Shown here piece after piece: positions 1 to 64,000 of a stretch of 64,000 nt of DNA. Source of the stretch: Neolentinus lepideus HHB14362 ss-1 (lineage: Eukaryota > Basidiomycota > Agaricomycetes > Gloeophyllales > Gloeophyllaceae); contig KV425614.1 of the NCBI GenBank assembly GCA_001632425.1, forward strand, positions 118,406 to 182,405, in the 5' to 3' direction. The position numbers were made by a program, and so were the translations under genes. The notes beneath the pieces are model-generated. The model had not been told where the DNA came from. It searched no databases and saw only the letters and a list, made by a program, of their open reading frames with translations. How positions within the stretch are numbered: the first letter of the stretch is position 1; each line of letters begins with the position of its first letter.

Positions 1-439
1 CCTGATAGCATTTGTATGTAGGGTAAGATCATTTCCATATCAATTTTGGATCTTAGAATGTCATCCGAAAGAGGTTATTGGTCATACAAGCTGACATGTT
101 ATGTAGTCACACTGTGTGACACTACTCGCGGTTTTCGGGGCCTTAACATGGATGCCGCCGGCAAATGGTCCATCCCACGGCAGAAATCGAGCTGATCACT
201 CCCTGTTGCCATAATTAAGGTCTTTCTATGTGTATAGGTCCTCCCGAAGCCTGAAGGACGGCATGAGTCTGGGACACTGGACTTGAGACCACTGCCGACG
301 GCAAACGGTCCATGCTGCGGGAAACTCGATAATTTGTGACGTGACCACCACATGATAACAGCAATGACGCCATCATGACACAGCATCGGAAATCCCCTGA
401 TGGTCGCTGTAACAGGACATAGTGTCCTTTTTCTCAGCC
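1..439. other. No gene seen; weak degenerate repeat
   Basis: No credible coding region. Two stretches about 150 bp apart (near 150-195 and 290-340) share a degenerate core in which a GGCAAA(T/C)GGTCCAT motif is followed by a CGG/GCGG and then TCGA. It looks like the remains of a tandem repeat. The function is unknown. Confidence 0.4.
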
Positions 440-2075
440 GCCGCGAAAAAGGACACCTCGCTTGCCCGCTGTGTTATCCGCAAAGGAAACTTCGGCCTAC
501 TTCGGCTTACAGGACAGTGACACGCTCATCACGTGCATCCAGTGCCTCGTCACACGCTCTCAGCATGTTGCTCCGCATCCCTCGCCTTGCCTCTCGATGA
601 TGGATGCTGGTATTTTCGGCCTCGATGCATCATAATAGCAAGAAGTGATGCTCTGTAAATGTTTAGAATTCTAGGGACCGGCTGGGACATCCTTTATTCG
701 ACGAAGGACAGGTGCGCTTTCTTGTTTTGCAGTTTTCGTCGCATTTCAGGCTTCAATCGCTTCGTATGTTTTCATACATGAATCGCTCACGATGCATGAT
801 TTTCTGAGATGGTTTCGAAATAATGCCATTCATCTTTCCACCTGTTCGATTTTCTCGGAGAGACTATATAGATCTGGCGAGAGACATTGAACGTGTCTTT
901 CCAGTTTCATATAGCTTCTCGGCGAAGAGGCTTCGAGGTGATGACGGACTCACCGTCGCTTTGGCCACAGCTTTCTTTTCTACCACTTGTTTTCTATGTG
1001 TGCGTGATTTTCATGGAAAAGAAATGCACATTATCTTTCGTACCAGATTCTCCTGCTCAGAAAGGATTGGAATAATCCTCAAAGTACCCGAGAGGTCCCG
1101 CATCCCTATCAAAATATCTGATGACGCAGAACACATCAAGATCCAGCCAGGTGGTATACTATTGCTTGTTGCAGAGCGAAGTACTCAGAACGTATTCCCC
1201 TTGTCATGTGTCCCGAACCGTTTGCTCACTGTCGCTCATTATCTGCAGAACACTCAAAGACCGGATACGATAGCAACACTCGAGAGGCTTCGCCCCGCGT
1301 CTTTTCGGGTTCGGTAGGAGAAGCTCGTCCGATTACTGACTTCTTGTGACTTCTAGCATTTGGATACGTGCACCCATGTTTTCTGCTGCACTCATGTTCC
1401 TTTCTTCCTACTGTCTTGCCCTTTAATCCCTCATACTTCCCGCCACCGCCCTTCCTCGCACTTTCCCATGCAGCGTACATTCCGACGTGTTCCGTGGCGC
1501 TAGTCAACGGGTAGGGCGCTTTTCCTTCTGCTCGGCTGTTTGACTTTAATTTTCGGTTCAGACTGTCGACGGGCACGTGCGGGACTTCCGGCAGCTGGCT
1601 CCTAGTTGGGCGCGGCTCACTGAACAGGCGCGAGCAACCTCCCTGATTTTTTCGTGCGGGCGCGCTATCACTGGCAGAGCTAGCTCGGAATAGACGTTCC
1701 TTTGGGCAGGTCTTGCTGTATGTGAGCGGTTCTGTGCAAGTGTCACATCTGAATTCGGACTGGCGTCTCGGACTGATATGGACGTTGTTGTTCGTTTCCG
1801 AGTAGAGGTAACCCTCTCGTGTCGTTGTGAGAGACTTACCGACGGCATGTCAGCGTCTTCCTACCCGAGTCAGGATGGGGGTTCGGCGTGTGTATTTGGC
1901 GCCACAATGCACGACTATGACGGTTTTCAGAGGGCGCAGATCTGCTGGTTCCTATTACAATGTACGTGTCAAATATGCATTTTCATCTTATGCTCTGAGT
2001 TTGGGTGTTCCTCGATATGCGAGACTCTTGTCTCGGTATGACCTATTGTTTGCCGTTATGCTCTTTGGCCGGCTC
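440..2075 (+). repeat. Left arm of inverted repeat IR-A
   Basis: This block reappears on the opposite strand at about 11850-10325, collinear over its whole length. Shared stretches include the CATCACGTGCATCCAGTGCC segment (530-549), the TATATAG segment near 866, the GTGCGTGATTTTCA segment (1000-1013) and the GACTGATATGGACGT segment (1771-1785). By eye the copies are roughly 80% identical with many small indels. Neither copy holds a long reading frame that survives in the other, so it looks like an old dispersed repeat or a decayed gene, not a live one. It lies on the 5' side of the mucin gene. The family is unidentified. Confidence 0.75.
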
Positions 2076-3510
2076 TTCACCTTATCTAGCCTAACTCCGA
2101 TATTTTAAAGTTATGTGACAGACTGCGTGGACGAATGGCGTGAAGATGGCGATTTCCATTGAATGCCGGGGATACATGATAGGCATTGTAAAAGGACTTG
2201 ATTTCTCTGTTCGATAAAGCCATAAGAATAGAAAGGCAACAGACCTCCATGTAGGTATTGATGTCGACTTTTTGAGGCCGACTTGGGAAGACTCAATGCA
2301 GCACCGCCTCCTTGCTTCGAATTTCCACGCCCTCAGTCATCTAACCGCTGGTGATGATGACGATAGTCTGGGTTCCCTGGAAATATATATTCACGCTCTG
2401 AAGCATCCTAGGAACCGGGCCACCCTCATGTCTCAATGAAGCTCGCCTACACCAAATTTCTTTCTCATATTTGGAGAGACTACCCTCAAGACCATAGAGA
2501 CAAATGTTGATATAGATGGGATTGAGATGAGCAATATATGGATGGGGCTTTCAGGCAGGAATCTCAGGTGTTACATATAGCAAGTCTATCTCTCTTCTTC
2601 ATTACTATCGACACAATTCCTATCTGTTCCCCTTGATATTCAGCCCATATATTTTCATTGTATGGCTTTTATTTGAGGTATCTTCGGTAAAAATTGGGGA
2701 CAAACTCATCATACTATAGCCACGATATAAGTGGCCTGGGTCCTGGTTTGGAACCTAAATGGGTCCTCGTAGGTAACTCACAATGGCTACACAGCTACTC
2801 CATGCACGACGTTACCAGGAGAATGAAATTCGTCCTGTTGTCAGTTATTTGTCCTTATTTCTTCCCACGGCAGTCTACGCCACAGCAGTTTCAACTTGCT
2901 CATCATCCAGTCTGGGCATGTCGGTTCATAAGTCGGCCCCAACTTTGGGTCGCAATGTATTTGTCCTGCACGCTCGAGCACGGCAGTTCCAAGAAAACCG
3001 TCGAAGGTGTATTGGTATGTGGTCATACATGACGTCGACTTAGATGTAATGTCTTCGAAAATTGGATAAGAAGGAACGGTTGATCCGGGAGGTTTCGTGC
3101 CGGACGTAATTCGATAGAGTAATCGCGACAATCTTATTGCATTTGTAGCCTTGTCAGCCATTAACTAGTCGACTTTGGGTGGCACGCTGGGGACACGTGT
3201 GCCCGAGATGCCATGTAGCTATAGTTACTTTGAGAGCCCGAGGTGGGGGCGGGTGAGGTTTGCGTAGTCGCGGTTATGGCACGCAGAAATGTCCGAGAGA
3301 CACTTGTGCGATCAGCATAAAAAATGACCGGAAAGAGGATACTCGGACGGCGGCGTAAAGCAAAAATAGGATAGCACCCGTACCGCGGCAGGAAAGAGGG
3401 TTTCGGTTCGGTTGATTGACATTGGCCTGGGTGTCTGCTTCGTCCGTGGTAGATGGCTGTGATGACTCTCTCCAGCATGAACAGCGGACAGTAACGTGCA
3501 CCTCACCACC
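2076..3510. other. Intergenic, no gene recognised
   Basis: Only short overlapping frames without recognisable domains, and no repeat unit was noticed. The distal part (about 3200-3510) is presumably the upstream region of the mucin gene, but no convincing TATA box was identified. Confidence 0.5.
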
Positions 3511-6500
3511 ATGGCCAGCAGCGACCCAAGAGCTACGAACCGATACCCTCGTTGTCGTCGTCCAACTAGTGCCGCTACCCAGGCGGAGGCACCCTACTGT
3601 CCTTCACCCGTGCCTTGTTCTCGGCCTTGTGCTTGCGAGCTGGTCTCTGTCTCCAAATCATCGTCACGGAAAGAGTCAGAGTTGAAAAGCAGAGATGTAA
3701 ACTCGAGGAAAAGTTCAGAGTCGTTTCGGCTGCCGTGAGTGACGCCTCCACCTCCTGTCGCGGTGACTGAAACACGGTAAAATATTGTTACAGGAGTACT
3801 GGGTGCCGTCGGGGAGTGGTGCACGCAATTTTGTTCTGGAGCGCCACTCTGACAGGGCTCGGGCTTGGTGTTTCTGCCCACCCTGCACCCCAGTCAGATG
3901 TCTCGCCAACGCCCTCAGTATCACAGAGCGCGTCGGATACCCTGAGTGCGACGTCGACGTTGAGCAGCCTATCCCCGAGCACGACATCGAGTAGCCCATC
4001 TCTGAGCACGACATTGAGCAGCCTATCCCGGAGCACGACACCGAGCAGCACATCTCAAAGCTCGACATCGAGCAGCACAATCTCCTCGAGCAGTTCATCA
4101 CAGAGCTCGACGTCGACCAGTACAACCTCCCCGAGCAGCCCGTCCCGAAGCTCGACATCGAGCAGTACAACCTCCTCGAGTAGCCCGTCCCAAAGTTCGA
4201 CATCGAACAGTACAACCTCCTCGAGCAGTCCGTCCCAAAGCTCGACATCGAGCGGTACAACGTCCTCGGGCAGTCAGTCCCGAAGTTCGACATTGAGCAG
4301 TACAACCTCCTCGAGGAGTTCGTCCCAAAGCTCGACGCCGGGCGGCGCGACGTCCTCGAGCAGTCCGTCCCAAAGCTCGACATCGAGCGGTACAACGTCC
4401 TCGTGCAGTCAGTCCCGAAGTTCGACATTGAGCAGTACAACCTCCTCGAGCAGTTCGTCCCAAAGCTCGACACCGAGCAGCACAACATCCTCGAGCAGCC
4501 CGTCCCGGAGCTCGACTCCGGTCAGCACGTCCAGAAGCTTGACATCGAGCAGTACAACCTCCTCGAGCAGTTCGTCCCAGAGCTCGAAATTGACCAGCAC
4601 AACATCCTCGAGTCCAACTACGTCCAGCTCGACCTCCGACTTCCCGTCCACCACCTCCGTACCAACATCCACCACGTCTTCCACTCCACACACGACCGAC
4701 TCGACCATGTCTTCGCCTTCGCTCTCGCTGTCCACGCTGACTTTGAGCTCGTTGTCGCTCACGTTCACATCCATTTCTGTCGCGCCCTCTACGTCGTCCT
4801 CATTATCTTTGCCTTCCACATTTTCTATACCTTCAAGTTCTATACCTTCAACGTCCATGTCCGCACCCTCCACGTCTTTTTCTGTTTCGTCCATGTCGCT
4901 GTCGTCCTTTTCGCTATCGCTTCCCACCTATACGAGTTCTTCCTTTTCCGGATCTCCATCGTGGAGTACTATCAGCTTGCCCACGGGGTCTTCGAGTAGC
5001 ACGACTTCGTCAGGATCGTCGAGTTCCGCCTCGTCATCCTCAAGCTCGTCGTCCGCTCCATTGTCAAGCTCGTCGTCCGCTCCATTGTCAAGCTCGTCGT
5101 CCGCTCCATCCTCAAGCTCGTCATCCGCCCCGTCATCAAGCTCTCCATCCACGTCTTCGACCTACGCATCTACGTCTTCCCCATATTCAAGCTCGGCACT
5201 ATCGTCAGGTTCCTCATCCAAGTCTTCGACCTCCGCATCCGCAACCTCATCATCGACCCTAACCTCCTCTGCATCAAGCTCGGATCCCACGTCCTCAACG
5301 CACACATCGGACTCCTCAAGCTACACATCGTCTTCCTCAAGCTACATATCGTCTTCTTCAAGCTACACATCTCGGACAATGTCAGTATCTTTCCCATCTC
5401 CTTGTCCTTCTTCATCCGCAACCGCATGCTCGAGCTCATTTTCTTCAATTTCAATTTCAATTTCGAATTCAATCCGATTCCAATTTCAAGTTCTTCGTCT
5501 CCCACGTCTGTTATTATTTCTCCAAGTGCGACTGCGACTAGAAGCGCGAGCTCAAGTGTACGATATTCTTCTTCTCTTGGGATCACGGGCACGGGCACGA
5601 CATCGACTGAGATCGGGATTGGGACGTCTACTTCTACTTCTTCTTGGGTTTCATCTTCTCATGTCACATCTGTATTCTCCACTTCTTGGGCCACATCAGC
5701 ATCTTCCGCTTCCCGGACTACATTAGCATCTTCCACTTCCCGGACTACATTGGCATCTTCCACTTCTTGGGCCACATCGCCGTCTTCCACTTCTTGGGCC
5801 ACCTCAGCATCTTCCACTTCTGGGGCCACCTCAGCATTCTCCTCTTCTCTGTTCACGTCAGCACCGTCCGCTTCTCAAGCTACATCGGTGGCTTCCTCTT
5901 CTTGGGCCACATCAGCGCCGTCCGCTTCTCGAGCCACATCAGTATCCTCCTCTTTTCGGTTCACAACGGCATCTTCCACTTCTCATGCCACATCATCATC
6001 TTCCACTTCCCGGGCCACATCAGTACCTTCCATTTCTCGAGCCACATCGGCGCCACCCACCTCATCGGTGTCTTCCACTTCCCACTTCACGTCGGCACGC
6101 TCAACTTCTCAGTCCACGCCGGCGCCGTCCACTTCCACGACCACGTTGCCACCCTCAACTTCTCATGCCGCGTCAGCGTCGTCCACTTTCCCGGCCACTT
6201 CCACTTCTCAGGCCACATCGGTGTCCTCTACCTCTCAGGTCACGTCAGCGTCGTCCACTTCTCAGCCCATGTCGGCGTCGTCCACTTCCCGTGCCACGAT
6301 AACATCTTCCAGTTCTCAATCCACACCTACGTCGTCCACTTCTCGGGCCAAGTCGGCATCCTTCAGTGCTCAGTCCTCACCAGCACCATCCACTTCTCAG
6401 GCCACATCGGCGTCCTCCGCTTCTCAGCCCATGTCAGCACCATCCATTTCCCAGGACACGTCGATATCTTCCACTGCTCGGGTCACGTCTGCAACGTCCA

Positions 6501-9500
6501 CTGCTCAGTCCACATCGGCACCGTCCACTTCTCAGATCACATCTGCACTCTCCACTTCTCAATGGTCCACTTCGTGGGTACCGTCCGCTCGGACGACGTC
6601 TACGAGCAGCCCGCGGTCCTCGTCTGCGTCTTTCGGCAGCTCGTCGGGTGCTGACACGTATTCACTTCCAACGAGCTCGGATGGGCGGTTTAGTACGGAT
6701 GCTTTCTCGAGTGCGACGTATGTGTCCGTGAGTGGGACGCACCCGAGCTCGATCGTGACGGTTGCGTCGTCGAGCGCGACGTTCCTAAGCTCGACTGCGA
6801 CGGATGCATCCTCGAGTGGGACGTATACATCCTTGACTACACCCTTAGCTGCTACGCATCTAAGCTTGACCACGACGTATACATCATCTGGCACGGCACA
6901 CACATACTCGACTACTACGTATCCATATTTCACTACGACGGCTATATCTTCGTCTTCGACGTATGTATCCTCCGACACGGCGCGTACATCGGCTACGAGG
7001 TATACATCCCTAACTATGACTAGCATGCTCTCGATCACGACGTATACACTCTCGACTACGACGCGTACATCCTCAGCCCCTCCCTCTGTTGTGTATACTT
7101 CTTCGTCATCGTTTGTTATCTCGCATGTGTCCCCGTCACCATCTTCCGCTTCATATGCCTCTCCCTCATCATCTGTCTCGTATGTCGCGTCTCCCGCGTA
7201 TTCGTCCGTAACTAGGAGCATCTCCGCCGCGTCCTCGAGCTCCCTGTCTTCTCCCTCTCCCTCTCCCTCTCCCTCTCCCTCTCCCTCTCCGTCCCTATCC
7301 GTCTACCGTGCATCCGCATCCCGATCCGGATCCTTGTCGTCTGCTCTCACTGTAACCCGTCGCCCGCCCTATACGGTTTTCTCTTCATCTTCGGATCCTT
7401 CCACTTCTATTTTGTCTTCGTCTTCCTCCCCTTCTCCGTTCCCTTCATTCTTATATACCTCCGTATCTCCGAGCCCAAGCTTACAATCTTACGATAGGTC
7501 ACCGACGCAGTCGACATCGTGGGCGTGGACCTCAGTATCATCGTCGTCGAATAGCTGGAGCTGGGTTTATACTAGGTGCGTATATATCTGCTCTGTTTCA
7601 TCCCATCGTCTACTTTATATTAAACAGATTATACTGACGCCAACCCAACAGTATATCTGGAACCCTCTCTCAAACCATCCTCTCTTCGCACCCCTCTTCT
7701 GCGTCCTCTGATTCTGATCCAAGCACATCGAGTAGAGATAGCTCGTCAACGGCGCCCAAACCAACGACGCCCAAGCCGTCTCCAACGTCCTCGTCAAGTC
7801 TGACGCGGATCTCGACGTCCACGATCAGCGTTACCAGAGTCTACACGTCGACGCTCTCAGATGGGGGCACCACGGTCGTGAGCACGGTCTTCCCCACAGG
7901 GACGCTCGTGCCCGAGCCGGCGAGTGGATGGAACCGGTGAGTGTTCCGTTTGATACTGCGACTGTTATCATTGGCTAAAGATTGCCCACCAAACAGCGTC
8001 CGCCGTGATCCCGGCGTGATCGCAGGCATCGTCATTGGAGTGGTTGCCGCGCTCGCGCTCCTCGGCGCGTGGGCGCTCATCCTCTTCCGACGGCTCCGCA
8101 TGCGCAAACTCGAGGGCGCAGCGCTCTACGGCGCAGGCACTGGGTCGCGCGGTCCGCTAGCGGACGAGACGGACGACGTGGCCGGTGGGGTAGGGAGCAT
8201 GGAGGAGCTGCCCGGGGCGCCGCTGATGGTCGCGAGTGACGGGCATGGGTCGAGGATGCGGGGCGGGGATGAGGTGTACTCGGATGAGCGGTATCTGGAG
8301 GATGTGGGGAGAAGGACGTCGGGGGCGCTGCTCTCGGCAGGGTCGCCAGCGATGATGCCCTCGCAGTCCCCGGTGATGATGCCTGTCTCGCCTGTAATTC
8401 TCCCGAAGATGTCGCCCGTGCTGATGCCGACAAGGTCTCCCGCGTTGCTGCCGACGACCTCTCCCGCACTGCTTCCTGTTCAGAAATTGCCGGGGCTCCC
8501 GTCGCTGCAGGCTTCTCCTATTCTGGGGCCTGTTGGAGGACTGGAGCCTGTGTCACCAACGAGCAGGAGCGTGACGAGGCGCAAGTCGAGCGTGAGTGGA
8601 CTGGATCCTGGCGTGTGGCTCGGGGGGATGGCGTACGGTGGGTCGAAGTCACCTCCCAGCTCTGCTGGTGCACCGTTGCCTACAGGGACGAGCGCGACGT
8701 TTGGGCTGTCGGATCCGTCGTCTAATGGTCACGCAAGTGACGAGCAAGAGCTGTTGATGAGCCCTATGTACCACAGCGGCGGGGGGAGTGTGGATTCGTT
8801 CGGTGCGAGCGCGTCGTCAATTGGGCATGGCGGTTCGTCGACTGGGCATGGGATGATCGCGGGGAGGAGCTCGTCGTCGCAGGGCGGGCGTACGCCGTCT
8901 TCGCAAAGTCATTCTGGGCCGTCGCAAGAGAGCGGAGTGCGCAAGTCGCCCAGTGTGCGCGTGAGCTTGAGCGGGGTCCCGCCGACCAGCTATCCATACC
9001 GCGGTGAGGAGCGAGAGAGCCATCCGCCGACACGGAGTACAAGCCCGATTGCGTTTCTCTCGCGCAGCTTGCGGTGGAAGACGCGGCGTGGGTCGCAGTC
9101 GTCACAGGGCCTGCTGGAGCGTGAGGACTCAGTTGAGAACGAGTCACAGCGTGCTCCGGTGACGACACCGACATTCTTCGAGCCCCCGCCGGAGTTTGTG
9201 TCCCCTCCGCCACCACGGCCACAACGCCCGGCTGCTACGCCCTTGTTCACGAGGGTTCCAGCGCGTATTGAAAGGTCTGTGTATCCTGGGACGATCCCTG
9301 ATCTTGCGACGCTCGCGGGTGAGGAGCGTGCGTGGACGCAGTGGCCGAGACCGAATCCGTCGCTGACACTGCCACCGCTACCGTCACCTGCAATTACGGA
9401 CAGGTCGTCGGTGCGGGACGGTCTACTTAGATTAGGTGGGCAGGGAATGCATAGTTCCGGAGCGTTGAGTTTGCAGGATGAGGTGGATTACTCGCGGCCA

Positions 9501-9752
9501 ATTGGAGGGGTGAGCACTGCATTCGCTTGATTGAAAAATTGTTTGCTAATGTTGTTTGTGCTTCTTGTCTCACTGCAGGTCGTTAACAACAGGATGTACA
9601 GCACGACGACGTTCAACACCGTAGACACACGCGAGACTGCCGATACAATGGACACTGCGACGGCGACGGACCGTCACATTCACGAACAATCGAGTTTCGA
9701 AGGACACACGCTCCATATAGATCAAGAACATTCATGGCACGAGCTAGCCTAG
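3511..9752 (+). CDS. Giant Ser/Thr-rich mucin-like transmembrane protein
   Basis: The proposed model starts at the ATG at 3511 (context CACCATGGCC). Exons are 3511-3734, 3794 to about 5384, about 5435 to 7575, 7652-7936, 7997-9509 and 9579-9752. The introns at 3735, 7576, 7937 and 9510 have clean donors and acceptors and keep the frame. The change from reading frame 3 to frame 2 between about 5385 and 5490 is explained only tentatively, by a 50-bp intron (5385-5434) or by an indel in an AATTTC repeat. The product is about 1,950-1,980 residues. After about 75 polar residues there is a hydrophobic signal or anchor segment (VHAILFWSATLTGLGLGVSA), then about 1,350 residues of Ser/Thr-rich repeats. 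A juxtamembrane segment (GGTTVVSTVFPTGT) follows, then one clear transmembrane helix (GVIAGIVIGVVAALALLGAW) with an Arg/Lys stop-transfer and a cytosolic tail of about 540 residues. The tail opens with SPVxxP repeats and is Ser/Pro-rich. The architecture is that of a cell-surface mucin or wall sensor; a specific role is not claimed. The gene is flanked by the IR-A arms. Confidence 0.8.
4070..4625 (+). repeat. 45-bp coding minisatellite in the mucin gene
   Basis: About a dozen tandem 45-bp units encode variants of a 15-residue SSSPSxSSTSSSTTS block. Units differ by scattered substitutions (Pro/Ser, Arg/Gln, Ser/Gly). The array is Ser-coding in the gene frame and remains open in several other frames because its TCG/AGC/ACC composition makes stop codons rare. 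Confidence 0.85.
5655..6560 (+). repeat. 27-bp coding minisatellite in the mucin gene
   Basis: Roughly 30 tandem 27-bp units encode a nine-residue block of the form STSxATSxx, where the variable positions are mostly W/R/Q/H and A/P/V/S. It is a second array, unrelated in period to the 45-bp one, and extends the O-glycosylation-type stalk. Confidence 0.85.
7250..7298 (+). repeat. CTCTCC microsatellite coding Ser-Pro repeats
   Basis: An uninterrupted run of about seven TCTCCC/CTCTCC hexamers encodes SPSPSP near the membrane-proximal end of the mucin ectodomain. The unit length is a multiple of three, so copy-number change would keep the frame. Confidence 0.85.
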
Positions 9753-10324
9753 TTAGTCCTCTCTGCTTTACATGATCGTCACTTTTGCTTTCGCTTGCGC
9801 TTTGAACTTTCGTAGTTGCACGCACTACAGCATAGCTTATTTTCTGTTTAAAGGCGCGAGCTGCACACCGCGTACGTACTAATGCCAACATACACGATTT
9901 AGGCACGATTACTGCTTCTTGCTTCATAATGCATGTATACCACAGATGAACACACAAGACAAAATACCCGCTGTACGAGAATATAGAATATAGATTTTGT
10001 TGATTTTTCTGTAACTAAGATCTACCCAAATCACAAGTGTCGCGTTGTAGTCTGACTTCCTCTCACCTAGGGCTTGCTATTTCTGCGAACGTGAATGCCA
10101 AAGATACGGATTGCGGAGCGCGTCGTAAGGCAGCAATTGAAAATTTGTGTGCGCTGTAGATCTTGTGGAGGGGCCAGCGCTCATCGGCGGCCACTGTTGC
10201 TTTAGCAACACAAATCAACATTCAGAGGGCACAAATCCCTTTGCAATATTGATTATCAAATTTATCATGTATCTCCTAGATTGAATGGAAGTTGCCAGTC
10301 TGCACACCATACACCCATGCAGCC
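9753..10324. other. 3' flank of the mucin gene, no gene
   Basis: AT-richer sequence without a credible frame. It presumably holds the mucin 3' UTR and terminator, but no specific signal can be defended. Confidence 0.5.
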
Positions 10325-11850
10325 TGTCTATACACCGATAACGGCAAGCATAATGGCAAACGATCGGTCATAGCGAGACGAAAACCTCGCATATCGAGAA
10401 ATACCTAAGATCAGAGCATAAATGAAAATGCATATTCGATACGCACACTGTCATCCGAACCGGCAGATCTGCGCTCACTGAGAACAGTCAACAGCCACAA
10501 CGTTGGATTGTGGCGTCAGGTACACGAGTCGAAGGCCGAACACCCGTCGTGACTGAGATGGCGGGACGCTTACATGGCGTCGGCAAGTCTCTCACAACGA
10601 CAGAGAAAATTCTGTCTACTCGGAACCGAACAACGACGTCCATATCAGTCCGAGACGCCAGTCCCGATTCAAATATGACACCTGCGCGGAACCGTTCGCA
10701 TGCAGTAGGACCTGCCTCACGGTTCGTAGATCCCGAGCTAGCTCTGGCAGTGATAACGGGTCCGCACGGAAAAATCGAGGCGGCTGCTCGCGCCTGTTCA
10801 TTGAGCTGCCGCTGGAGGAGTTCCACCCGAGCCTGAAACGAAACCAACTGCAAACAACTGGGAGGAAGGATAAGCACCTTACCCGTCAACTAGCACAACG
10901 GAATACACCGGAGCGTTTGCTGCATGAGAAAGTGCGAAGAAAGCGGTGGTAGGAAGTATGAGGGAATGACGGGAAAGGCAGCAGGAAGAGGGGAACATGA
11001 TCAGTAGTCGGATGAGCTTCGCCTACCGAACTCGAAATGACGCGGGGGAGAAGCTTTTTGGGCGTTGATACTGTCACGTATGGCAACCGATCTTTGAGTG
11101 TTATGCAGCTAATGAGTGACAGCAATCGAACGCTCTGGGGCGCGTGACAAGGGGCATACGTTCTGAGTGCTTCGCTCTACAAGAAACAAGAGTACACCTC
11201 CTGGGTCTTGATGTGTTCAGCGGCATCAGGAATCGATGGGATGCGGGATCTATCCGGTACGTTGAAGAGTAGTCCAATCCTCTCGGATCTGGTACGAAAG
11301 ACAATGTAGATTCTTTTCCGTGAAAATCACGCACACGTCGCAGAAACAAATGGTAGAGAAGGAAGCTGTGACCAAAGCAATAGTGAGTCAATTATCGCCG
11401 AGAAGCTATATAGTCTCTTCGTGAAAGTCGAATATGTAGAAGATGAGTGGCATAATTCCATAACCATCTCAGACAATCGGAAGTACCAGCTGCGCGTTTC
11501 ATAACCATGAGCAAGTCCTGTATGAGAATATAGAAGCGATTGGAGTCTGAAATGCGTTATCGCGAAATTCAGAGGCAAGATGGCACACCTGCAGAACCCT
11601 GTGCTTAGTCGGATAAAGGATACCCCAGTCGATCCCTCGGATTTCAGAAATCTCACAGAGCATCATTCTAGTGTATTGAGGCCGAAGATACCAGCGTCCA
11701 TCATCGAGTGGCAAGGTGAGGGATGCAGTACAAAGTTGTTAGGAGTTAACGTGTGAGAAGCTTGTGACGAGGCACTGGATGCACGTGATGAACGCATCAC
11801 ATTTTGATGGATAGCGGATATGTGGCCTCCCCCTTTTATGACTGCAATGT
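10325..11850 (-). repeat. Right arm of inverted repeat IR-A
   Basis: Read on the minus strand, this block matches 440-2075 in order, with the same landmarks: ATCACGTGCATCCAGTGCC near 11790-11770, ATATAG near 11410, GTGCGTGATTTTCA near 11330, and the GATATGGACG segment near 10650. It differs by many substitutions and small indels, including a loss of about 40 bp relative to the left arm near the position equivalent to 1340. No intact frame is shared with the left arm. Confidence 0.75.
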
Positions 11851-12259
11851 GATCGTTCGGCTCCTGTGCTTGCATTATGGTTCAAAATAGTCAAGCTCTG
11901 TTCTTCTTGGAAGGGCTTGAGACCAAAGACGACGCCCTCGGGCCGCCGGCGTCTACTGGCGGGACCTTCCCCAGATTGACAGTACCCGTGGTTCAATGAA
12001 ACTACAAAGAAGAATATACTCGGTCCTTCTGAAAGAACATTCAGAGTTTATGGGGAAAGCCAAGGGACTCAACCTTGTGATGTCACGATGTTTTATTTTC
12101 CATGCAACTCGCATATTTCTGAGGAGCCGGGATTGTCATAAGTGGGCGCACAATACTTCGTTAGACATTTAATATCCATGTTATTACAGAATTTAGTGGA
12201 TGTAGGTGTCTCGAACTCCTGCCCTTTGTAAACCTTATTCGTAAACTTCAGGGACCAGA
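11851..12259. other. Spacer between IR-A and IR-B, no gene
   Basis: Short frames only and no feature recognised. The matching part of IR-B begins at about 12260. Confidence 0.45.
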
Positions 12260-12563
12260 GCCTGAGGAACGAGTCAATAGCGAAAAGCGATGCTTTGCAT
12301 TAAAGCGCTTCATGAATTCGGACATCCATCATTGGCTCGAACATACGTCTCCCGATTGCACACTGACAGCTTTCACTTGGGCTTCAACATATATGCGCGA
12401 AGACGCGGCCACATCGTCGTACAAGAGCTGCCGCCGCGACGGTCGCCGGCCACAGCGTCCAAAGACCCGCGGATCAACGTTAAGGCCTGCAGGTTTGATA
12501 TATACGGTATAATCCGCATGCAGTGCCCTAAATGGACAAACCCTTCAGTGAAATTTAAGGCTA

Positions 12564-13526
12564 CACTGCTATCCAACTCACTTTTGGGAACTTGTTGGAA
12601 ATCCCGGCCATTGGATATCAACGGGATTACACTTGGAGTCCGACCGGTCTCCTTCTGAATCTTGAAAAATCCGCACGCAGGTGGAAACTGATGGCGACCC
12701 GGCCGAAATCCAGCGGCAGGCCCATTGGGCCGATCGCCCGTATGGAATCCAGTCGGATGGCCCATTTGAGGCAGCCCTATACCAGTGCCCGCGAAAATTT
12801 CTAAGTCCATTCCCCTTGCCGTCGTGTCGTGTCACTCTTGTTCTTCGAGTCATTGTATCCGACTTTCTGAACACCTCAGCAAAGCCGCGGCTCATGAAGA
12901 CTCTTAAAAGCAATTCTATCCGGGATCTTAAGGTGTGCTCGCAATGCTGGTGAGCGCTTTCGCATAGTTCTCTGAGGTAACGCTGATTGTTGCCCGGCGT
13001 GAGGTGGCTGCACGTTGATACGGAGGGCAGGCAGGGCGGGGATATACCGGGTTTTGGAATAATGTCAATGAGTAGGGACGGAATGTCCTCTGGTTAACTA
13101 GGTAATGTATATATTCATGCAATCAGTGGGGTATGCTCGCGAGCGGTCCCCGGTGCAGAAGGGGGGATCAATGTCATCGCGATGCCGAGGATGTCATTGA
13201 TTAGAGTAGAATGGATCTTGCAGCGAATGTTATTCACACTTGGTATTTTGTGCATGTTATGTTGTGTCAATACAATGTACTATTAGTATCAGACTATCGA
13301 GGAGGGACGTGAAACTGCTATTGCGAAGCCACCCAGAAAGGAGAGATGGCTCGGGAACCACGTCACGTGGGAACGCTGGTTGGCATATGGATGAGTTTTT
13401 GGATTCCAAGAGGCGAGACGTTGGCCGACAGCTGCGTGCGATTTTTTAGAGTTTTCATTGGAAGCATCTTTGGAATCCGAAGGTGGGCACTCCAACAGAT
13501 TCCCAATAGTGATTTGGATAGCAGTG
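12564..13526. mobile_element. 963-bp nonautonomous DNA transposon, TA target duplication
   Basis: The element begins CACTGCTATCCAA and ends with its inverted copy TTGGATAGCAGTG; the terminal inverted repeats extend about 35 bp with a few mismatches. It is flanked by TA on both sides (12562-12563 and 13527-13528). The opposite IR-B arm (near 30575-30590) reads straight through with a single TA, so it is a natural empty site. A TA duplication is typical of the Tc1/mariner superfamily. No transposase frame is present, so it must have been moved in trans. The insertion happened after the IR-B duplication, or the element was lost cleanly from the other arm. Confidence 0.9.
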
Positions 13527-13529
13527 TAT

Positions 13530-14441
13530 AAGCCTGGTGAAGGCACACGCGAAATATGATCGGGAAGTAAGACGGTGTCAACTCTAACAGGAGAGTCATC
13601 TTGCTCTCCTTTCTTGGCGGCATTTCTTCGTCCCCGAGTCGTTTAATTATCCGTACGTTGTTTTCGTCCTTGCTGTTTCATATCTTCGCATGATTCAGTT
13701 TGGCAAATTTTACAGTACCTATCTATATCAATCCATAGGGAATTCCGTATAACCCTGAATGGCGTAGGAGGCTCAAATTGTCTACGCGATCGCAGGCAAG
13801 GGATATGGGGTTCCAACGGATCATGCAGCAAGTGGGTTCAAGGAGGACGGACTTTAAAAGTTAACAACATCAACCACATTCTCAATCAGCGCCAAGAACC
13901 TTGCAACATGTTCTTTTGACCACAACGAAAAGTAGTCCTGGCTCAGTGGTGAGAATATTGGTAGAGCAATTTCACGGCCGTGTCTGCCGTGAGATGGAGT
14001 GCGCAGTCTTCCGAATATACCGGTGCCTACATACTCAATGTAATGGAGACTAAATATAGGATTATGCTTGCCAAGTAGGGACTAGGGGACCACCACCGCA
14101 GATACAGCCTTAGGTGGCCGCACATCTCATCTCAGGGTCATAAGTTGGTAGATTCTGGAATATTAATAAGTAAACGTAAGAGGATCCTCCCTAAGCAGGT
14201 TCCAAGTCTCTTCAGGTGTATACGGCACATGATCAGACTCGGCCGTGTATGAATGTGTGTAGATTGCCCTGCGTACATCCGACTCATTATTGTTCTGTAG
14301 AGCTTTCGAGGGTCCATCATTGCAATTCATAGCTCGATACACTAAGGGATATAGTATAGGAGTGCAAATTAATTATACAAGCGATGTTAGACAAGACAGC
14401 AAGAACCGCTCTGACAGTCAATCCTAGTCAAAATGATACAC
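13530..14441. other. IR-B arm sequence downstream of the DUF6533 gene
   Basis: No gene is recognised. The stretch is almost identical to 29664-30578 on the other strand, with only scattered single-base differences. Small frames present in both copies (for example 13643-13831 and 30273-30461, minus and plus) are conserved only because the DNA is. Confidence 0.6.
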
Positions 14442-16164
14442 CTATACGCTTCTCTTTGCCCTCATCCTCCTCAACTCGACGAGTTCATACTCCGTGAGCG
14501 CGCACGAGCCATTAACCGTAATATTCGTCGTCCCGTGGGACACCGCGTTCCTGCTCCGCGAGACCCCCGTCAGGTTCACTTGTGATACGGTCGAGTCCTC
14601 GAGCTCGTAGTGCACGTCCCGGATATTGAGGCACAGACGCGAGCCCATGACGCATGACATCGCCATAGCGAAGCCCATCCCGCACTCGAGCACGCCGGGC
14701 TGTAAGAAACGAGAAATGAGTACAACGAGTAGTTGGTGGGGGAATACGTACGCTTCCAGTCAGGAAGATAACCAGGTTGGCGAAATACGTCGCGAACACA
14801 CTGGTGCACCCAGTCAGCCTTTCTTCTCTCCCCCCAAAATTTAAAAATGGGAACCCACATGAGATAATAAATCACCGAATCTCTGATTAGAATAGTTATG
14901 ATGTATCTCCCGCTCTGGAACATGGTCGGCCGAGCTCTAAAGTAACCAAACGCTCTGATCAGTGCGAGTCCGCACAGCAGACTCTCGAACGCGAGCGTGG
15001 GTATCCAGAAGGTGTAGAACCACGACGGCACGTCGAGCATGAGGCAGAAGGCGATCCCGGGAAGGAGTTGCGAGTGCGCTATGAGTGAAATCAGATGGGG
15101 GGGGGAGCAGTAATGGATGGAAACGGGAGGAAAAACGCACTGGACACGCGCACGAGGACGAGCCCCATGATTGTCGCCGATGCGCCGACGGAGACGATGA
15201 AGGCGGATAACATGCAGAAGAGGACGCGTCTGTTGAGCTGGTACAGTGCGTATAGTCGGAGTAGGAGGATGACTGGACGTGTGGGATGACGTTAGAAAAA
15301 TATACACAGCGAAGTTCGATAAGACGCGTACTCTCAGCGATCGTGGAGACGAGGAGACCAGTGCAGGCTTGCCATCGGAACCACCGCAGGCAACTAATTG
15401 ATCAGTTAGAATATCAGCGAGGAGCATCGAGGTTACGTGAGATACTTGCAACTGTTGACATGGGAGTTAGTAATAGGTTAAGTAAGTATGATGTATGAAA
15501 CTCACAGAATCTGAAAGGTGTGTAGAGAAAAGAACTGTATTCTATTGTTAAACTCTTGAATTGAGACTGGAATCGAAGGTGATTCTTACCATAGTTGTTG
15601 CATCTTCCCGGTGGTGCATCAGTTGAGACGCTTATAAACGAGAGCCAAGAACGACTGTGGCTCACATTACACTGGCAAGAGCATAGTACCGGTTCTAGGC
15701 AAGTGAAACATGAATCTCAATCTCGGGGAGGGAACAGACCACAGCAGACACACAGCTAAAAACAACATTTTTCCAAGTGTCCAATGCGATTTCTGGATAC
15801 CGAGTTTCTTTCAGATTAGACGCCATAGGAGAGTAAACGAAAGTTCGTACCCACATTAGCTCTATCTGAGACACGCCTCCCGTCAGTCCTCGCTGTACAC
15901 ATCTACCGAGTAGGTGTGCCTCACCTCCTTGTCTAATGTTGTCACTGCACAACGGTACATTTTGAGTGTTCCCCAGATAATTGTTTGAATGCACTCACAA
16001 TAGTCGTAGATTATGATAATACTTGAGGCAACTAGCGCGACGCGACTTCAGCACTTCAAATATGCCGGAATGTCAGGTGTTGTGCACTCACATTCGGCAT
16101 ATCTTGTTTGCTGAATCTCTCTCACGAGCGCCACGTTATCGGCGAGCGATGAGAGCGCGACCAT
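14442..16164 (-). CDS. DUF6533-family seven-helix membrane protein, left copy
   Basis: A multi-exon gene read from the ATG at 16164 to the stop at 14442. The first exons give MVALSSLADN, then the family hallmark SSIIIIYDYL-TTLDKE followed by IELMWKSHWTLGKMLFL and NRYYALAS. Later exons give the CLRWFRWQ..TGLL segment, IILLLRLYALYQLNRR, a long helix, VPSWFYTFWIP, the FATYFANLVIFLTG helix and a C-terminal exon (14699-14442) with MSCVMGSRLCLNIRD. Several exons are microexons of 15-40 nt. One short stretch between NRYYALAS and CLRWFRWQ (about 15400-15660) could not be modelled with certainty. The family is abundant in agaricomycetes, predicted to be a multi-pass membrane protein, and of unknown function. 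A TATATA motif lies about 70 bp upstream. An inverted paralogue is at 27929-29663. The gene looks intact. Confidence 0.85.
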
Positions 16165-16232
16165 GGGAGGGAGAACTGAAGGGAGAACGACGGACGCCAC
16201 ACAGCACACAAAGGTCAGAAGCGCGTCTAGTG

Positions 16233-16238
16233 TATATA
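16233..16238 (-). promoter_or_regulatory. TATA-like element of the left DUF6533 gene
   Basis: TATATA on the minus strand about 70 bp upstream of the proposed ATG at 16164. It is conserved at the same distance in the right copy (27853-27860). Confidence 0.5.
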
Positions 16239-16299
16239 GACCGCAAACTTTCTTTCCATAGGCTCAGTGGGGATCGAAGGCGGTCCGGAAAGCTCCTAC

Positions 16300-17990
16300 T
16301 TGGTATACGACCGGCCAGATGGTTAGGGACCTACCCTTGATCTTAGTTATGTGCCTTGAGTGTCATACGTCGATACATCGCTAGATATGTGCTCCCGTTC
16401 AAGAGATCGAGAGAATGCGCTCCGTTCTGGATTCGTAGACGTCGTACGCAGGGCCCTGTTTACTTCCGCGTGCCGAAATCGTAGTTGCAAAAGTGGCTTT
16501 CGTTGACTTCAACAGAAAACATACTGAGTATCGGTTATTACGCAGGTGTCAACTCCCAGATCCTCAGGGCCATTGGGCATACGGAACCCATCATTGGTGA
16601 ACCGCTCTCTAGTAAGCAGAAGCCTCAGCAGTCTTTCAATACTGGTAGAGGTTGACTAGAACTTTTAACTAGAGTTATATTTTTTTAACAGCGGAAGCTA
16701 TTAAGTACTTAATAATATTTTTAAGCATTAACCAAATAATGCTAATAAATACTGTTATATTAACATACATTTCGATAATAGTATGTACATGAACTTTATA
16801 AGAGGGCAGTACAAGCCATGCTGGCACTATGAATGAATCTTCCAAGAAGACCCTAAGACCAGTCCACCATCAGTTGACGCGACGATATAAATTTACTACA
16901 AATGGCATAAGAGCTGAAGGCGCGGCACTATAGGCTCACCTGAAAAGAATATTTACTCTGAAATGTTTATAGCTCGCTCATGCTACAGTACATCAACATC
17001 AATTTCTGGTATACTATAGGACACATCCCTCTCATAATTTAGCAATTTGTTTGAGAAAATCCGAATGAAAAATGGGTCCTCTAGGTACATTAATGCGCCG
17101 CTTGACACTGTACGTTGCTAAACCCTAGGGACGCGAGTTCAGAGTTCGAATATGCATTCTCTTTTCACCCCATTGTTTGACAACCCAGCGACGATCACAC
17201 AGTGTATGACATGAAAAATGACCTCGGAATGACCCCTTTTGCTATGCAAATTGTTGTCACCTGTTTCAAAATGTTGGTCCCAGTGTAGATGCGCCCTCTC
17301 CTATCTGTCTCCGTGCGCTCAGCCTTACCATGGAAAGTCAAGCCGCTCCCCATCCCTGCCGTACGATTTGTCCTTCGTCACATGGCCATACGCGGCGTTG
17401 ACGCGAATAATCTGCGACAGTTGAGCCTGTGGTCAGAACGCGCCACCACGAGTTTTATCCTAAATCAAGCATTTGGCCCCAGAGCAGTCTGAATCCTATT
17501 CTGGACCTCATTCTTCCCGCCTCCCCCAATCATCCGCATATCCTGATTTAGTGGAAGGTACGCTGGAAAGGACTTTGTTATAGTAGCGAAAGCGTTGCCT
17601 TACCGCCGGGAGATCATCCCCAAAGTGCATCGTCAATTCAGACTAGGTGACGCCATCTGTGCCTTGTCTCCTCTCATCCCCCGTGTGGCAGCCTCCGCTT
17701 CAATATGGTGTCTGCGCGCTCCCCTCAGCGATCGCAGATACGCCCCTGAGGTTTATTTTGGACCGTCCATGTTACGGGAGATCCTCAGTCCATCCCATAA
17801 TACTCATCACTAATACCATGACGATCACCGAGCCACCTCTCAACTTGGATTTCTCCTCCAGCGTACGCGGATCGGTTATGTTCCGATAGAAATTTAGGTT
17901 TCCGTCGCAACCGCGTAAAATCTTCCTCTCATCGTGCGTCCTTGTCGTACATTCCCGTGCGCTACGACGTAAAAACTACCATCAGTGTGC
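16300..17990. other. IR-B arm, no gene
   Basis: This non-coding arm sequence includes an AT-rich patch (16670-16800) and CpG-containing sequence (16860-16930) that can be compared base by base with the CpG-depleted counterpart at 23783-24297. Small frames at 17239-17889 recur exactly in the other arm and have no recognisable domain. Confidence 0.5.
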
Positions 17991-18109
17991 ACACGACCCC
18001 AAATGTCACACCACAAACCAGATGCGCATGACTCATTGAACGTCGCATGGTACGGACTTTGAGCTATTTCTGTCATGTACTTGAGCCTGAATATACTTCC
18101 GTGCGACAT

Positions 18110-18650
18110 ATCAAGGGCTATCTCAACTCCTCAGACATCAGAACTGTCCTCGTCGCTGCTGATCCGGCAAGGGAGAGCAGAAATGTGATGAACCCGATGC
18201 GGTTGACTAGAGTTAGGGTGGAGGGGTTGGTACGGTCGAAGAGTGCGAGAAGGGAAAGGCGCTGTCGCAGGAGCGACGGTAAGCTAGGGAGACGAGTTCA
18301 GTCGATTGACAAGTGACAACTAGCTATAGGAGTCGATCAACGTACCGAGCTCGTGCCCATCATAAATCTAGACGTAGTGCTCAGTAGCCATACCGTCGAA
18401 AAGCAAGGACACGTACTGCAGGAGGATGATTATTGACCGCAAGGCAAGCGCTCTCTGCTTTCCAATACTGTTGTAAAATACCTCCACCGATGGTCATTTA
18501 TAGCAAACATTGAGCTACCACTGGCAAGGACAACCACATTACCCACGAGCCCGTCTAAATCCGTCCCCATACAGAGCGCACAACGACTCCATACGCGATT
18601 AAGCTCGCAAATATATTTACCTAAGGTTTACCAAAGCTGACAATAGCTCT
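18110..18650 (-). pseudogene. Decayed amino-acid permease fragment, left IR-B arm
   Basis: Read on the minus strand, this holds recognisable remains of the 3' half of the permease at 43926-46194. There is an ACGGAT segment like the GTDPEA exon, then GGTATTTTACAACAGTATTGGAAAG (compare the VFYNSLGK exon), a tract like FMMGTS, and the SFAF and VNRIGFI..LLSLAGS region. Stops and indels break it throughout. It lies at the inner end of the arm, next to the single-copy core. It differs from its partner at 22101-22640 by a 15-bp deletion near 18275 and a few substitutions. Confidence 0.7.
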
Positions 18651-19019
18651 GTCATCCTCAGGACGTTCAAGTCAACGCTATCCACATCATGGACGTAGCA
18701 GCCCCCATACAATGGTCATGCAAGGACGGGATCCTGAACTCCTGCCGCGATAACGCGAAGAACACCCGGCGACACACCTGCAATATCATTATCTTCATCA
18801 GCTTTCCCTTAGAATATGACGTCTCTTCGGAAACAGTTATTCGCTGGATCCCGCTTTACTTATCAGCAAGTCGTCCTCCCTTGCGGATCGACAGAGAACT
18901 GGGTGACCTGCCCTGGATTGCGAAGAAGCCAGAATAAGATGCCGGCAGATATGCCGATCGAGGCTATATCGAGGCTATCTGTCTTCACGCTGTAACGTCC
19001 CTCATAGCCCGCCCATCTA
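18651..19019. other. Core of IR-B, upstream of the DUF1989 gene
   Basis: Single-copy sequence and presumably the promoter region of the gene at 19020. A short imperfect direct duplication (CGAGGCTAT at 18959 and 18970) lies about 50 bp before the start codon. No gene seen. Confidence 0.5.
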
Positions 19020-19607
19020 ATGGTCGAGACAGGCACCATCCCTGCGCGCTCCGGCGCCGCCTTCGACGTCCGCGCAGGCCATTCCGTGCGCATCATCAAC
19101 ACGCACGGCGCGCAGGTCGTCGACTTCTTCGCCTTCAACGCGGCCGAGCCGCTCGAGCATCTCTCTATGCCGCACACGCACGCTGCGCTAAACAGAGTCG
19201 TCCCGCAGCCCGGGGACACGCTCACGTCCAGCAAGCGGCGCGCGATGCTCACCATCACGGAAGACACGACACCTGGGGTGCACGACACGCTCATCGCCGC
19301 GTGCGACCCGTGGCGGTACCAGGAGTTGGGCGTGCAAGGGTGGCATGCGAGCTGTGCAGAGAATCTGGAGAAGGCGTTGAAGGAGAAGGGAATTAGCATT
19401 GGGTTCACGCCGAGTCCGTTTAATCTGTTTATGAATATACCGGTGGAGGACGGGTCGCTCAGCTTCGAGGAGCCCCTGACGAGCCCGGGGGAGTACATTG
19501 AAATGAGGGCGGAGATGGACTTGGTGGTAGTGTGTAGTGCGTGTCCGCAGGATATTTTGAAGATCAACAAGCAGAATCCTACCGAAGCGCATTACGAAGT
19601 TCGGTAG
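19020..19607 (+). CDS. DUF1989 (urea carboxylase-associated family) protein
   Basis: An uninterrupted frame of 195 residues starting at the ATG at 19020. Family signatures are in order: IPARSGAAFDVRAGHSVRI near the N-terminus, GAQVVDFFAFNA, MLTITEDTTPGVHDTLIAACD, WRYQELGVQGWHASCAENL, FNLFMNIPV, PGEYIEMRAEMD and the terminal SACPQDI cluster. DUF1989 proteins are the urea carboxylase-associated family, often encoded beside urea amidolyases or amino-acid/amine permeases; their biochemical role is not settled. The length is normal for a single-domain member and nothing is broken. The lack of introns contrasts with its neighbours, and its 5' half is GC-rich. It is one of two genes in the single-copy core of IR-B. 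A nitrogen-scavenging role is inference from the family only. Confidence 0.9.
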   Translation: MVETGTIPARSGAAFDVRAGHSVRIINTHGAQVVDFFAFNAAEPLEHLSMPHTHAALNRVVPQPGDTLTSSKRRAMLTITEDTTPGVHDTLIAACDPWRYQELGVQGWHASCAENLEKALKEKGISIGFTPSPFNLFMNIPVEDGSLSFEEPLTSPGEYIEMRAEMDLVVVCSACPQDILKINKQNPTEAHYEVR

Positions 19608-20446
19608 CTCGATTTCGAAGTGCGGAAATGGGCATCCCTATGTATGACTGTGTCTAGATAATTCATTCCCGTGCCTCCCAGCTGTACTATGTACATGTGA
19701 GTCAAAGGTGTGGATACGGAATCGACTTACTCGTGATATATGTATTTGATCGTAGCTGCCTCGGTGGTGAGAGATGGAATCGCCATCCAATCACTCGCGC
19801 CCAGCTGCAGTGTACCGAGCGTCGTTATAGCCGTTATTTGCCGTGAGAACGACAGCACAGAAGAAACACATGCAGACCTCTGAGGTCTGAGGTCGTACCC
19901 GTGAATGAAGCCCAGCTGTAGCACGGCCACTGAAGAGTACTGCCAAGTCTTCCCGACCATCCTTGGACGCGAAACTCCAGATGGCCATAGAAGAGCAGCA
20001 AACGAGATATCGTAGGATCAACCCGAAGACTTCGCATCTTGGCATGGATTAACGCCCCTCAGGCTCCGTGTAATTTCATCCAACTTCCAAGACTATTGCA
20101 TAGCAGCCTATCAGACGACCAGTGGGCTCGTGTCGTTTGTGCGGCGCCTTGCTACGCGGGTTTGGTGTATCGCCTCAAGGAGACAGCCTGGGTAGCCAAG
20201 TCCGAAGCAATGCCTCGGTCTCGACTGTAAGAGGAACTGGAGAGAAAACAGCAAGACTAGACACTAGCATAGAATCAAGAGGTTCATACAGTATGTAGAG
20301 CGTCGGAGCCAAGGATCAACAATTTTCATAACGACCGAAGCGGAATTGTCAGGAAATAGAGCGGCACTCCGACGTGCGACCGATGGTGACGTTTATCAAG
20401 CGGCTGTTTGCAACTCGTCCTTGTCCTTCGACCGCCCTACATCCTG
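19608..20446. other. Intergenic region inside the IR-B core
   Basis: No gene recognised between the DUF1989 and DUF1275 genes, which are transcribed in the same direction. It presumably contains the terminator of the first and the promoter of the second. Confidence 0.5.
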
Positions 20447-21490
20447 ATGGCTACAGAGGGCACGAACCTGCCGCAGCCGGTGTCGTCCAGGGTGTCCAAC
20501 ACAACGCTCCGTGACTCGGAAAACCAAAGACGTCGGGTTTCGTCATGGGATCACTGGAGAAACTACCTCATGTCGAGCGTAAAGGCGGAATGGGCGTCGG
20601 CGCCGTTGATTGCATACTGTTTTATGACGGGATACATGTGAGCAGGATCCTCTCTGTGTTGGGAGAGACCCTGACCGATCCCTCTCCTGCAGTGATGCCA
20701 TCGGTTTCACGGCCGTATTTGTCTGGCCAGGATTCCAGACAGGAAACTCTGTTCAGGTATGTACAATCGCAGTACGGCCATGGAGCTACACATCCAACAG
20801 ATCCTCTCCCACAGCTCGCTCTCGCAATAGCTCGCCTCTTCCAACCCGGACAGACCGACTTCTCCTTCCGCCCGCCCGATCGCGCCGCCCTCGTGTCCCT
20901 CCTCACCTTCATCTTTGGCGCATTCCTAGGCCGCATAGGCGACCGTATGGGCCCCAAGACCCGCGCGTGGCTCTTCCTCGGCACAATGATCCAAGCGCTC
21001 TTCACCATGGCCGCCGCCGTCTGCATCTGGCAGAGCGGCAACGCGAGCGTGGCGAGCGACCGCGGCGATCCGGCGTGGACGGCCCCGCTCGCGTACGTCG
21101 CTCTCGGTTTCATGAGCGCGAGCCTGGGTCTGCAGGGGATCATCGGGAAGAGAGTGAACGGGCAGTTCGCGACGACGAGTGCGTACCGTGTGCATTCTTG
21201 CCACTCATACGCTGACTGACTTTGCGTCTGTAGTTGTGCTGACGACGATCTGGTGCGAGCTCATGGCCGATCCGAAGCTGTTCAATAAGAGCTGGGTCAT
21301 CACGCGTGACCACAAGATCGTCGCCATCATCTGCCTCTTTCTCGGCGGGTTCATCGGGCGCGCGATATTGGACTCGATCGGGTCTGCTGGCGCGTTAGGC
21401 GTCGGCACGGGCTTCAGGGTGGTCATTGCGGTGTGGTGGCTGTTTGTAGGTGAGCCAAAGGCGCAAGCGAAAACTGCGGAGAAAAATTAA
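20447..21490 (+). CDS. DUF1275 (YoaK-like) integral membrane protein
   Basis: Four exons: 20447-20637, 20693-20756, 20815-21178 and 21234-21490. All three introns (55, 58 and 55 bp) have standard borders, and splicing restores one frame of 291 residues. The start chosen is the first in-frame ATG followed by a plausible N-terminus (MATEGTNLPQP). The family hallmark appears across the first two junctions as AYCFMTGYIDAIGF, then FVWPGFQTGNSVQLALA. Hydrophobic helices follow: LVSLLTFIFGAFLGR, AWLFLGTMIQALFTMAAAV, YVALGFMSASLGLQG, IVAIICLFLGGFIGRAIL and FRVVIAVWWLFV. The predicted product is a six-to-seven-helix membrane protein of unknown function, and no catalytic residue is known for the family. 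The gene appears intact and is single-copy here, flanked by the IR-B arms. Confidence 0.9.
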
Positions 21491-22100
21491 GGGTTCAGAG
21501 TGTACGAAGAGTAGATTTTAGACATCGGGGCGAGCCATGATAGTATACGATGTTAATTGGTTCTTGGAATACTTATTACCTCTGTTAACGACTAGAGCGC
21601 TTGTAATAGATATGTATCTCGTAATCCATGGTCTGATCGATGAAGTTCTCTTTCGGGGGTTTAGGACTGCACATGTAGCCCGTCAGGTGCGTCAATCGGA
21701 TTGTTCACAGAAAGCATGTTTACGAGACTATTCTAGATCTGTTAGTAACGACGTCAAGAATACTACTGACCTGTCTATTCTGTCTCTCCGGCTGACATAT
21801 AGTTGTATTCACCCTAATGCTGCGCACTCTATGTTGTGATTGCTAAATGTAACGGTAATGTGACGTTCTATCCAATGAAGTATCGCACTGATAACGAAGT
21901 CCGTTTGACAGTACTCTTGCATGATGACTGGGACCATCAAGCTTCTGCTTTTGTTTTTGCTCCGCCCTAGGTCACCAGCTATACTTGAACGTCTATAGCC
22001 AACGCAGCCACAAAACATATCGCATGAACGGGCCGTTGAATAGACCCTTGTTCACATCAGCAAGGAGGCGTCGAACTGACTCGAACGCGAGTACTGTGGC
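21491..22100. other. Core of IR-B, downstream of the DUF1275 gene
   Basis: No gene recognised. Sequence identity with the other arm begins at about 22101. Confidence 0.5.
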
Positions 22101-22640
22101 GTACGCTATTGGCAGCTTTGGTAAACCTTGGGTGAATATATTTGCGAGCTTAATCGCGTATGGAGTCGTTGTGCGCTCTGTATAGGGACGGATTTGGACG
22201 GGCTCGTGGGTAATGTGGTTGTCCTTGCCAGTAGTAGCTCAATGTTTGCTATAAATGACCATCGGTGGAGGTATTTTACAACAGTATTGGAAAGCAGAGA
22301 GCGCTTGCCTTGCGGTCTATAATCATCCTCCTGCAGTACGTGTCCTTGCTTTTCGACGGTATGGCTACTGAGCACTACGTCTAGATTTATGATGGGCACG
22401 AGCTCGGTACGTCGATCGACTCCTATAGCTAGTTGTCACTTGTCAATCGACTGAACTCGTCTCCCTAGCTTATCGTCGCCCGTCCTTCGCCTTCTCCTGC
22501 GACAGCGCCTTTCCCTTCTCGCACTCTTCGACCGTACCAACCCCTCCACCCTAACTCTAGTCAACCGCATCGGGTTCATCACATTTCTGCTCTCCCTTGC
22601 CGGATCAGCAGCGACGAGGACAGTTCTGATGTCTGAGGAG
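22101..22640 (+). pseudogene. Decayed amino-acid permease fragment, right IR-B arm
   Basis: Mirror copy of the relic at 18650-18110. On the plus strand it keeps the order of the permease 3' half: the GGGACGGAT tract, the GTATTTTACAAC and GGAAAG tract, the TTTATGATGGGCACGAGCTC tract (FMMGTS exon), CCTTCGCCTTCTCC (SFAFS) and a VNRIGFI..LLSLAGSAA stretch. Splice sites and frame are lost. A small antisense frame here (22436-22720) is therefore not a gene. Confidence 0.7.
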
Positions 22641-24297
22641 TTGAGATAGCCCTTGATATGTCGCACGGAAGTATATTCAGGCTCAAGTACATGACAGAAA
22701 TAGCTCAAAGTCCGTACCATGCGACGTTCAATGAGTCATGCGCATCTGGTTTGTGGTGTGACATTTGGGGTCGTGTGCACACTGATGGTAGTTTTTACGT
22801 CGTAGCGCACGGGAATGTACGACAAGGACGCACGATGAGAGGAAGATTTTACGCGGTTGCGACGGAAACCTAAATTTCTATCGGAACATAACCGATCCGC
22901 GTACGCTGGAGGAGAAATCCAAGTTGAGAGGTGGCTCGGTGATCGTCATGGTATTAGTGATGAGTATTATGGGATGGACTGAGGATCTCCCGTAACATGG
23001 ACGGTCCAAAATAAACCTCAGGGGCGTATCTGCGATCGCTGAGGGGAGCGCGCAGACACCATATTGAAGCGGAGGCTGCCACACGGGGGATGAGAGGAGA
23101 CAAGGCACAGATGGCGTCACCTAGTCTGAATTGACGATGCACTTTGGGGATGATCTCCCGGCGGTAAGGCAACGCTTTCGCTACTATAACAAAGTCCTTT
23201 CCAGCGTACCTTCCACTAAATCAGGATATGCGGATGATTGGGGGAGGCGGGAAGAATGAGGTCCAGAATAGGATTCAGACTGCTCTGGGGCCAAATGCTT
23301 GATTTAGGATAAAACTCGTGGTGGCGCGTTCTGACCACAGGCTCAACTGTCGCAGATTATTCGCGTCAACGCCGCGTATGGCCATGTGACGAAGGACAAA
23401 TCGTACGGCAGGGATGGGGAGCGGCTTGACTTTCCATGGTAAGGCTGAGCGCACGGAGACAGATAGGAGAGGGCGCATCTACACTGGGACCAACATTTTG
23501 AAACAGGTGACAACAATTTGCATAGCAAAAGGGGTCATTCCGAGGTCATTTTTCATGTCATACACTGTGTGATCGTCGCTGGGTTGTCAAACAATGGGGT
23601 GAAAAGAGAATGCATATTCGAACTCTGAACTCGCGTCCCTAGGGTTTAGCAACGTACAGTGTCAAGCGGCGCATTAATGTACCTAGAGGACCCATTTTTC
23701 ATTCGGATTTTCTCAAACAAATTGCTAAATTATGAGAGGGATGTGTCCTATAGTATACCAGAAATTGATGTTGATGTACTGTAGCATGAGCAAGCCATAA
23801 ACATTTCAGAGGTGAATCCATTGTGGGGTTAATTTTAGTGCCACACCTTCAACTCTTATGCCATTTATAGGAATTTTGTATTGTTGCATCAACTGATGGT
23901 GGACTGCTCTTCAGGTCTGTTTGGAAGATTCATTCATAGTGCAAGTATGGCTTGTACTGCCCTCTTATAAAGTTCATGTACATACCATTATCACGTAGCA
24001 ATATGATGATGTAATTTGTCTAGAGTTAAGTGGTCAGGAAGTTGATGCAGAGCCGACTGAAATGTCCCACATCATTTGACGGTCATTTATTAACATTATT
24101 CGGTTAATGACATGCTTAAACATATTAATAAGTACTTAGTTTAACAATAGCTTCCACTGTTAAAAAAAACGGAACTCTGTTTAAAAGTTCTAGTCAACCT
24201 CTACCAGTGTTGAATGGCTGCTGATGCCTCAGCTCACTAGATAGTGACAGGTTCCATAGACACATGGTCCCTGAGGATCTGGGAGTTAACCTCCATC
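22641..24297. other. IR-B arm, no gene; outer part CpG-depleted
   Basis: Non-coding arm sequence. About 22641-23780 is almost identical to the left arm. About 23783-24297 diverges, and where the left arm has CpG this copy often has TpG or CpA (for example at 23838-23850 and 23881-23892). Confidence 0.7.
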
Positions 24298-27200
24298 TTA
24301 AGTGTGAAAGTGCCAGCTTCATCTTCCACCTGAGTACTAATATGTCCAGATCTAGTGAGAATGCAGGGAATGGTGTGTACAATGGGGAATCCCCCATTTG
24401 GCCAAATAGTGTTAACAGCTTCCCCACTAAGTGTGCAGGGAGGGCTTTCAGTTCACTGATAATTGATTTACTGTACCATTTCGACTGATTTGTCATGCAT
24501 TGTGATGTGTGACACCTTTTTCCATTTGTCACTTTACCGGTGGCCATGATAATGTACCAAATTTTGTCAGGTCACACCGCAGGCCCCCAAAATTTCATGT
24601 AGTGGGGTTGGAGGCTGGCTGTGACCAAAAATGTATTCATCAGAGGGCTCTCGTGACAGTGTCCATATTACAGCATGCCAAGAGAGGCCCCTGGTGTACC
24701 TTAGATAATGTTTGATCCAGTAGGTGGACATAAATGGCCATTTTGAAGGCCCTATGTCTGATCCTTAAGGTGGACATATTGGCCAAAATTTCAGCACATG
24801 TCCAGTAGAAATGAGTGGACACAATGGCCTTGCCAGTCCTGATGTCCGATCTGCCAGTGGACATACTGTATGGTTTTGATCTGTTCAGCAGTCACGGGTC
24901 ACAGGCCCTACCTGACAAGACAAAATTTGGCAGGTATCACGGGTCACATTAACTGTTGACAAAATTGTTTTTTGGTTGCAAAAATGACAATTTTGGGGCT
25001 TTTCCCCATCACTAACTTTATACCATGTAAATTATATTTCTATGTAGTTTTTACACTTCTGCTACATGCTCCATAAGCTACCAGCTCTTGCAGACTGGGT
25101 ACCTAGCTCTGATGAAATTGAAGATTGGCAAAATTTGTGAGCTGTCACAGTCCACATGGATAACTGATGAGATGATGAAATGACCAGATGTGTCACATGT
25201 CACAGTGGGTGCCAAACAGATCAAAACCATACAGTATATGGGTCCTCAATGGCATGTCCTGCACTGTGCAGACATAGCAGTAGGTGAACCACAACTGGTT
25301 GCACCTGTCCTGGGTGTGATGCATTGATGCTCAATCATGTGGCCTCAATGACACATCTTGTAGACATAGAAGTAGATGAACCAGAGATATAAAAGAGTAG
25401 AGACTGAAGATGAGGAAGGTGATGACTAATACTACCCACTGTGACATGTGACACATCTGGTCATTTCATCATCTCATCAGTTATCCATGTGGACTGTGAC
25501 AGCTCACAAATTTTGCCAATCTTCAATTTCATCAGAGCTAGGTACCCAGTCTGCAAGAGCTGGTAGCTTATGGAGCATGTAGCAGAAGTGTAAAAACTAC
25601 ATAGAAATATAATTTACATGGTATAAAGTTAGTGATGGGGAAAAGCCCCAAAATTGTCATTTTTGCAACCAAAAAACAATTTTGTCAACAGTTAATGTGA
25701 CCCGTGATACCTGCCAAATTTTGTCTCATCAGGTAGGGCCTGTGACCTGTGAACAGATCAAAACTGTACAGTACATTTATATATTTTGAACAATTTTTTG
25801 ACATATACTTTTGGATATATGCACTGTTTCAGTGGTCCAATCTGCTGGGTGGATACAACACACCAGCAGTGAGCATAGATCACTTTGGCAGATACAAAAG
25901 ACCCAATTTGGCCTACCCCAATCCTACTGGCAGACATAATGGACCAAAAAGTGTGAGGGCATAAAGGCCCTATATCGGGAGTTTTGGATCAGACATCAGT
26001 ACAAGTATGCCAGAGGCCTGTCAAGAGGTGTCCATGATGTGTGACTGATGAATTGGTCAAAATGATACAGTATATTGAGCTGAGAGTTTCATTGCTCATC
26101 CTGTTGTGGTCTCATCAGACAGGCCTGTCTATTTACCCATGATGGATTAGTAATCTCAAGTCCAGTAGGACTCAATGGTTAGGGCTCTCAACAGCATTTT
26201 TATGGTTCTCTGTAAGTCTGGCCAGTGTTGCCACCATCCAGTTCCCAATTGAACCCATTCGAACCCGGGACCAGACCCAGGTTCTAGTTCAACATCTGGA
26301 TTTTGGCTGAAATGAGGGCCACCCAAAGCCCAAACTCCACCCAAATATGGGAATTTTTTAGGTTTGATCCGAAACCGGATGGGAACTGGACCTGATTTCA
26401 GGCCCAGACTCAGAGTTCAGTTCCAGGTCTGGAAAATTTCAGCAAAAACTGGACTGAGCTGGGCATCCAAGCATGGGGAAATGCTATGTCTGTAGACCTC
26501 AGACATTTGTAACAATCCTTATTCCACTGGCTTTACGCTGAATTGCCTAATCGGGTAATGATGCATTGGGAGATCCCGGGATATTCCCATGCCTCCTTCC
26601 TTCCGTGTGTGGGCCTCCTCCTGGGAGGCCATTCTCCCTCTCGTTTAGTCATTGTAGATTAGTTAGGGCTGTTATAAAATTTGTATCTACTCAATATATA
26701 TGTGCATAAGTGACTTGAATAGTCAGATAGGCCTTAAGTGCCCCGGGGAGGTGCCATAAGTGTTCCGAGCACCGGATTTACTGCATAAGTGCTTGAAAGT
26801 GCTGGATAAGCAGCATAAATCGCTTATGCCGCTGGATTTACACCAATTTACAAGGATTTACATGCCATGTGAGGTCCGATTTATGGTCACATGACATTCT
26901 GCTGAAGAATTACATCTAATCGCCGCCATTGTACATAATGATCCTGGGTGCTTCTTCGCCATCAACGCGTGTCGGGCATGGCGCGCCCTTCTCGGGATAC
27001 TCAGTTCCTGACCCCCAGATGCAAAAAAACGCGTCCAAATGCGTCCGACGCGTCGAGCAGCATCCTGCTCCTCAAAATCTAACGGGTTTTGCTTTTCCTT
27101 GTCTATACAGCGGTGAAATTTTCTGAGATTTTGGTAACTTCAGTCCCTTAACATGTAGTACAAATATATATATTTTTAGCTCTTGCTGCTCGGGCGGGAT

Positions 27201-27548
27201 CTTGAAAATTCGTGTTTGACTATGTATCTCGGCCATCAGCTTGCTTGACCCCGGGGTCAGTCAGGGTTGATTTACGCGTAAATCTCGTAAATTAACCCAA
27301 ATATCTGTACTTATGTAATACTGATGTCTAGCCTCTGAATCCTGATCCGAGATTATGTTTTTAACATGCTGATAACAAATGTTAATAAACCATGTTTATA
27401 AACATTGAATAATCTACTAGACCTATTTATTCCCAATGGGGCTATTCCTGACGTGGACGCATCTAATTGTCTTTCTTTACCAAATGGAACCTCTCCTCCC
27501 TGCACCATGCGAAGATTGGGCGGATGCTTGTCAACAGGCCTAAACTAT
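24298..27548. mobile_element. 3.25-kb insertion in the right IR-B arm, largely CpG-free
   Basis: The left arm reads directly from the GATCTGGGAGTT segment into GTAATAACCGATACTCAG (around 16540-16565 on the opposite strand), whereas here those two landmarks are separated by this block. About 24298-26520 contains hardly any CpG and is rich in TG/CA, the signature of a methylated, decayed repeat. About 26520-27548 has normal CpG frequency, so the block may be composite. It contains a perfect-looking palindromic unit (24864-25775). No transposase frame was recognised. Confidence 0.8.
24864..25775. repeat. Long palindrome with about 340-bp arms
   Basis: Bases 24864-25209 and 25435-25775 are reverse complements with very few mismatches, around a 225-bp spacer. 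Landmarks in both arms are the GGTCACAGGCCCTACCTGA segment, a TTGTTTTTTGG tract, the CTCTTGCAGACTGGGTACC segment and the CAGTTATCCATGTGG region. The terminal motif ATACTGTATGGTTTTGATC recurs inverted just inside the spacer (25217-25236). This is the form of a foldback element or of two head-to-head element copies. Confidence 0.9.
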
Positions 27549-27852
27549 GTAATAACCGATACTCAGTGCATAGTTTTCTGCTGAAGTCAACGAAAGCCAC
27601 TTTTGCAACTACGATTTCGGCACGCGGAAGTAAATAGGGCCCTGCGTACGACGTCTACGAATCCAGAATGGAGCGCATTCTCTCGATCTCCTGAACGGGA
27701 GCACATATCTAGCGATGTATCGACGTATGACATTCAAGGCACATAACTAAGATCAAGGATAGGTCCCTGACCATCTGGCCGGTCGTATACCAAGTAGGAG
27801 CTTTCCGGACTGCCTTCGATCCCCACTGAGCCTATGGAAAGAAAGTTTGCGG

Positions 27853-27860
27853 TCTATATA
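27853..27860 (+). promoter_or_regulatory. TATA-like element of the right DUF6533 gene
   Basis: TCTATATA about 70 bp upstream of the ATG at 27929. It is conserved at the same distance in the inverted left copy. Confidence 0.5.
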
Positions 27861-27928
27861 CACTAGACGAGCTTCTGACCTTTGTGTGCCGTGTGGTGTC
27901 TGTCGTTCTCCCCTCAGTTCTCCCTCCC

Positions 27929-29663
27929 ATGGTCGCGCTCTCGTCGCTCGCCGATAACGTGGCGCTCGTGAGGGAGATTCAGCAAACACGGTATGCCGAG
28001 CGTGAGTGCACAAGACCTGTCCTTCCAGCGTATTTGAAGTGCTGAAGTCGTGTCGTGCTAGTCGCGTCAAGTATTATCGTAATCTACGACCATTGTGAGT
28101 GCATTCAAACAATTATCTGGGGAACCCTGAAAATGTACCGTTGTGCAGTGATAACATTAGACCAGGAGGTGAGGCACACCTACTCGGTAGATGTGTACAA
28201 CGAGGACTGACGGGAGGCATGTCTTAGATAGAGTTAATATGGGTACGAACTTTCGTTTACTCTCCTATACCCGGAAATCTAATGTGAGAGGGGCTGGGTA
28301 TCCAGAAGTCGCATTGGACAATTGGAAAAGTGTTGTTTTTAATCGTGTGTCTCGCGTGTTCTGCCTCCTCCCCGGGATTGAAATTCATGTTTCACTTGCC
28401 TAGAACCGGTACTATGCTCTTGCCAGTGTAATGTGAGTCGCAGTCGTACTTAGCTCTCGTTTATAAGTGTATCAACTGATGCACCACCGGGAAGATGCAA
28501 CAACTGCAGTAAGAATCACCTTCGATTCCAGTCTCAATTCAAGAGTTTAACAATAGAATACAGTTCTTTTCTCTACACACCTTTCGGATTCTGTGAGCTT
28601 CATACATCATGCATACTTAACCTATTACTAACTCCCATGTCAACAGTTGCAAGTATCTCACGTAACCTCGATGCCCCTCGCTGATATTCTAACTGATCGA
28701 TTAGTTGCTTGCGGTTGTTCCAATGGCAAGCCTGCACTGGTCTCCTCGTCTCCACGATCGCTGAGAGTACGCGTCTTATCGAACTTAGCTGTGTATATTT
28801 TTCTAACGTCATCCCACACGTCCAGTCATCCTCCTGCTCCGACTATACGCACTGTACCAGCTCAACAGACGCGTCCTCTTCTTCATGTTAGCCGCATTTA
28901 TCGTCTCCGTCGGCGCAGCAGCGACAATTTTGGGGCTCGTCCTCGTGCGCGTGTCCGGTACGTTTTTCCTCCCGTTTTCATCCTTTACTGCTTCCCCCCA
29001 TCTGATTTCACATACAGCGCACTCGCAACTCCTTCCCGGGGTACCCTTCTGCCTCCCACTCGACGTGCCGTCGTGGTTCTACACCTTCTGGATACCCCTG
29101 CTCGCGTTCGAGAGTCTGCTATGCGGACTCGCACTGATCAGAGCGTTTGGTTACTTTAGAGCTCGGCCGACCATGTTCCAGAGCGGGAGATACATCGTAA
29201 ATATTCTAATCAGAGATTCGGTGATTTATTATCTCATGTGGGTTCCCATTTTTAAATTTTGGGGGGAGAGAAGAAAGGCTGACTGGGTGCACCAGTGTGT
29301 TCGCGACGTATTTTGCCAACCTGGTTATCTTCCTGACTGGAAGTGTACGTATGCCTGCACCAACCACACTCTGTACTAATTTTTCGTTTCTTACAGCCCG
29401 GCGTGCTCGAGTCCGGGATCGGCTTCGCTATGGCGATGTCGTGCGTCATGGGCTCGCGTCTTTGCCTCAATATCCGGGACGTGCCCTACGAGATCGAGGA
29501 CTCGACCGTGTCACAAGTGAACCTGACGGGGGTCTCGCGGAGCAGGAACGCGGTGTCCCACGGGACGACGAATATTGTGGTTAATGGCTCGTGTGCGCTC
29601 ACGGAGTATGAGCTCGTCGAGTTGAGAAGTATGAGGGTGAAGAGAAACTCTTTAAACGCATAG
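27929..29663 (+). CDS. DUF6533-family seven-helix membrane protein, right copy
   Basis: Inverted paralogue of the gene at 16164-14442. Modelled exons are 27929-28001, 28062-28094, 28149-28168, 28228-28242, 28306-28344, 28404-28432, one or more uncertain short exons between about 28470 and 28700, 28705-28766, 28826-28957, 29018-29237, 29296-29344 and 29397-29663. Spliced, the start reads MVALSSLADN, then SSIIVIYDHL-ITLDQE, IELIW, KSHWTIGKVLFLI and NRYYALAS, a very good match to the DUF6533 pattern. Later helices include IILLLRLYALYQLNRR, FAAFIVSVGAAATIL-type sequence and FATYFANLVIFLTG. Two microexons of 20 and 15 nt keep phase. Relative to the left copy it has conservative substitutions and a C-terminus three residues longer (ending NSLNA). 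It appears functional. The role is unknown; predicted location is a cell membrane. Confidence 0.85.
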
Positions 29664-30655
29664 GTGTATCATCCTGACTAGGATTGACTGTCAGAGCGGT
29701 TCTTGCTGTCTTGTCTAACATCGCTTGTATAATTAATTTGCACTCCTATACTATACTCCTTAGTGTATCGAGCTATGAACTGCAATGATGGACCCTCGAA
29801 AGCTCTACAGAACAATAATGAGTCGGATGTACGCAGGGCAATCTACACACATTCATACACGGCCGAGTCTGATCATGTGCCGTATACACCTGAAGAGACT
29901 TGGAACCTGCTTAGGGAGGATCCTCTTACGTTTACTTATTAATATTCCGGAATCTACCAACTTATGACCCTGAGATGAGATGTGCGGCCACCTAAGGCTG
30001 TATCTGCGGTGGTGGTCCCCTAGTCCCTACTTGGCAAGCATAATCCTATATTTAGTCTCCATTACATTGAGTATGTAGGCACCAGTATATTCGGAAGACA
30101 GCGCACTCCATCTCACGGCAGACACGGCCGTGAAATTGCTCTACCAATATTCTCACCACTGAGCCAGGACTACTTTTCGTTGTGGTCAAAAGAACATGTT
30201 GCAAGGTTATTGGCGCTGATTGAGAATGTGATTGATGTTGTTAACTTTCAAGTCCGTCCTCCTTGAACCCACTTGCTGCATGATCCGTTGGAACCCCATA
30301 TCCCTTGCCTGCGATCGCGTAGACAATTTGAGCCTCCTACGCCATTCAGGGTTATACGGAATTCCCTATGGATTGATATAGATAGGTACTGTAAAATTTG
30401 CCAAACTGAATCATGCGAAGATATGAAACAGCAAGGACGAAAACAATGTACGGATAATTAAACGACTCGGGGACGAAGAAATGCCGCCGAGAAAGGAGAG
30501 CAAGATGACTCTCCTGTTAGAGTTGACACCGTCTTACCTCCCGATCATATTTCGCGTGTGCCTTCACCAGGCTTATAGCCTTAAATTTCACTGAAGGGTT
30601 TGTCCATTTAGGGCGCTGCATGCGGCGTATATCTATATATTAAACATGCAGGCCT
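29664..30655. other. IR-B right arm downstream of DUF6533, no gene
   Basis: Near-identical to 14440-13530 on the other strand. It contains the empty site for the 963-bp transposon near 30575-30590. No gene recognised. Confidence 0.6.
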
Positions 30656-32021
30656 TTACCTTGCGACTAGCAAGGTATTACTGGGTGTGTGAGAATTAAA
30701 TTTGAATTTCACACTTATTTGTCTCTATTTTTTCTCTTCCTTCTTTCGGCATCTGACGCCACATTCACTGTCACCATCATCCGTTCTGCTACTCTACCTC
30801 CAACAAGCTCAAGCACCATTATCTCTACTCATCAATTACTTAGGATGAAATTAGTATGCATTCTGTCCCACCACTTTTATGTCCTTTTGTCCAGTTCTTC
30901 AAGTCACTCATCTTCCTGTATCAAATATGGGTCATGATTTTGCTTGAAAATGTCTATGTTGAAATCCCTGAGGAGCCAAATGGTCTCTTGCCCTGCACTC
31001 TGTGATAGAGCATCATAGAAATTGAACAAACTCTGCTTCCCTGTGGGTGGTCTGGCTACATACGGCAAGGTTTGCCCTTGTGCTCAATAATCTGGGTGGA
31101 GCTGTATATAAGCCTGCCACAAAACTGGACGAAGAAGAATCAATGTTGCTCATCATAGCCCCAGAAAGAAACAAAAGACTAAGGCATAGTAAAATCTTGT
31201 AGCTACGACATGTAATCGATTTCACCATATATACTATCCACTCCATAGTTCAACTTCACGAATATATACTGAGGTCTCAGGTCGGCCGTGGGCAATCACC
31301 CAAAGATGTCGCAAGGTACACGCCCTGCGCGGACGGTGCAGGCGCTTCTCGAGTAACGTAGGCTAGTGCATATTTCCGATGCATGCTAGGGAGTCCTCCC
31401 TTCCGCCCGTTTAGGAAACGACAGTTACCTGATTCAGGGGGGCTCGTGCCGACGCAATGGCACCACGTGCGCATTGTGACGGTCGCACCGGCACACACCG
31501 GCTGGCTCTTTTGCACTGTGTCGTTTTATCTTCCTCGTCTGTAATATGCTTTAGACTACTGCTCTGTGGCTTAATTTATGTATCTATCCAACCTCAAATG
31601 TCTGATAATCCACTTACCATACCGAAAATTGGCTCAGATCAGTGGTATCAGTGGTATCAGTTTAAACTTCGATATGAGTCTGCGAGATTTCCAAGTTACA
31701 CTTTCTCGTGAAGTCGAAAAGGGGAATGATGTTAACATATTCATCAGCAGCTGTGGAATAGGAAAATCAGCGCTTTTTTACACCCTACTCGTAGCTGCAA
31801 GATGCAGGAGGAGTCTGCCGACGTGCGGCATCGGCCACCCATTGTGTTGGTCACTGACCTCCTCTTTGAGATGGAGGCATGTGCTGCTTATACCTTTTCC
31901 GGATGATGAACTGAGTCAAGGGAGGCTTCTAAGGCGCGTAAATGAAACCGGTACAAGTCTCCATTAAAGACAGTTGCTCGCCTACTAAGTCTTTTTTAGG
32001 AGACGCCTACCAAGTCTAGCC
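30656..32021. mobile_element. About 1.37-kb insertion in the right IR-B arm
   Basis: In the left arm the segment CGTTAAGGCCTGCAGG (around 12477-12492) is continuous. Here its two halves (AGGCCT near 30655 and TTAACGTTG near 32023) are separated by this block. TTA occurs on both sides, which would fit a 3-bp target duplication, but convincing terminal inverted repeats were not found. Small frames inside have no recognisable domain. Confidence 0.65.
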
Positions 32022-32107
32022 TTAACGTTGATCTGCGGGTCTTTGGACACTGTCGCCGGCGACCGTCACGGCGGCAGCTCTTGTACGACGATGTGGCCAC
32101 ATCTTCC

Positions 32108-33158
32108 ACTGTCCACACCAGACCGGCCTAAATTAGACCGGTAATCAATTGTTTTTGTACTTTCAACCGGTAAGTGGTCAAATAAGGTCGAAACAGGTTT
32201 CGACTGAAAACCGGTCGAAATTACGATCTGGGCACTTGGTACGATGAATGGTCGAAATTTGTCTGTTGATGCAACACGGCTATCGTGGGAATGCCAGTAT
32301 CGGACTTAAGAAATGGACGCGTGAGGACACACTCTTGTTCATCTTGCCTCTGCCTGCCATCCGTGACACCTTGCAGCTCTACGGCCATCTCATTCCTCTT
32401 TGCTGCGACTCTCGTAGAGTGTCTAGTATGCAGGTATGTTGTGTCATTCATGATTTACCTTTGCTCATCAGGTCTATGCACAGAGACCAGTCGCACTGGA
32501 CATGACGGGTCATGTGCTTATGGGTATGTATGTATACTCTAGCCATTTCTCTTGAGCTCCCTGATATGGTGAACTTATGCTTATGGACCCAGAAGCCCTT
32601 TAGCTGCCTCGTGATATATTGTGAGTATATACAAACATTGTAACCTGTTTTACTGATCTTCAAGTACTAATCATAGGATGGCCAATTTCTACCGTAGATA
32701 CAAACCTCGGGGACTCTGTAAGTGTGATGTCTACCTCATGCTAGCTAATGACAAACATATAGGGGTACTTTCTGCGGGGGGAGGCTGGGTTGTTTAAGGG
32801 CTCGGACTTAAGCCTGAGGTTCAGGCTCTAGTAGATGAGGGTTGGGATGTCGGGATGTATGTATTGACCTGTACATGTACATTGTATACCCAATGCATGG
32901 CTTTTCCTATATACAAATTGGCTGGAATATCAGGAAGCGATAGGTTGTACATGAACAGATCAAAATAGACTGCTGAACGGTCGAATCCAGCCAAATCCCG
33001 CCGTTTTCGCACCGGCCGAAACTACTCATTTGCCGGCCTAATTTGATTCGGTAATTTCGTACAGTTAAAGGTTCACTTTCAACCAGTTGACGACTGGAAT
33101 TCATCCGTTTAGTGGTCGGAACTGTCGGTCGAATTTAGGCCGGTCTCACGTACCCAGA
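32108..33158. mobile_element. About 1.05-kb TIR element in the right IR-B arm
   Basis: The block interrupts sequence that is continuous in the left arm (about 12385-12400). Close to its ends lie inverted copies of GACCGGCCTAAATT followed by (A/C)GACCG. Internally, related ACCGG/CCGGT motifs recur. TTC on both sides may be the target duplication. No transposase is visible, so it is a nonautonomous element of undetermined superfamily. Confidence 0.7.
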
Positions 33159-33290
33159 GTTCACGCATATATGTTGAGTGAAAGCTGTCAGTGTGCAGTC
33201 GGGAGACGTATGTTCAAGCCAATGATGTTCATGAAGTGCTTTAACACAAACCATTGCTTTTCATTATTGACTCTTTCGGACCAAGTATCA

Positions 33291-34474
33291 TACCATATAA
33301 GTTTCGGCTGTAGAACTAATATTTCTGGTCTATTGTCACATCAAGTATAGTAAATTCTACCCAAAATGAAATAAATGTATGGGCTATGATTGGCTGAGAA
33401 GCCATGGGTTATGGAGTATTACAGCAAGATGGGTTGTCACACAAATTAATTAGGAACCAACTTGGTGGACGTAAAAATGTATGGGTTAGAACAGAGTATG
33501 GGTTATTAGAGAGATGGGTATGAGAGAGTCGACTGTAGATGAAGACGTTCTCGAGACTGAGTATTGAATATCAAAGCGGAGAGGGAGAAAGGGCACTTCA
33601 TCCCGCCGACTGCGCCTAGACTCTGATAAGTAAACCACACTGGCGGAGGAAGGTAGGTGCAGAACGAGGAGGCCCGCTTCGGTTAAATATGGTAAAATTT
33701 CGTACACAATCTAGACGACGAACACAGCCGAGGTAGAATAGAAACTAAACGCTCAATGTACTAGGGTAACAATAATGACAGCTCCAATTCACCCCCACTC
33801 CTCTCTCTAAACTCTCCGCCCACACCCATGCAAAATTGTACCGTCTCTGGTAAGGACATTGCGCTCCACGTCACCGAGCAACCAGTTGCGCACTCCAGCT
33901 GAGACGCCACCTCGCTCTGGGACGCGCTGTAGGCTCCTGCGAGAACATAGATAATAGTCGCAGGGGGACAATAATGCGCGTCCGGAAATGAGTTGGGAAA
34001 ACCAGGCGCGGCACGCGAGGAGAATTTATAGGGAGATCACGTGGACGCGTGATCGTGCACGTTGATTGGGCCAGTCGGCTCTTATTTAGGGCAGGTCCGC
34101 CTCCTAAACACGATGTGGCGCGACTCGTTGATAGACCTCAAACTCTGCGGTCATCTCAAGAGGCTATACATTCTCTAACGTCGGAGAGGTGTAGTGCCGC
34201 TCATAGGGTCATATACCCGTGCTGGTCCGACCATCGCAACGCTTCCTTGCAGCAAAGCATGCTCTCAGGTACTTAACATAGCAGCTCGGCATTTAACTGG
34301 TGGTCTTTGGATTCCAAGCCAGTCATAACCTATAGACTCCCGCTACTCGTTTTTTGGTGCAATCCAATCATACAACAGACAAGATCCAATAGACCCTTGC
34401 AATAAAGCAATTAATAAATTAGCCCTCTTTCCTTGCTTTCACATTCGGCCAGGGCGCAAATTTATGCTCTGCGT
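33291..34474. other. Intergenic, no gene recognised
   Basis: Short frames only. This contains the 3' flank of the glucanase gene that follows on the minus strand. Confidence 0.5.
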
Positions 34475-35513
34475 TTAGGGACCCGACTTGTACCTCTGTC
34501 CCACAACCGTCAAGCTGCCGTCCGAGTTGTACAGCGCCGAATTAGGAGCGGCCGTGACCGCCCCAGAGTCGTTCGACTGCTCGAGCGCCGTCGACGTCGC
34601 CACAAAGTAGCTGTACCTGCAAAGCCATCACCGTATCAGCTAAATTTCCACGAAGGTAGGATGGGCGCGTACAGAGACACATAGCTCGCGCCGTTGAGGA
34701 AGCTCATTGCCTGGTCGAGGAAGTTCGCCTGGTCCTGCGCGCTACCCGCCGTGAGCGCGAACTCGGTGATCACGAGGTTCGTGTTCGGGTAGCGCGAGTG
34801 CGCGGACTCGATGTACGACTGGAACTCCGAGAAGGACGGGCCGTACCCTGCGTCACGCGTTAGAACCCCCGCCGGTACTAATTAAGAGGGCGGAACGTAC
34901 AATGCAGGTTGATATAGTCGTAGTAACACCCCGAGCACGCAGAGATGAAGCTGTCGAGCCAGCTGAGGCCCTGGCCTGAGCTAGTCGAGCTCGACACGGC
35001 CGGCAGCGCCTTCTGGATTTGAAGCGGGTTGATATGTTGTTGGTACCACGAGGCGGCGTCGGTCGGGGAGATGCCGTTCAGGTCGGGCTCGTTCAAACTA
35101 GCGTGCGCGGGATGGTAGAGATGAGATAGGGTCAGGACGAGAAGGGGGAGGGAAATATATACCTGAAGACGGTGTTCCACCCGCCGCTCGACGCGCGGCT
35201 CGCGAGGTCCGCGATGGGGGAAGAGGAGCAGTCCGTGCAGCGCTGCGTGCCGATGAAGTTGAAGTTTCTACACACTCGCCGCATCATTAGCGTCTGTAAG
35301 GGATGGACGAAAGAGGGAGAAGACGCACTCGGAGTTGCCTGGGCGGTACGTCTCCCAGTTGTAGATCCAGTTGACGCCCTGGCCGGTGGAGGTCTGCAGC
35401 GTGTTCGGGTTGAGTGCGGTGTTCTCGTTGTACCACGGCCACGCGGCACCGCGTTTGTCGGCCATGGCGAGAGGCGCGAGGAGGAGCAGAGAAGTGAGGA
35501 GGGTGCGGGACAT
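34475..35513 (-). CDS. Secreted GH128 (Asl1-type) endo-beta-1,3-glucanase
   Basis: Five exons on the minus strand: 35513-35329, 35267-35163, 35097-34901, 34847-34673 and 34616-34475. All introns have standard borders and phases agree, giving 267 residues. A signal peptide is evident (MSRTLLTSLLLLAPLAMA), followed by the family start KRGAAWPWYNE. Conserved blocks are WIYNWETYRPG, FIGTQRC, the SLNEPDL segment carrying the likely acid/base Glu, INLHWYGPSFSEFQ, and LVITEFAL carrying the likely nucleophile Glu. Family members cleave beta-1,3-glucan, the main wall polysaccharide of the fungus itself, so a role in wall remodelling or foraging is expected. Length is typical of a single-domain GH128 enzyme. 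A TATAAAA lies about 55-60 bp upstream. The gene stands alone between IR-B and IR-C and appears intact. Confidence 0.92.
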
Positions 35514-35568
35514 CTTTACGGTGCCGAGGACGGTGGGGATGGTGAATTCATATTGCAGATTTTGCAGG

Positions 35569-35575
35569 TTTTATA
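35569..35575 (-). promoter_or_regulatory. TATA box of the GH128 gene
   Basis: TATAAAA on the minus strand, 56-62 bp upstream of the ATG at 35513, at an ordinary distance for a fungal core promoter. Confidence 0.6.
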
Positions 35576-36699
35576 CCAAGAGACGGGCCGACGACTCAGT
35601 AGGACCCAGGTGCATCTGACAGCCCATCAAGCCCTCATTCTGAGTCGCATAGGTAGGCCCGAACAACCTGGAACATTGCATTGCCAGATTGGTTGCCGAC
35701 GAGAGAGTATTTGCCGACAATACAATCAAGGGAAAGGCCAAGCACCGAAAAAAGATTAATTCGCTGCACTGCCCACCGAATTTCAGGTTTCAAGGCCTTT
35801 ATGGGCATGTCCACGGAGGTTTCGTAGTAAACGTTCGCAGCAGGCGCCCATGCGTGCCGATGGCGACCATGCGGGCAGCGAGGATCTCGGGACAGTCGGC
35901 TGATCAAGAAGCCTTTGGATACAAAGCAAGGCTGCGTGTGCTGTCAGTCTTGCCTAAGGAGAATCACAGCGGAGGCGAGCCGAGCGCTCTCTGGACCTGA
36001 TCTCCTGATACAACATAATCATTGCATGCGTGGACAATTCAGGTAGCCGAAAGGGTATTCTAGTCTCTTGAATAGTAAGTACCTCACATCTAGCATGGAT
36101 TTCCGCTCGCCACCGGGGGGGTTGAGAGCGAGCCGCAGGTATGGCCTCTATCCAGTATTCTGGTCGCTTGGACAAGTTGCAAGGTCTTTGGTATTGCCGC
36201 GGAGGTGCACAATTGCTCGTTGGGACACCAGACTAACCGAGACCGAAACATGCGGGGCTGGCTATTTGCTGCGATTGGGTGATGATGGAAACTTTGACGG
36301 CGGAGACGGAGTGGAAATGATGAGAAAGAGCCGTTGATGTCCGAGGCGACATCGTGACAGGCACAGCCACATCTATCCAGGCCGCAACGCTCGCGAACTC
36401 AAATATATATATTATATGATCTATGAAATTTGGAGAGCCTGTAAGTTTATGCACAGACTTACCGACGGTTAGACGATCGCTAGGACATGTTACTTTCAAG
36501 CTCGTATCTACAGCCGCAACCCTGACAACGTTCAAGAGTCTTTGAGCAGAATTGTGAAGTGTCCGTATGATTTGGCTATTCTCGATTATAATTCGTAGAA
36601 GTAAAAGGGATCCCCATGAGCGAGCTGAAGAAGCCTTGGCCTGCTAGTCAATACGCAGTGGCATAAAGAAGCGCGCTCTTGACGTGCCAGATAATTGTA
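35576..36699. other. Intergenic, no gene recognised
   Basis: Short frames on both strands without domains or splice-consistent extensions. Confidence 0.45.
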
Positions 36700-37040
36700 A
36701 GTCAGCTATCCTTCTCTATTATATTGGGTCCTGATGGGTCCTGACTAGAATAATGGGAAGAATACAGTAAACGCGCTGTACTGAGGGTCGACTAACCTGA
36801 CGGAACCAAGCATCTTCATTCGATAATCCAGTGAGTGCTGCTTTCCGGTGATGCGAAATGCGCGCAGATCAAATTACGAAGGCATGTAGACCCTCCGAAC
36901 CTCACCGTCAACAATTAATATTGAACATGGCTTGGGTACGTTTTCGAGAGGCTATTCATCGCTGTCCTGGATTTATCAGCGCTAAACCTCACCGTGTCTT
37001 TCTCAGCAACCTGCGTGAATGTGTTGATCGTTACTAACTC
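36700..37040 (+). repeat. Extra direct copy of an IR-C arm segment
   Basis: Matches about 42180-42560 in the same orientation and about 51510-51150 inverted. Shared landmarks are TAACCTGA(C/T)GGAACCAAGCA, GTGCTGCTTTCCGGTGATG, a (T/C)TTATCAGCGCTAAA tract and TGTCTTTCTCAG. It lies outside the IR-C arm, so it is a third, more diverged copy of a dispersed unit. Confidence 0.75.
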
Positions 37041-38049
37041 TTACCGCACAGCCATCTCACCCGAATTCCGCCACTTTGCCACGCCATCGTCGCCTCCTCT
37101 GGCGTCCCTTTGGCCATCCCCCGCCCATCTCGGGAGCTACCTGTCGCGGTCTCGTTTAAAGCACGCTAGCTTGCGCTTTGCCCTCATCCCGTCATCTGAC
37201 CCGTCTTTCAATCTTTGCTCTTCCAGCCCTCATAAAGTCGTCGCTCCCCCTGTCATCATTTCCCCGCTCTCGCATCTGCTGTTCATGATTCACTCGTCTG
37301 CTGTTATTTTTGACGCTTGGATGGCCACAGACATGCTCGAGTCGCATCACATTTACTAGTATACCTCTTTGTTCACTTGTATCGCTGGCATTACGTGATT
37401 CGGTTCTTACCCCGCTCTTGCATGCCCTTGTTAGTGACACCTGCATAAGGATGACATCGTTTGACAGAGAGGTGAATAGGGAAGATGTGGGAGAGCTTTC
37501 GTGATGAGAAACAAGAAAATGAGGTGCGTCACGCTTACTATTCACCTTCTAATGGATGGCATGTGATGCATCGATCTTGCCGCACGTTAGTACACAAACT
37601 GACTGCTGGTGAGGACACTGCCCACCGCATTCACGTTTATTTGCTCAGGAGCCCATAAAGTAGAGCACTTCTGATGATTGATGACAGGTACCCCTCCGAT
37701 TTGGAGTGCGTTATGCAGCGAGACAGCCCAGACTTCCACTGTCAGGTACTCAACCTCTTTATCTCGCCGTCCTCCTATCTTCCTGGCATCCAGACTGTCA
37801 ACCCACGCTATCAACTCCTGACGATATACAACCATGACTACCGGAACACTCCCACTCAATCACGCTCGGTAGTTACTGCACTCTTTCGTCTGTCTCGTCT
37901 TTCTGTCGAACTTCGGCTAGGTTTCCCAGACCACGTTTATCAGTCGTCTCAACAAAGGTAAGGGTGGACCGCTTTGTGTACGCTCATCCCAGCCTGCGCC
38001 GTGTTCCAGCTCGTCGCTACATTTGTGTCATTTTCGGCCGTTGATGTCT
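37041..38049. other. Unassigned sequence before IR-C
   Basis: Frames such as 37674-37961 (plus) read LECVMQRDSPDFHCQVLNLF and could be an exon of something, but no family is recognised and no splice-consistent gene was built. Confidence 0.35.
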
Positions 38050-39488
38050 GGCTCATAGAACACTTCCGGTTGCACTCCGAAACGGTCGTCTGCATGCTTG
38101 CAATATGCGACTCTATCGAGTAAGAGGCTAGCACTGTAGAATAAACCTCTAAGGCGGCAGTTATGGAGCAGAGGCGTTCGTTCATCACGCCCAGTCAGAT
38201 AGAGAGGAATGCTAACGCTTTCTCGATGAAGCGTCGTCAAACCGGTTTTCTTAACGAGACGGGTTCCGTTCTTGGTTACTGCTGTACCTCGACTCGTCCA
38301 CAGGTGGTTGATCCCGAGGTATCAAACACCACTCCCATCGTGCGCCGGCTTGTCTGTCGCCCATTGAGGTACATTGACATGGAATATTAGATATATGTGC
38401 AATCTCGTGAGTCGTAACCTACAATTTACATTTCTATTTCCTGTCTCCCACGCAATCATGGTATGCATGAGAGCGCATCCGTGGCGACTGTAGGCCTTGC
38501 GGTCATGGCGATCGCATACCCACGTATGCGTGAGTGCATCCTGCGCTGTAACACCAGCCACGAGAATATCCCTAACTACATCTTATGTGCAACTTCATCG
38601 TTTTCTTACTGCACGGTCTAGCGTGATCATTCTTGACCATTTAATTTCATTTTTTTTGCATTTGACTGGTCTGAAAACCCTGGCTGATAACCTTCAAGGC
38701 GGTCCATTTTACCGCACTCTTCCGGCTGCGATATAGTGAGTACACCAGCGTTGAGTTGCGATCTACCACCCCATGTTAAGATTCTCTGCTTTACCGGACT
38801 CTCTTCGATTTCTTCTGGACACATGAGGCCTTCAGATTCGTTTCTAGAGAATCAGTCAATACATAGGATGCATTCCGCCTCTCGTTTTACCGGATGCTCC
38901 TGGATAAGCTTCGTGTCTGTAGCCTCCGCAGAGCACCATTGGTGACACAGACACGCAACGTCGCGGAGATCCTTGAATTCTGCCAAAATCATCTAAAGCA
39001 ATTATATGGTTGGGTTGATTCTTCGTAGTCCGGAGTCCAGGCAACGTCTGCGAGGTGGCCGGATTGATTCCTTCCGTTGAATGGAGAAACACAGAAAACG
39101 GCCGCACTAATCGAGTTGTCGTTCAGTTCCACAGGCCTACAGTTAACCGGTTGTTGATCCTGCATTCGCATGACGAGATGGGAAGGCTTCCTTGAGTTTG
39201 CCAAATATGTCTTGCTGTCGTTTATCGGTAACTACAGCTCTTTTTTCCAGGATCAAAGCAATGACCCATTAAACTGCAGTGAGTTACAGAACTGGATCGA
39301 CAGAGGCGAATACGCCTTGAGCACCAATGCATTAATGAATTTGTCTAGATTAAAAAAATGATCATAAACGTATCACAAAATGATACTTTCTCGTCCTCCG
39401 TAAAGTATCTGAAACTTTGATGTCATCCCCATTTCCTGCCCAGCCCCCGATACGTATCGTCATTCTCATCGTTGTCTCCATTACGGCC

Positions 39489-40494
39489 CTATGTCTCGTC
39501 CTCAGGCCAGTTCGGACCGTACTCAGATCGCCAGATCTCAATCACTGTCTTTAGTACCTCTTCTGAGACGTCCTTCCACGTTCCATCCTTCTTCTCATGC
39601 TCTTCAAATTCTTCAACGTCCCAGACAGCGAAGCGGTCTCCAGCCCACGCGCCGCGGTGGAAATCTCCTTCATAGCGCATAGAAGTCGATGGGTGGGAGG
39701 ACCAGCAGATCTGGGAAAGGAGGACATCGCCGAGGTGGATAGCATCCGCGACGGTGTCTAAGAGTTTGGAAGAGCGAACATATTACTTCTTGGATAGATT
39801 GCAAAGAACCCATTTTCGTTCGCGGTAGTAGCTGTCAGGATATCGGAATCCATAATCTCCTAGAAGTCCTGGGTACGCCAATAAAATGAAAGCTCCTCTT
39901 TCATTCCATGGTAAACGCCTTAAGACGTCCAGATTCCGGTTGGAACGATAAGTGCAGCGCTTCCACAAAAATTCAGAGAAGGTTTCAAAGCCCCTGGATC
40001 TCTGCATCTCTTCGGGGTTGAGCAAGCCCTCGGGCAAATTTGTGGAATGCTCCCCAATGAATATCAAACGTTGGCCTTCACACCGCACCGGGGGTTTCCA
40101 GGCAAGCTCCAAAACTCGGGCGATACCGACTACCCACAACGCACTGTTGGCAATGCATAGGCAGGCTACATCTTCGAGGCAGTCGAGTTCGGAAAATATC
40201 ATATAGAGGAGCTCTGGTGGTATGTTGAGATGGCTTAAGTAACCGCCTAGGCGACTCCTGCGGAAGGTCAGGTTGTGGAGGGCAGGCAGAAGTATCATTG
40301 TACCTTGTGGCACGCCGTGAAATCTTGTCATTAAGTGCATCTAACTCGAACTCGAATTCGATTGCATAGGGAAGCAATGTCGTCAAGAGCCAACTGCTGA
40401 CGCTTCCAGTATAACTGTAAGGCATAAATTCTCCCAACTTGCCATATCCTGTGCTTTCTCTCGCATCAAGATTGACGCTAGAGAAGGGTGCCAT
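39489..40494 (-). pseudogene. F-box-like protein gene, left copy, premature stop
   Basis: Inverted copy of the intact gene at 54586-55591. Exon 1 (40494-40304) and exon 2 (40257-39489) are separated by the same 46-bp intron. In exon 2 the codon that is GAA (Glu) in the right copy is TAA here (stop ending at 39783), which removes about the last 99 residues. After the stop the frame is still open to the same terminus (YGPNWPEDET), so the lesion is recent. The F-box-like segment (LNIPPELLYMIFSELDCLED) lies before the stop, so a truncated product retaining it is possible. Confidence 0.8.
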
Positions 40495-41439
40495 CAGTGC
40501 CTGAATTCAGTAAAACTTGGCGCTCTGTAGTACTCACAACGCCCAAAATTGACCCATACCGAGTACTTTAGCTTTAAAGCGGGACAATGGGTTTTTCAGT
40601 TCGAGCGTTGAGGGTAGTTGAGAAGTGGTCCAGTTTTGGGTTCCGCGGCGAGTAAAAGGTTTCACTGTGTCACGTGATAATCACGACGTGATGCGCATTG
40701 CAGCAAAATTTGCAATTGTACAGCCCTATTCCAGCCGATGATAACCATGTCCTGGATTGTTTCTATATCCAACCTCAACTTACCCGGCAGCGGCGGTTCA
40801 CGCACCTTGCCACCTCCTCTGTCGCATCGTGCCGCCCACGGACGTCGCTGTCTGGCTGCCTCGACCATTCGCCGTACACGTCCACGGTGGGCCACGACCA
40901 ACCTGCCATTGAGTTCGCTACAGTCTATCGCGGCGGCTCACAGCGATCAGCGCGACGTTCGACTCTGGCTGCGTGCACCGCAGCGACAGCCTGCATGGAT
41001 GGGAGGATATTTTTTGGCTGAGGTATATGAGAAAAGGCGAGGAAATGTACTTGCACTTGAGCTTAAATGCTGTGACACTTGGCCTGCGTGGCATCTCGAC
41101 GTTGACGGGGCGCATGCTTCCCAAATATTTTGTTTATAGGTGTTCTGCGCCGCAAGATGCGACGCCCATACTTCCTGATCCAGAAGTAAGCACGTGGATG
41201 CCCTCACAACCGGGCAAGACGCCTTCACCCAACCCATCACACCACCTCAACAATTCGCTCTCCCGCCTGTATCTCACTTCCATCCCCGCGTTTGACACCT
41301 TCCCCGAGACCTTCGAACCGCTTTGCTTGTATGCGCGCAGCGATTCCGGCGGTCTTGGAGTTTCTTCGACCGCTCTACCCCCGTCATGTCCTTCTCATTG
41401 GTGCGTGCCGCAGGGACGGCGCAAATCAACTCTATTAAT
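40495..41439. other. Unassigned conserved block of the IR-C arm
   Basis: Present in both arms (here and about 54585-53640 inverted). Frames at 40698-41446 look coding in places but are open in overlapping frames and have no recognised domain. Part of the block (around 41320-41400) also recurs, diverged, at about 60490-60400 on the minus strand. It is likely the relic of a gene of unknown family, or a repeat. Confidence 0.45.
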
Positions 41440-42150
41440 TTCGTGAACTGCTTTGTGGCAATATGAGGCGAGTGTGGCCGCAGCACGAAGGTTATAAGAT
41501 CGCTTTTGTAGGTGGAATCATTTTCGTATTCTGAGCCTCGTTATTCTGTCTTATAGGGATTACACTCATAAGCTTTCTTTTAGGTCTGATATATATGTCG
41601 CAAGTCTTCGATAAATTGCACTTACTGCCCACCGTCTTTGGTTCTGTCTGTTGTCTGGATTGCCATAAGGTGAATTGTGCGTAGGCGTGTTGACTCCATG
41701 ACGTAAGGTATCGAGGCAGCGCTGAGCGTAGTTGTGGCATTCTGCATGGGCACGTATTGCAAGGCGATACTGGCGAGTCCGATTGGGCAGCCGCTGGCCG
41801 TGGTGCGCCCAGCTTTCCTAGGACCACGAATTGGGTTAGAGCTGATGGATGCGTACGGTTTGTGGAATAGGTATTTTATAGCAGCCTCGGAAAGAACAGC
41901 GCTTGCTCGCGTTATGGTCATTCGTAATAGTCTTGCAGTACGTTCGTTCGTTCTTCTCGCTGCCTTGACTGACTATGCTGACAGTTTCATGATGGACACG
42001 AGCATCGTACGCCGTCATGCTGTACTCGCATTTCTATCCAGGTACTGACATCCACTTAGATCACCGTCGCATCCCGCCAATCCTTCGCCTTCTCCCGCGA
42101 CGGCGCGCTCCCCTTCTTCCCCCTTCCTCTGCCGTATCCAAGCAAACTCA
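41440..42150 (+). pseudogene. Permease locus with internal deletion, left IR-C arm
   Basis: Its first part (41440-41712) matches 43285-43595 upstream of the intact permease. The sequence then jumps at CGTAAGGTATCGA/GGCAGCGCTG straight to the equivalent of 45261 in the middle of the gene, skipping about 1.67 kb with exons 1-7. The remaining exons are recognisable but broken: an intact-looking ASPIGQPLAV exon, a changed FYNSLGK exon, an FMMGTS-like exon with a changed Gly, and SRQSFAFSRDGALPF. It ends where 42120 runs into other sequence. The same junction is present in the right arm. Confidence 0.85.
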
Positions 42151-42179
42151 TAAAACAGTCAGATAGCTAGTGTGCGGTA

Positions 42180-43135
42180 CTGAGCATCCATTTGATGTAT
42201 GCTACAAATATCAGGGTCGGCTAACCTGATGGAACCAAGCATCTTCATTTGATTAATCCAGTGAGTACTGCTTTCCGGTGATGGCAAAAAGAACAGACAG
42301 TGACATATACATAGCATGAACGCACTGTATATGATTGACATTATATTCTGAGGAATGTGCACAGATCACGTTTCGAAGGCATTACGTCATGTAGATGGCA
42401 ATCCTTCGAGTCTCACCGCGTCAACATGGAGCACTGCTTCGTACGTTGTCGAGAGGACATTCATCGCCGTCCTAGGTTTATCAGCGCTAAATCTCACCGG
42501 TCATCATGTCTTTCTCAGTACGCCTCCATGAACGTGTTGATCATTTGCATTTAGACACGGGACAGTGCAAGTGCAGTATCTGCGCTGTCTGGGTGCCATT
42601 GCCAGCAATCTATACCAGTTCTTCGCTCACCTCACAACATCCTGTTCATCTGCTTCCCGTTTCCCCGTCGCTCCTTCATCCCCGGGGATGCTCTCCGTGC
42701 GGTAGTTTTGTCCTCGGAAACATCACGCTGTCCGCCTTCATGGCGTTTACCAGATATCCTAGTACTGTATTCGTCTCCCAAGGATATCACTCTCTGCATA
42801 TTCTCAGTATCTCGCCGCTCGCCTTGTCTTTGTTACCGGATACTCTACTCTCTCGTGGAAAGGCCCCTCGCACTCTTTGGCATTATCAAATATTAAGCAT
42901 CCCCCGTTCGCGACGTCCGGCCTCAATCCTTCCTGCATCATAACATTCTCTCATCTCTTGCACACGCAACGAATGTGCGGCTGCGCTGTATCGCGTCCGG
43001 GGCATAAGATTGTTCGCTTCGCATTTCCAAGATTAATCTCACTAGACCTCCGTTTCCCCATCGGCGTTTTCCTGCGTTCTTGGACGTTCTGCGTATCTTT
43101 CTTTGTGACCGAGAACACCCGCCCTTGTCCGTCTT
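42180..43135. repeat. Dispersed unit in the IR-C left arm
   Basis: Matches about 51510-50595 inverted. Its first 380 bp also match 36700-37040. Frames such as 42506-42943 are not maintained in the other copy. No protein family was recognised. Confidence 0.6.
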
Positions 43136-43284
43136 CGTCAAGGGATATCCGGCATCCACGTTGCGCACTTGGAGTATTCGACTTGCTGGCTATTTTCGCA
43201 GAAGTTGTCACTCTCCCTCCGCCTTTCTCCCGATCTGGCATTATTTCAATGTATCGTTATATCACGACATCACTTCATTATCTT

Positions 43285-43610
43285 CGATTTCGTGAACTGC
43301 TTTATGGTCATATGAGGCGAGTGTGGCCGCAGCGCGATAGCTTCTAAGATCGTCTTCGTGGGCGGAATTATCTTCGTATTTCTGAGCCTATGCACAACCG
43401 AGTGAGGTGAGCATGGTCATTCCGTCTGATAGGGATTACACTCATTGGACCATGTAGGTCTATTAATATATACCACAAGTCTTTCGATAAGAGGTCGGAC
43501 ATTGTACGTATCGCCCATAGTTCTATCTGTTATCTGGATTGCCTTAAGGTGAATCGTGCATAGATCTTTTTACTCCATGCCGTAAGGTATCTCGATGCTG
43601 GGAGGAACCA
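43285..43610 (+). repeat. Permease upstream region, shared with both arms
   Basis: Direct repeat of 41440-41712 and inverted repeat of about 53645-53375. Landmarks are TTCGTGAACTGCTTT(A/G)TGG, GGCGAGTGTGGCCGCAGC, ATAGGGATTACACTCAT and CCGTAAGGTAT. It is the 5' flank of the intact permease and shows that the arm copies derive from this locus or a sister of it. Confidence 0.8.
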
Positions 43611-43925
43611 CGTCTCCATTCCGTTTTGATGATATCTGAGAGCATCAATAACTCGACCCATCCATAGAAGAATATACATTCTTCATAGAAAACTTTCTTT
43701 GACAGTCGTACACAAGATCTCTGGTATCTCATTTACTGTGCGCGGCGCATCGCAACCTCCTTGGAAGTTTATACTCACGGATCCTACTCATCGAGCTTCC
43801 GTTCCAACGCTCAGATCAGCGTCTATACTTAGATGCACTCAGCCAGATCACCGGTCTTTCGTCATGAGAAGCTCTTATCTGTGGGTCTGCCCTATACAAA
43901 TGCCACCGTAGAAGCCGTTCGAATT

Positions 43926-46194
43926 ATGACGCCGACCATGAAGAGCTCGAAGCAAGAGTCCATTCGCGTCGATGTGGACGTCGTCGAGAAGCTGGCGAAG
44001 AGCGACGATGAGGCGCTCCTCGAGAGTCTCGGGTACAAGCAGGAACTTAAACGTGAGTTCACCCCGCTCGAGCTGTTTGGCGTGCTATTCAGCGTCCTTG
44101 GTCCCGTGCCCTCTTTCGCGTCAGTGATTTCCACCTGCCTGATATGTTAATACTAAGGTGATATGTGCAATAGCTCGGTCCTGGTGTACGCTATCCCTAA
44201 TGGCGGTCCTGTCGCGATGGTCTGGGGTGTATGTGCACGTTTCGAGTGCCAGAAATCTGTTTGAATGACGCGACTATTAACAGTGGGCCGTCTGCGCGTT
44301 CTTCCTGGTCATTATCAGCCTTGCCATGGCCGAGCTCGGCTCTGCAGCGCCCACGTCCGGTGGCCTGTATTACTGGACCTATTCCCTTTCGTCGCCAAGG
44401 TGGCGCTGTCTTCTCTGCTGGATAGGTATGTCATGAATTGTGTCATCAGTCCCATACACGTACTAACCTGTTACGTCCAGTGGGCTGTGAGACACCTTAC
44501 CTTGGTTTGGCTTGTATGGCGCGTTCTGAGGATGGTTGATAGATTTCAACACGATAAGTCTCTCGGCCTCGGTTGCATCCGTCGACTGGGGCTGCGCAGT
44601 GCAGATCATGGCAGCGGTTAGCATTGGGTACGACGGGGCGTTCGTACCCACGAATGCGCAGACCTAGTACGCCAATCTCCTCCATCCGCGTGTCTATCTT
44701 AGAGACTAAACATTTCCTTGTACGTACCGAACCGAACTCCTACAGCGGTGTATACGGCGCGGTCCTCGTCTTTTCAGGCATCCTGTGCAGCACGGCGACC
44801 AAATACATTGCTCGCGTGCAGTCGCTGTACATCGTTCTGAACATCTTGTGAGTAGTATATCCTCCCGCTCTCTCACTCACCTCAATCTCTCACACCAATC
44901 CAGGTGCTTCATCGCGATCGTCATAGCCCTCCCTGCCGCTACGCCTGCCGAGTACAAGACGCCCGCCAGCTTCGCGCTGGGAAACTTCCAGAATTGTGCG
45001 TTCCAGCCTCCATTCCAGTAAAGAGTATTGACTATTGCTTGTAGTGACGAACTGGCCGAGCGGATTCGCGTTCGTGATGAGCTTCCTCGCGCCACTGTGG
45101 GCCGTGGGCGCGTTCGACTCGCCGGTGCACATTAGTGAGGAGGCGTCCAACGCCGCGACAGCTGTGCCCTGGGCGATCGTGATGGGCACTGCGGTGCCGA
45201 CGCTGCTCGGGTGGGGTGCGTGTTCCCTTTTGTCAGGTTCAATCAAGTCCCTGATTTGGAGGCAGCGCTGAACGTGGTCGTGGCATTCTGCATGGGCACG
45301 GATCCCGAGGCGATTCTGGCGAGTCCGATTGGGCAGCCGCTGGCCGTGGTGCGTCCAGCTTCCCTAGGACCACGAATTGGGTTAGAGCTGATGGATGCGT
45401 ACGGTTTGTGGAACAGGTATTTTATAACAGCCTCGGAAAGAACGGCGCGCTCGCGTTATGGTCGATCGTAATCGTCTTGCAGTACGTACGCTCGTTCTTC
45501 TCGCTGCCTTGGCTAACTACGCTGACAGGTTCATGATGGGCACGAGCATCGTACGCCTCCATCTCCTCGCACATCGATTTGCTACCTGACAACGGTTCAG
45601 ATGACCGTCGCCTCGCGCCAATCCTTCGCCTTCTCGCGCGACGGCGCGCTCCCCTTCTCCTCCCTCCTCTACCGCGTCCACCCGCGCACGCAGATGCCGG
45701 TCAACTGCGTGTGGTTCGTCGCGGGCATCGCCGCGCTGCTCTGCCTGCTGTCCTTCGCCGGGAGCGAGGCCGTCGGCGCGATATTCACGCTGAACGCGGC
45801 CGCGAGCTATGTCGCGTACTCGATACCGATCGCCGCGCGGTGGGCGTGGGGCGAGGGGTACCGAAGTGGACCGTTTAGCTTGGGGTGGTGGGTGAGTGAT
45901 TCCGAACCTGGACCCTGCGTTTTTGGTTTTGAGCGTGTATAGGGATTTCCGGTGGCGATGACGGCCGTTGCGTGGATGGTGTTCTCCATCGCGGTGTTCA
46001 TGTTCCCTGCGAACTGGGGTGCGGGCCCGGCGGAGATGAACTATACGTGCGTCGTGCTCGGGGCGCTGCTGCTGGGCTCACTTGGGTATTATTATTTCCC
46101 GCGGTATGGGGGCGTGTATTGGTTTAGAGGGCCTGTGGCGACGGTGGTGGAGAAAGAGGAGAGTGATGAAGCTAGCTCCGGAAGATGTAGGTGA
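43926..46194 (+). CDS. Amino-acid/GABA-type permease (APC superfamily)
   Basis: A 12-exon model with every phase consistent: 43926-44119, 44174-44228, 44284-44425, 44543-44666, 44746-44847, 44904-44995, 45045-45215, 45266-45348, 45417-45481, 45529-45550, 45601-45891 and 45943-46194. The product is 530 residues, normal for the fungal amino-acid/choline transporter branch of the APC superfamily. A cytosolic N-terminus (LGYKQELKREFTPLELFG) leads into helix 1 and then VYAIPNGGPVAMVWGW, AMAELGSAAPTSGGLYYWTY, SVDWGCAVQIMAA, GAFDSPVHISEEASNAATAVPWAI and SRQSFAFSRDGALPFS, all diagnostic blocks. It should import amino acids or GABA-like amines at the plasma membrane by proton symport; the substrate cannot be told from sequence. 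Exon 10 is only 22 nt, and the intron before exon 4 (117 bp) is longer than the others. Broken relatives lie in both IR-C arms and both IR-B arms. Confidence 0.9.
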
Positions 46195-48442
46195 CAAGGA
46201 TGATTTGGTACAAATAGGATGAGAACTAAAGACAATGCTGGAAAGTACCCTCTCTCGTCAAGGGAGGGAGCCCGGAGGGTTGTGAGAGGGTTAGTGGGCT
46301 GCAGTATACCGTTCACCGACACATGACATTCCTGTGTTGGGATGATAACCGAAGTGAGAGATCAATGAATACAGCCAAAGCCCAGGTAGCTTGGGCTCAT
46401 AAACAACGCGATCTGTGCAAAGACGTAGCACTGTCTACAGCAGGACAAGTGTAGCCACAGGGCAACGTAACTTGTAAGCAAACTGGGGCATGGCAGGTCA
46501 ATCACAAATTCTGAATAGGGTTCGCGAGAGGTATGACAAGATGATAGGAAAGAGGGAGCATACAGACATTCGGAAAGCGGGTGAGGGTGTTCCAGAAGCA
46601 GACTGGCACGTGTAAGAATAGAAACGAGCAGGGGTCAGATGCGGATGACGCGTAAAATTTGAGGCCGCGGAGCGGCGGGTGGGCTGCGGCCAAACTCTGC
46701 GCGGCCAAGAGGGAGACCTTGCACTGGTGGTGGGGGGGAGGTGATCATAACACAGGATGAATTCGGGGTGGGCAACCCCCCCCCCCAGAAAACCACTCTC
46801 ACCCACCGTTGTATGCTTTCCGCTTTCCGCAATGTCTGGGACGCAGTCTTGTACTCGGCAGGAGGGCTACAACGGAAGGTGGACCGCTCACGGGCGAGCC
46901 GTGCCAGCAAAGACGAGGACCGCTCACACAGGCACGTGGATGGAGTGATATCTATCATCCGCGGCATACAAGTCACAGCTCAACGGGACTGAGGACACAA
47001 TTCGTGACATACCTATAGGCTATCCGGCAGAGAAAGGGATACGGCCATATGATGACCAGGAAAACTTGGCCTGTCGATGCCCATAGGGTTCGGGAACTCG
47101 AAACGTGCACGACCGCCGTTAGGGAATGAGAGCTATTGCACACATCTTAGGATCAATTCCGCAGGCGCACACGACCTAACCAAAAGTCCTGTGCACAATT
47201 CGATCCAGATGACGGGTAGAACGAAGACGGTGGGCGTCATCGGAAGACCTGTGGTATATGTTGATGGTCTAATGAGTGTAATCCCTATATGGCATGATGA
47301 AGTTGATCACCTCACCAGGCTGTAACAAGAGCGTAAGACTTGTCTGCGTTCCCGGGCAAGAAAGAAAGACATCCTTGCACGAGTTGGGCGAAGGGAGTAT
47401 ACGAGTACTAGTCTGTAGGCTATAATCGATGTATTAAAAGCTGAGACGATGCGGAGGGACATGGGGCCGGGTTGACATTCGATTCGGACGGTGTAGATGA
47501 TGTGGGTGTGGACAAAGCGGTATAGTGTGGAATACATGGGCGCACTCACACAGACTCGCACTCGAAAATCAAATGAGACACCTACTGCGTTTGACATTTG
47601 AATAGCGGACAGGCACGTTTGAGTAGTCGCCGTACATCACTGTGGTGGGAGGGCGAATGAAGACGGGAGAAGACGGCGGGGAAGCGTCGAGACTCGAGAT
47701 TTGGCCGAAGGAGTTCGGCGAACAGGCACGTTTGACTGTAAAAGTCGGATTGAGAACGCCACAAGGCTAGACAAAGCGTAAGATTTGGAATTCGAGGAGA
47801 CTCGAAGTGGAGCAGAACGAGCACGCAAGAGGTGGAAAGAATTCATCGGGTAAACCGAGCGAGTAATTTGTTGCGCTAGTCGAGTCACAAGTGGCGGGAG
47901 CTTGGCCGACGGCAGAAATGGCGAGGTTAGTGACTGGTTATGAGTACTGCGTTGGACCGTAATACGAAATGGACTGAAGAGGTTGGTAATTCGGGGTGGG
48001 CATGACGCACGTTGTCGCCGGATAAACGCAATACAGCGCCAACACCGCCCAGAAAACACTCGACTCACCTTCCCATCATATGTTTTCCTCGATGTCTCCG
48101 TCTCCATCAAACGCCAGCATAACCGCTTCGAGTACGTCCCCGGGCAGGACACGCTCGCTGGGCGCGCATATATCTGCGCTGTGGCGGGCGGTGTCGGGCG
48201 GACCGGGGACCGAGACGGCGTCGCTGGACACGACCACCACGAAAGTCGACACGGGTGAGTTCAGTCCAGTTTCAGTGTCGGTGAGGGCGCGGTGTGATGG
48301 CAAAGGATGTATGCTATATATGCGTTGGGCGCGATAAGATAAGACTCGGGCGGGGCCGATCCGTTCACCCGGGCGTCTGCCTGTCATCCAGTGCGGATCA
48401 TTCGGTCTCTTTTTCCTCTCGACGTCGTCAGTCCTAACCACC
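46195..48442. other. Intergenic within the IR-C core
   Basis: No gene recognised in 2.2 kb. It contains a run of nine or more C near 46777-46787 and a diverged duplicated motif (ATTCGGGGTGGGCA at about 46759 and 47990, each followed within 90 bp by CCCAGAAAAC and ACTC). Many small frames on both strands have no domain. Confidence 0.5.
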
Positions 48443-49659
48443 ATGTCCGCTGCAGACCACACCCCCGAAGACCGCCGCTCCATCTCCCGAGGTCGCGACT
48501 TTGTGCGTGCGCCCTGTCCCTGTCCTCCCGCCCGCGCTGACCGACAACTGCAGACCTCGAGTGGCCGCGGCGGTGCGGGCAACATCCGCCGCAACCCGGA
48601 CCTCCCAGAGGTGCCCGCCACCATCACCCGCGGCAGAGAGCCCGTCCCGAACTACTCTGCCCGGAGCGTAAGTCCCAATTATTTTCTACATGAATAATTT
48701 GTGACTTTTACTCAGAGCGTGTCTGTCGGCCGGGGCGGGGCGGGCAATATCCGCTCGCCGTCGCGTGACCCCGCGCAGCAGACCGACGCCGCGTACGAGC
48801 AGGAGGTGATCCGGCGCAGGATGGAGGAGAGGCAGGCTGCCGTGGTACGTCCTCTCCCTCCACGTCCGCCCCTCTCTTACTAACCCTCCCCACAGGTCTC
48901 CTCCGGCCGCGGCGGCGCCGGCAACTTCACGTCCCCGTCCCGCTCTCGTTCGCGCGATCCGTACGCCACCCCCACGACGAGCGATAGGTCGAGGTGCGCG
49001 CTTTCTCGCTTTGTAATGTATTCTATTCGCTAACGACTCGACTACCCAGATCCAGAGACGCGCGCCACTCGACAGGGCGCGGCGGCGCGGGCAACATACG
49101 CCCGGGCGACGGCGGAGGGATCGAGAGCGAGGTCATCGAAGAGGAGGAGCGCCGCGGCGTGGGTGGCGCGCGCACTGACGGCGTGTGAGTATCTTGTTCC
49201 TTTGTCCGAGTTACGTTGTGACTGTGTTGCGTTTGCCTGTTATTCCTTCGCTTCCGTCTCACCTGGCTGTTTCCTGCACATGCAAGCCGTGTCCACATTT
49301 GTTTTATTATTCGAGCGTCCGGCGGCTTGTCCCCGGAGCTGCGCGCACATACCGGGATGCCGTGTGTGCGTGCTCGTCCGTTCTTCGCTCGTCGTGTGGT
49401 TTGCGATGAAGACACAGCGCGCCCGTCCGTTTTCTGTGCTCACCGCACCCGTTTTAGACACTCGACCGGCCGCGGCGGCCTCGCGAACCTCACGGCCCTC
49501 CCGTTCCCCGCGCCCGAGCATCACCAGCACCACGATGACGTTGAGAGCACTGGGAGGGGAGGGAGGGGGAATATCAGGTCAAGGAGTCGCAGTCGACGTC
49601 AAGGAGGAGGAGGTGTGGAACCGAGTCGGGCATGGCGAGGAGGGGAGGGAGTAAACTAG
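48443..49659 (+). CDS. DUF3602 (PAR32-like) GRGG-repeat protein
   Basis: Six exons: 48443-48502, 48554-48667, 48716-48844, 48896-48993, 49050-49184 and 49458-49659, total 738 nt, 245 residues. The last intron (273 bp) is far longer than the others (about 48-56 bp). The defining motif S(S/T/V)GRGGAGN(I/F) occurs once in each of exons 2, 3, 4 and 5. Two variants (STGRGGLANL and STGRGGRGNI) are in exon 6, making six in all. The rest is hydrophilic, charged and low-complexity with Arg-Ser stretches, consistent with intrinsic disorder. DUF3602 proteins are fungal; the yeast relative Par32 is a phosphoprotein linked to TORC1 and ammonium-transporter control, but transfer of that role here is inference. 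Neighbour of the permease inside the single-copy core of IR-C. It appears intact. Confidence 0.9.
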
Positions 49660-50594
49660 GGGGAGGGGAAAACGGGTGTATTATTATGCATAAAACGTAC
49701 CGCTACTCTACTTTTCTCGAAAGACAGGTGTATTAATCGATTATCGTTAGGGATGTATGTGGAGTATGCCGTTTTGGGGTGACGTGTCGAGGTTTTGTGG
49801 ATGTGTATCTATCGATGCAACGGGACTTGAACATGACGGCTCATGTACTCGCTTCTACAGATTGCAATACGAGGATTCGGGGGGGGGGCATCGTGAGAGT
49901 TGATAGCGACGCGTAGCATGGTGAGGACGATCCTGGTTGTGATCGTTGCTGCGCTCGGCATATGGATGGGTGGGCAGTTGTACTTGAATACACGGCGACG
50001 CACAGTAGAGCAGCTGGGATGCGAAGGAGATGGAGTTATAGCGACGCGTAATCGCTGGTTGTGCTCATTTCTACGCTCGGTAAATCGGGATACGATAGAT
50101 GGGTGTGCAGTTGTACTTGAATACATGGCGTCGAGCGAAGGAGATGGAGTGGGGTGTGATGAGTTGGTCTCATAAGCGAATGAGGGGAGGAAGAGTGGAC
50201 GGAAGGAGGGGTGTGCGAATAATATTGTGTTGGAATGTTACACAGATTTTTATTTGTCATGTTGAAGGAAACGAGCTGTACGTACATGTCATGTAAAGTC
50301 TAACATAGGGCTATGCCCTGGAGACAATAAACCGGACAAAAATATTGTGTCGAGAGGAGTGCCAGTGGCGTCGGGCGAGGCAGACACGTCATACTCCACA
50401 AAGAACGAGCGGGCGTCGGGAGGGCGAGCGTGATCCTTTGCGGAAGAGCCTAGTGCGAGTCGTCGATAAAGCTCAGAGCTGGAGGTCTCAGTGAGGCAAG
50501 GGAAATCGGGAGACACAGAGTGCGACCGATGAAATACAGAGAGCCGTAGGTGGAAATTAGGGGGAAAGCGGAGGTGTGCAAGTTCCTGACGGAG
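49660..50594. repeat. Intergenic with a two-unit tandem duplication
   Basis: No gene seen. Two adjacent units of about 105-120 bp (near 49936-50038 and 50054-50148) share GGTTGTG(A/C)TC, CGCTCGG, CAGTTGTACTTGAATACA and GCGAAGGAGATGGAG. The first unit also has a poly-G run upstream (49880-49888). Confidence 0.65.
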
Positions 50595-51540
50595 ACGAGG
50601 AGGGCGGGTGTTCTCTGTCACAAAGAAAGATACGAAGAGCACCCAAGATGCCGCTGGGGAAACGGCGGTCTGGTGCGAGTCTTGGAAATGCGGAGGAACT
50701 TGGATGCAATACGGTGCAGCCGCACATTGTTTGCGTGTGCAAGAGATGAGAGAATTTGTGATGGAGGAAGAATTGAGGACGGAGGATGCTTGATGACGCC
50801 AAAGAGTGTGAGCGATCTTTCCACGCTAAGAGCAGGGGAGCAAAGTGTCCGGTAAGAAAGACAGGGCGAGCAGCGGGATACCTAGAATATGCAGAGAAGG
50901 ACGTTCTTGGGAGACGAATGCAATGGCAGGATATCTGGTAAACGCCATGGAGGCAGACAGCGTGATGCTGCCGAGGACAAAACTACAGAGAGTATCCCCG
51001 GGGATGGAAGGAGTGACGCGGGGGAAACGGGAAGCGTTAGCAGGATCTCTTGAAGTGAACGGAGAACTGGCATAGATTGCTGGCAACGGCACCGAGACAA
51101 CGCAGGCACTGCACTGGCACTGTCCCGTGTCTAGATGCAAATGATCAACACGTTCATGGAGGCGTACTGAGAAAGACACGGTGACCGGTGAGGTTTAGCG
51201 CCGATAAAGCCAGGACGACGATGAATGTCCTCTCGGCAACGTACGAAGCCGTGCTCAACGTTGACGGTGAGGCTCGAAGGATTGCGATCTACATGATGTA
51301 ATGCCTTCGACACGTGATCTGTGCACATTCCTCAGAATATAATGCCCATCATATAGAGTGCGTTCATGCTATGCATATATCACTGTCTGTTCTTTTTGCC
51401 ATCACCGGAAAGCAGTACTCACTGGATTGTTGAACGGAAATGCTTGGTTCCATCAGGTTAGCCAACCCTGATTTTTGCAGCATGCATCAAATGGATACTC
51501 AGTACAGCACACTAGCTATCTGACTGTTTTATGAGTTTGC

Positions 51541-52860
51541 TGTACTTTTCCCATTGTAATTAATTAGCAGAATACCCTGAAACGATTGATAGCAGCCTAC
51601 TACCTTGATCCACTATGTTGTCATCTTTTCTGTGCAAAACAACTTTTTCTATCATCAATGTGATTCGTTTCGTAATCAGAGGGATGCTCTGAACTTGACG
51701 AGGACCATTCCACTAATAATATGCAGAGTCAGCGGTTGTAAGTGCTAAAAAAGTAGCCCAATAGCTCACCGTCACTGGGCCTAGCAAGTGCCCTCTTTTT
51801 TATCCCATTTCGGGTAGACCCTGGCCAGGCTTTTGTGATGTCAGAGACCTGATGGATGTGCGGACCTAGAATAGATAGGGTGCCAAGTCAAAGATAATAA
51901 GCAAGAAAACACCGACGACACTCACGATTTACCCAAGGCAAAGGAATGGTCAATGGCAAGCCGGTATTGGGGCACTCTGGGCTTGAAGGATATGGAGAGG
52001 GCGGGTCATCTATCTCAATGTTATAGGACCACGGTTTGGTGCCGGCAGATCGTCCAAGGCAGGGGGGACAGGCAGGTCGTGTGTCAGTGATCCGGACAGC
52101 GCAGTGGTGTGTTGTCGCTGTCGCCGACCTGGATGCACGACCTGCTCATTGGTATTGTCGTTATCGGACATTTCAATGTCTGCATCTGATAGGGTGCCAA
52201 GTTAAAGATGATAAGCAAGGTGATTGGTGCTGTACATGCTTACCAGAACCTGCGACACCACTGCGATCACGCATCTCCCGGTGTCTCTCCACCACCGCCC
52301 GCATCCACTTTTCCCTCAACTTCGGCGGCATCAGCTCTTCTTGCATATCAACCATATACACGTCACCATCTCCTTCTCCACTCTCAAGCTGTCCATCCAT
52401 CCACGTCACGTGCGAATAATAGAGTTGTGAGGGTCTGAATGACGAATGTGGTAGGATGGGATGGGGATTCCGAGCCTATTGAGGGTAGGCTCTGAGATCT
52501 GGATGGTAAGCAGCTAAGATGTTCGAATTGAATAAAGGCAGCAGACGGAGTGTAGGCAGCAAACGGGGGGCGGTCAACGTTGACGCGAGCTCGCGCCACA
52601 GATCGTGCCGGCATCACCAACACTCCGCCTGCGGATATTTACATATGCGCTGTGTTCTCCTCTCCTCTCGCTCTTGTTCTCCTGCTCGCTGTGACGCCTA
52701 GTCTGCATGTTCGGACACCCGGCCCTCATGCTATTCTTTCGTCTATCCATATCTAACCGGTGATACACGCTCAACACAACAAAAGCGCAGGATTGGGGTC
52801 ACGAATCACTCGTCCACCACCCCAGGCTAAATAGCCCACTTCTATACCCCTCCCCCCACG
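51541..52860 (-). mobile_element. Probable transposon fragment inside the right IR-C arm
   Basis: The left arm passes from the equivalent of 51540 directly to permease sequence, so this block is extra here. On the minus strand an exon at about 52409-52230 (SGEGDGDVYMVDMQ..PPKLREKWMRAVVERHREMR) joins through a GTAAGC donor and a TATCAG acceptor to 52186 onward (DADIEMSDNDNTNEQ). Further proline-rich sequence follows, then another intron of standard form near 51930-51880. The frame breaks at about 52025, so no full protein results. The acidic, Pro-rich make-up after a short K/W/R segment resembles N-terminal regions of agaricomycete KDZ/Plavaka-type transposases, but this is a weak assignment. 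A 32-bp direct repeat (51871-51903, 52188-52219) spans the two intron 3' ends. Confidence 0.45.
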
Positions 52861-52869
52861 CCCACCGCG

Positions 52870-53640
52870 CTGATTACGCGACGTAGCTCGCAGCCGCGTT
52901 CAGTGTGGATATCGTGCCAAGGGCCTCACTCCCGGCGAAGGATAGCAGGCGGAGGAGCGCTGCAATGCCCACGACGAACCACACGCAGTTGACCGGCGTC
53001 TGCGTGTGTGGGTGGATGCGGTAGAGGAGGGAGGAGAAGGGGAGTGCGCCGTCGCGGGAGAAGGCGAAGGATTGGCGGGATGCGACGGTGATCTAAGGGG
53101 ATGTCAGTACCTGGATAGAAATGCGAGTACATGATCACGGCGTACGATGCTCGTGCCCATCATGAACCTGTCAGCATAGTCAGTCAAGGCAGTGAGAAGA
53201 ACGAACGAACGCACTGCAAGACTATTACGAACGACCATAACGCGAGCGCGCCGTTCTTTCCGAGGCTGTTATAAAATACCTATTCCACGAACCGTACACA
53301 TCCATCAGCTCTAACCCACTTCGTTGTCGCCTCGAGATCCGTGCCCATGCACGACCACGTTCAGCGCTGCCCCGATCCCTTACGGCATAGAGTCAAAAGG
53401 CCCACGTAAGGCAATCCAGACAACAGACAGAGCCAAAGACGGTGGGCGATAAGTGCAATGCCTGACCTTTTATCGAAGACTTGCGACATACATTTTATCA
53501 GACATAAAAGAAGGCTTATGAGCGTAATCTCTATAAGAAAGAATAACGAGGCTCAGAATACGAAAATTATTCCACCTACAAAAGCGATCTTATAAGCTTC
53601 GTGCTGCGGCCACACTCGCCTCATATTGCCACAAAGCAGT
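52870..53640 (-). pseudogene. Permease locus with internal deletion, right IR-C arm
   Basis: Read on the minus strand it begins with the upstream unit (about 53645-53385), then passes through CGTAAGGGATCGG/GGCAGCGCTG into the middle of the permease, the same junction as in the left arm. The following exons have lost the ASPIGQPLAV codons. SRQSFAFSRDGALPFSSLLYR through VNCVWFV and LLSFAGSEA is nearly clean, and a stop follows at SYVA (near 52877). It retains more 3' sequence than the left-arm copy. It is not functional. Confidence 0.85.
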
Positions 53641-54585
53641 TCACGAAATTAATAGAGTTGATTTGCGCCGTCCCTGCGGCACGTACCAATGAGAAGGAGA
53701 TGACGGGGGTAGAACGGTCGAAGAAACTCCAAGACCGCCGGAATCGCTGCGCGGATACAAGCAAAGCGGTTCGAAGGTCTCGGGGAAGGTGTCAAACGCG
53801 GGGATGGAAGTGAGATACAGGCGGGAGAGCGAATTGTTGAGGTGGTGTGATGGGATGGGTGAAGTCGTGACTCACGCGCGTTGCCCGATTGTGAGGGCAT
53901 CCACGCACTTACTTCTGGATCAGGAAGTATGGGCGTCGCATCTTGCGGCGCAGAACACCTATAAACAAAAGGTTTTGGAGGCATGCACCCCGTCAACGTC
54001 GAGATGCCACGCAGGCCAAGTGTCACAACATTTAAGCTCAAATACAACTACATTTGATTGCCTTTTCTCATATACCTCAGCCAAAAAATACCCTCCCATC
54101 CATGCAGGCTGTCGCTGCGGTGCACGCAGCCAGAATCGAACGTCGCGCTGACCGCTGAGTCGCCGCGACAGAATGTAACGAACTCAATGGCAGATTCGTC
54201 GTGGCCCGCCGTGGACGTCGCGACAAACTGCGACGTGTACGGCGAATGGTCGAGGCAGCCAGACAACGACGTCCGTGGGCGGCACGATGCGACAGAGGAG
54301 GTGGCAAGGCGTGTGAACCGCCGCTGGCGGGTAAGTTGGATATCTCGGACATGGTTGTCCTTCGCAGGGCTGTACAATCACGTCGTGATTATCACGTGAC
54401 ACCGCGATTGTGGCGTGAAACCTTTTGCTCGCCGCGAAACCCAAAACTGGACCACTTCTCAACTACCCTCAACGCTCGAACTGAAAAACCCGTTGTCCCG
54501 ATTTAAAGCTAGAGTACTCGGTATGGGTCAATTTTGGACGTTGTGAGTACTACAGAGCGCCAAGTTTTACTGAATTCAAGAACTG
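53641..54585. other. Unassigned conserved block of the IR-C right arm
   Basis: Inverted counterpart of 40495-41439, with several indels (for example extra ACAAACTGCGACG near 54221). The frames are not conserved between copies over their whole length. No family was recognised. Confidence 0.4.
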
Positions 54586-55591
54586 ATGGCACCCTTCTCT
54601 AGCGTCAATCTTGATGCGAGAGAAAGCACAGGATATGGCAAGTTGGGGGAATTTATGCCTTACAGTTATACTGGAAGCGTCAGCAGTTGGCTCTTGACGA
54701 CATTGCTTCCCTATGCAATCGAATTCGAATTCGAGTTAGATGCACTTAATGACAAGATTTCACGGCGTGCCACAAGGTACAAAGATACTTCTGCCTGCCC
54801 TCCACAACCTGACCTTCCGCAGGAGTCGCCTAGGCGGTTACTTAAGCCATCTCAACATACCACCAGAGCTCCTCTATATGATATTTTCCGAACTCGACTG
54901 CCTCGAAGATGTAGCTTGCCTATGCATTGCCAACAGTGCGTTGTGGGTAGTCGGTATCGCCCGAGTTTTGGAGCTTGCCCGGAAACCCCCGATGCGGTGT
55001 GAAGGCCAACGTTTGATATTCATTGGGGAGCATTCCACAGATTTGCCCGAGGGCTTGCTCAACCCCGAAGAGATGCAGAGATCCAGGGGCTTTGAAACCT
55101 TCTCTGAATTTTTGTGGAAGCGCTGCACTTATCGTTCCAACCGGAATCTGGACCTCTTGAGGCGTTTACCATGGAATGAAAGAGAAGCTTTTGTTTTTTT
55201 GGCGTACCCAGGACTCCTAGGAGATTATGGATTCCGATATCCTGACAACTACTACCGCGAACGAAAATGGGTTCTTTGCAATCTATCCAAGAAGGAATAT
55301 GTTTGCTCTTCCAAACTCTTAGACACCCTCGCGGATGCTATCCACCTCGGCGATGTCCTCCTTTCCCAGATCTGCTGGTCCTCCCACCCATCGACTTCTA
55401 TGCGCTATGAAGGAGATCTCCACCGCGGCGCGTGGGCTGGAGACCGCTTCGCAGTCTGGGATGTTGAAGAATTTGAAGAGCATGAGAAGAAGGATAGAAC
55501 GTGGAAGGACGTCTCAGAAGAGGTACTAAAGACCGTGGTTGAGATCTGGCGATCTGAGTACGGTCCGAACTGGCCTGAGGACGAGACATAG
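54586..55591 (+). CDS. F-box-like protein, right copy, intact
   Basis: Two exons, 54586-54776 and 54823-55591, joined by a 46-bp intron with a GTACAA donor, a CCTGAC branch-like motif and a CCGCAG acceptor; splicing moves cleanly from one reading frame to the next and gives 319 residues. An F-box-like segment begins at about residue 72 (LNIPPELLYMIFSELDCLEDVACL). The downstream region (WVVGIARVLELARKPP..., then a Trp/Arg-rich part ending YGPNWPEDET) has no recognised domain. F-box proteins act as substrate adaptors of SCF ubiquitin ligases, and large, fast-evolving F-box families are typical of agaricomycetes. The first two frames overlap without the intron, so an unspliced start at 54740 is the alternative. 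The left copy (40494-39489) is stopped by a nonsense codon. Confidence 0.8.
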
Positions 55592-56351
55592 GGCCGTAAT
55601 GGAGATAACGATGAGAATGACGAGACGTATCGGGGGCTGGGCAGGAAGTGGGGATGACATCAAAGTTTCAGATACTTTACGGAGGACGAGAAAGTATCAT
55701 CTTGTGATACATTTATAATCATTTTTTCAATCCAGACAAATTCATTATGCATTGGTGCTCAAGGTGTATTTGCCTCTGTCGATTCAGTTCAGTAACTCAT
55801 TGCGGTTTGATGGGTCATTGCTTTGATCCTGGAAAGAAGAGCCGGAGTTACCGATAAACGACAGCAAGACATATTTGGCAAACTCAGGGAAGCCTTTCCA
55901 TCTCGTCATGTGAATGCACGATCAACAACCGGTCAACTGTAGGCTTGTGGAACTGAATGACAACTCGATTAGTGCGGCCATTTTCTGTGTTTCTCCATTC
56001 AACGGAAGGAATCAATCCGGCCACCTCGCAGATGTTGCCTGGACTCCGGACTACGAAGAATCAACCCAACCATAGAATAGGTTTAGATGATTTTGGCAAA
56101 AATCAAGGATCTCCGTGACGTTGCGGGTCTGTGTCACCAACGGTGCTCTGCGGAGGCTACAGACCGATCACGAAGCTTATCCAGGAGCATCCGGTAAAAC
56201 GAGAGGCGGAATGCATCCTATGTATTGACTGATCCTCTAGAAACGAACCTGAAGGCCTCACGTGTCCACAAGAAATTGAAGAGAGTCCTGAAAAGTAGAC
56301 AAGCTTAACATGCTGGTGTACTTACTACGGAGTATCACAGCCGGAAGAGAG
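55592..56351. other. IR-C arm downstream of the F-box gene, no gene
   Basis: Matches 39480-38740 inverted. No gene recognised. Confidence 0.5.
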
Positions 56352-57138
56352 CGTCATCAATATTGTGCATCGACCTCTGGTAAATAAATATGATCATGGT
56401 TGACGTTGTACGTATGACTCTGGAAGAATACCTTGCAACCTATCGAAGAGTGTGCGCCGCTCTTCTGAGGCACATGGTGATCGACTGCCTTCGCCTGGTA
56501 GATATGGCTTTACCACGGTTTTGTTGGTTCACCAGTTCATCCACGAACAGCCCTTTTGAAGGGGGTCTCCACCGGCACACATCGTCAGGACAGTAGCGTG
56601 AGCAGGCGCATCAGGAATTGTAATGCAGGGAATCACGGCTATCTGGCGCTCCCAGCACGATGAGTAGCGACCATATGCTGACTAGAAAGGCGAGAAATGA
56701 TCTTGTCAAATGCAGTATCGTCTTGGAGGGTAATGAACTTCACTGACTTTGCCACAGTCGTCATCTACACTGCGAATATTATATTTCTGTACTTGGGGTC
56801 TAGATACTCAGTGCAGACATACTTCATAGGATTCAACCAGAATACAATCTCGATAATTATTTGAGCGCTGAATGATCATGGCAGAACATACCCATGTTCC
56901 GAAGTACTATCAGAATTTTCACATACTGTAATAAGGCTATGTTGGCCATTGAGATCTGCGCATGCTGTATTTGCCTGGGTCGGTACCAAGTTGCCAACTA
57001 CGATCCGAAATAGCCCAAATAGTTCAGCAAAAGGCGATTTTCCTGTGCGAAGCTGTCCAGTAATACCAAGCTGTAGATTCGTCAGATGTTTCGCGTCGAG
57101 AGCAGTGATTACTGCCTCGAAACTGCCGCTAGTGAGCC
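56352..57138. other. About 790-bp block present only in the right IR-C arm
   Basis: The left arm has GCCGGAAGAGTGCGGTAAAATGG-type sequence uninterrupted (opposite strand near 38725-38700), whereas here GGAAGAG and TGCGGCAAAAT are separated by this block. The minus-strand frame 57148-56876 (ALDAKHLTNLQLGITGQLR, FGLFRIVVGNLVPTQANTA) looks protein-like but is unassigned. It could be an insertion here or a deletion on the left; no clear terminal repeats were found. Confidence 0.5.
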
Positions 57139-57780
57139 TGTGCGGCAAAATAGATCGCCTTGAAGATTATCAGCCAGGGCTTTCAGACCAGTGAAATGGA
57201 AGAAAATGGTTGAGAATGATCACGCTATACCGTGCAGTAATGGGACGATGCAGTTGCATACAAGCTGTAGTTAGGGATATTCTTGTGGATGATGTTAAAG
57301 CGCAGGATGCACTCACGCGTGCATGGGTAGATTTGCTAGTATGCGATGGCCATACCGTTCCGAATTATGAGTAGCCATGACTGAAAGGCTCGCAGTCGCC
57401 ACGGACACGCTTTCATGCATAGCGTGACTGCGTGTGAGACAGGAAATAGTAAATTGTAGGTTACGACTCACGAGATGGCACATATATCTAATACTCCATG
57501 CCAATGTACCTCAATGGGCGACAGAAAAGCCAGCGTACGGTGTTTGATACCTGGGCATCAAAAACCTGTGGAAGAGTCAAGGAAAGCGGTTCCTGGGCAA
57601 CAGCGGTGGCCACGCCTGAAAAATCGAGGAAGGAGAGAGGAGTTTAGTATTTGCATTGAATTACGACGCCGAGACGAACATAGAGCTTGATTCGTGATGC
57701 TATACCCGCCGACTCGGATCTGTACCGAGTGATGGGCCTGCTCACATTCCCGAGAAGGTATTGTATGTCGAAGAGTACGC
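57139..57780 (-). pseudogene. Relic at the outer end of the IR-C right arm
   Basis: The minus strand keeps short protein-like pieces, among them LKALADNLQGDLFCRT near 57195-57145 and FDIQYLLGNV near 57780-57750. The matching pieces in the left arm (LADNLQGGPF near 38683-38712) are also broken. The family is unidentified. Confidence 0.4.
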
Positions 57781-57959
57781 TTGACTGAGATTGCCTAGAT
57801 GGGTCACATGAGGTCACATACTGAAGTTCGACTCGAGTGTCACACGCGTGACAAACGTCTTTCATGGCCAACATAGTGCGGTCTGCCAAGTCTGACTGGG
57901 GAATGAACGAACTGCTTGCTTTCAACATTAAGATCATTACCAAGGATGTCGATGAGTTC

Positions 57960-58610
57960 CTTGGCCACCGCTCCCAGGCGACCTCACCGTCTCTCCCGTC
58001 ATCTTGAATAACCTCAACGAGCCACTAGATGCATCGGAAACAGAGGCTGACTTCTTTGGATATCTTGATGATGCTATGGCAATCCCTCCCATCAGACAAA
58101 GGAGCTCTCTTTCGAGATGTGTGGGCGAAGAGTATATGCAAAGGCTGACGTATGTTTAATGGGACGCGGAGCTGTTAGGTATTCGTTGCTTGTACAAGAG
58201 GATAAGGTTCGAAATGTCCCTGTGTTCTGTGTGCAGCCGTTGACAAAAGCAACAGCGCCACATGTATGGAGGTGACCCGGTGCCTCAGCTTATCGCAGAG
58301 GCTATCGCCGCATTCTACCAGAATAACAGGGACAGGATGGATGCAAATATTGTGCCCCTCCTGTCCGCTGTTATACTCGGCATCACCATGACCGGAACTT
58401 CGCCGACTTTCTATAAGATTCCTGTCTCGGAAGAACTCCTCACACCAGTTTTTTCCGGGCAATACCCCGCGACAACGACGATTGTCGAAAGACTTGTACC
58501 CTCGGTTCCCGATCTCTCTACGTACAGAGTGCAAGGCGTGAAACCCTTGGAAAATCGGCGTGTTGTTTTCCATTGCTTCGAAGCTTTCAGAGTACTGGTG
58601 CGTTGACTTA
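57960..58610 (+). pseudogene. Fragment of a widespread basidiomycete protein of unknown function
   Basis: The plus strand at 58262-58606 reads VPQLIAEAIAAFYQNN, then VILGITMTGTSPTFYKIPVSEEL, GQYPATTTIVERLVP and GVKPLENRRVVFHCFEAFRVLV. I recognise this block order (GTSPTFYKIPV, then G-x-YP-x-x-x-T-x-V, then PL-x-NRR) as common in uncharacterised agaricomycete proteins. Upstream sequence (57960-58160) may belong to the same gene, but a stop and no clear splice sites separate it. It is at best a partial gene. Confidence 0.55.
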
Positions 58611-59039
58611 CGTTCTACAACGGATTGTCTTGACTTTGGATCTTTAGGTTCATTCCTAAATCATTCGAATTTCATTCTGTGTTGATACCTGTGTGTCTTT
58701 GATGTGATGTACCACTACGTCGTTACAGTCTGCTGTATATCATATGTCGACGATTCCTCTTGAAGTAATTGCAATGCTTACATGTCCATCGAAGCCCTTC
58801 TCTTCATGTTCTTCGTCGTCATCTGCATGCCGAGTTCAATGACTCAAGTGTCGTAAAGGAGCAGAAACGCCTGCCATCCTATATCGAGACATCCGTCATC
58901 GCACTTGCAGGCTGCAACAGCGCGGGAATGACTACCAGTACATTCGGCTCGAACTTCAGAAGAAGTGCTTGACACACTTTCGCCCACATCGTGATTAGGT
59001 AGTGGGGTAACAGTGTCATTCGGGTCAGCTGGACTATCT
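58611..59039. other. Intergenic, no gene recognised
   Basis: Short frames only. Confidence 0.4.
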
Positions 59040-60180
59040 ACACATCACGTCAGTCAGCGTCCGATGTCGCAGTCAGTATTCGCATCATCTCGTCGCTGAA
59101 AAGGCCCAAATCTGAGAGGACGTCTCGGCCGACTGCGATGCCTGCATGAATGATCGAACCGTGGTCAACGAACGCGAGCTCCACGCTGAGAGAGCGCAAT
59201 ACATACCTATCAGACCCACACACTCCATCGCCTTCGACCTCAGCTTGTTATATTCACTCCCCGACATATTCGGCAGTATGTTCAGTAGCAAGGGCATAAT
59301 CGACGATTAATGCTGTAATTCGGTCATAGCGCCATTGAGTGGTCTGTCAATATAATCTACGAAAGGCAGGGTGCTCACCTCGCGAGTATAGCCTCGCTCC
59401 ACCCGCACCATCGTGAGTGTCATAATTGCTTTTTTTTTCCTGCACGTAACGCTTCACGACCGGCCCACTCTCCCCGCTTGGGTTCAGCAGTCCGAGTGGA
59501 TGCTCAACGATCTAGTCTGAGTAACGAATTAGTGCGTCGCGAGCAACGCCTTCGCAGAAGTTGATGAGTGCAGCTGCGGCATGAGCGTAGTGAAGGGAAA
59601 AGGTGAACGGGAGAGGGTGGAGAGAAGACGAGGGTGGCGGGTAGGAGTCCGAAAGAGGGTGGTGGGCATAAGCAATGCGAGTTCAGGCACAGGATAGATA
59701 CCTACCGCAGCTCCAGCGCATCCAATGTCGATATCAGCAAGGCGAATATCTTTTCATGGTAGATATCCTCGAGCTCAAAGGTTGATTGAGAACGCCCGAG
59801 CATCCTGGCCACAGCCAGGCGGATGGGCAAGGAAGAGGACAGAAACACGACGAGAGAGAATTGATGATCAGTTCAGCGAGATGATGGCAGAACTCGATAT
59901 GGAATATGTCTAGGTGTCCTGGAACACGAGGAGGCGGAAGGACAGGTAAGGGAAGGGAGATGAACGGAGGTACGATAGGCTAGGGAGAAATAGAACATAT
60001 CTCGACAGAGATGCAATACAGAACATTGGCGCTGCTCTCCTCGAGTTCCTGAACATCTAAGGATCCACGTAAATCCTGCCGTTCGAGAGCACACGAGTGC
60101 TGGGTGCCGAGACACGTCCAGGTAGACATGAGTTCAGGGAGCCAGTGTGAAGCAACCGGCAAGCTGGAAGTCTGCATGCG
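59040..60180 (-). pseudogene. Importin-5/Kap121-type karyopherin pseudogene (HEAT region)
   Basis: Minus-strand pieces lie in family order. VYHEKIFALLISTLDALELR (near 59770-59710) is followed by HAAAALINFCEGVARDALIRY (near 59596-59530), VKRYVQE (near 59465-59440) and MPLLLNILPNMSGSEYNKLRSKAMECVGLI (59297-59208). After a GTATGT..GCAG intron comes IAVGRDVLSDLGLFSDEMM (near 59143-59085). These are characteristic of the mid HEAT repeats of nuclear import receptors such as Kap121 and RanBP5. Coding is broken: a TAG replaces the Pro codon of the usual YLDPIVE, and an A-rich run (poly-T on the plus strand, 59431-59439) shifts the frame after VKRYVQE. N- and C-terminal thirds are absent. This is a truncated, inactivated copy; the functional gene must lie elsewhere. 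Confidence 0.8.
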
Positions 60181-60907
60181 GAGAATATATTTGTGCAGTC
60201 GGGAAAATTGTCAAAATGTTCACTAGCTCGTCAAGACGGACGGGTCCGCAGCGCAAAAGGAGGATATGACCGACATAGAAAGTGTGAGATAACTCGATGG
60301 CCACTCCACATCAAGTATTGGCAATGGTTTCATTGCAGTACGGAGCTTCTTCTACGCCAGATTCCACTCTGATCTCGAGACCGGGTAGGTGAGCTGAGTG
60401 CGAAGGCACACGAGGAGGACGGGAAGGGAGAGCGATCGATACAGCGCCGAGACCACCAGGATTGCTGCGCATATACATGCAAAGCAGTCTGGGTGTCTTG
60501 GTGGCGTATCGAACGTAAATGAGAGTGGGGAACGGGGAACGGGGAACGGGAGTAACGAGTCGGGGTGAGGTGGACGAAGTCGAAACCGGGGTGTCGTGAT
60601 ACGACAGTGTGCTGCGTTTGGGACGCGGGTGCACCGTCGACGACGTCGAGACGCGAGACACGCACGCCCACCCAGCATCACGTCAGTTGAACTCGAAGAC
60701 AATGATTCACTCACCGTCTTCTACCCCGTTTCTCAGCCCGGTCCGCCTTCCTCAATCCATCAACCCTTCAAGCTGTCGCTGATACGCACGCAGACCAGGC
60801 AGCATCGACGAATGGTGTCGATGATCAAAGGGACGCGATAGGAGGGGGCAGGTGACCGACACTGGAGGCGACGATGGCGTGGCAAAGTGGCGGGATTCGA
60901 GTCTGTT
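60181..60907. other. No intact gene; diverged copy of an IR-C block
   Basis: On the minus strand 60490-60400 resembles 41320-41400 (shared GCTTTGC(A/T)TGTAT, GCGCAGC and GG(T/C)GGTCT(T/C)GG tracts). A short tandem run of CGGGGAA (60533-60552, about three units) lies beside it. Confidence 0.5.
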
Positions 60908-61955
60908 TAAAGTAACTTTTCGCACGAACTTGCGAACTTGTCACCGTACTAATTCAGCTCACTTAACTTGGACTTAACTTGGACTTAACCTGGCTTGCAC
61001 ATTGACAAACTAACTTGACCTTGACTAACTTGAGCTCATATATGACACCGCACTGCTTGCCTCTGTCCTCCGATACCCTCGGCCCCGCCACACCGATTGT
61101 CACGACAGTCTGAGTCTCTTCGTAAGATACATAGCGCACTATAACACACTAACAGAATATATGCTACTGATGGTCCTCTACTGCGCAAATTTGCTACCGT
61201 TCGCTTATGCACCCGACTCTGAGCAGCCCAGTCGGAAGCATCTCCAGGAATGAAGCCACCGCCTACTGCAAATTTCTCGCGAAGCAATTGCTTCTCTGAA
61301 AGGTGCCATTATCGTGCGTGACATTCTCTTCCTGTGTCATCTCTGCTTCACCATTGCCTAATTCAAGTGTCCTTTCTGCACACACAATGCTATTCACATC
61401 TGCAGTGAATGCCCTGCGAGTCTTTCGACGTGTTGCCTTGGGCCGATGCATGGCTGCTACTGTATGCTCGTATCGGCCTGCACCGTCGTCATGGCCGGTG
61501 TCCCAAAACCAATATCAAAGCTGCGGGCCGTGGATGTAGAGAAATCAGCTACTCACCAAACATGCCGGGCATACCGCAACGTCCACCGAGAACAAGGGCG
61601 CTGATGTTGTACAACGTGGCTGCGGTCTGTTTTCCTTAGCTATTGACACCCGGATTACTAGTATTTTCTGTGTGATGTCACTGTGTTGACAGCCCACAAA
61701 ATTTCATCTAATACCACAGTAAGGATATATGGATTGTATCTACGGGCCTCCCAACCCGAGCAGTTGGAAAGTAGGCCATAAGTTCAAACAAGTTAGATCA
61801 AGTTCAGTACAGTGAAGTGAGAGGACTACGCTCGCGAAGCTCAAAGTTAACTTGCAAATTAACTGTGACAAACTAACTTGCCCGCAAAAAGTTAACTTCA
61901 AGTTAGGCAAGTTACTTTTGTATGAGTCAAGTTAGCTCGAAAAGTTACTTTGTGA
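60908..61955. mobile_element. About 1.05-kb TIR element with subterminal TAACTTG repeats
   Basis: The ends are inverted copies of AAAGTAACTTTTCG. Both subterminal regions carry many TAACTTG or CAAGTTA motifs (about 60920-61035 and 61780-61930), including three tandem units at 60965-60993. Clustered subterminal motifs of this kind are typical transposase-binding arrays. No transposase frame is present. A CGGGATTCG word sits near both outer flanks but not directly at the ends, so a target duplication is not established. Confidence 0.7.
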
Positions 61956-63263
61956 AGAGCCGCGGGATTCGGGGCCGCTGATGGCTGCGTCCGGTGTGCG
62001 GTAAGAGTTAGTGAATGTCGTCGCGTCTGATTACACTACTGGGTGATTTTGATCCTCGAGTATCACTGTGCGCCAGTGGCCAAGCTTCATACGTTTGAGA
62101 TGTTTCTTGCTAACATGGCACATCAAAGTTATGTCACCCACCTAATCGCTACTTGAACGAGCACTTTGCGACGCGACCCATATCTGCTACTTCACAGCAC
62201 CAAATCTGTAACGTTGCCCATCATGCGGATATCCGTTGGTGAAAATGTAACAGGAAAAATAAAGAGGGACGACGCGTCTCAAAACTTGAAAGGACGGCTG
62301 GTGACGAAGCCTATTTGGTCTATGCGCATTGTGCGATGATTGGATGACTAAGTTCAGCAATGTGCTGCGTACGGTGGGCAATGGACTGTTTGCATTCAAA
62401 GTTAGCTGGTTTGACTTAAAATATCACTACACTCAGCTCAAGAGATCCAAATGAGACTTTAGCTTTTTCGGGGACATAGGACATAGTACGACGTTTACTT
62501 GCACGCACCTGCTCTGCTCCGGTAGTCTCGAGGAGTGCCCTCCACTGGTCTTCTACAATCGGTGAGAATTTATGACCTGCTGATGTACTATGTCTTCAGC
62601 CTGGCTCAGGAATACGCTGTACTCCGGCCTGAGGTATGTTAACGCTCTTCCGTTTCTCTGTGTCAGGTTCAACTCGCTATAGCAGATCATATTAATCTCC
62701 ATTCATGCTGCATTGGCTCCTGGCAAATCACGCCCAGCAGATTTGCGATATCTCTCTGGTCAGCACAAGTCTATCACTACGCCTACAGGTATCGATCGAC
62801 CTGCGTCTCGAGTCTTCGATAAGTAGTGACTTTCAAACGGATCTTTGCGGTGTCCGGTAACAGCCAGGCATACACCTGCTCACTGATGATGTTCACCATG
62901 ACTTGCGGCCGTTATGGGTCGCTATTAATGCCCAACAATTTATCAGAGAATCAGCCGAGCTCTGTATCTCTTTTGAGTACTTCTAGCACAGGTGAGTTCA
63001 TGTATCACGAGGTGAGTCTTTTACTTTCAGGAGCACCTCGTACCACACAACAAGACTTATCAGCACTGTTATGAGAGACGAGGTGCCGAACATCTTCTGG
63101 GAGCAGACATGCGCCGAGATGTAGTTTCTGTGATAGCACACTGCAGAAAGTGCGGTAAGGTTGACCTTAAGATCACTGAGTACGTTTCTATAGATAGATA
63201 GGTTTACTGGCACTAGAAGGTTCATTGGAGTTCGACTCAGGGTCTCTGGGCGTCTTTGACCTC
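61956..63263. other. Intergenic, no gene recognised
   Basis: Only short frames. The last 100 bp probably carry the promoter of the following hypothetical gene. Confidence 0.45.
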
Positions 63264-63273
63264 TTATATAAGG
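63264..63273 (+). promoter_or_regulatory. TATA box before the hypothetical gene
   Basis: TTATATAAGG, followed by a pyrimidine-rich stretch and an ATG 43 bp further on, which is a plausible fungal core promoter. Confidence 0.55.
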
Positions 63274-63315
63274 ACTCCTCTCCCTCAATCTTATCTGTCC
63301 TTTCCTGAGTTCTCG

Positions 63316-63837
63316 ATGTCGCCCCGCCCTGCTGCTCCACGTCGAAACAGACAATATTCATTGTCGCTCAACCTCAATGATGGTTCTCCGCCAATATCCA
63401 TTGTCTATGCACCATCGTCGACATCCACCATCTCTGATGCTATTGGACCAGGACGGACTATGGACAAGCTCCTCACTTTCTTTGGGGATCAACTGACATA
63501 CTTCATCAGTCGCATCTCTGCACGTTATCTAGGAATGGGTCCCAATGTGCTCGTTGGGCGCATGGTTAGCTCTATTGATTGGTCTCAGCGGAATTGCCGA
63601 TATGGATTCTGTCCTCATTATTGGCCGGATGGAGGACACAAACCGCACATTGGGTTTAGCAGGCTGCCACCCTCTACAGCTGAAGTTGCGGAGCTACTGT
63701 CATTGCCTTTCTGTCATAGCTGCCGTGAATCCCATGCTCTCTCGCTCTCGGCGAGTGCAATATTTGTCGCTGGATGTCAGAAATTGGTGAATAAATTGCG
63801 GTATGCAGTCTGTACATTGTTTTCCAAACAAAGCTGA
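63316..63837 (+). CDS. Hypothetical protein, unassigned
   Basis: A frame of 173 residues from the ATG at 63316 (MSPRPAAPRRNRQYSLSLNL) to the stop at 63837. The N-terminus is basic and Pro-rich, followed by SPPISIVYAPSSTSTISDA and a central hydrophobic part (DKLLTFFGDQLTYFISRI). A second frame (63545-63790) overlaps its 3' half, so an intron near 63560-63600 is possible and the true C-terminus may differ. A TATA box and pyrimidine tract lie just upstream, which is the main reason for accepting it. No family was recognised. Sequence after the stop continues to the end of the window without a gene. Confidence 0.4.
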   Translation: MSPRPAAPRRNRQYSLSLNLNDGSPPISIVYAPSSTSTISDAIGPGRTMDKLLTFFGDQLTYFISRISARYLGMGPNVLVGRMVSSIDWSQRNCRYGFCPHYWPDGGHKPHIGFSRLPPSTAEVAELLSLPFCHSCRESHALSLSASAIFVAGCQKLVNKLRYAVCTLFSKQS

Positions 63838-64000
63838 CCAGATATCATAAGACGAAGCAGTTCTTCCGCCAGTGTTTTGATTGCATACCACATCTTTATT
63901 CTCGCCTCTTTCCATGACCATACACGTGAAATATTTGTAGGGCTCAATGCTACGGAAGCCTTCAACACCCTGATCCGTGAATTGAGACTCACTTCGGACC

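What the first reader, a model, noticed from the sequence alone, without database searches (positions are those of the whole stretch)
440..57780. Three consecutive inverted duplications, each enclosing a single-copy gene core
IR-A (440-2075 / 11850-10325), IR-B (12260-18650 / 33290-22101) and IR-C (38050-43135 / 57780-50595) cover most of the window. All repeats are inverted rather than tandem, and each encloses one or two intact single-copy genes: a mucin; DUF1989 plus DUF1275; a permease plus DUF3602. Repeated inverted duplication around cores suggests a local mechanism (template switching, foldback repair or recurrent inversion) or a chromosomal context such as a subtelomere, not chance.
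Basis: seen in the sequence. Interest (0 to 1): 0.85.

Follow-up and report, generated by a model that had tools for sequence, protein, structure and literature searches.

The report
Inverted gene duplications in mushroom fungus
A stretch of chromosome in a wood-rotting mushroom carries neighbouring gene copies facing in opposite directions around other genes, and one pair of these copies seems to have overwritten each other's sequence recently, much as in a known yeast region that flips back and forth.

Summary
The inverted repeats are real. The window is contig C64 (200,223 bases) of Neolentinus lepideus HHB14362 ss-1. (1) A third copy of arm B (B0) lies just left of the window. B0+A1 and A2+B1 look like one long, old, transposon-interrupted inverted repeat around the Ser/Thr-rich gene; B1 and B2 form a younger one around DUF1989/DUF1275; IR-C is separate. 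(2) The arms are low-copy local duplications carrying a DUF6533 gene (B) or an F-box-named gene (C), not transposon ends. (3) Arm identity is patchy. B1 and B2 share 1298 identical bases (16976-18273 / 22494-23791) beside a segment 17% diverged, while B0 differs by 11-19% over most of that stretch. This suggests recent gene conversion, or an assembly copy. (4) "All inverted" is not exceptional: neighbouring members of three gene families are on opposite strands in 20 of 41 pairs. Best explanation: successive inverted local duplications of gene-family segments, then decay; only B1/B2 keep a long identical stretch. Whether the core flips, as in the Saccharomyces flip/flop region, is untested. 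New member of a known kind; moderate interest.

The parts
1..476 (.). End of a dispersed transposon with about 140-base inverted ends, whose other end lies left of a 5.7-kb N stretch; it interrupts the left arm between B0 and A1
   Evidence: 47 matches in own genome, itself included; ends and a possible 3-base flanking repeat TTA
517..2062 (+). Arm A1, inner left arm of the old inverted repeat around the Ser/Thr-rich gene
   Evidence: 69% inverted match to 10347-11800; only these two full copies in the genome
3771..9530 (+).
   Evidence: ORF translations, tandem repeats; no Pfam match for 7941-9530
10347..11800 (-). Arm A2
11879..18647 (-). Arm B1, outer part of the right arm of core 1 and left arm of core 2
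   Evidence: inverted to B0 at C64:104562-110366 (66-80%) and to B2 (94-97% in the two main blocks)
14445..16164 (-). DUF6533-family gene copy B1 (own model P0028, 315 aa; no domain called by the database)
   Evidence: tblastn and exon mapping
16976..18273 (.). 1298-base tract identical to 22494-23791 (inverted); probable gene-conversion tract
   Evidence: exact match; longest run in 1000 shuffles of the block 418
19008..19607 (+). Core 2: DUF1989 gene
   Evidence: PF09347 E 3.1e-52; Heliocybe relative (82%) on a contig of 559452 bases
20545..21219 (+). Core 2: part of a DUF1275 gene
   Evidence: PF06912 E 5.2e-08 on ORF 20515-21219
22105..33277 (+). Arm B2, longer than B1 largely through dispersed-repeat insertions
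22494..23791 (.). Partner of the identical tract
24245..27548 (.). Stretch of B2 with dispersed repeats, including an inverted pair 24864-25210 / 25434-25773; its last 0.2 kb is partly arm sequence
   Evidence: 55 matches in own genome, itself included
27929..29660 (+). DUF6533 gene copy B2 (own model P0027, 329 aa, PF20151)
30640..33159 (.). Three dispersed repeats inserted in B2 (30640-31355, 31359-32019, 32107-33159)
   Evidence: 50 matches in own genome, itself included
38287..43140 (+). Arm C1
39492..40557 (-). F-box-named gene copy C1; the frame holds one TAA, own model P0003 has 222 aa
41709..42140 (+). Fragment of the core amino-acid permease in arm C1 (direct to the core)
43833..45942 (+). 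Core 3: amino-acid permease gene (exons not fully resolved)
   Evidence: PF13520 E 3.7e-16 on 45526-45942
48338..48697 (+). Core 3: ORF with a DUF3602 match
   Evidence: PF12223 E 2.1e-04, 22.3 bits against cut-off 21
50587..57582 (-). Arm C2
52763..53387 (-). Fragment of the core permease in arm C2 (inverted to the core)
54523..55591 (+). F-box-named gene copy C2, main frame open

Best explanation
The window shows a gene-family neighbourhood of the brown-rot mushroom Neolentinus lepideus that grew by successive local duplications in inverted orientation. A segment with a DUF6533 membrane-protein gene exists three times in alternating orientation (B0 outside the window, then B1, B2); a segment with an F-box-named gene exists twice here (C1, C2). 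Each pair encloses unrelated genes that happened to lie between. The order of events, oldest first, is most likely the long repeat B0+A1 / A2+B1, then B1/B2 and C1/C2. Afterwards the arms decayed by substitution and transposon insertion. B1 and B2 have exchanged sequence recently by non-allelic gene conversion, leaving a 1298-base identical tract. Shown: the repeats, copy numbers, mosaic identity and insertions. Inferred: gene conversion as the cause of the tract, and the order of events. Not shown: how the duplications formed, and any inversion of the cores.
For: Three matches of the 3.1-kb B block in the genome, itself included, all on C64; 2 full copies of A. B0 flank and A1, joined without the transposon, align with A2+B1 at 175 of 257 and 180 of 259 sites on the two sides. 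dS over 218 codons: B1/B2 0.115, B0/B1 0.30, B0/B2 0.35. Protein tree: B1+B2 100/100, with B0 plus a metagenome protein as sister group. Divergence differs between nine segments of B (1.2 to 17.4% outside the tract; chi2 222, 8 df) and four of C (5.1 to 13.8%; chi2 87, 3 df). Tract of 1298 identical bases against a longest run of 418 in 1000 shuffles. Over the tract B0 is 81-89% identical to both in eight of ten windows (48% and 54% in the two end windows, where it aligns poorly), and in that block its longest identical run with B1 or B2 is 41, so constraint does not explain it. The tract beyond 17106 has no listed matches outside the B copies, so it is not a mobile element inserted twice.
Against: No reads were available, so an assembler copying one sequence into both arms would look the same in the tract. 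The A pair and the two C segments tested do not exceed their shuffles; the outer B block exceeds 95% of its shuffles but not all (197 against 243); and one of two direct tandem pairs elsewhere on the contig also exceeds its shuffles (138 against 123), so a modest excess is not special to these arms. Part of the rate variation in C may be coding constraint. Right at the B0/A1 junction only 37 of 100 columns match.
Confidence: 0.72

Rival explanations
1. Assembly artefact: two haplotypes or a collapsed repeat were placed twice, head to head.
For: The contig has two N stretches (58873-59177 and 112709-118405 of C64), which may be assembly gaps or withheld stretches. The 1298-base identical tract is what an assembler would give if it copied one sequence into both arms; the Saccharomyces authors weighed the same concern for their repeats (passage).
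Against: On aligned sites arm divergence varies from about 1 to 17% within B outside the tract and from 5 to 14% within C, and is 21% in A, unlike alleles. Each arm has different sequence beyond both ends. B2 carries private insertions. The window has no N. The strain label ss-1 suggests a single-spore isolate (my reading of the label).
Confidence: 0.1
2. The arms are ends of large mobile elements that captured genes.
For: Transposons lie inside and beside the arms; part of the inner B arm (16774-17106) is a dispersed repeat.
Against: The arm blocks are not dispersed: B has 3 copies, all local, A has 2. C arm relatives on other contigs are partial matches of 69-79%, as expected of a gene family.
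Confidence: 0.06
3. A flip/flop system (compatible with the best explanation): the arms are kept alike by gene conversion and the DUF1989-DUF1275 core switches orientation between strains.
For: Inverted arms with a 1298-base identical tract, the copies 4.2 kb apart; the known yeast case works this way.
Against: No second strain or read set was available. Only parts of the B arms are homogenised. The A and C arms have longest identical stretches of 29 and 132 bases.
Confidence: 0.2
4. One event made the inverted triplication B0-B1-B2 (origin-dependent inverted-repeat amplification or similar).
For: Three copies with the middle one inverted.
Against: Copies differ in age (dS 0.115 against 0.30-0.35) and BLAST finds no copy of one intervening segment in the other, whereas such amplification copies a continuous segment (recalled).
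Confidence: 0.05

Closest known systems
Saccharomyces chromosome XIV flip/flop region (PMC9731477; abstract, passages and Discussion read)
   Same: Paralogous genes in an inverted repeat of several kilobases around other genes; arm sequences homogenised, attributed to non-allelic gene conversion
   Different: There the 4.2-kb arms are nearly identical and orientation is polymorphic across the genus; here only part of one arm pair is identical and orientation is untested
Hansenula/Ogataea polymorpha MAT inversion (PMC4238957; search listing and start of abstract only)
   Same: A chromosomal region between two loci that can invert
   Different: That is a mating-type switch; nothing seen here points to mating type (not searched for specifically)
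Origin-dependent inverted-repeat amplification (PMC4689423, PMC10766183; search listings and start of abstracts only)
   Same: Three copies with the middle one inverted
   Different: Here the copies differ in age and the intervening segments are unrelated
Ordinary local duplication of fungal gene families
   Same: DUF6533 and F-box-like matches number 25 and 98 in this genome, with local clusters
   Different: Here several kilobases of flanking sequence are duplicated along with the gene, and one pair shows a long identical tract

Membership tests
Flip/flop-type recurrent inversion (Saccharomyces chromosome XIV) | Inverted repeat of paralogous genes around unrelated genes | tested here: met
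Flip/flop-type recurrent inversion (Saccharomyces chromosome XIV) | Arms homogenised within the genome | tested here: inconclusive
   One tract of 1298 identical bases and one 0.8-kb segment at 1.2% divergence in B; other B segments 2.4-17.4%; no such tract in A or in the two C segments tested
Flip/flop-type recurrent inversion (Saccharomyces chromosome XIV) | Both orientations found among strains | not testable with these tools
   No second strain held; the search tool says this genome has no relatives here
Subtelomeric duplication block | Telomere repeats nearby | tested here: not met
   No run of two or more TTAGGG or CCCTAA units in C64 and none of these hexamers in the terminal 3 kb (motif recalled); true chromosome position unknown
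Transposon with long inverted ends | Dispersed copies of the whole unit | tested here: not met
Single-event inverted triplication | Copies of equal age with copied intervening sequence | tested here: not met

The most novel reading that the evidence does not exclude
A basidiomycete flip/flop locus: an inverted pair of DUF6533 genes around DUF1989-DUF1275 that is older than the split from Heliocybe, is kept alike within each species by gene conversion, and flips its core between strains. Heliocybe sulcata has two DUF6533 paralogues and a close DUF1989 relative on contigs of one and the same length, and its two DUF6533 copies group with each other in the tree, as concerted evolution would also give.
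Probability: 0.15. Interest if true: 0.6.

Novelty: new member of a known kind. Interest (0 to 1): 0.35.

Why it matters
If conversion between inverted arms is ongoing here, mushroom-forming fungi would offer a further natural setting, besides the yeast flip/flop region, to ask why inverted paralogues are homogenised and whether flipping of the genes between them has effects. The test is simple: orientation and arm sequence in a few isolates. It also shows how a raw-sequence view of three separate repeats can hide one older repeat broken by a transposon.

Tried and rejected
Translated self-comparison of the region (tblastx part): its linked E-values gave 827 collapsed rows that look mostly like noise, and the output was cut; not used. 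The protein part was used.

First codon-divergence estimate (B1/B2 dS 0.17, B0/B2 0.33, B0/B1 0.38) rests on uncertain early exons of B1 and B0; replaced by four well-aligned exons. The C1/C2 value 0.042 over 222 codons (6 synonymous differences) is.

In one search the tract showed 5 differences because I set the partner coordinates a few bases off and a small indel follows the exact tract; one search failed to find the 1303-base string for the second reason. One search gives the exact 1298-base match. The 1303 counts aligned sites across that indel; the shuffles ran on those alignments (longest shuffled run 263, 418).

Excess of inverted orientation: tested against neighbouring members (within 30 kb) of P450 (10 same, 5 opposite), DUF6533 (6, 2) and F-box-like (5, 13) families (positions, which scored 92 of 236, 48 of 48 and 150 of 226 candidates; same-strand hits under 1.5 kb apart were merged, 110 P450 hits becoming 85 loci). 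The DUF6533 search did not return the C64 copies, whose domain is split by introns. Neighbours in these families need not be recent duplicates, so this is a rough control. Subtelomere: rejected on present evidence. Rfam (gathering threshold) and tRNA scans of the window found nothing.

Literature: 10 searches, some with more papers than were listed (20 of 25, 8 of 10, 8 of 75 and 8 of 13); no listed title or abstract opening describes this locus. Two papers hold the word DUF6533 (not read).

Full report
WHERE IT IS. The window is positions 118406-182405 of contig C64 (200,223 bases) of a genome of 33.78 Mb in 168 contigs. Searches with two arm proteins returned proteins of Neolentinus lepideus HHB14362 ss-1 on contigs of exactly 200,223 and 82,545 bases, the lengths of C64 and C109. 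So this is most likely the JGI genome of that brown-rot mushroom (sequenced and annotated in 2016 according to passages of PMC10886158). I read ss-1 as single-spore isolate; that is my reading of the label.

OBSERVATION. Self-BLAST confirms three sets of inverted matches at about the stated places. The edges need correction. Window 1-476 belongs to a dispersed transposon (47 matches in the genome, itself included) that ends just before A1; a 5.7-kb stretch of N, a gap or a withheld stretch, lies just left of the window. IR-A homology runs from 517 to 2062 and from 10347 to 11800, at 69% with gaps counted. The right B arm is about 4.8 kb longer than the left one: dispersed repeats lie at 24245-27548 and 30640-33159, while about 1 kb of B1 (12564-13526) has no partner in B2. 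Not all repeats are inverted: the contig holds 17 inverted and 22 direct BLAST pairs of 300 bases or more above 90 bits, many of the direct ones inside the Ser/Thr-rich gene or in tandem copies elsewhere.

WHAT LIES OUTSIDE. Arm B has a third copy, B0, at C64:104562-110366, left of the window, inverted to B1 and direct to B2, about 80% identical over its main block. A genome search with the 3.1-kb B block gave 3 matches, itself included, all on C64; arm A gave 2 full copies. The inner end of B0 (66% to window 11879-12480) stops about 40 bases before the transposon, and A1 starts about 40 bases after it; on the other side A2 and B1 are 79 bases apart. With the transposon left out, the left side aligns with the right side at 175 of 257 sites left and 180 of 259 right of the joint, though only 37 of 100 columns match in the 50 columns each side of it. 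So IR-A and the B0/B1 pair are best read as one old inverted repeat around the Ser/Thr-rich gene, and B1 also serves as the left arm of the younger B1/B2 repeat.

ARM GENES. The B arms carry a DUF6533-family gene: the B2 model P0027 has the Pfam domain PF20151, the B1 model P0028 is shorter and has none called, and B0 can be mapped along the same exons. The C arms carry a gene whose relatives are named F-box by sources; my own Pfam scan of the C2 frame found no family at E 0.01. The C1 copy has one TAA in frame and a 222-aa model. Beside each lies a weaker, degenerate relative. Both C arms also hold fragments of the core amino-acid permease (69-86% identical pieces at the protein level), and both B arms hold a 29-residue match to it (66%, E 9e-8).

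AGE AND MOSAIC. Over 218 codons of four well-aligned exons, dS is 0.115 for B1/B2, 0.30 for B0/B1 and 0.35 for B0/B2. For C1/C2 it is 0.042 over 222 codons. Divergence is uneven along the arms. In B1/B2 the three short outer pieces show 6.8-9.3%, 13529-14342 shows 1.2%, 14343-16541 6.5%, 16548-16750 15.1%, 16774-16975 17.4% and 18279-18647 2.4%. Between the last two lie 1298 identical bases. In C1/C2 the four segments show 13.8, 5.1, 6.3 and 12.8%. The run in the inner B block exceeds every one of 1000 shuffles (longest 418); the outer B block (197) exceeds 95% of its shuffles but not the longest (243); the A pair (29) and two C segments (132 and 49) stay within theirs; of two direct tandem pairs used as controls one exceeds its shuffles modestly (138 against 123) and one does not (37 against 49). 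Over the tract B0 is 81-89% identical to B1 and B2 in eight of ten windows and aligns poorly in the two end windows (48% and 54%), with a longest run of 41 in that block, so the stretch is not simply constrained. Apart from a dispersed 333-base repeat that overlaps its start (16774-17106), the tract has no listed relatives outside the B copies.

MECHANISM. The most likely account is local duplication in inverted orientation of gene-family segments at different times, followed by decay, transposon insertion and, in B1/B2, gene conversion between the arms. Conversion is inferred: a copying error of the assembler would give the same tract, a concern the Saccharomyces authors also weighed for their case. 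How the duplications arose is not shown. Their inverted orientation alone is weak evidence for a special mechanism: among neighbouring members of three families in this genome, 20 of 41 pairs are on opposite strands, giving 0.12 for three of three and 0.06 for four of four inverted events. No telomere repeat runs occur in C64.

RELATIVES. Heliocybe sulcata has two DUF6533 paralogues and a DUF1989 protein 82% identical to ours on contigs of the same length, 559,452 bases. I take this to be one contig, so that arm gene and core gene were linked before the two genera split; positions are unknown. In the tree the Heliocybe pair groups together (100/98) and the Neolentinus copies, with a metagenome protein beside B0, group together (95/94), with B1+B2 at 100/100. 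This fits separate duplications, or one old duplication with conversion in each lineage.

COMPARISON. The closest known case is the Saccharomyces flip/flop region, where inverted 4.2-kb repeats of paralogous genes are homogenised, by gene conversion as its authors propose, and the 24-kb region between them has flipped repeatedly (abstract, passages and Discussion read). The Neolentinus B1/B2 pair has the same layout and one identical tract, but the homogenisation is partial and orientation in other strains is unknown. I therefore say it may work like that system and do not file it as a member.

VERDICT. Interest 0.35; the flip/flop reading would deserve more if shown.

Noticed in passing
24864-25773: An inverted pair (347 bases, 97%, 224 bases apart) inside B2, with relatives on C22 and C37: a foldback-like element.
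   Followed up: partly
1-476 and C64:110406-118882: Transposon of about 8.5 kb (two thirds of it N) with inverted ends and a possible TTA target duplication; its ends have many copies in the genome, some pairs only 1-2 kb apart.
   Followed up: partly
32107-33159: A 1053-base dispersed repeat with two 96% full copies (C70, C30) and four more at 80-84% among those listed.
   Followed up: no
18398-18484, 22268-22354, 41709-42107, 52781-53387: Permease fragments lie toward the inner part of the B1, B2, C1 and C2 arms, which may mean that an old permease duplication underlies both repeats.
   Followed up: partly
L006, L007 (C109): Two relatives of the F-box-named gene lie about 42 kb apart on C109 on the same strand.
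   Followed up: no
C64:22007-26193: Three direct tandem copies of about 0.9 kb (78-90% identical) elsewhere on the contig.
   Followed up: no
19008-19607: Among the 120 listed of 3250 relatives of the DUF1989 protein, named bacterial ones are 54-61% identical, named fungal ones 82% (Heliocybe) and 53-55% (two ascomycetes), and unnamed metagenome ones up to 97%; transfer from bacteria is possible but untested.
   Followed up: no
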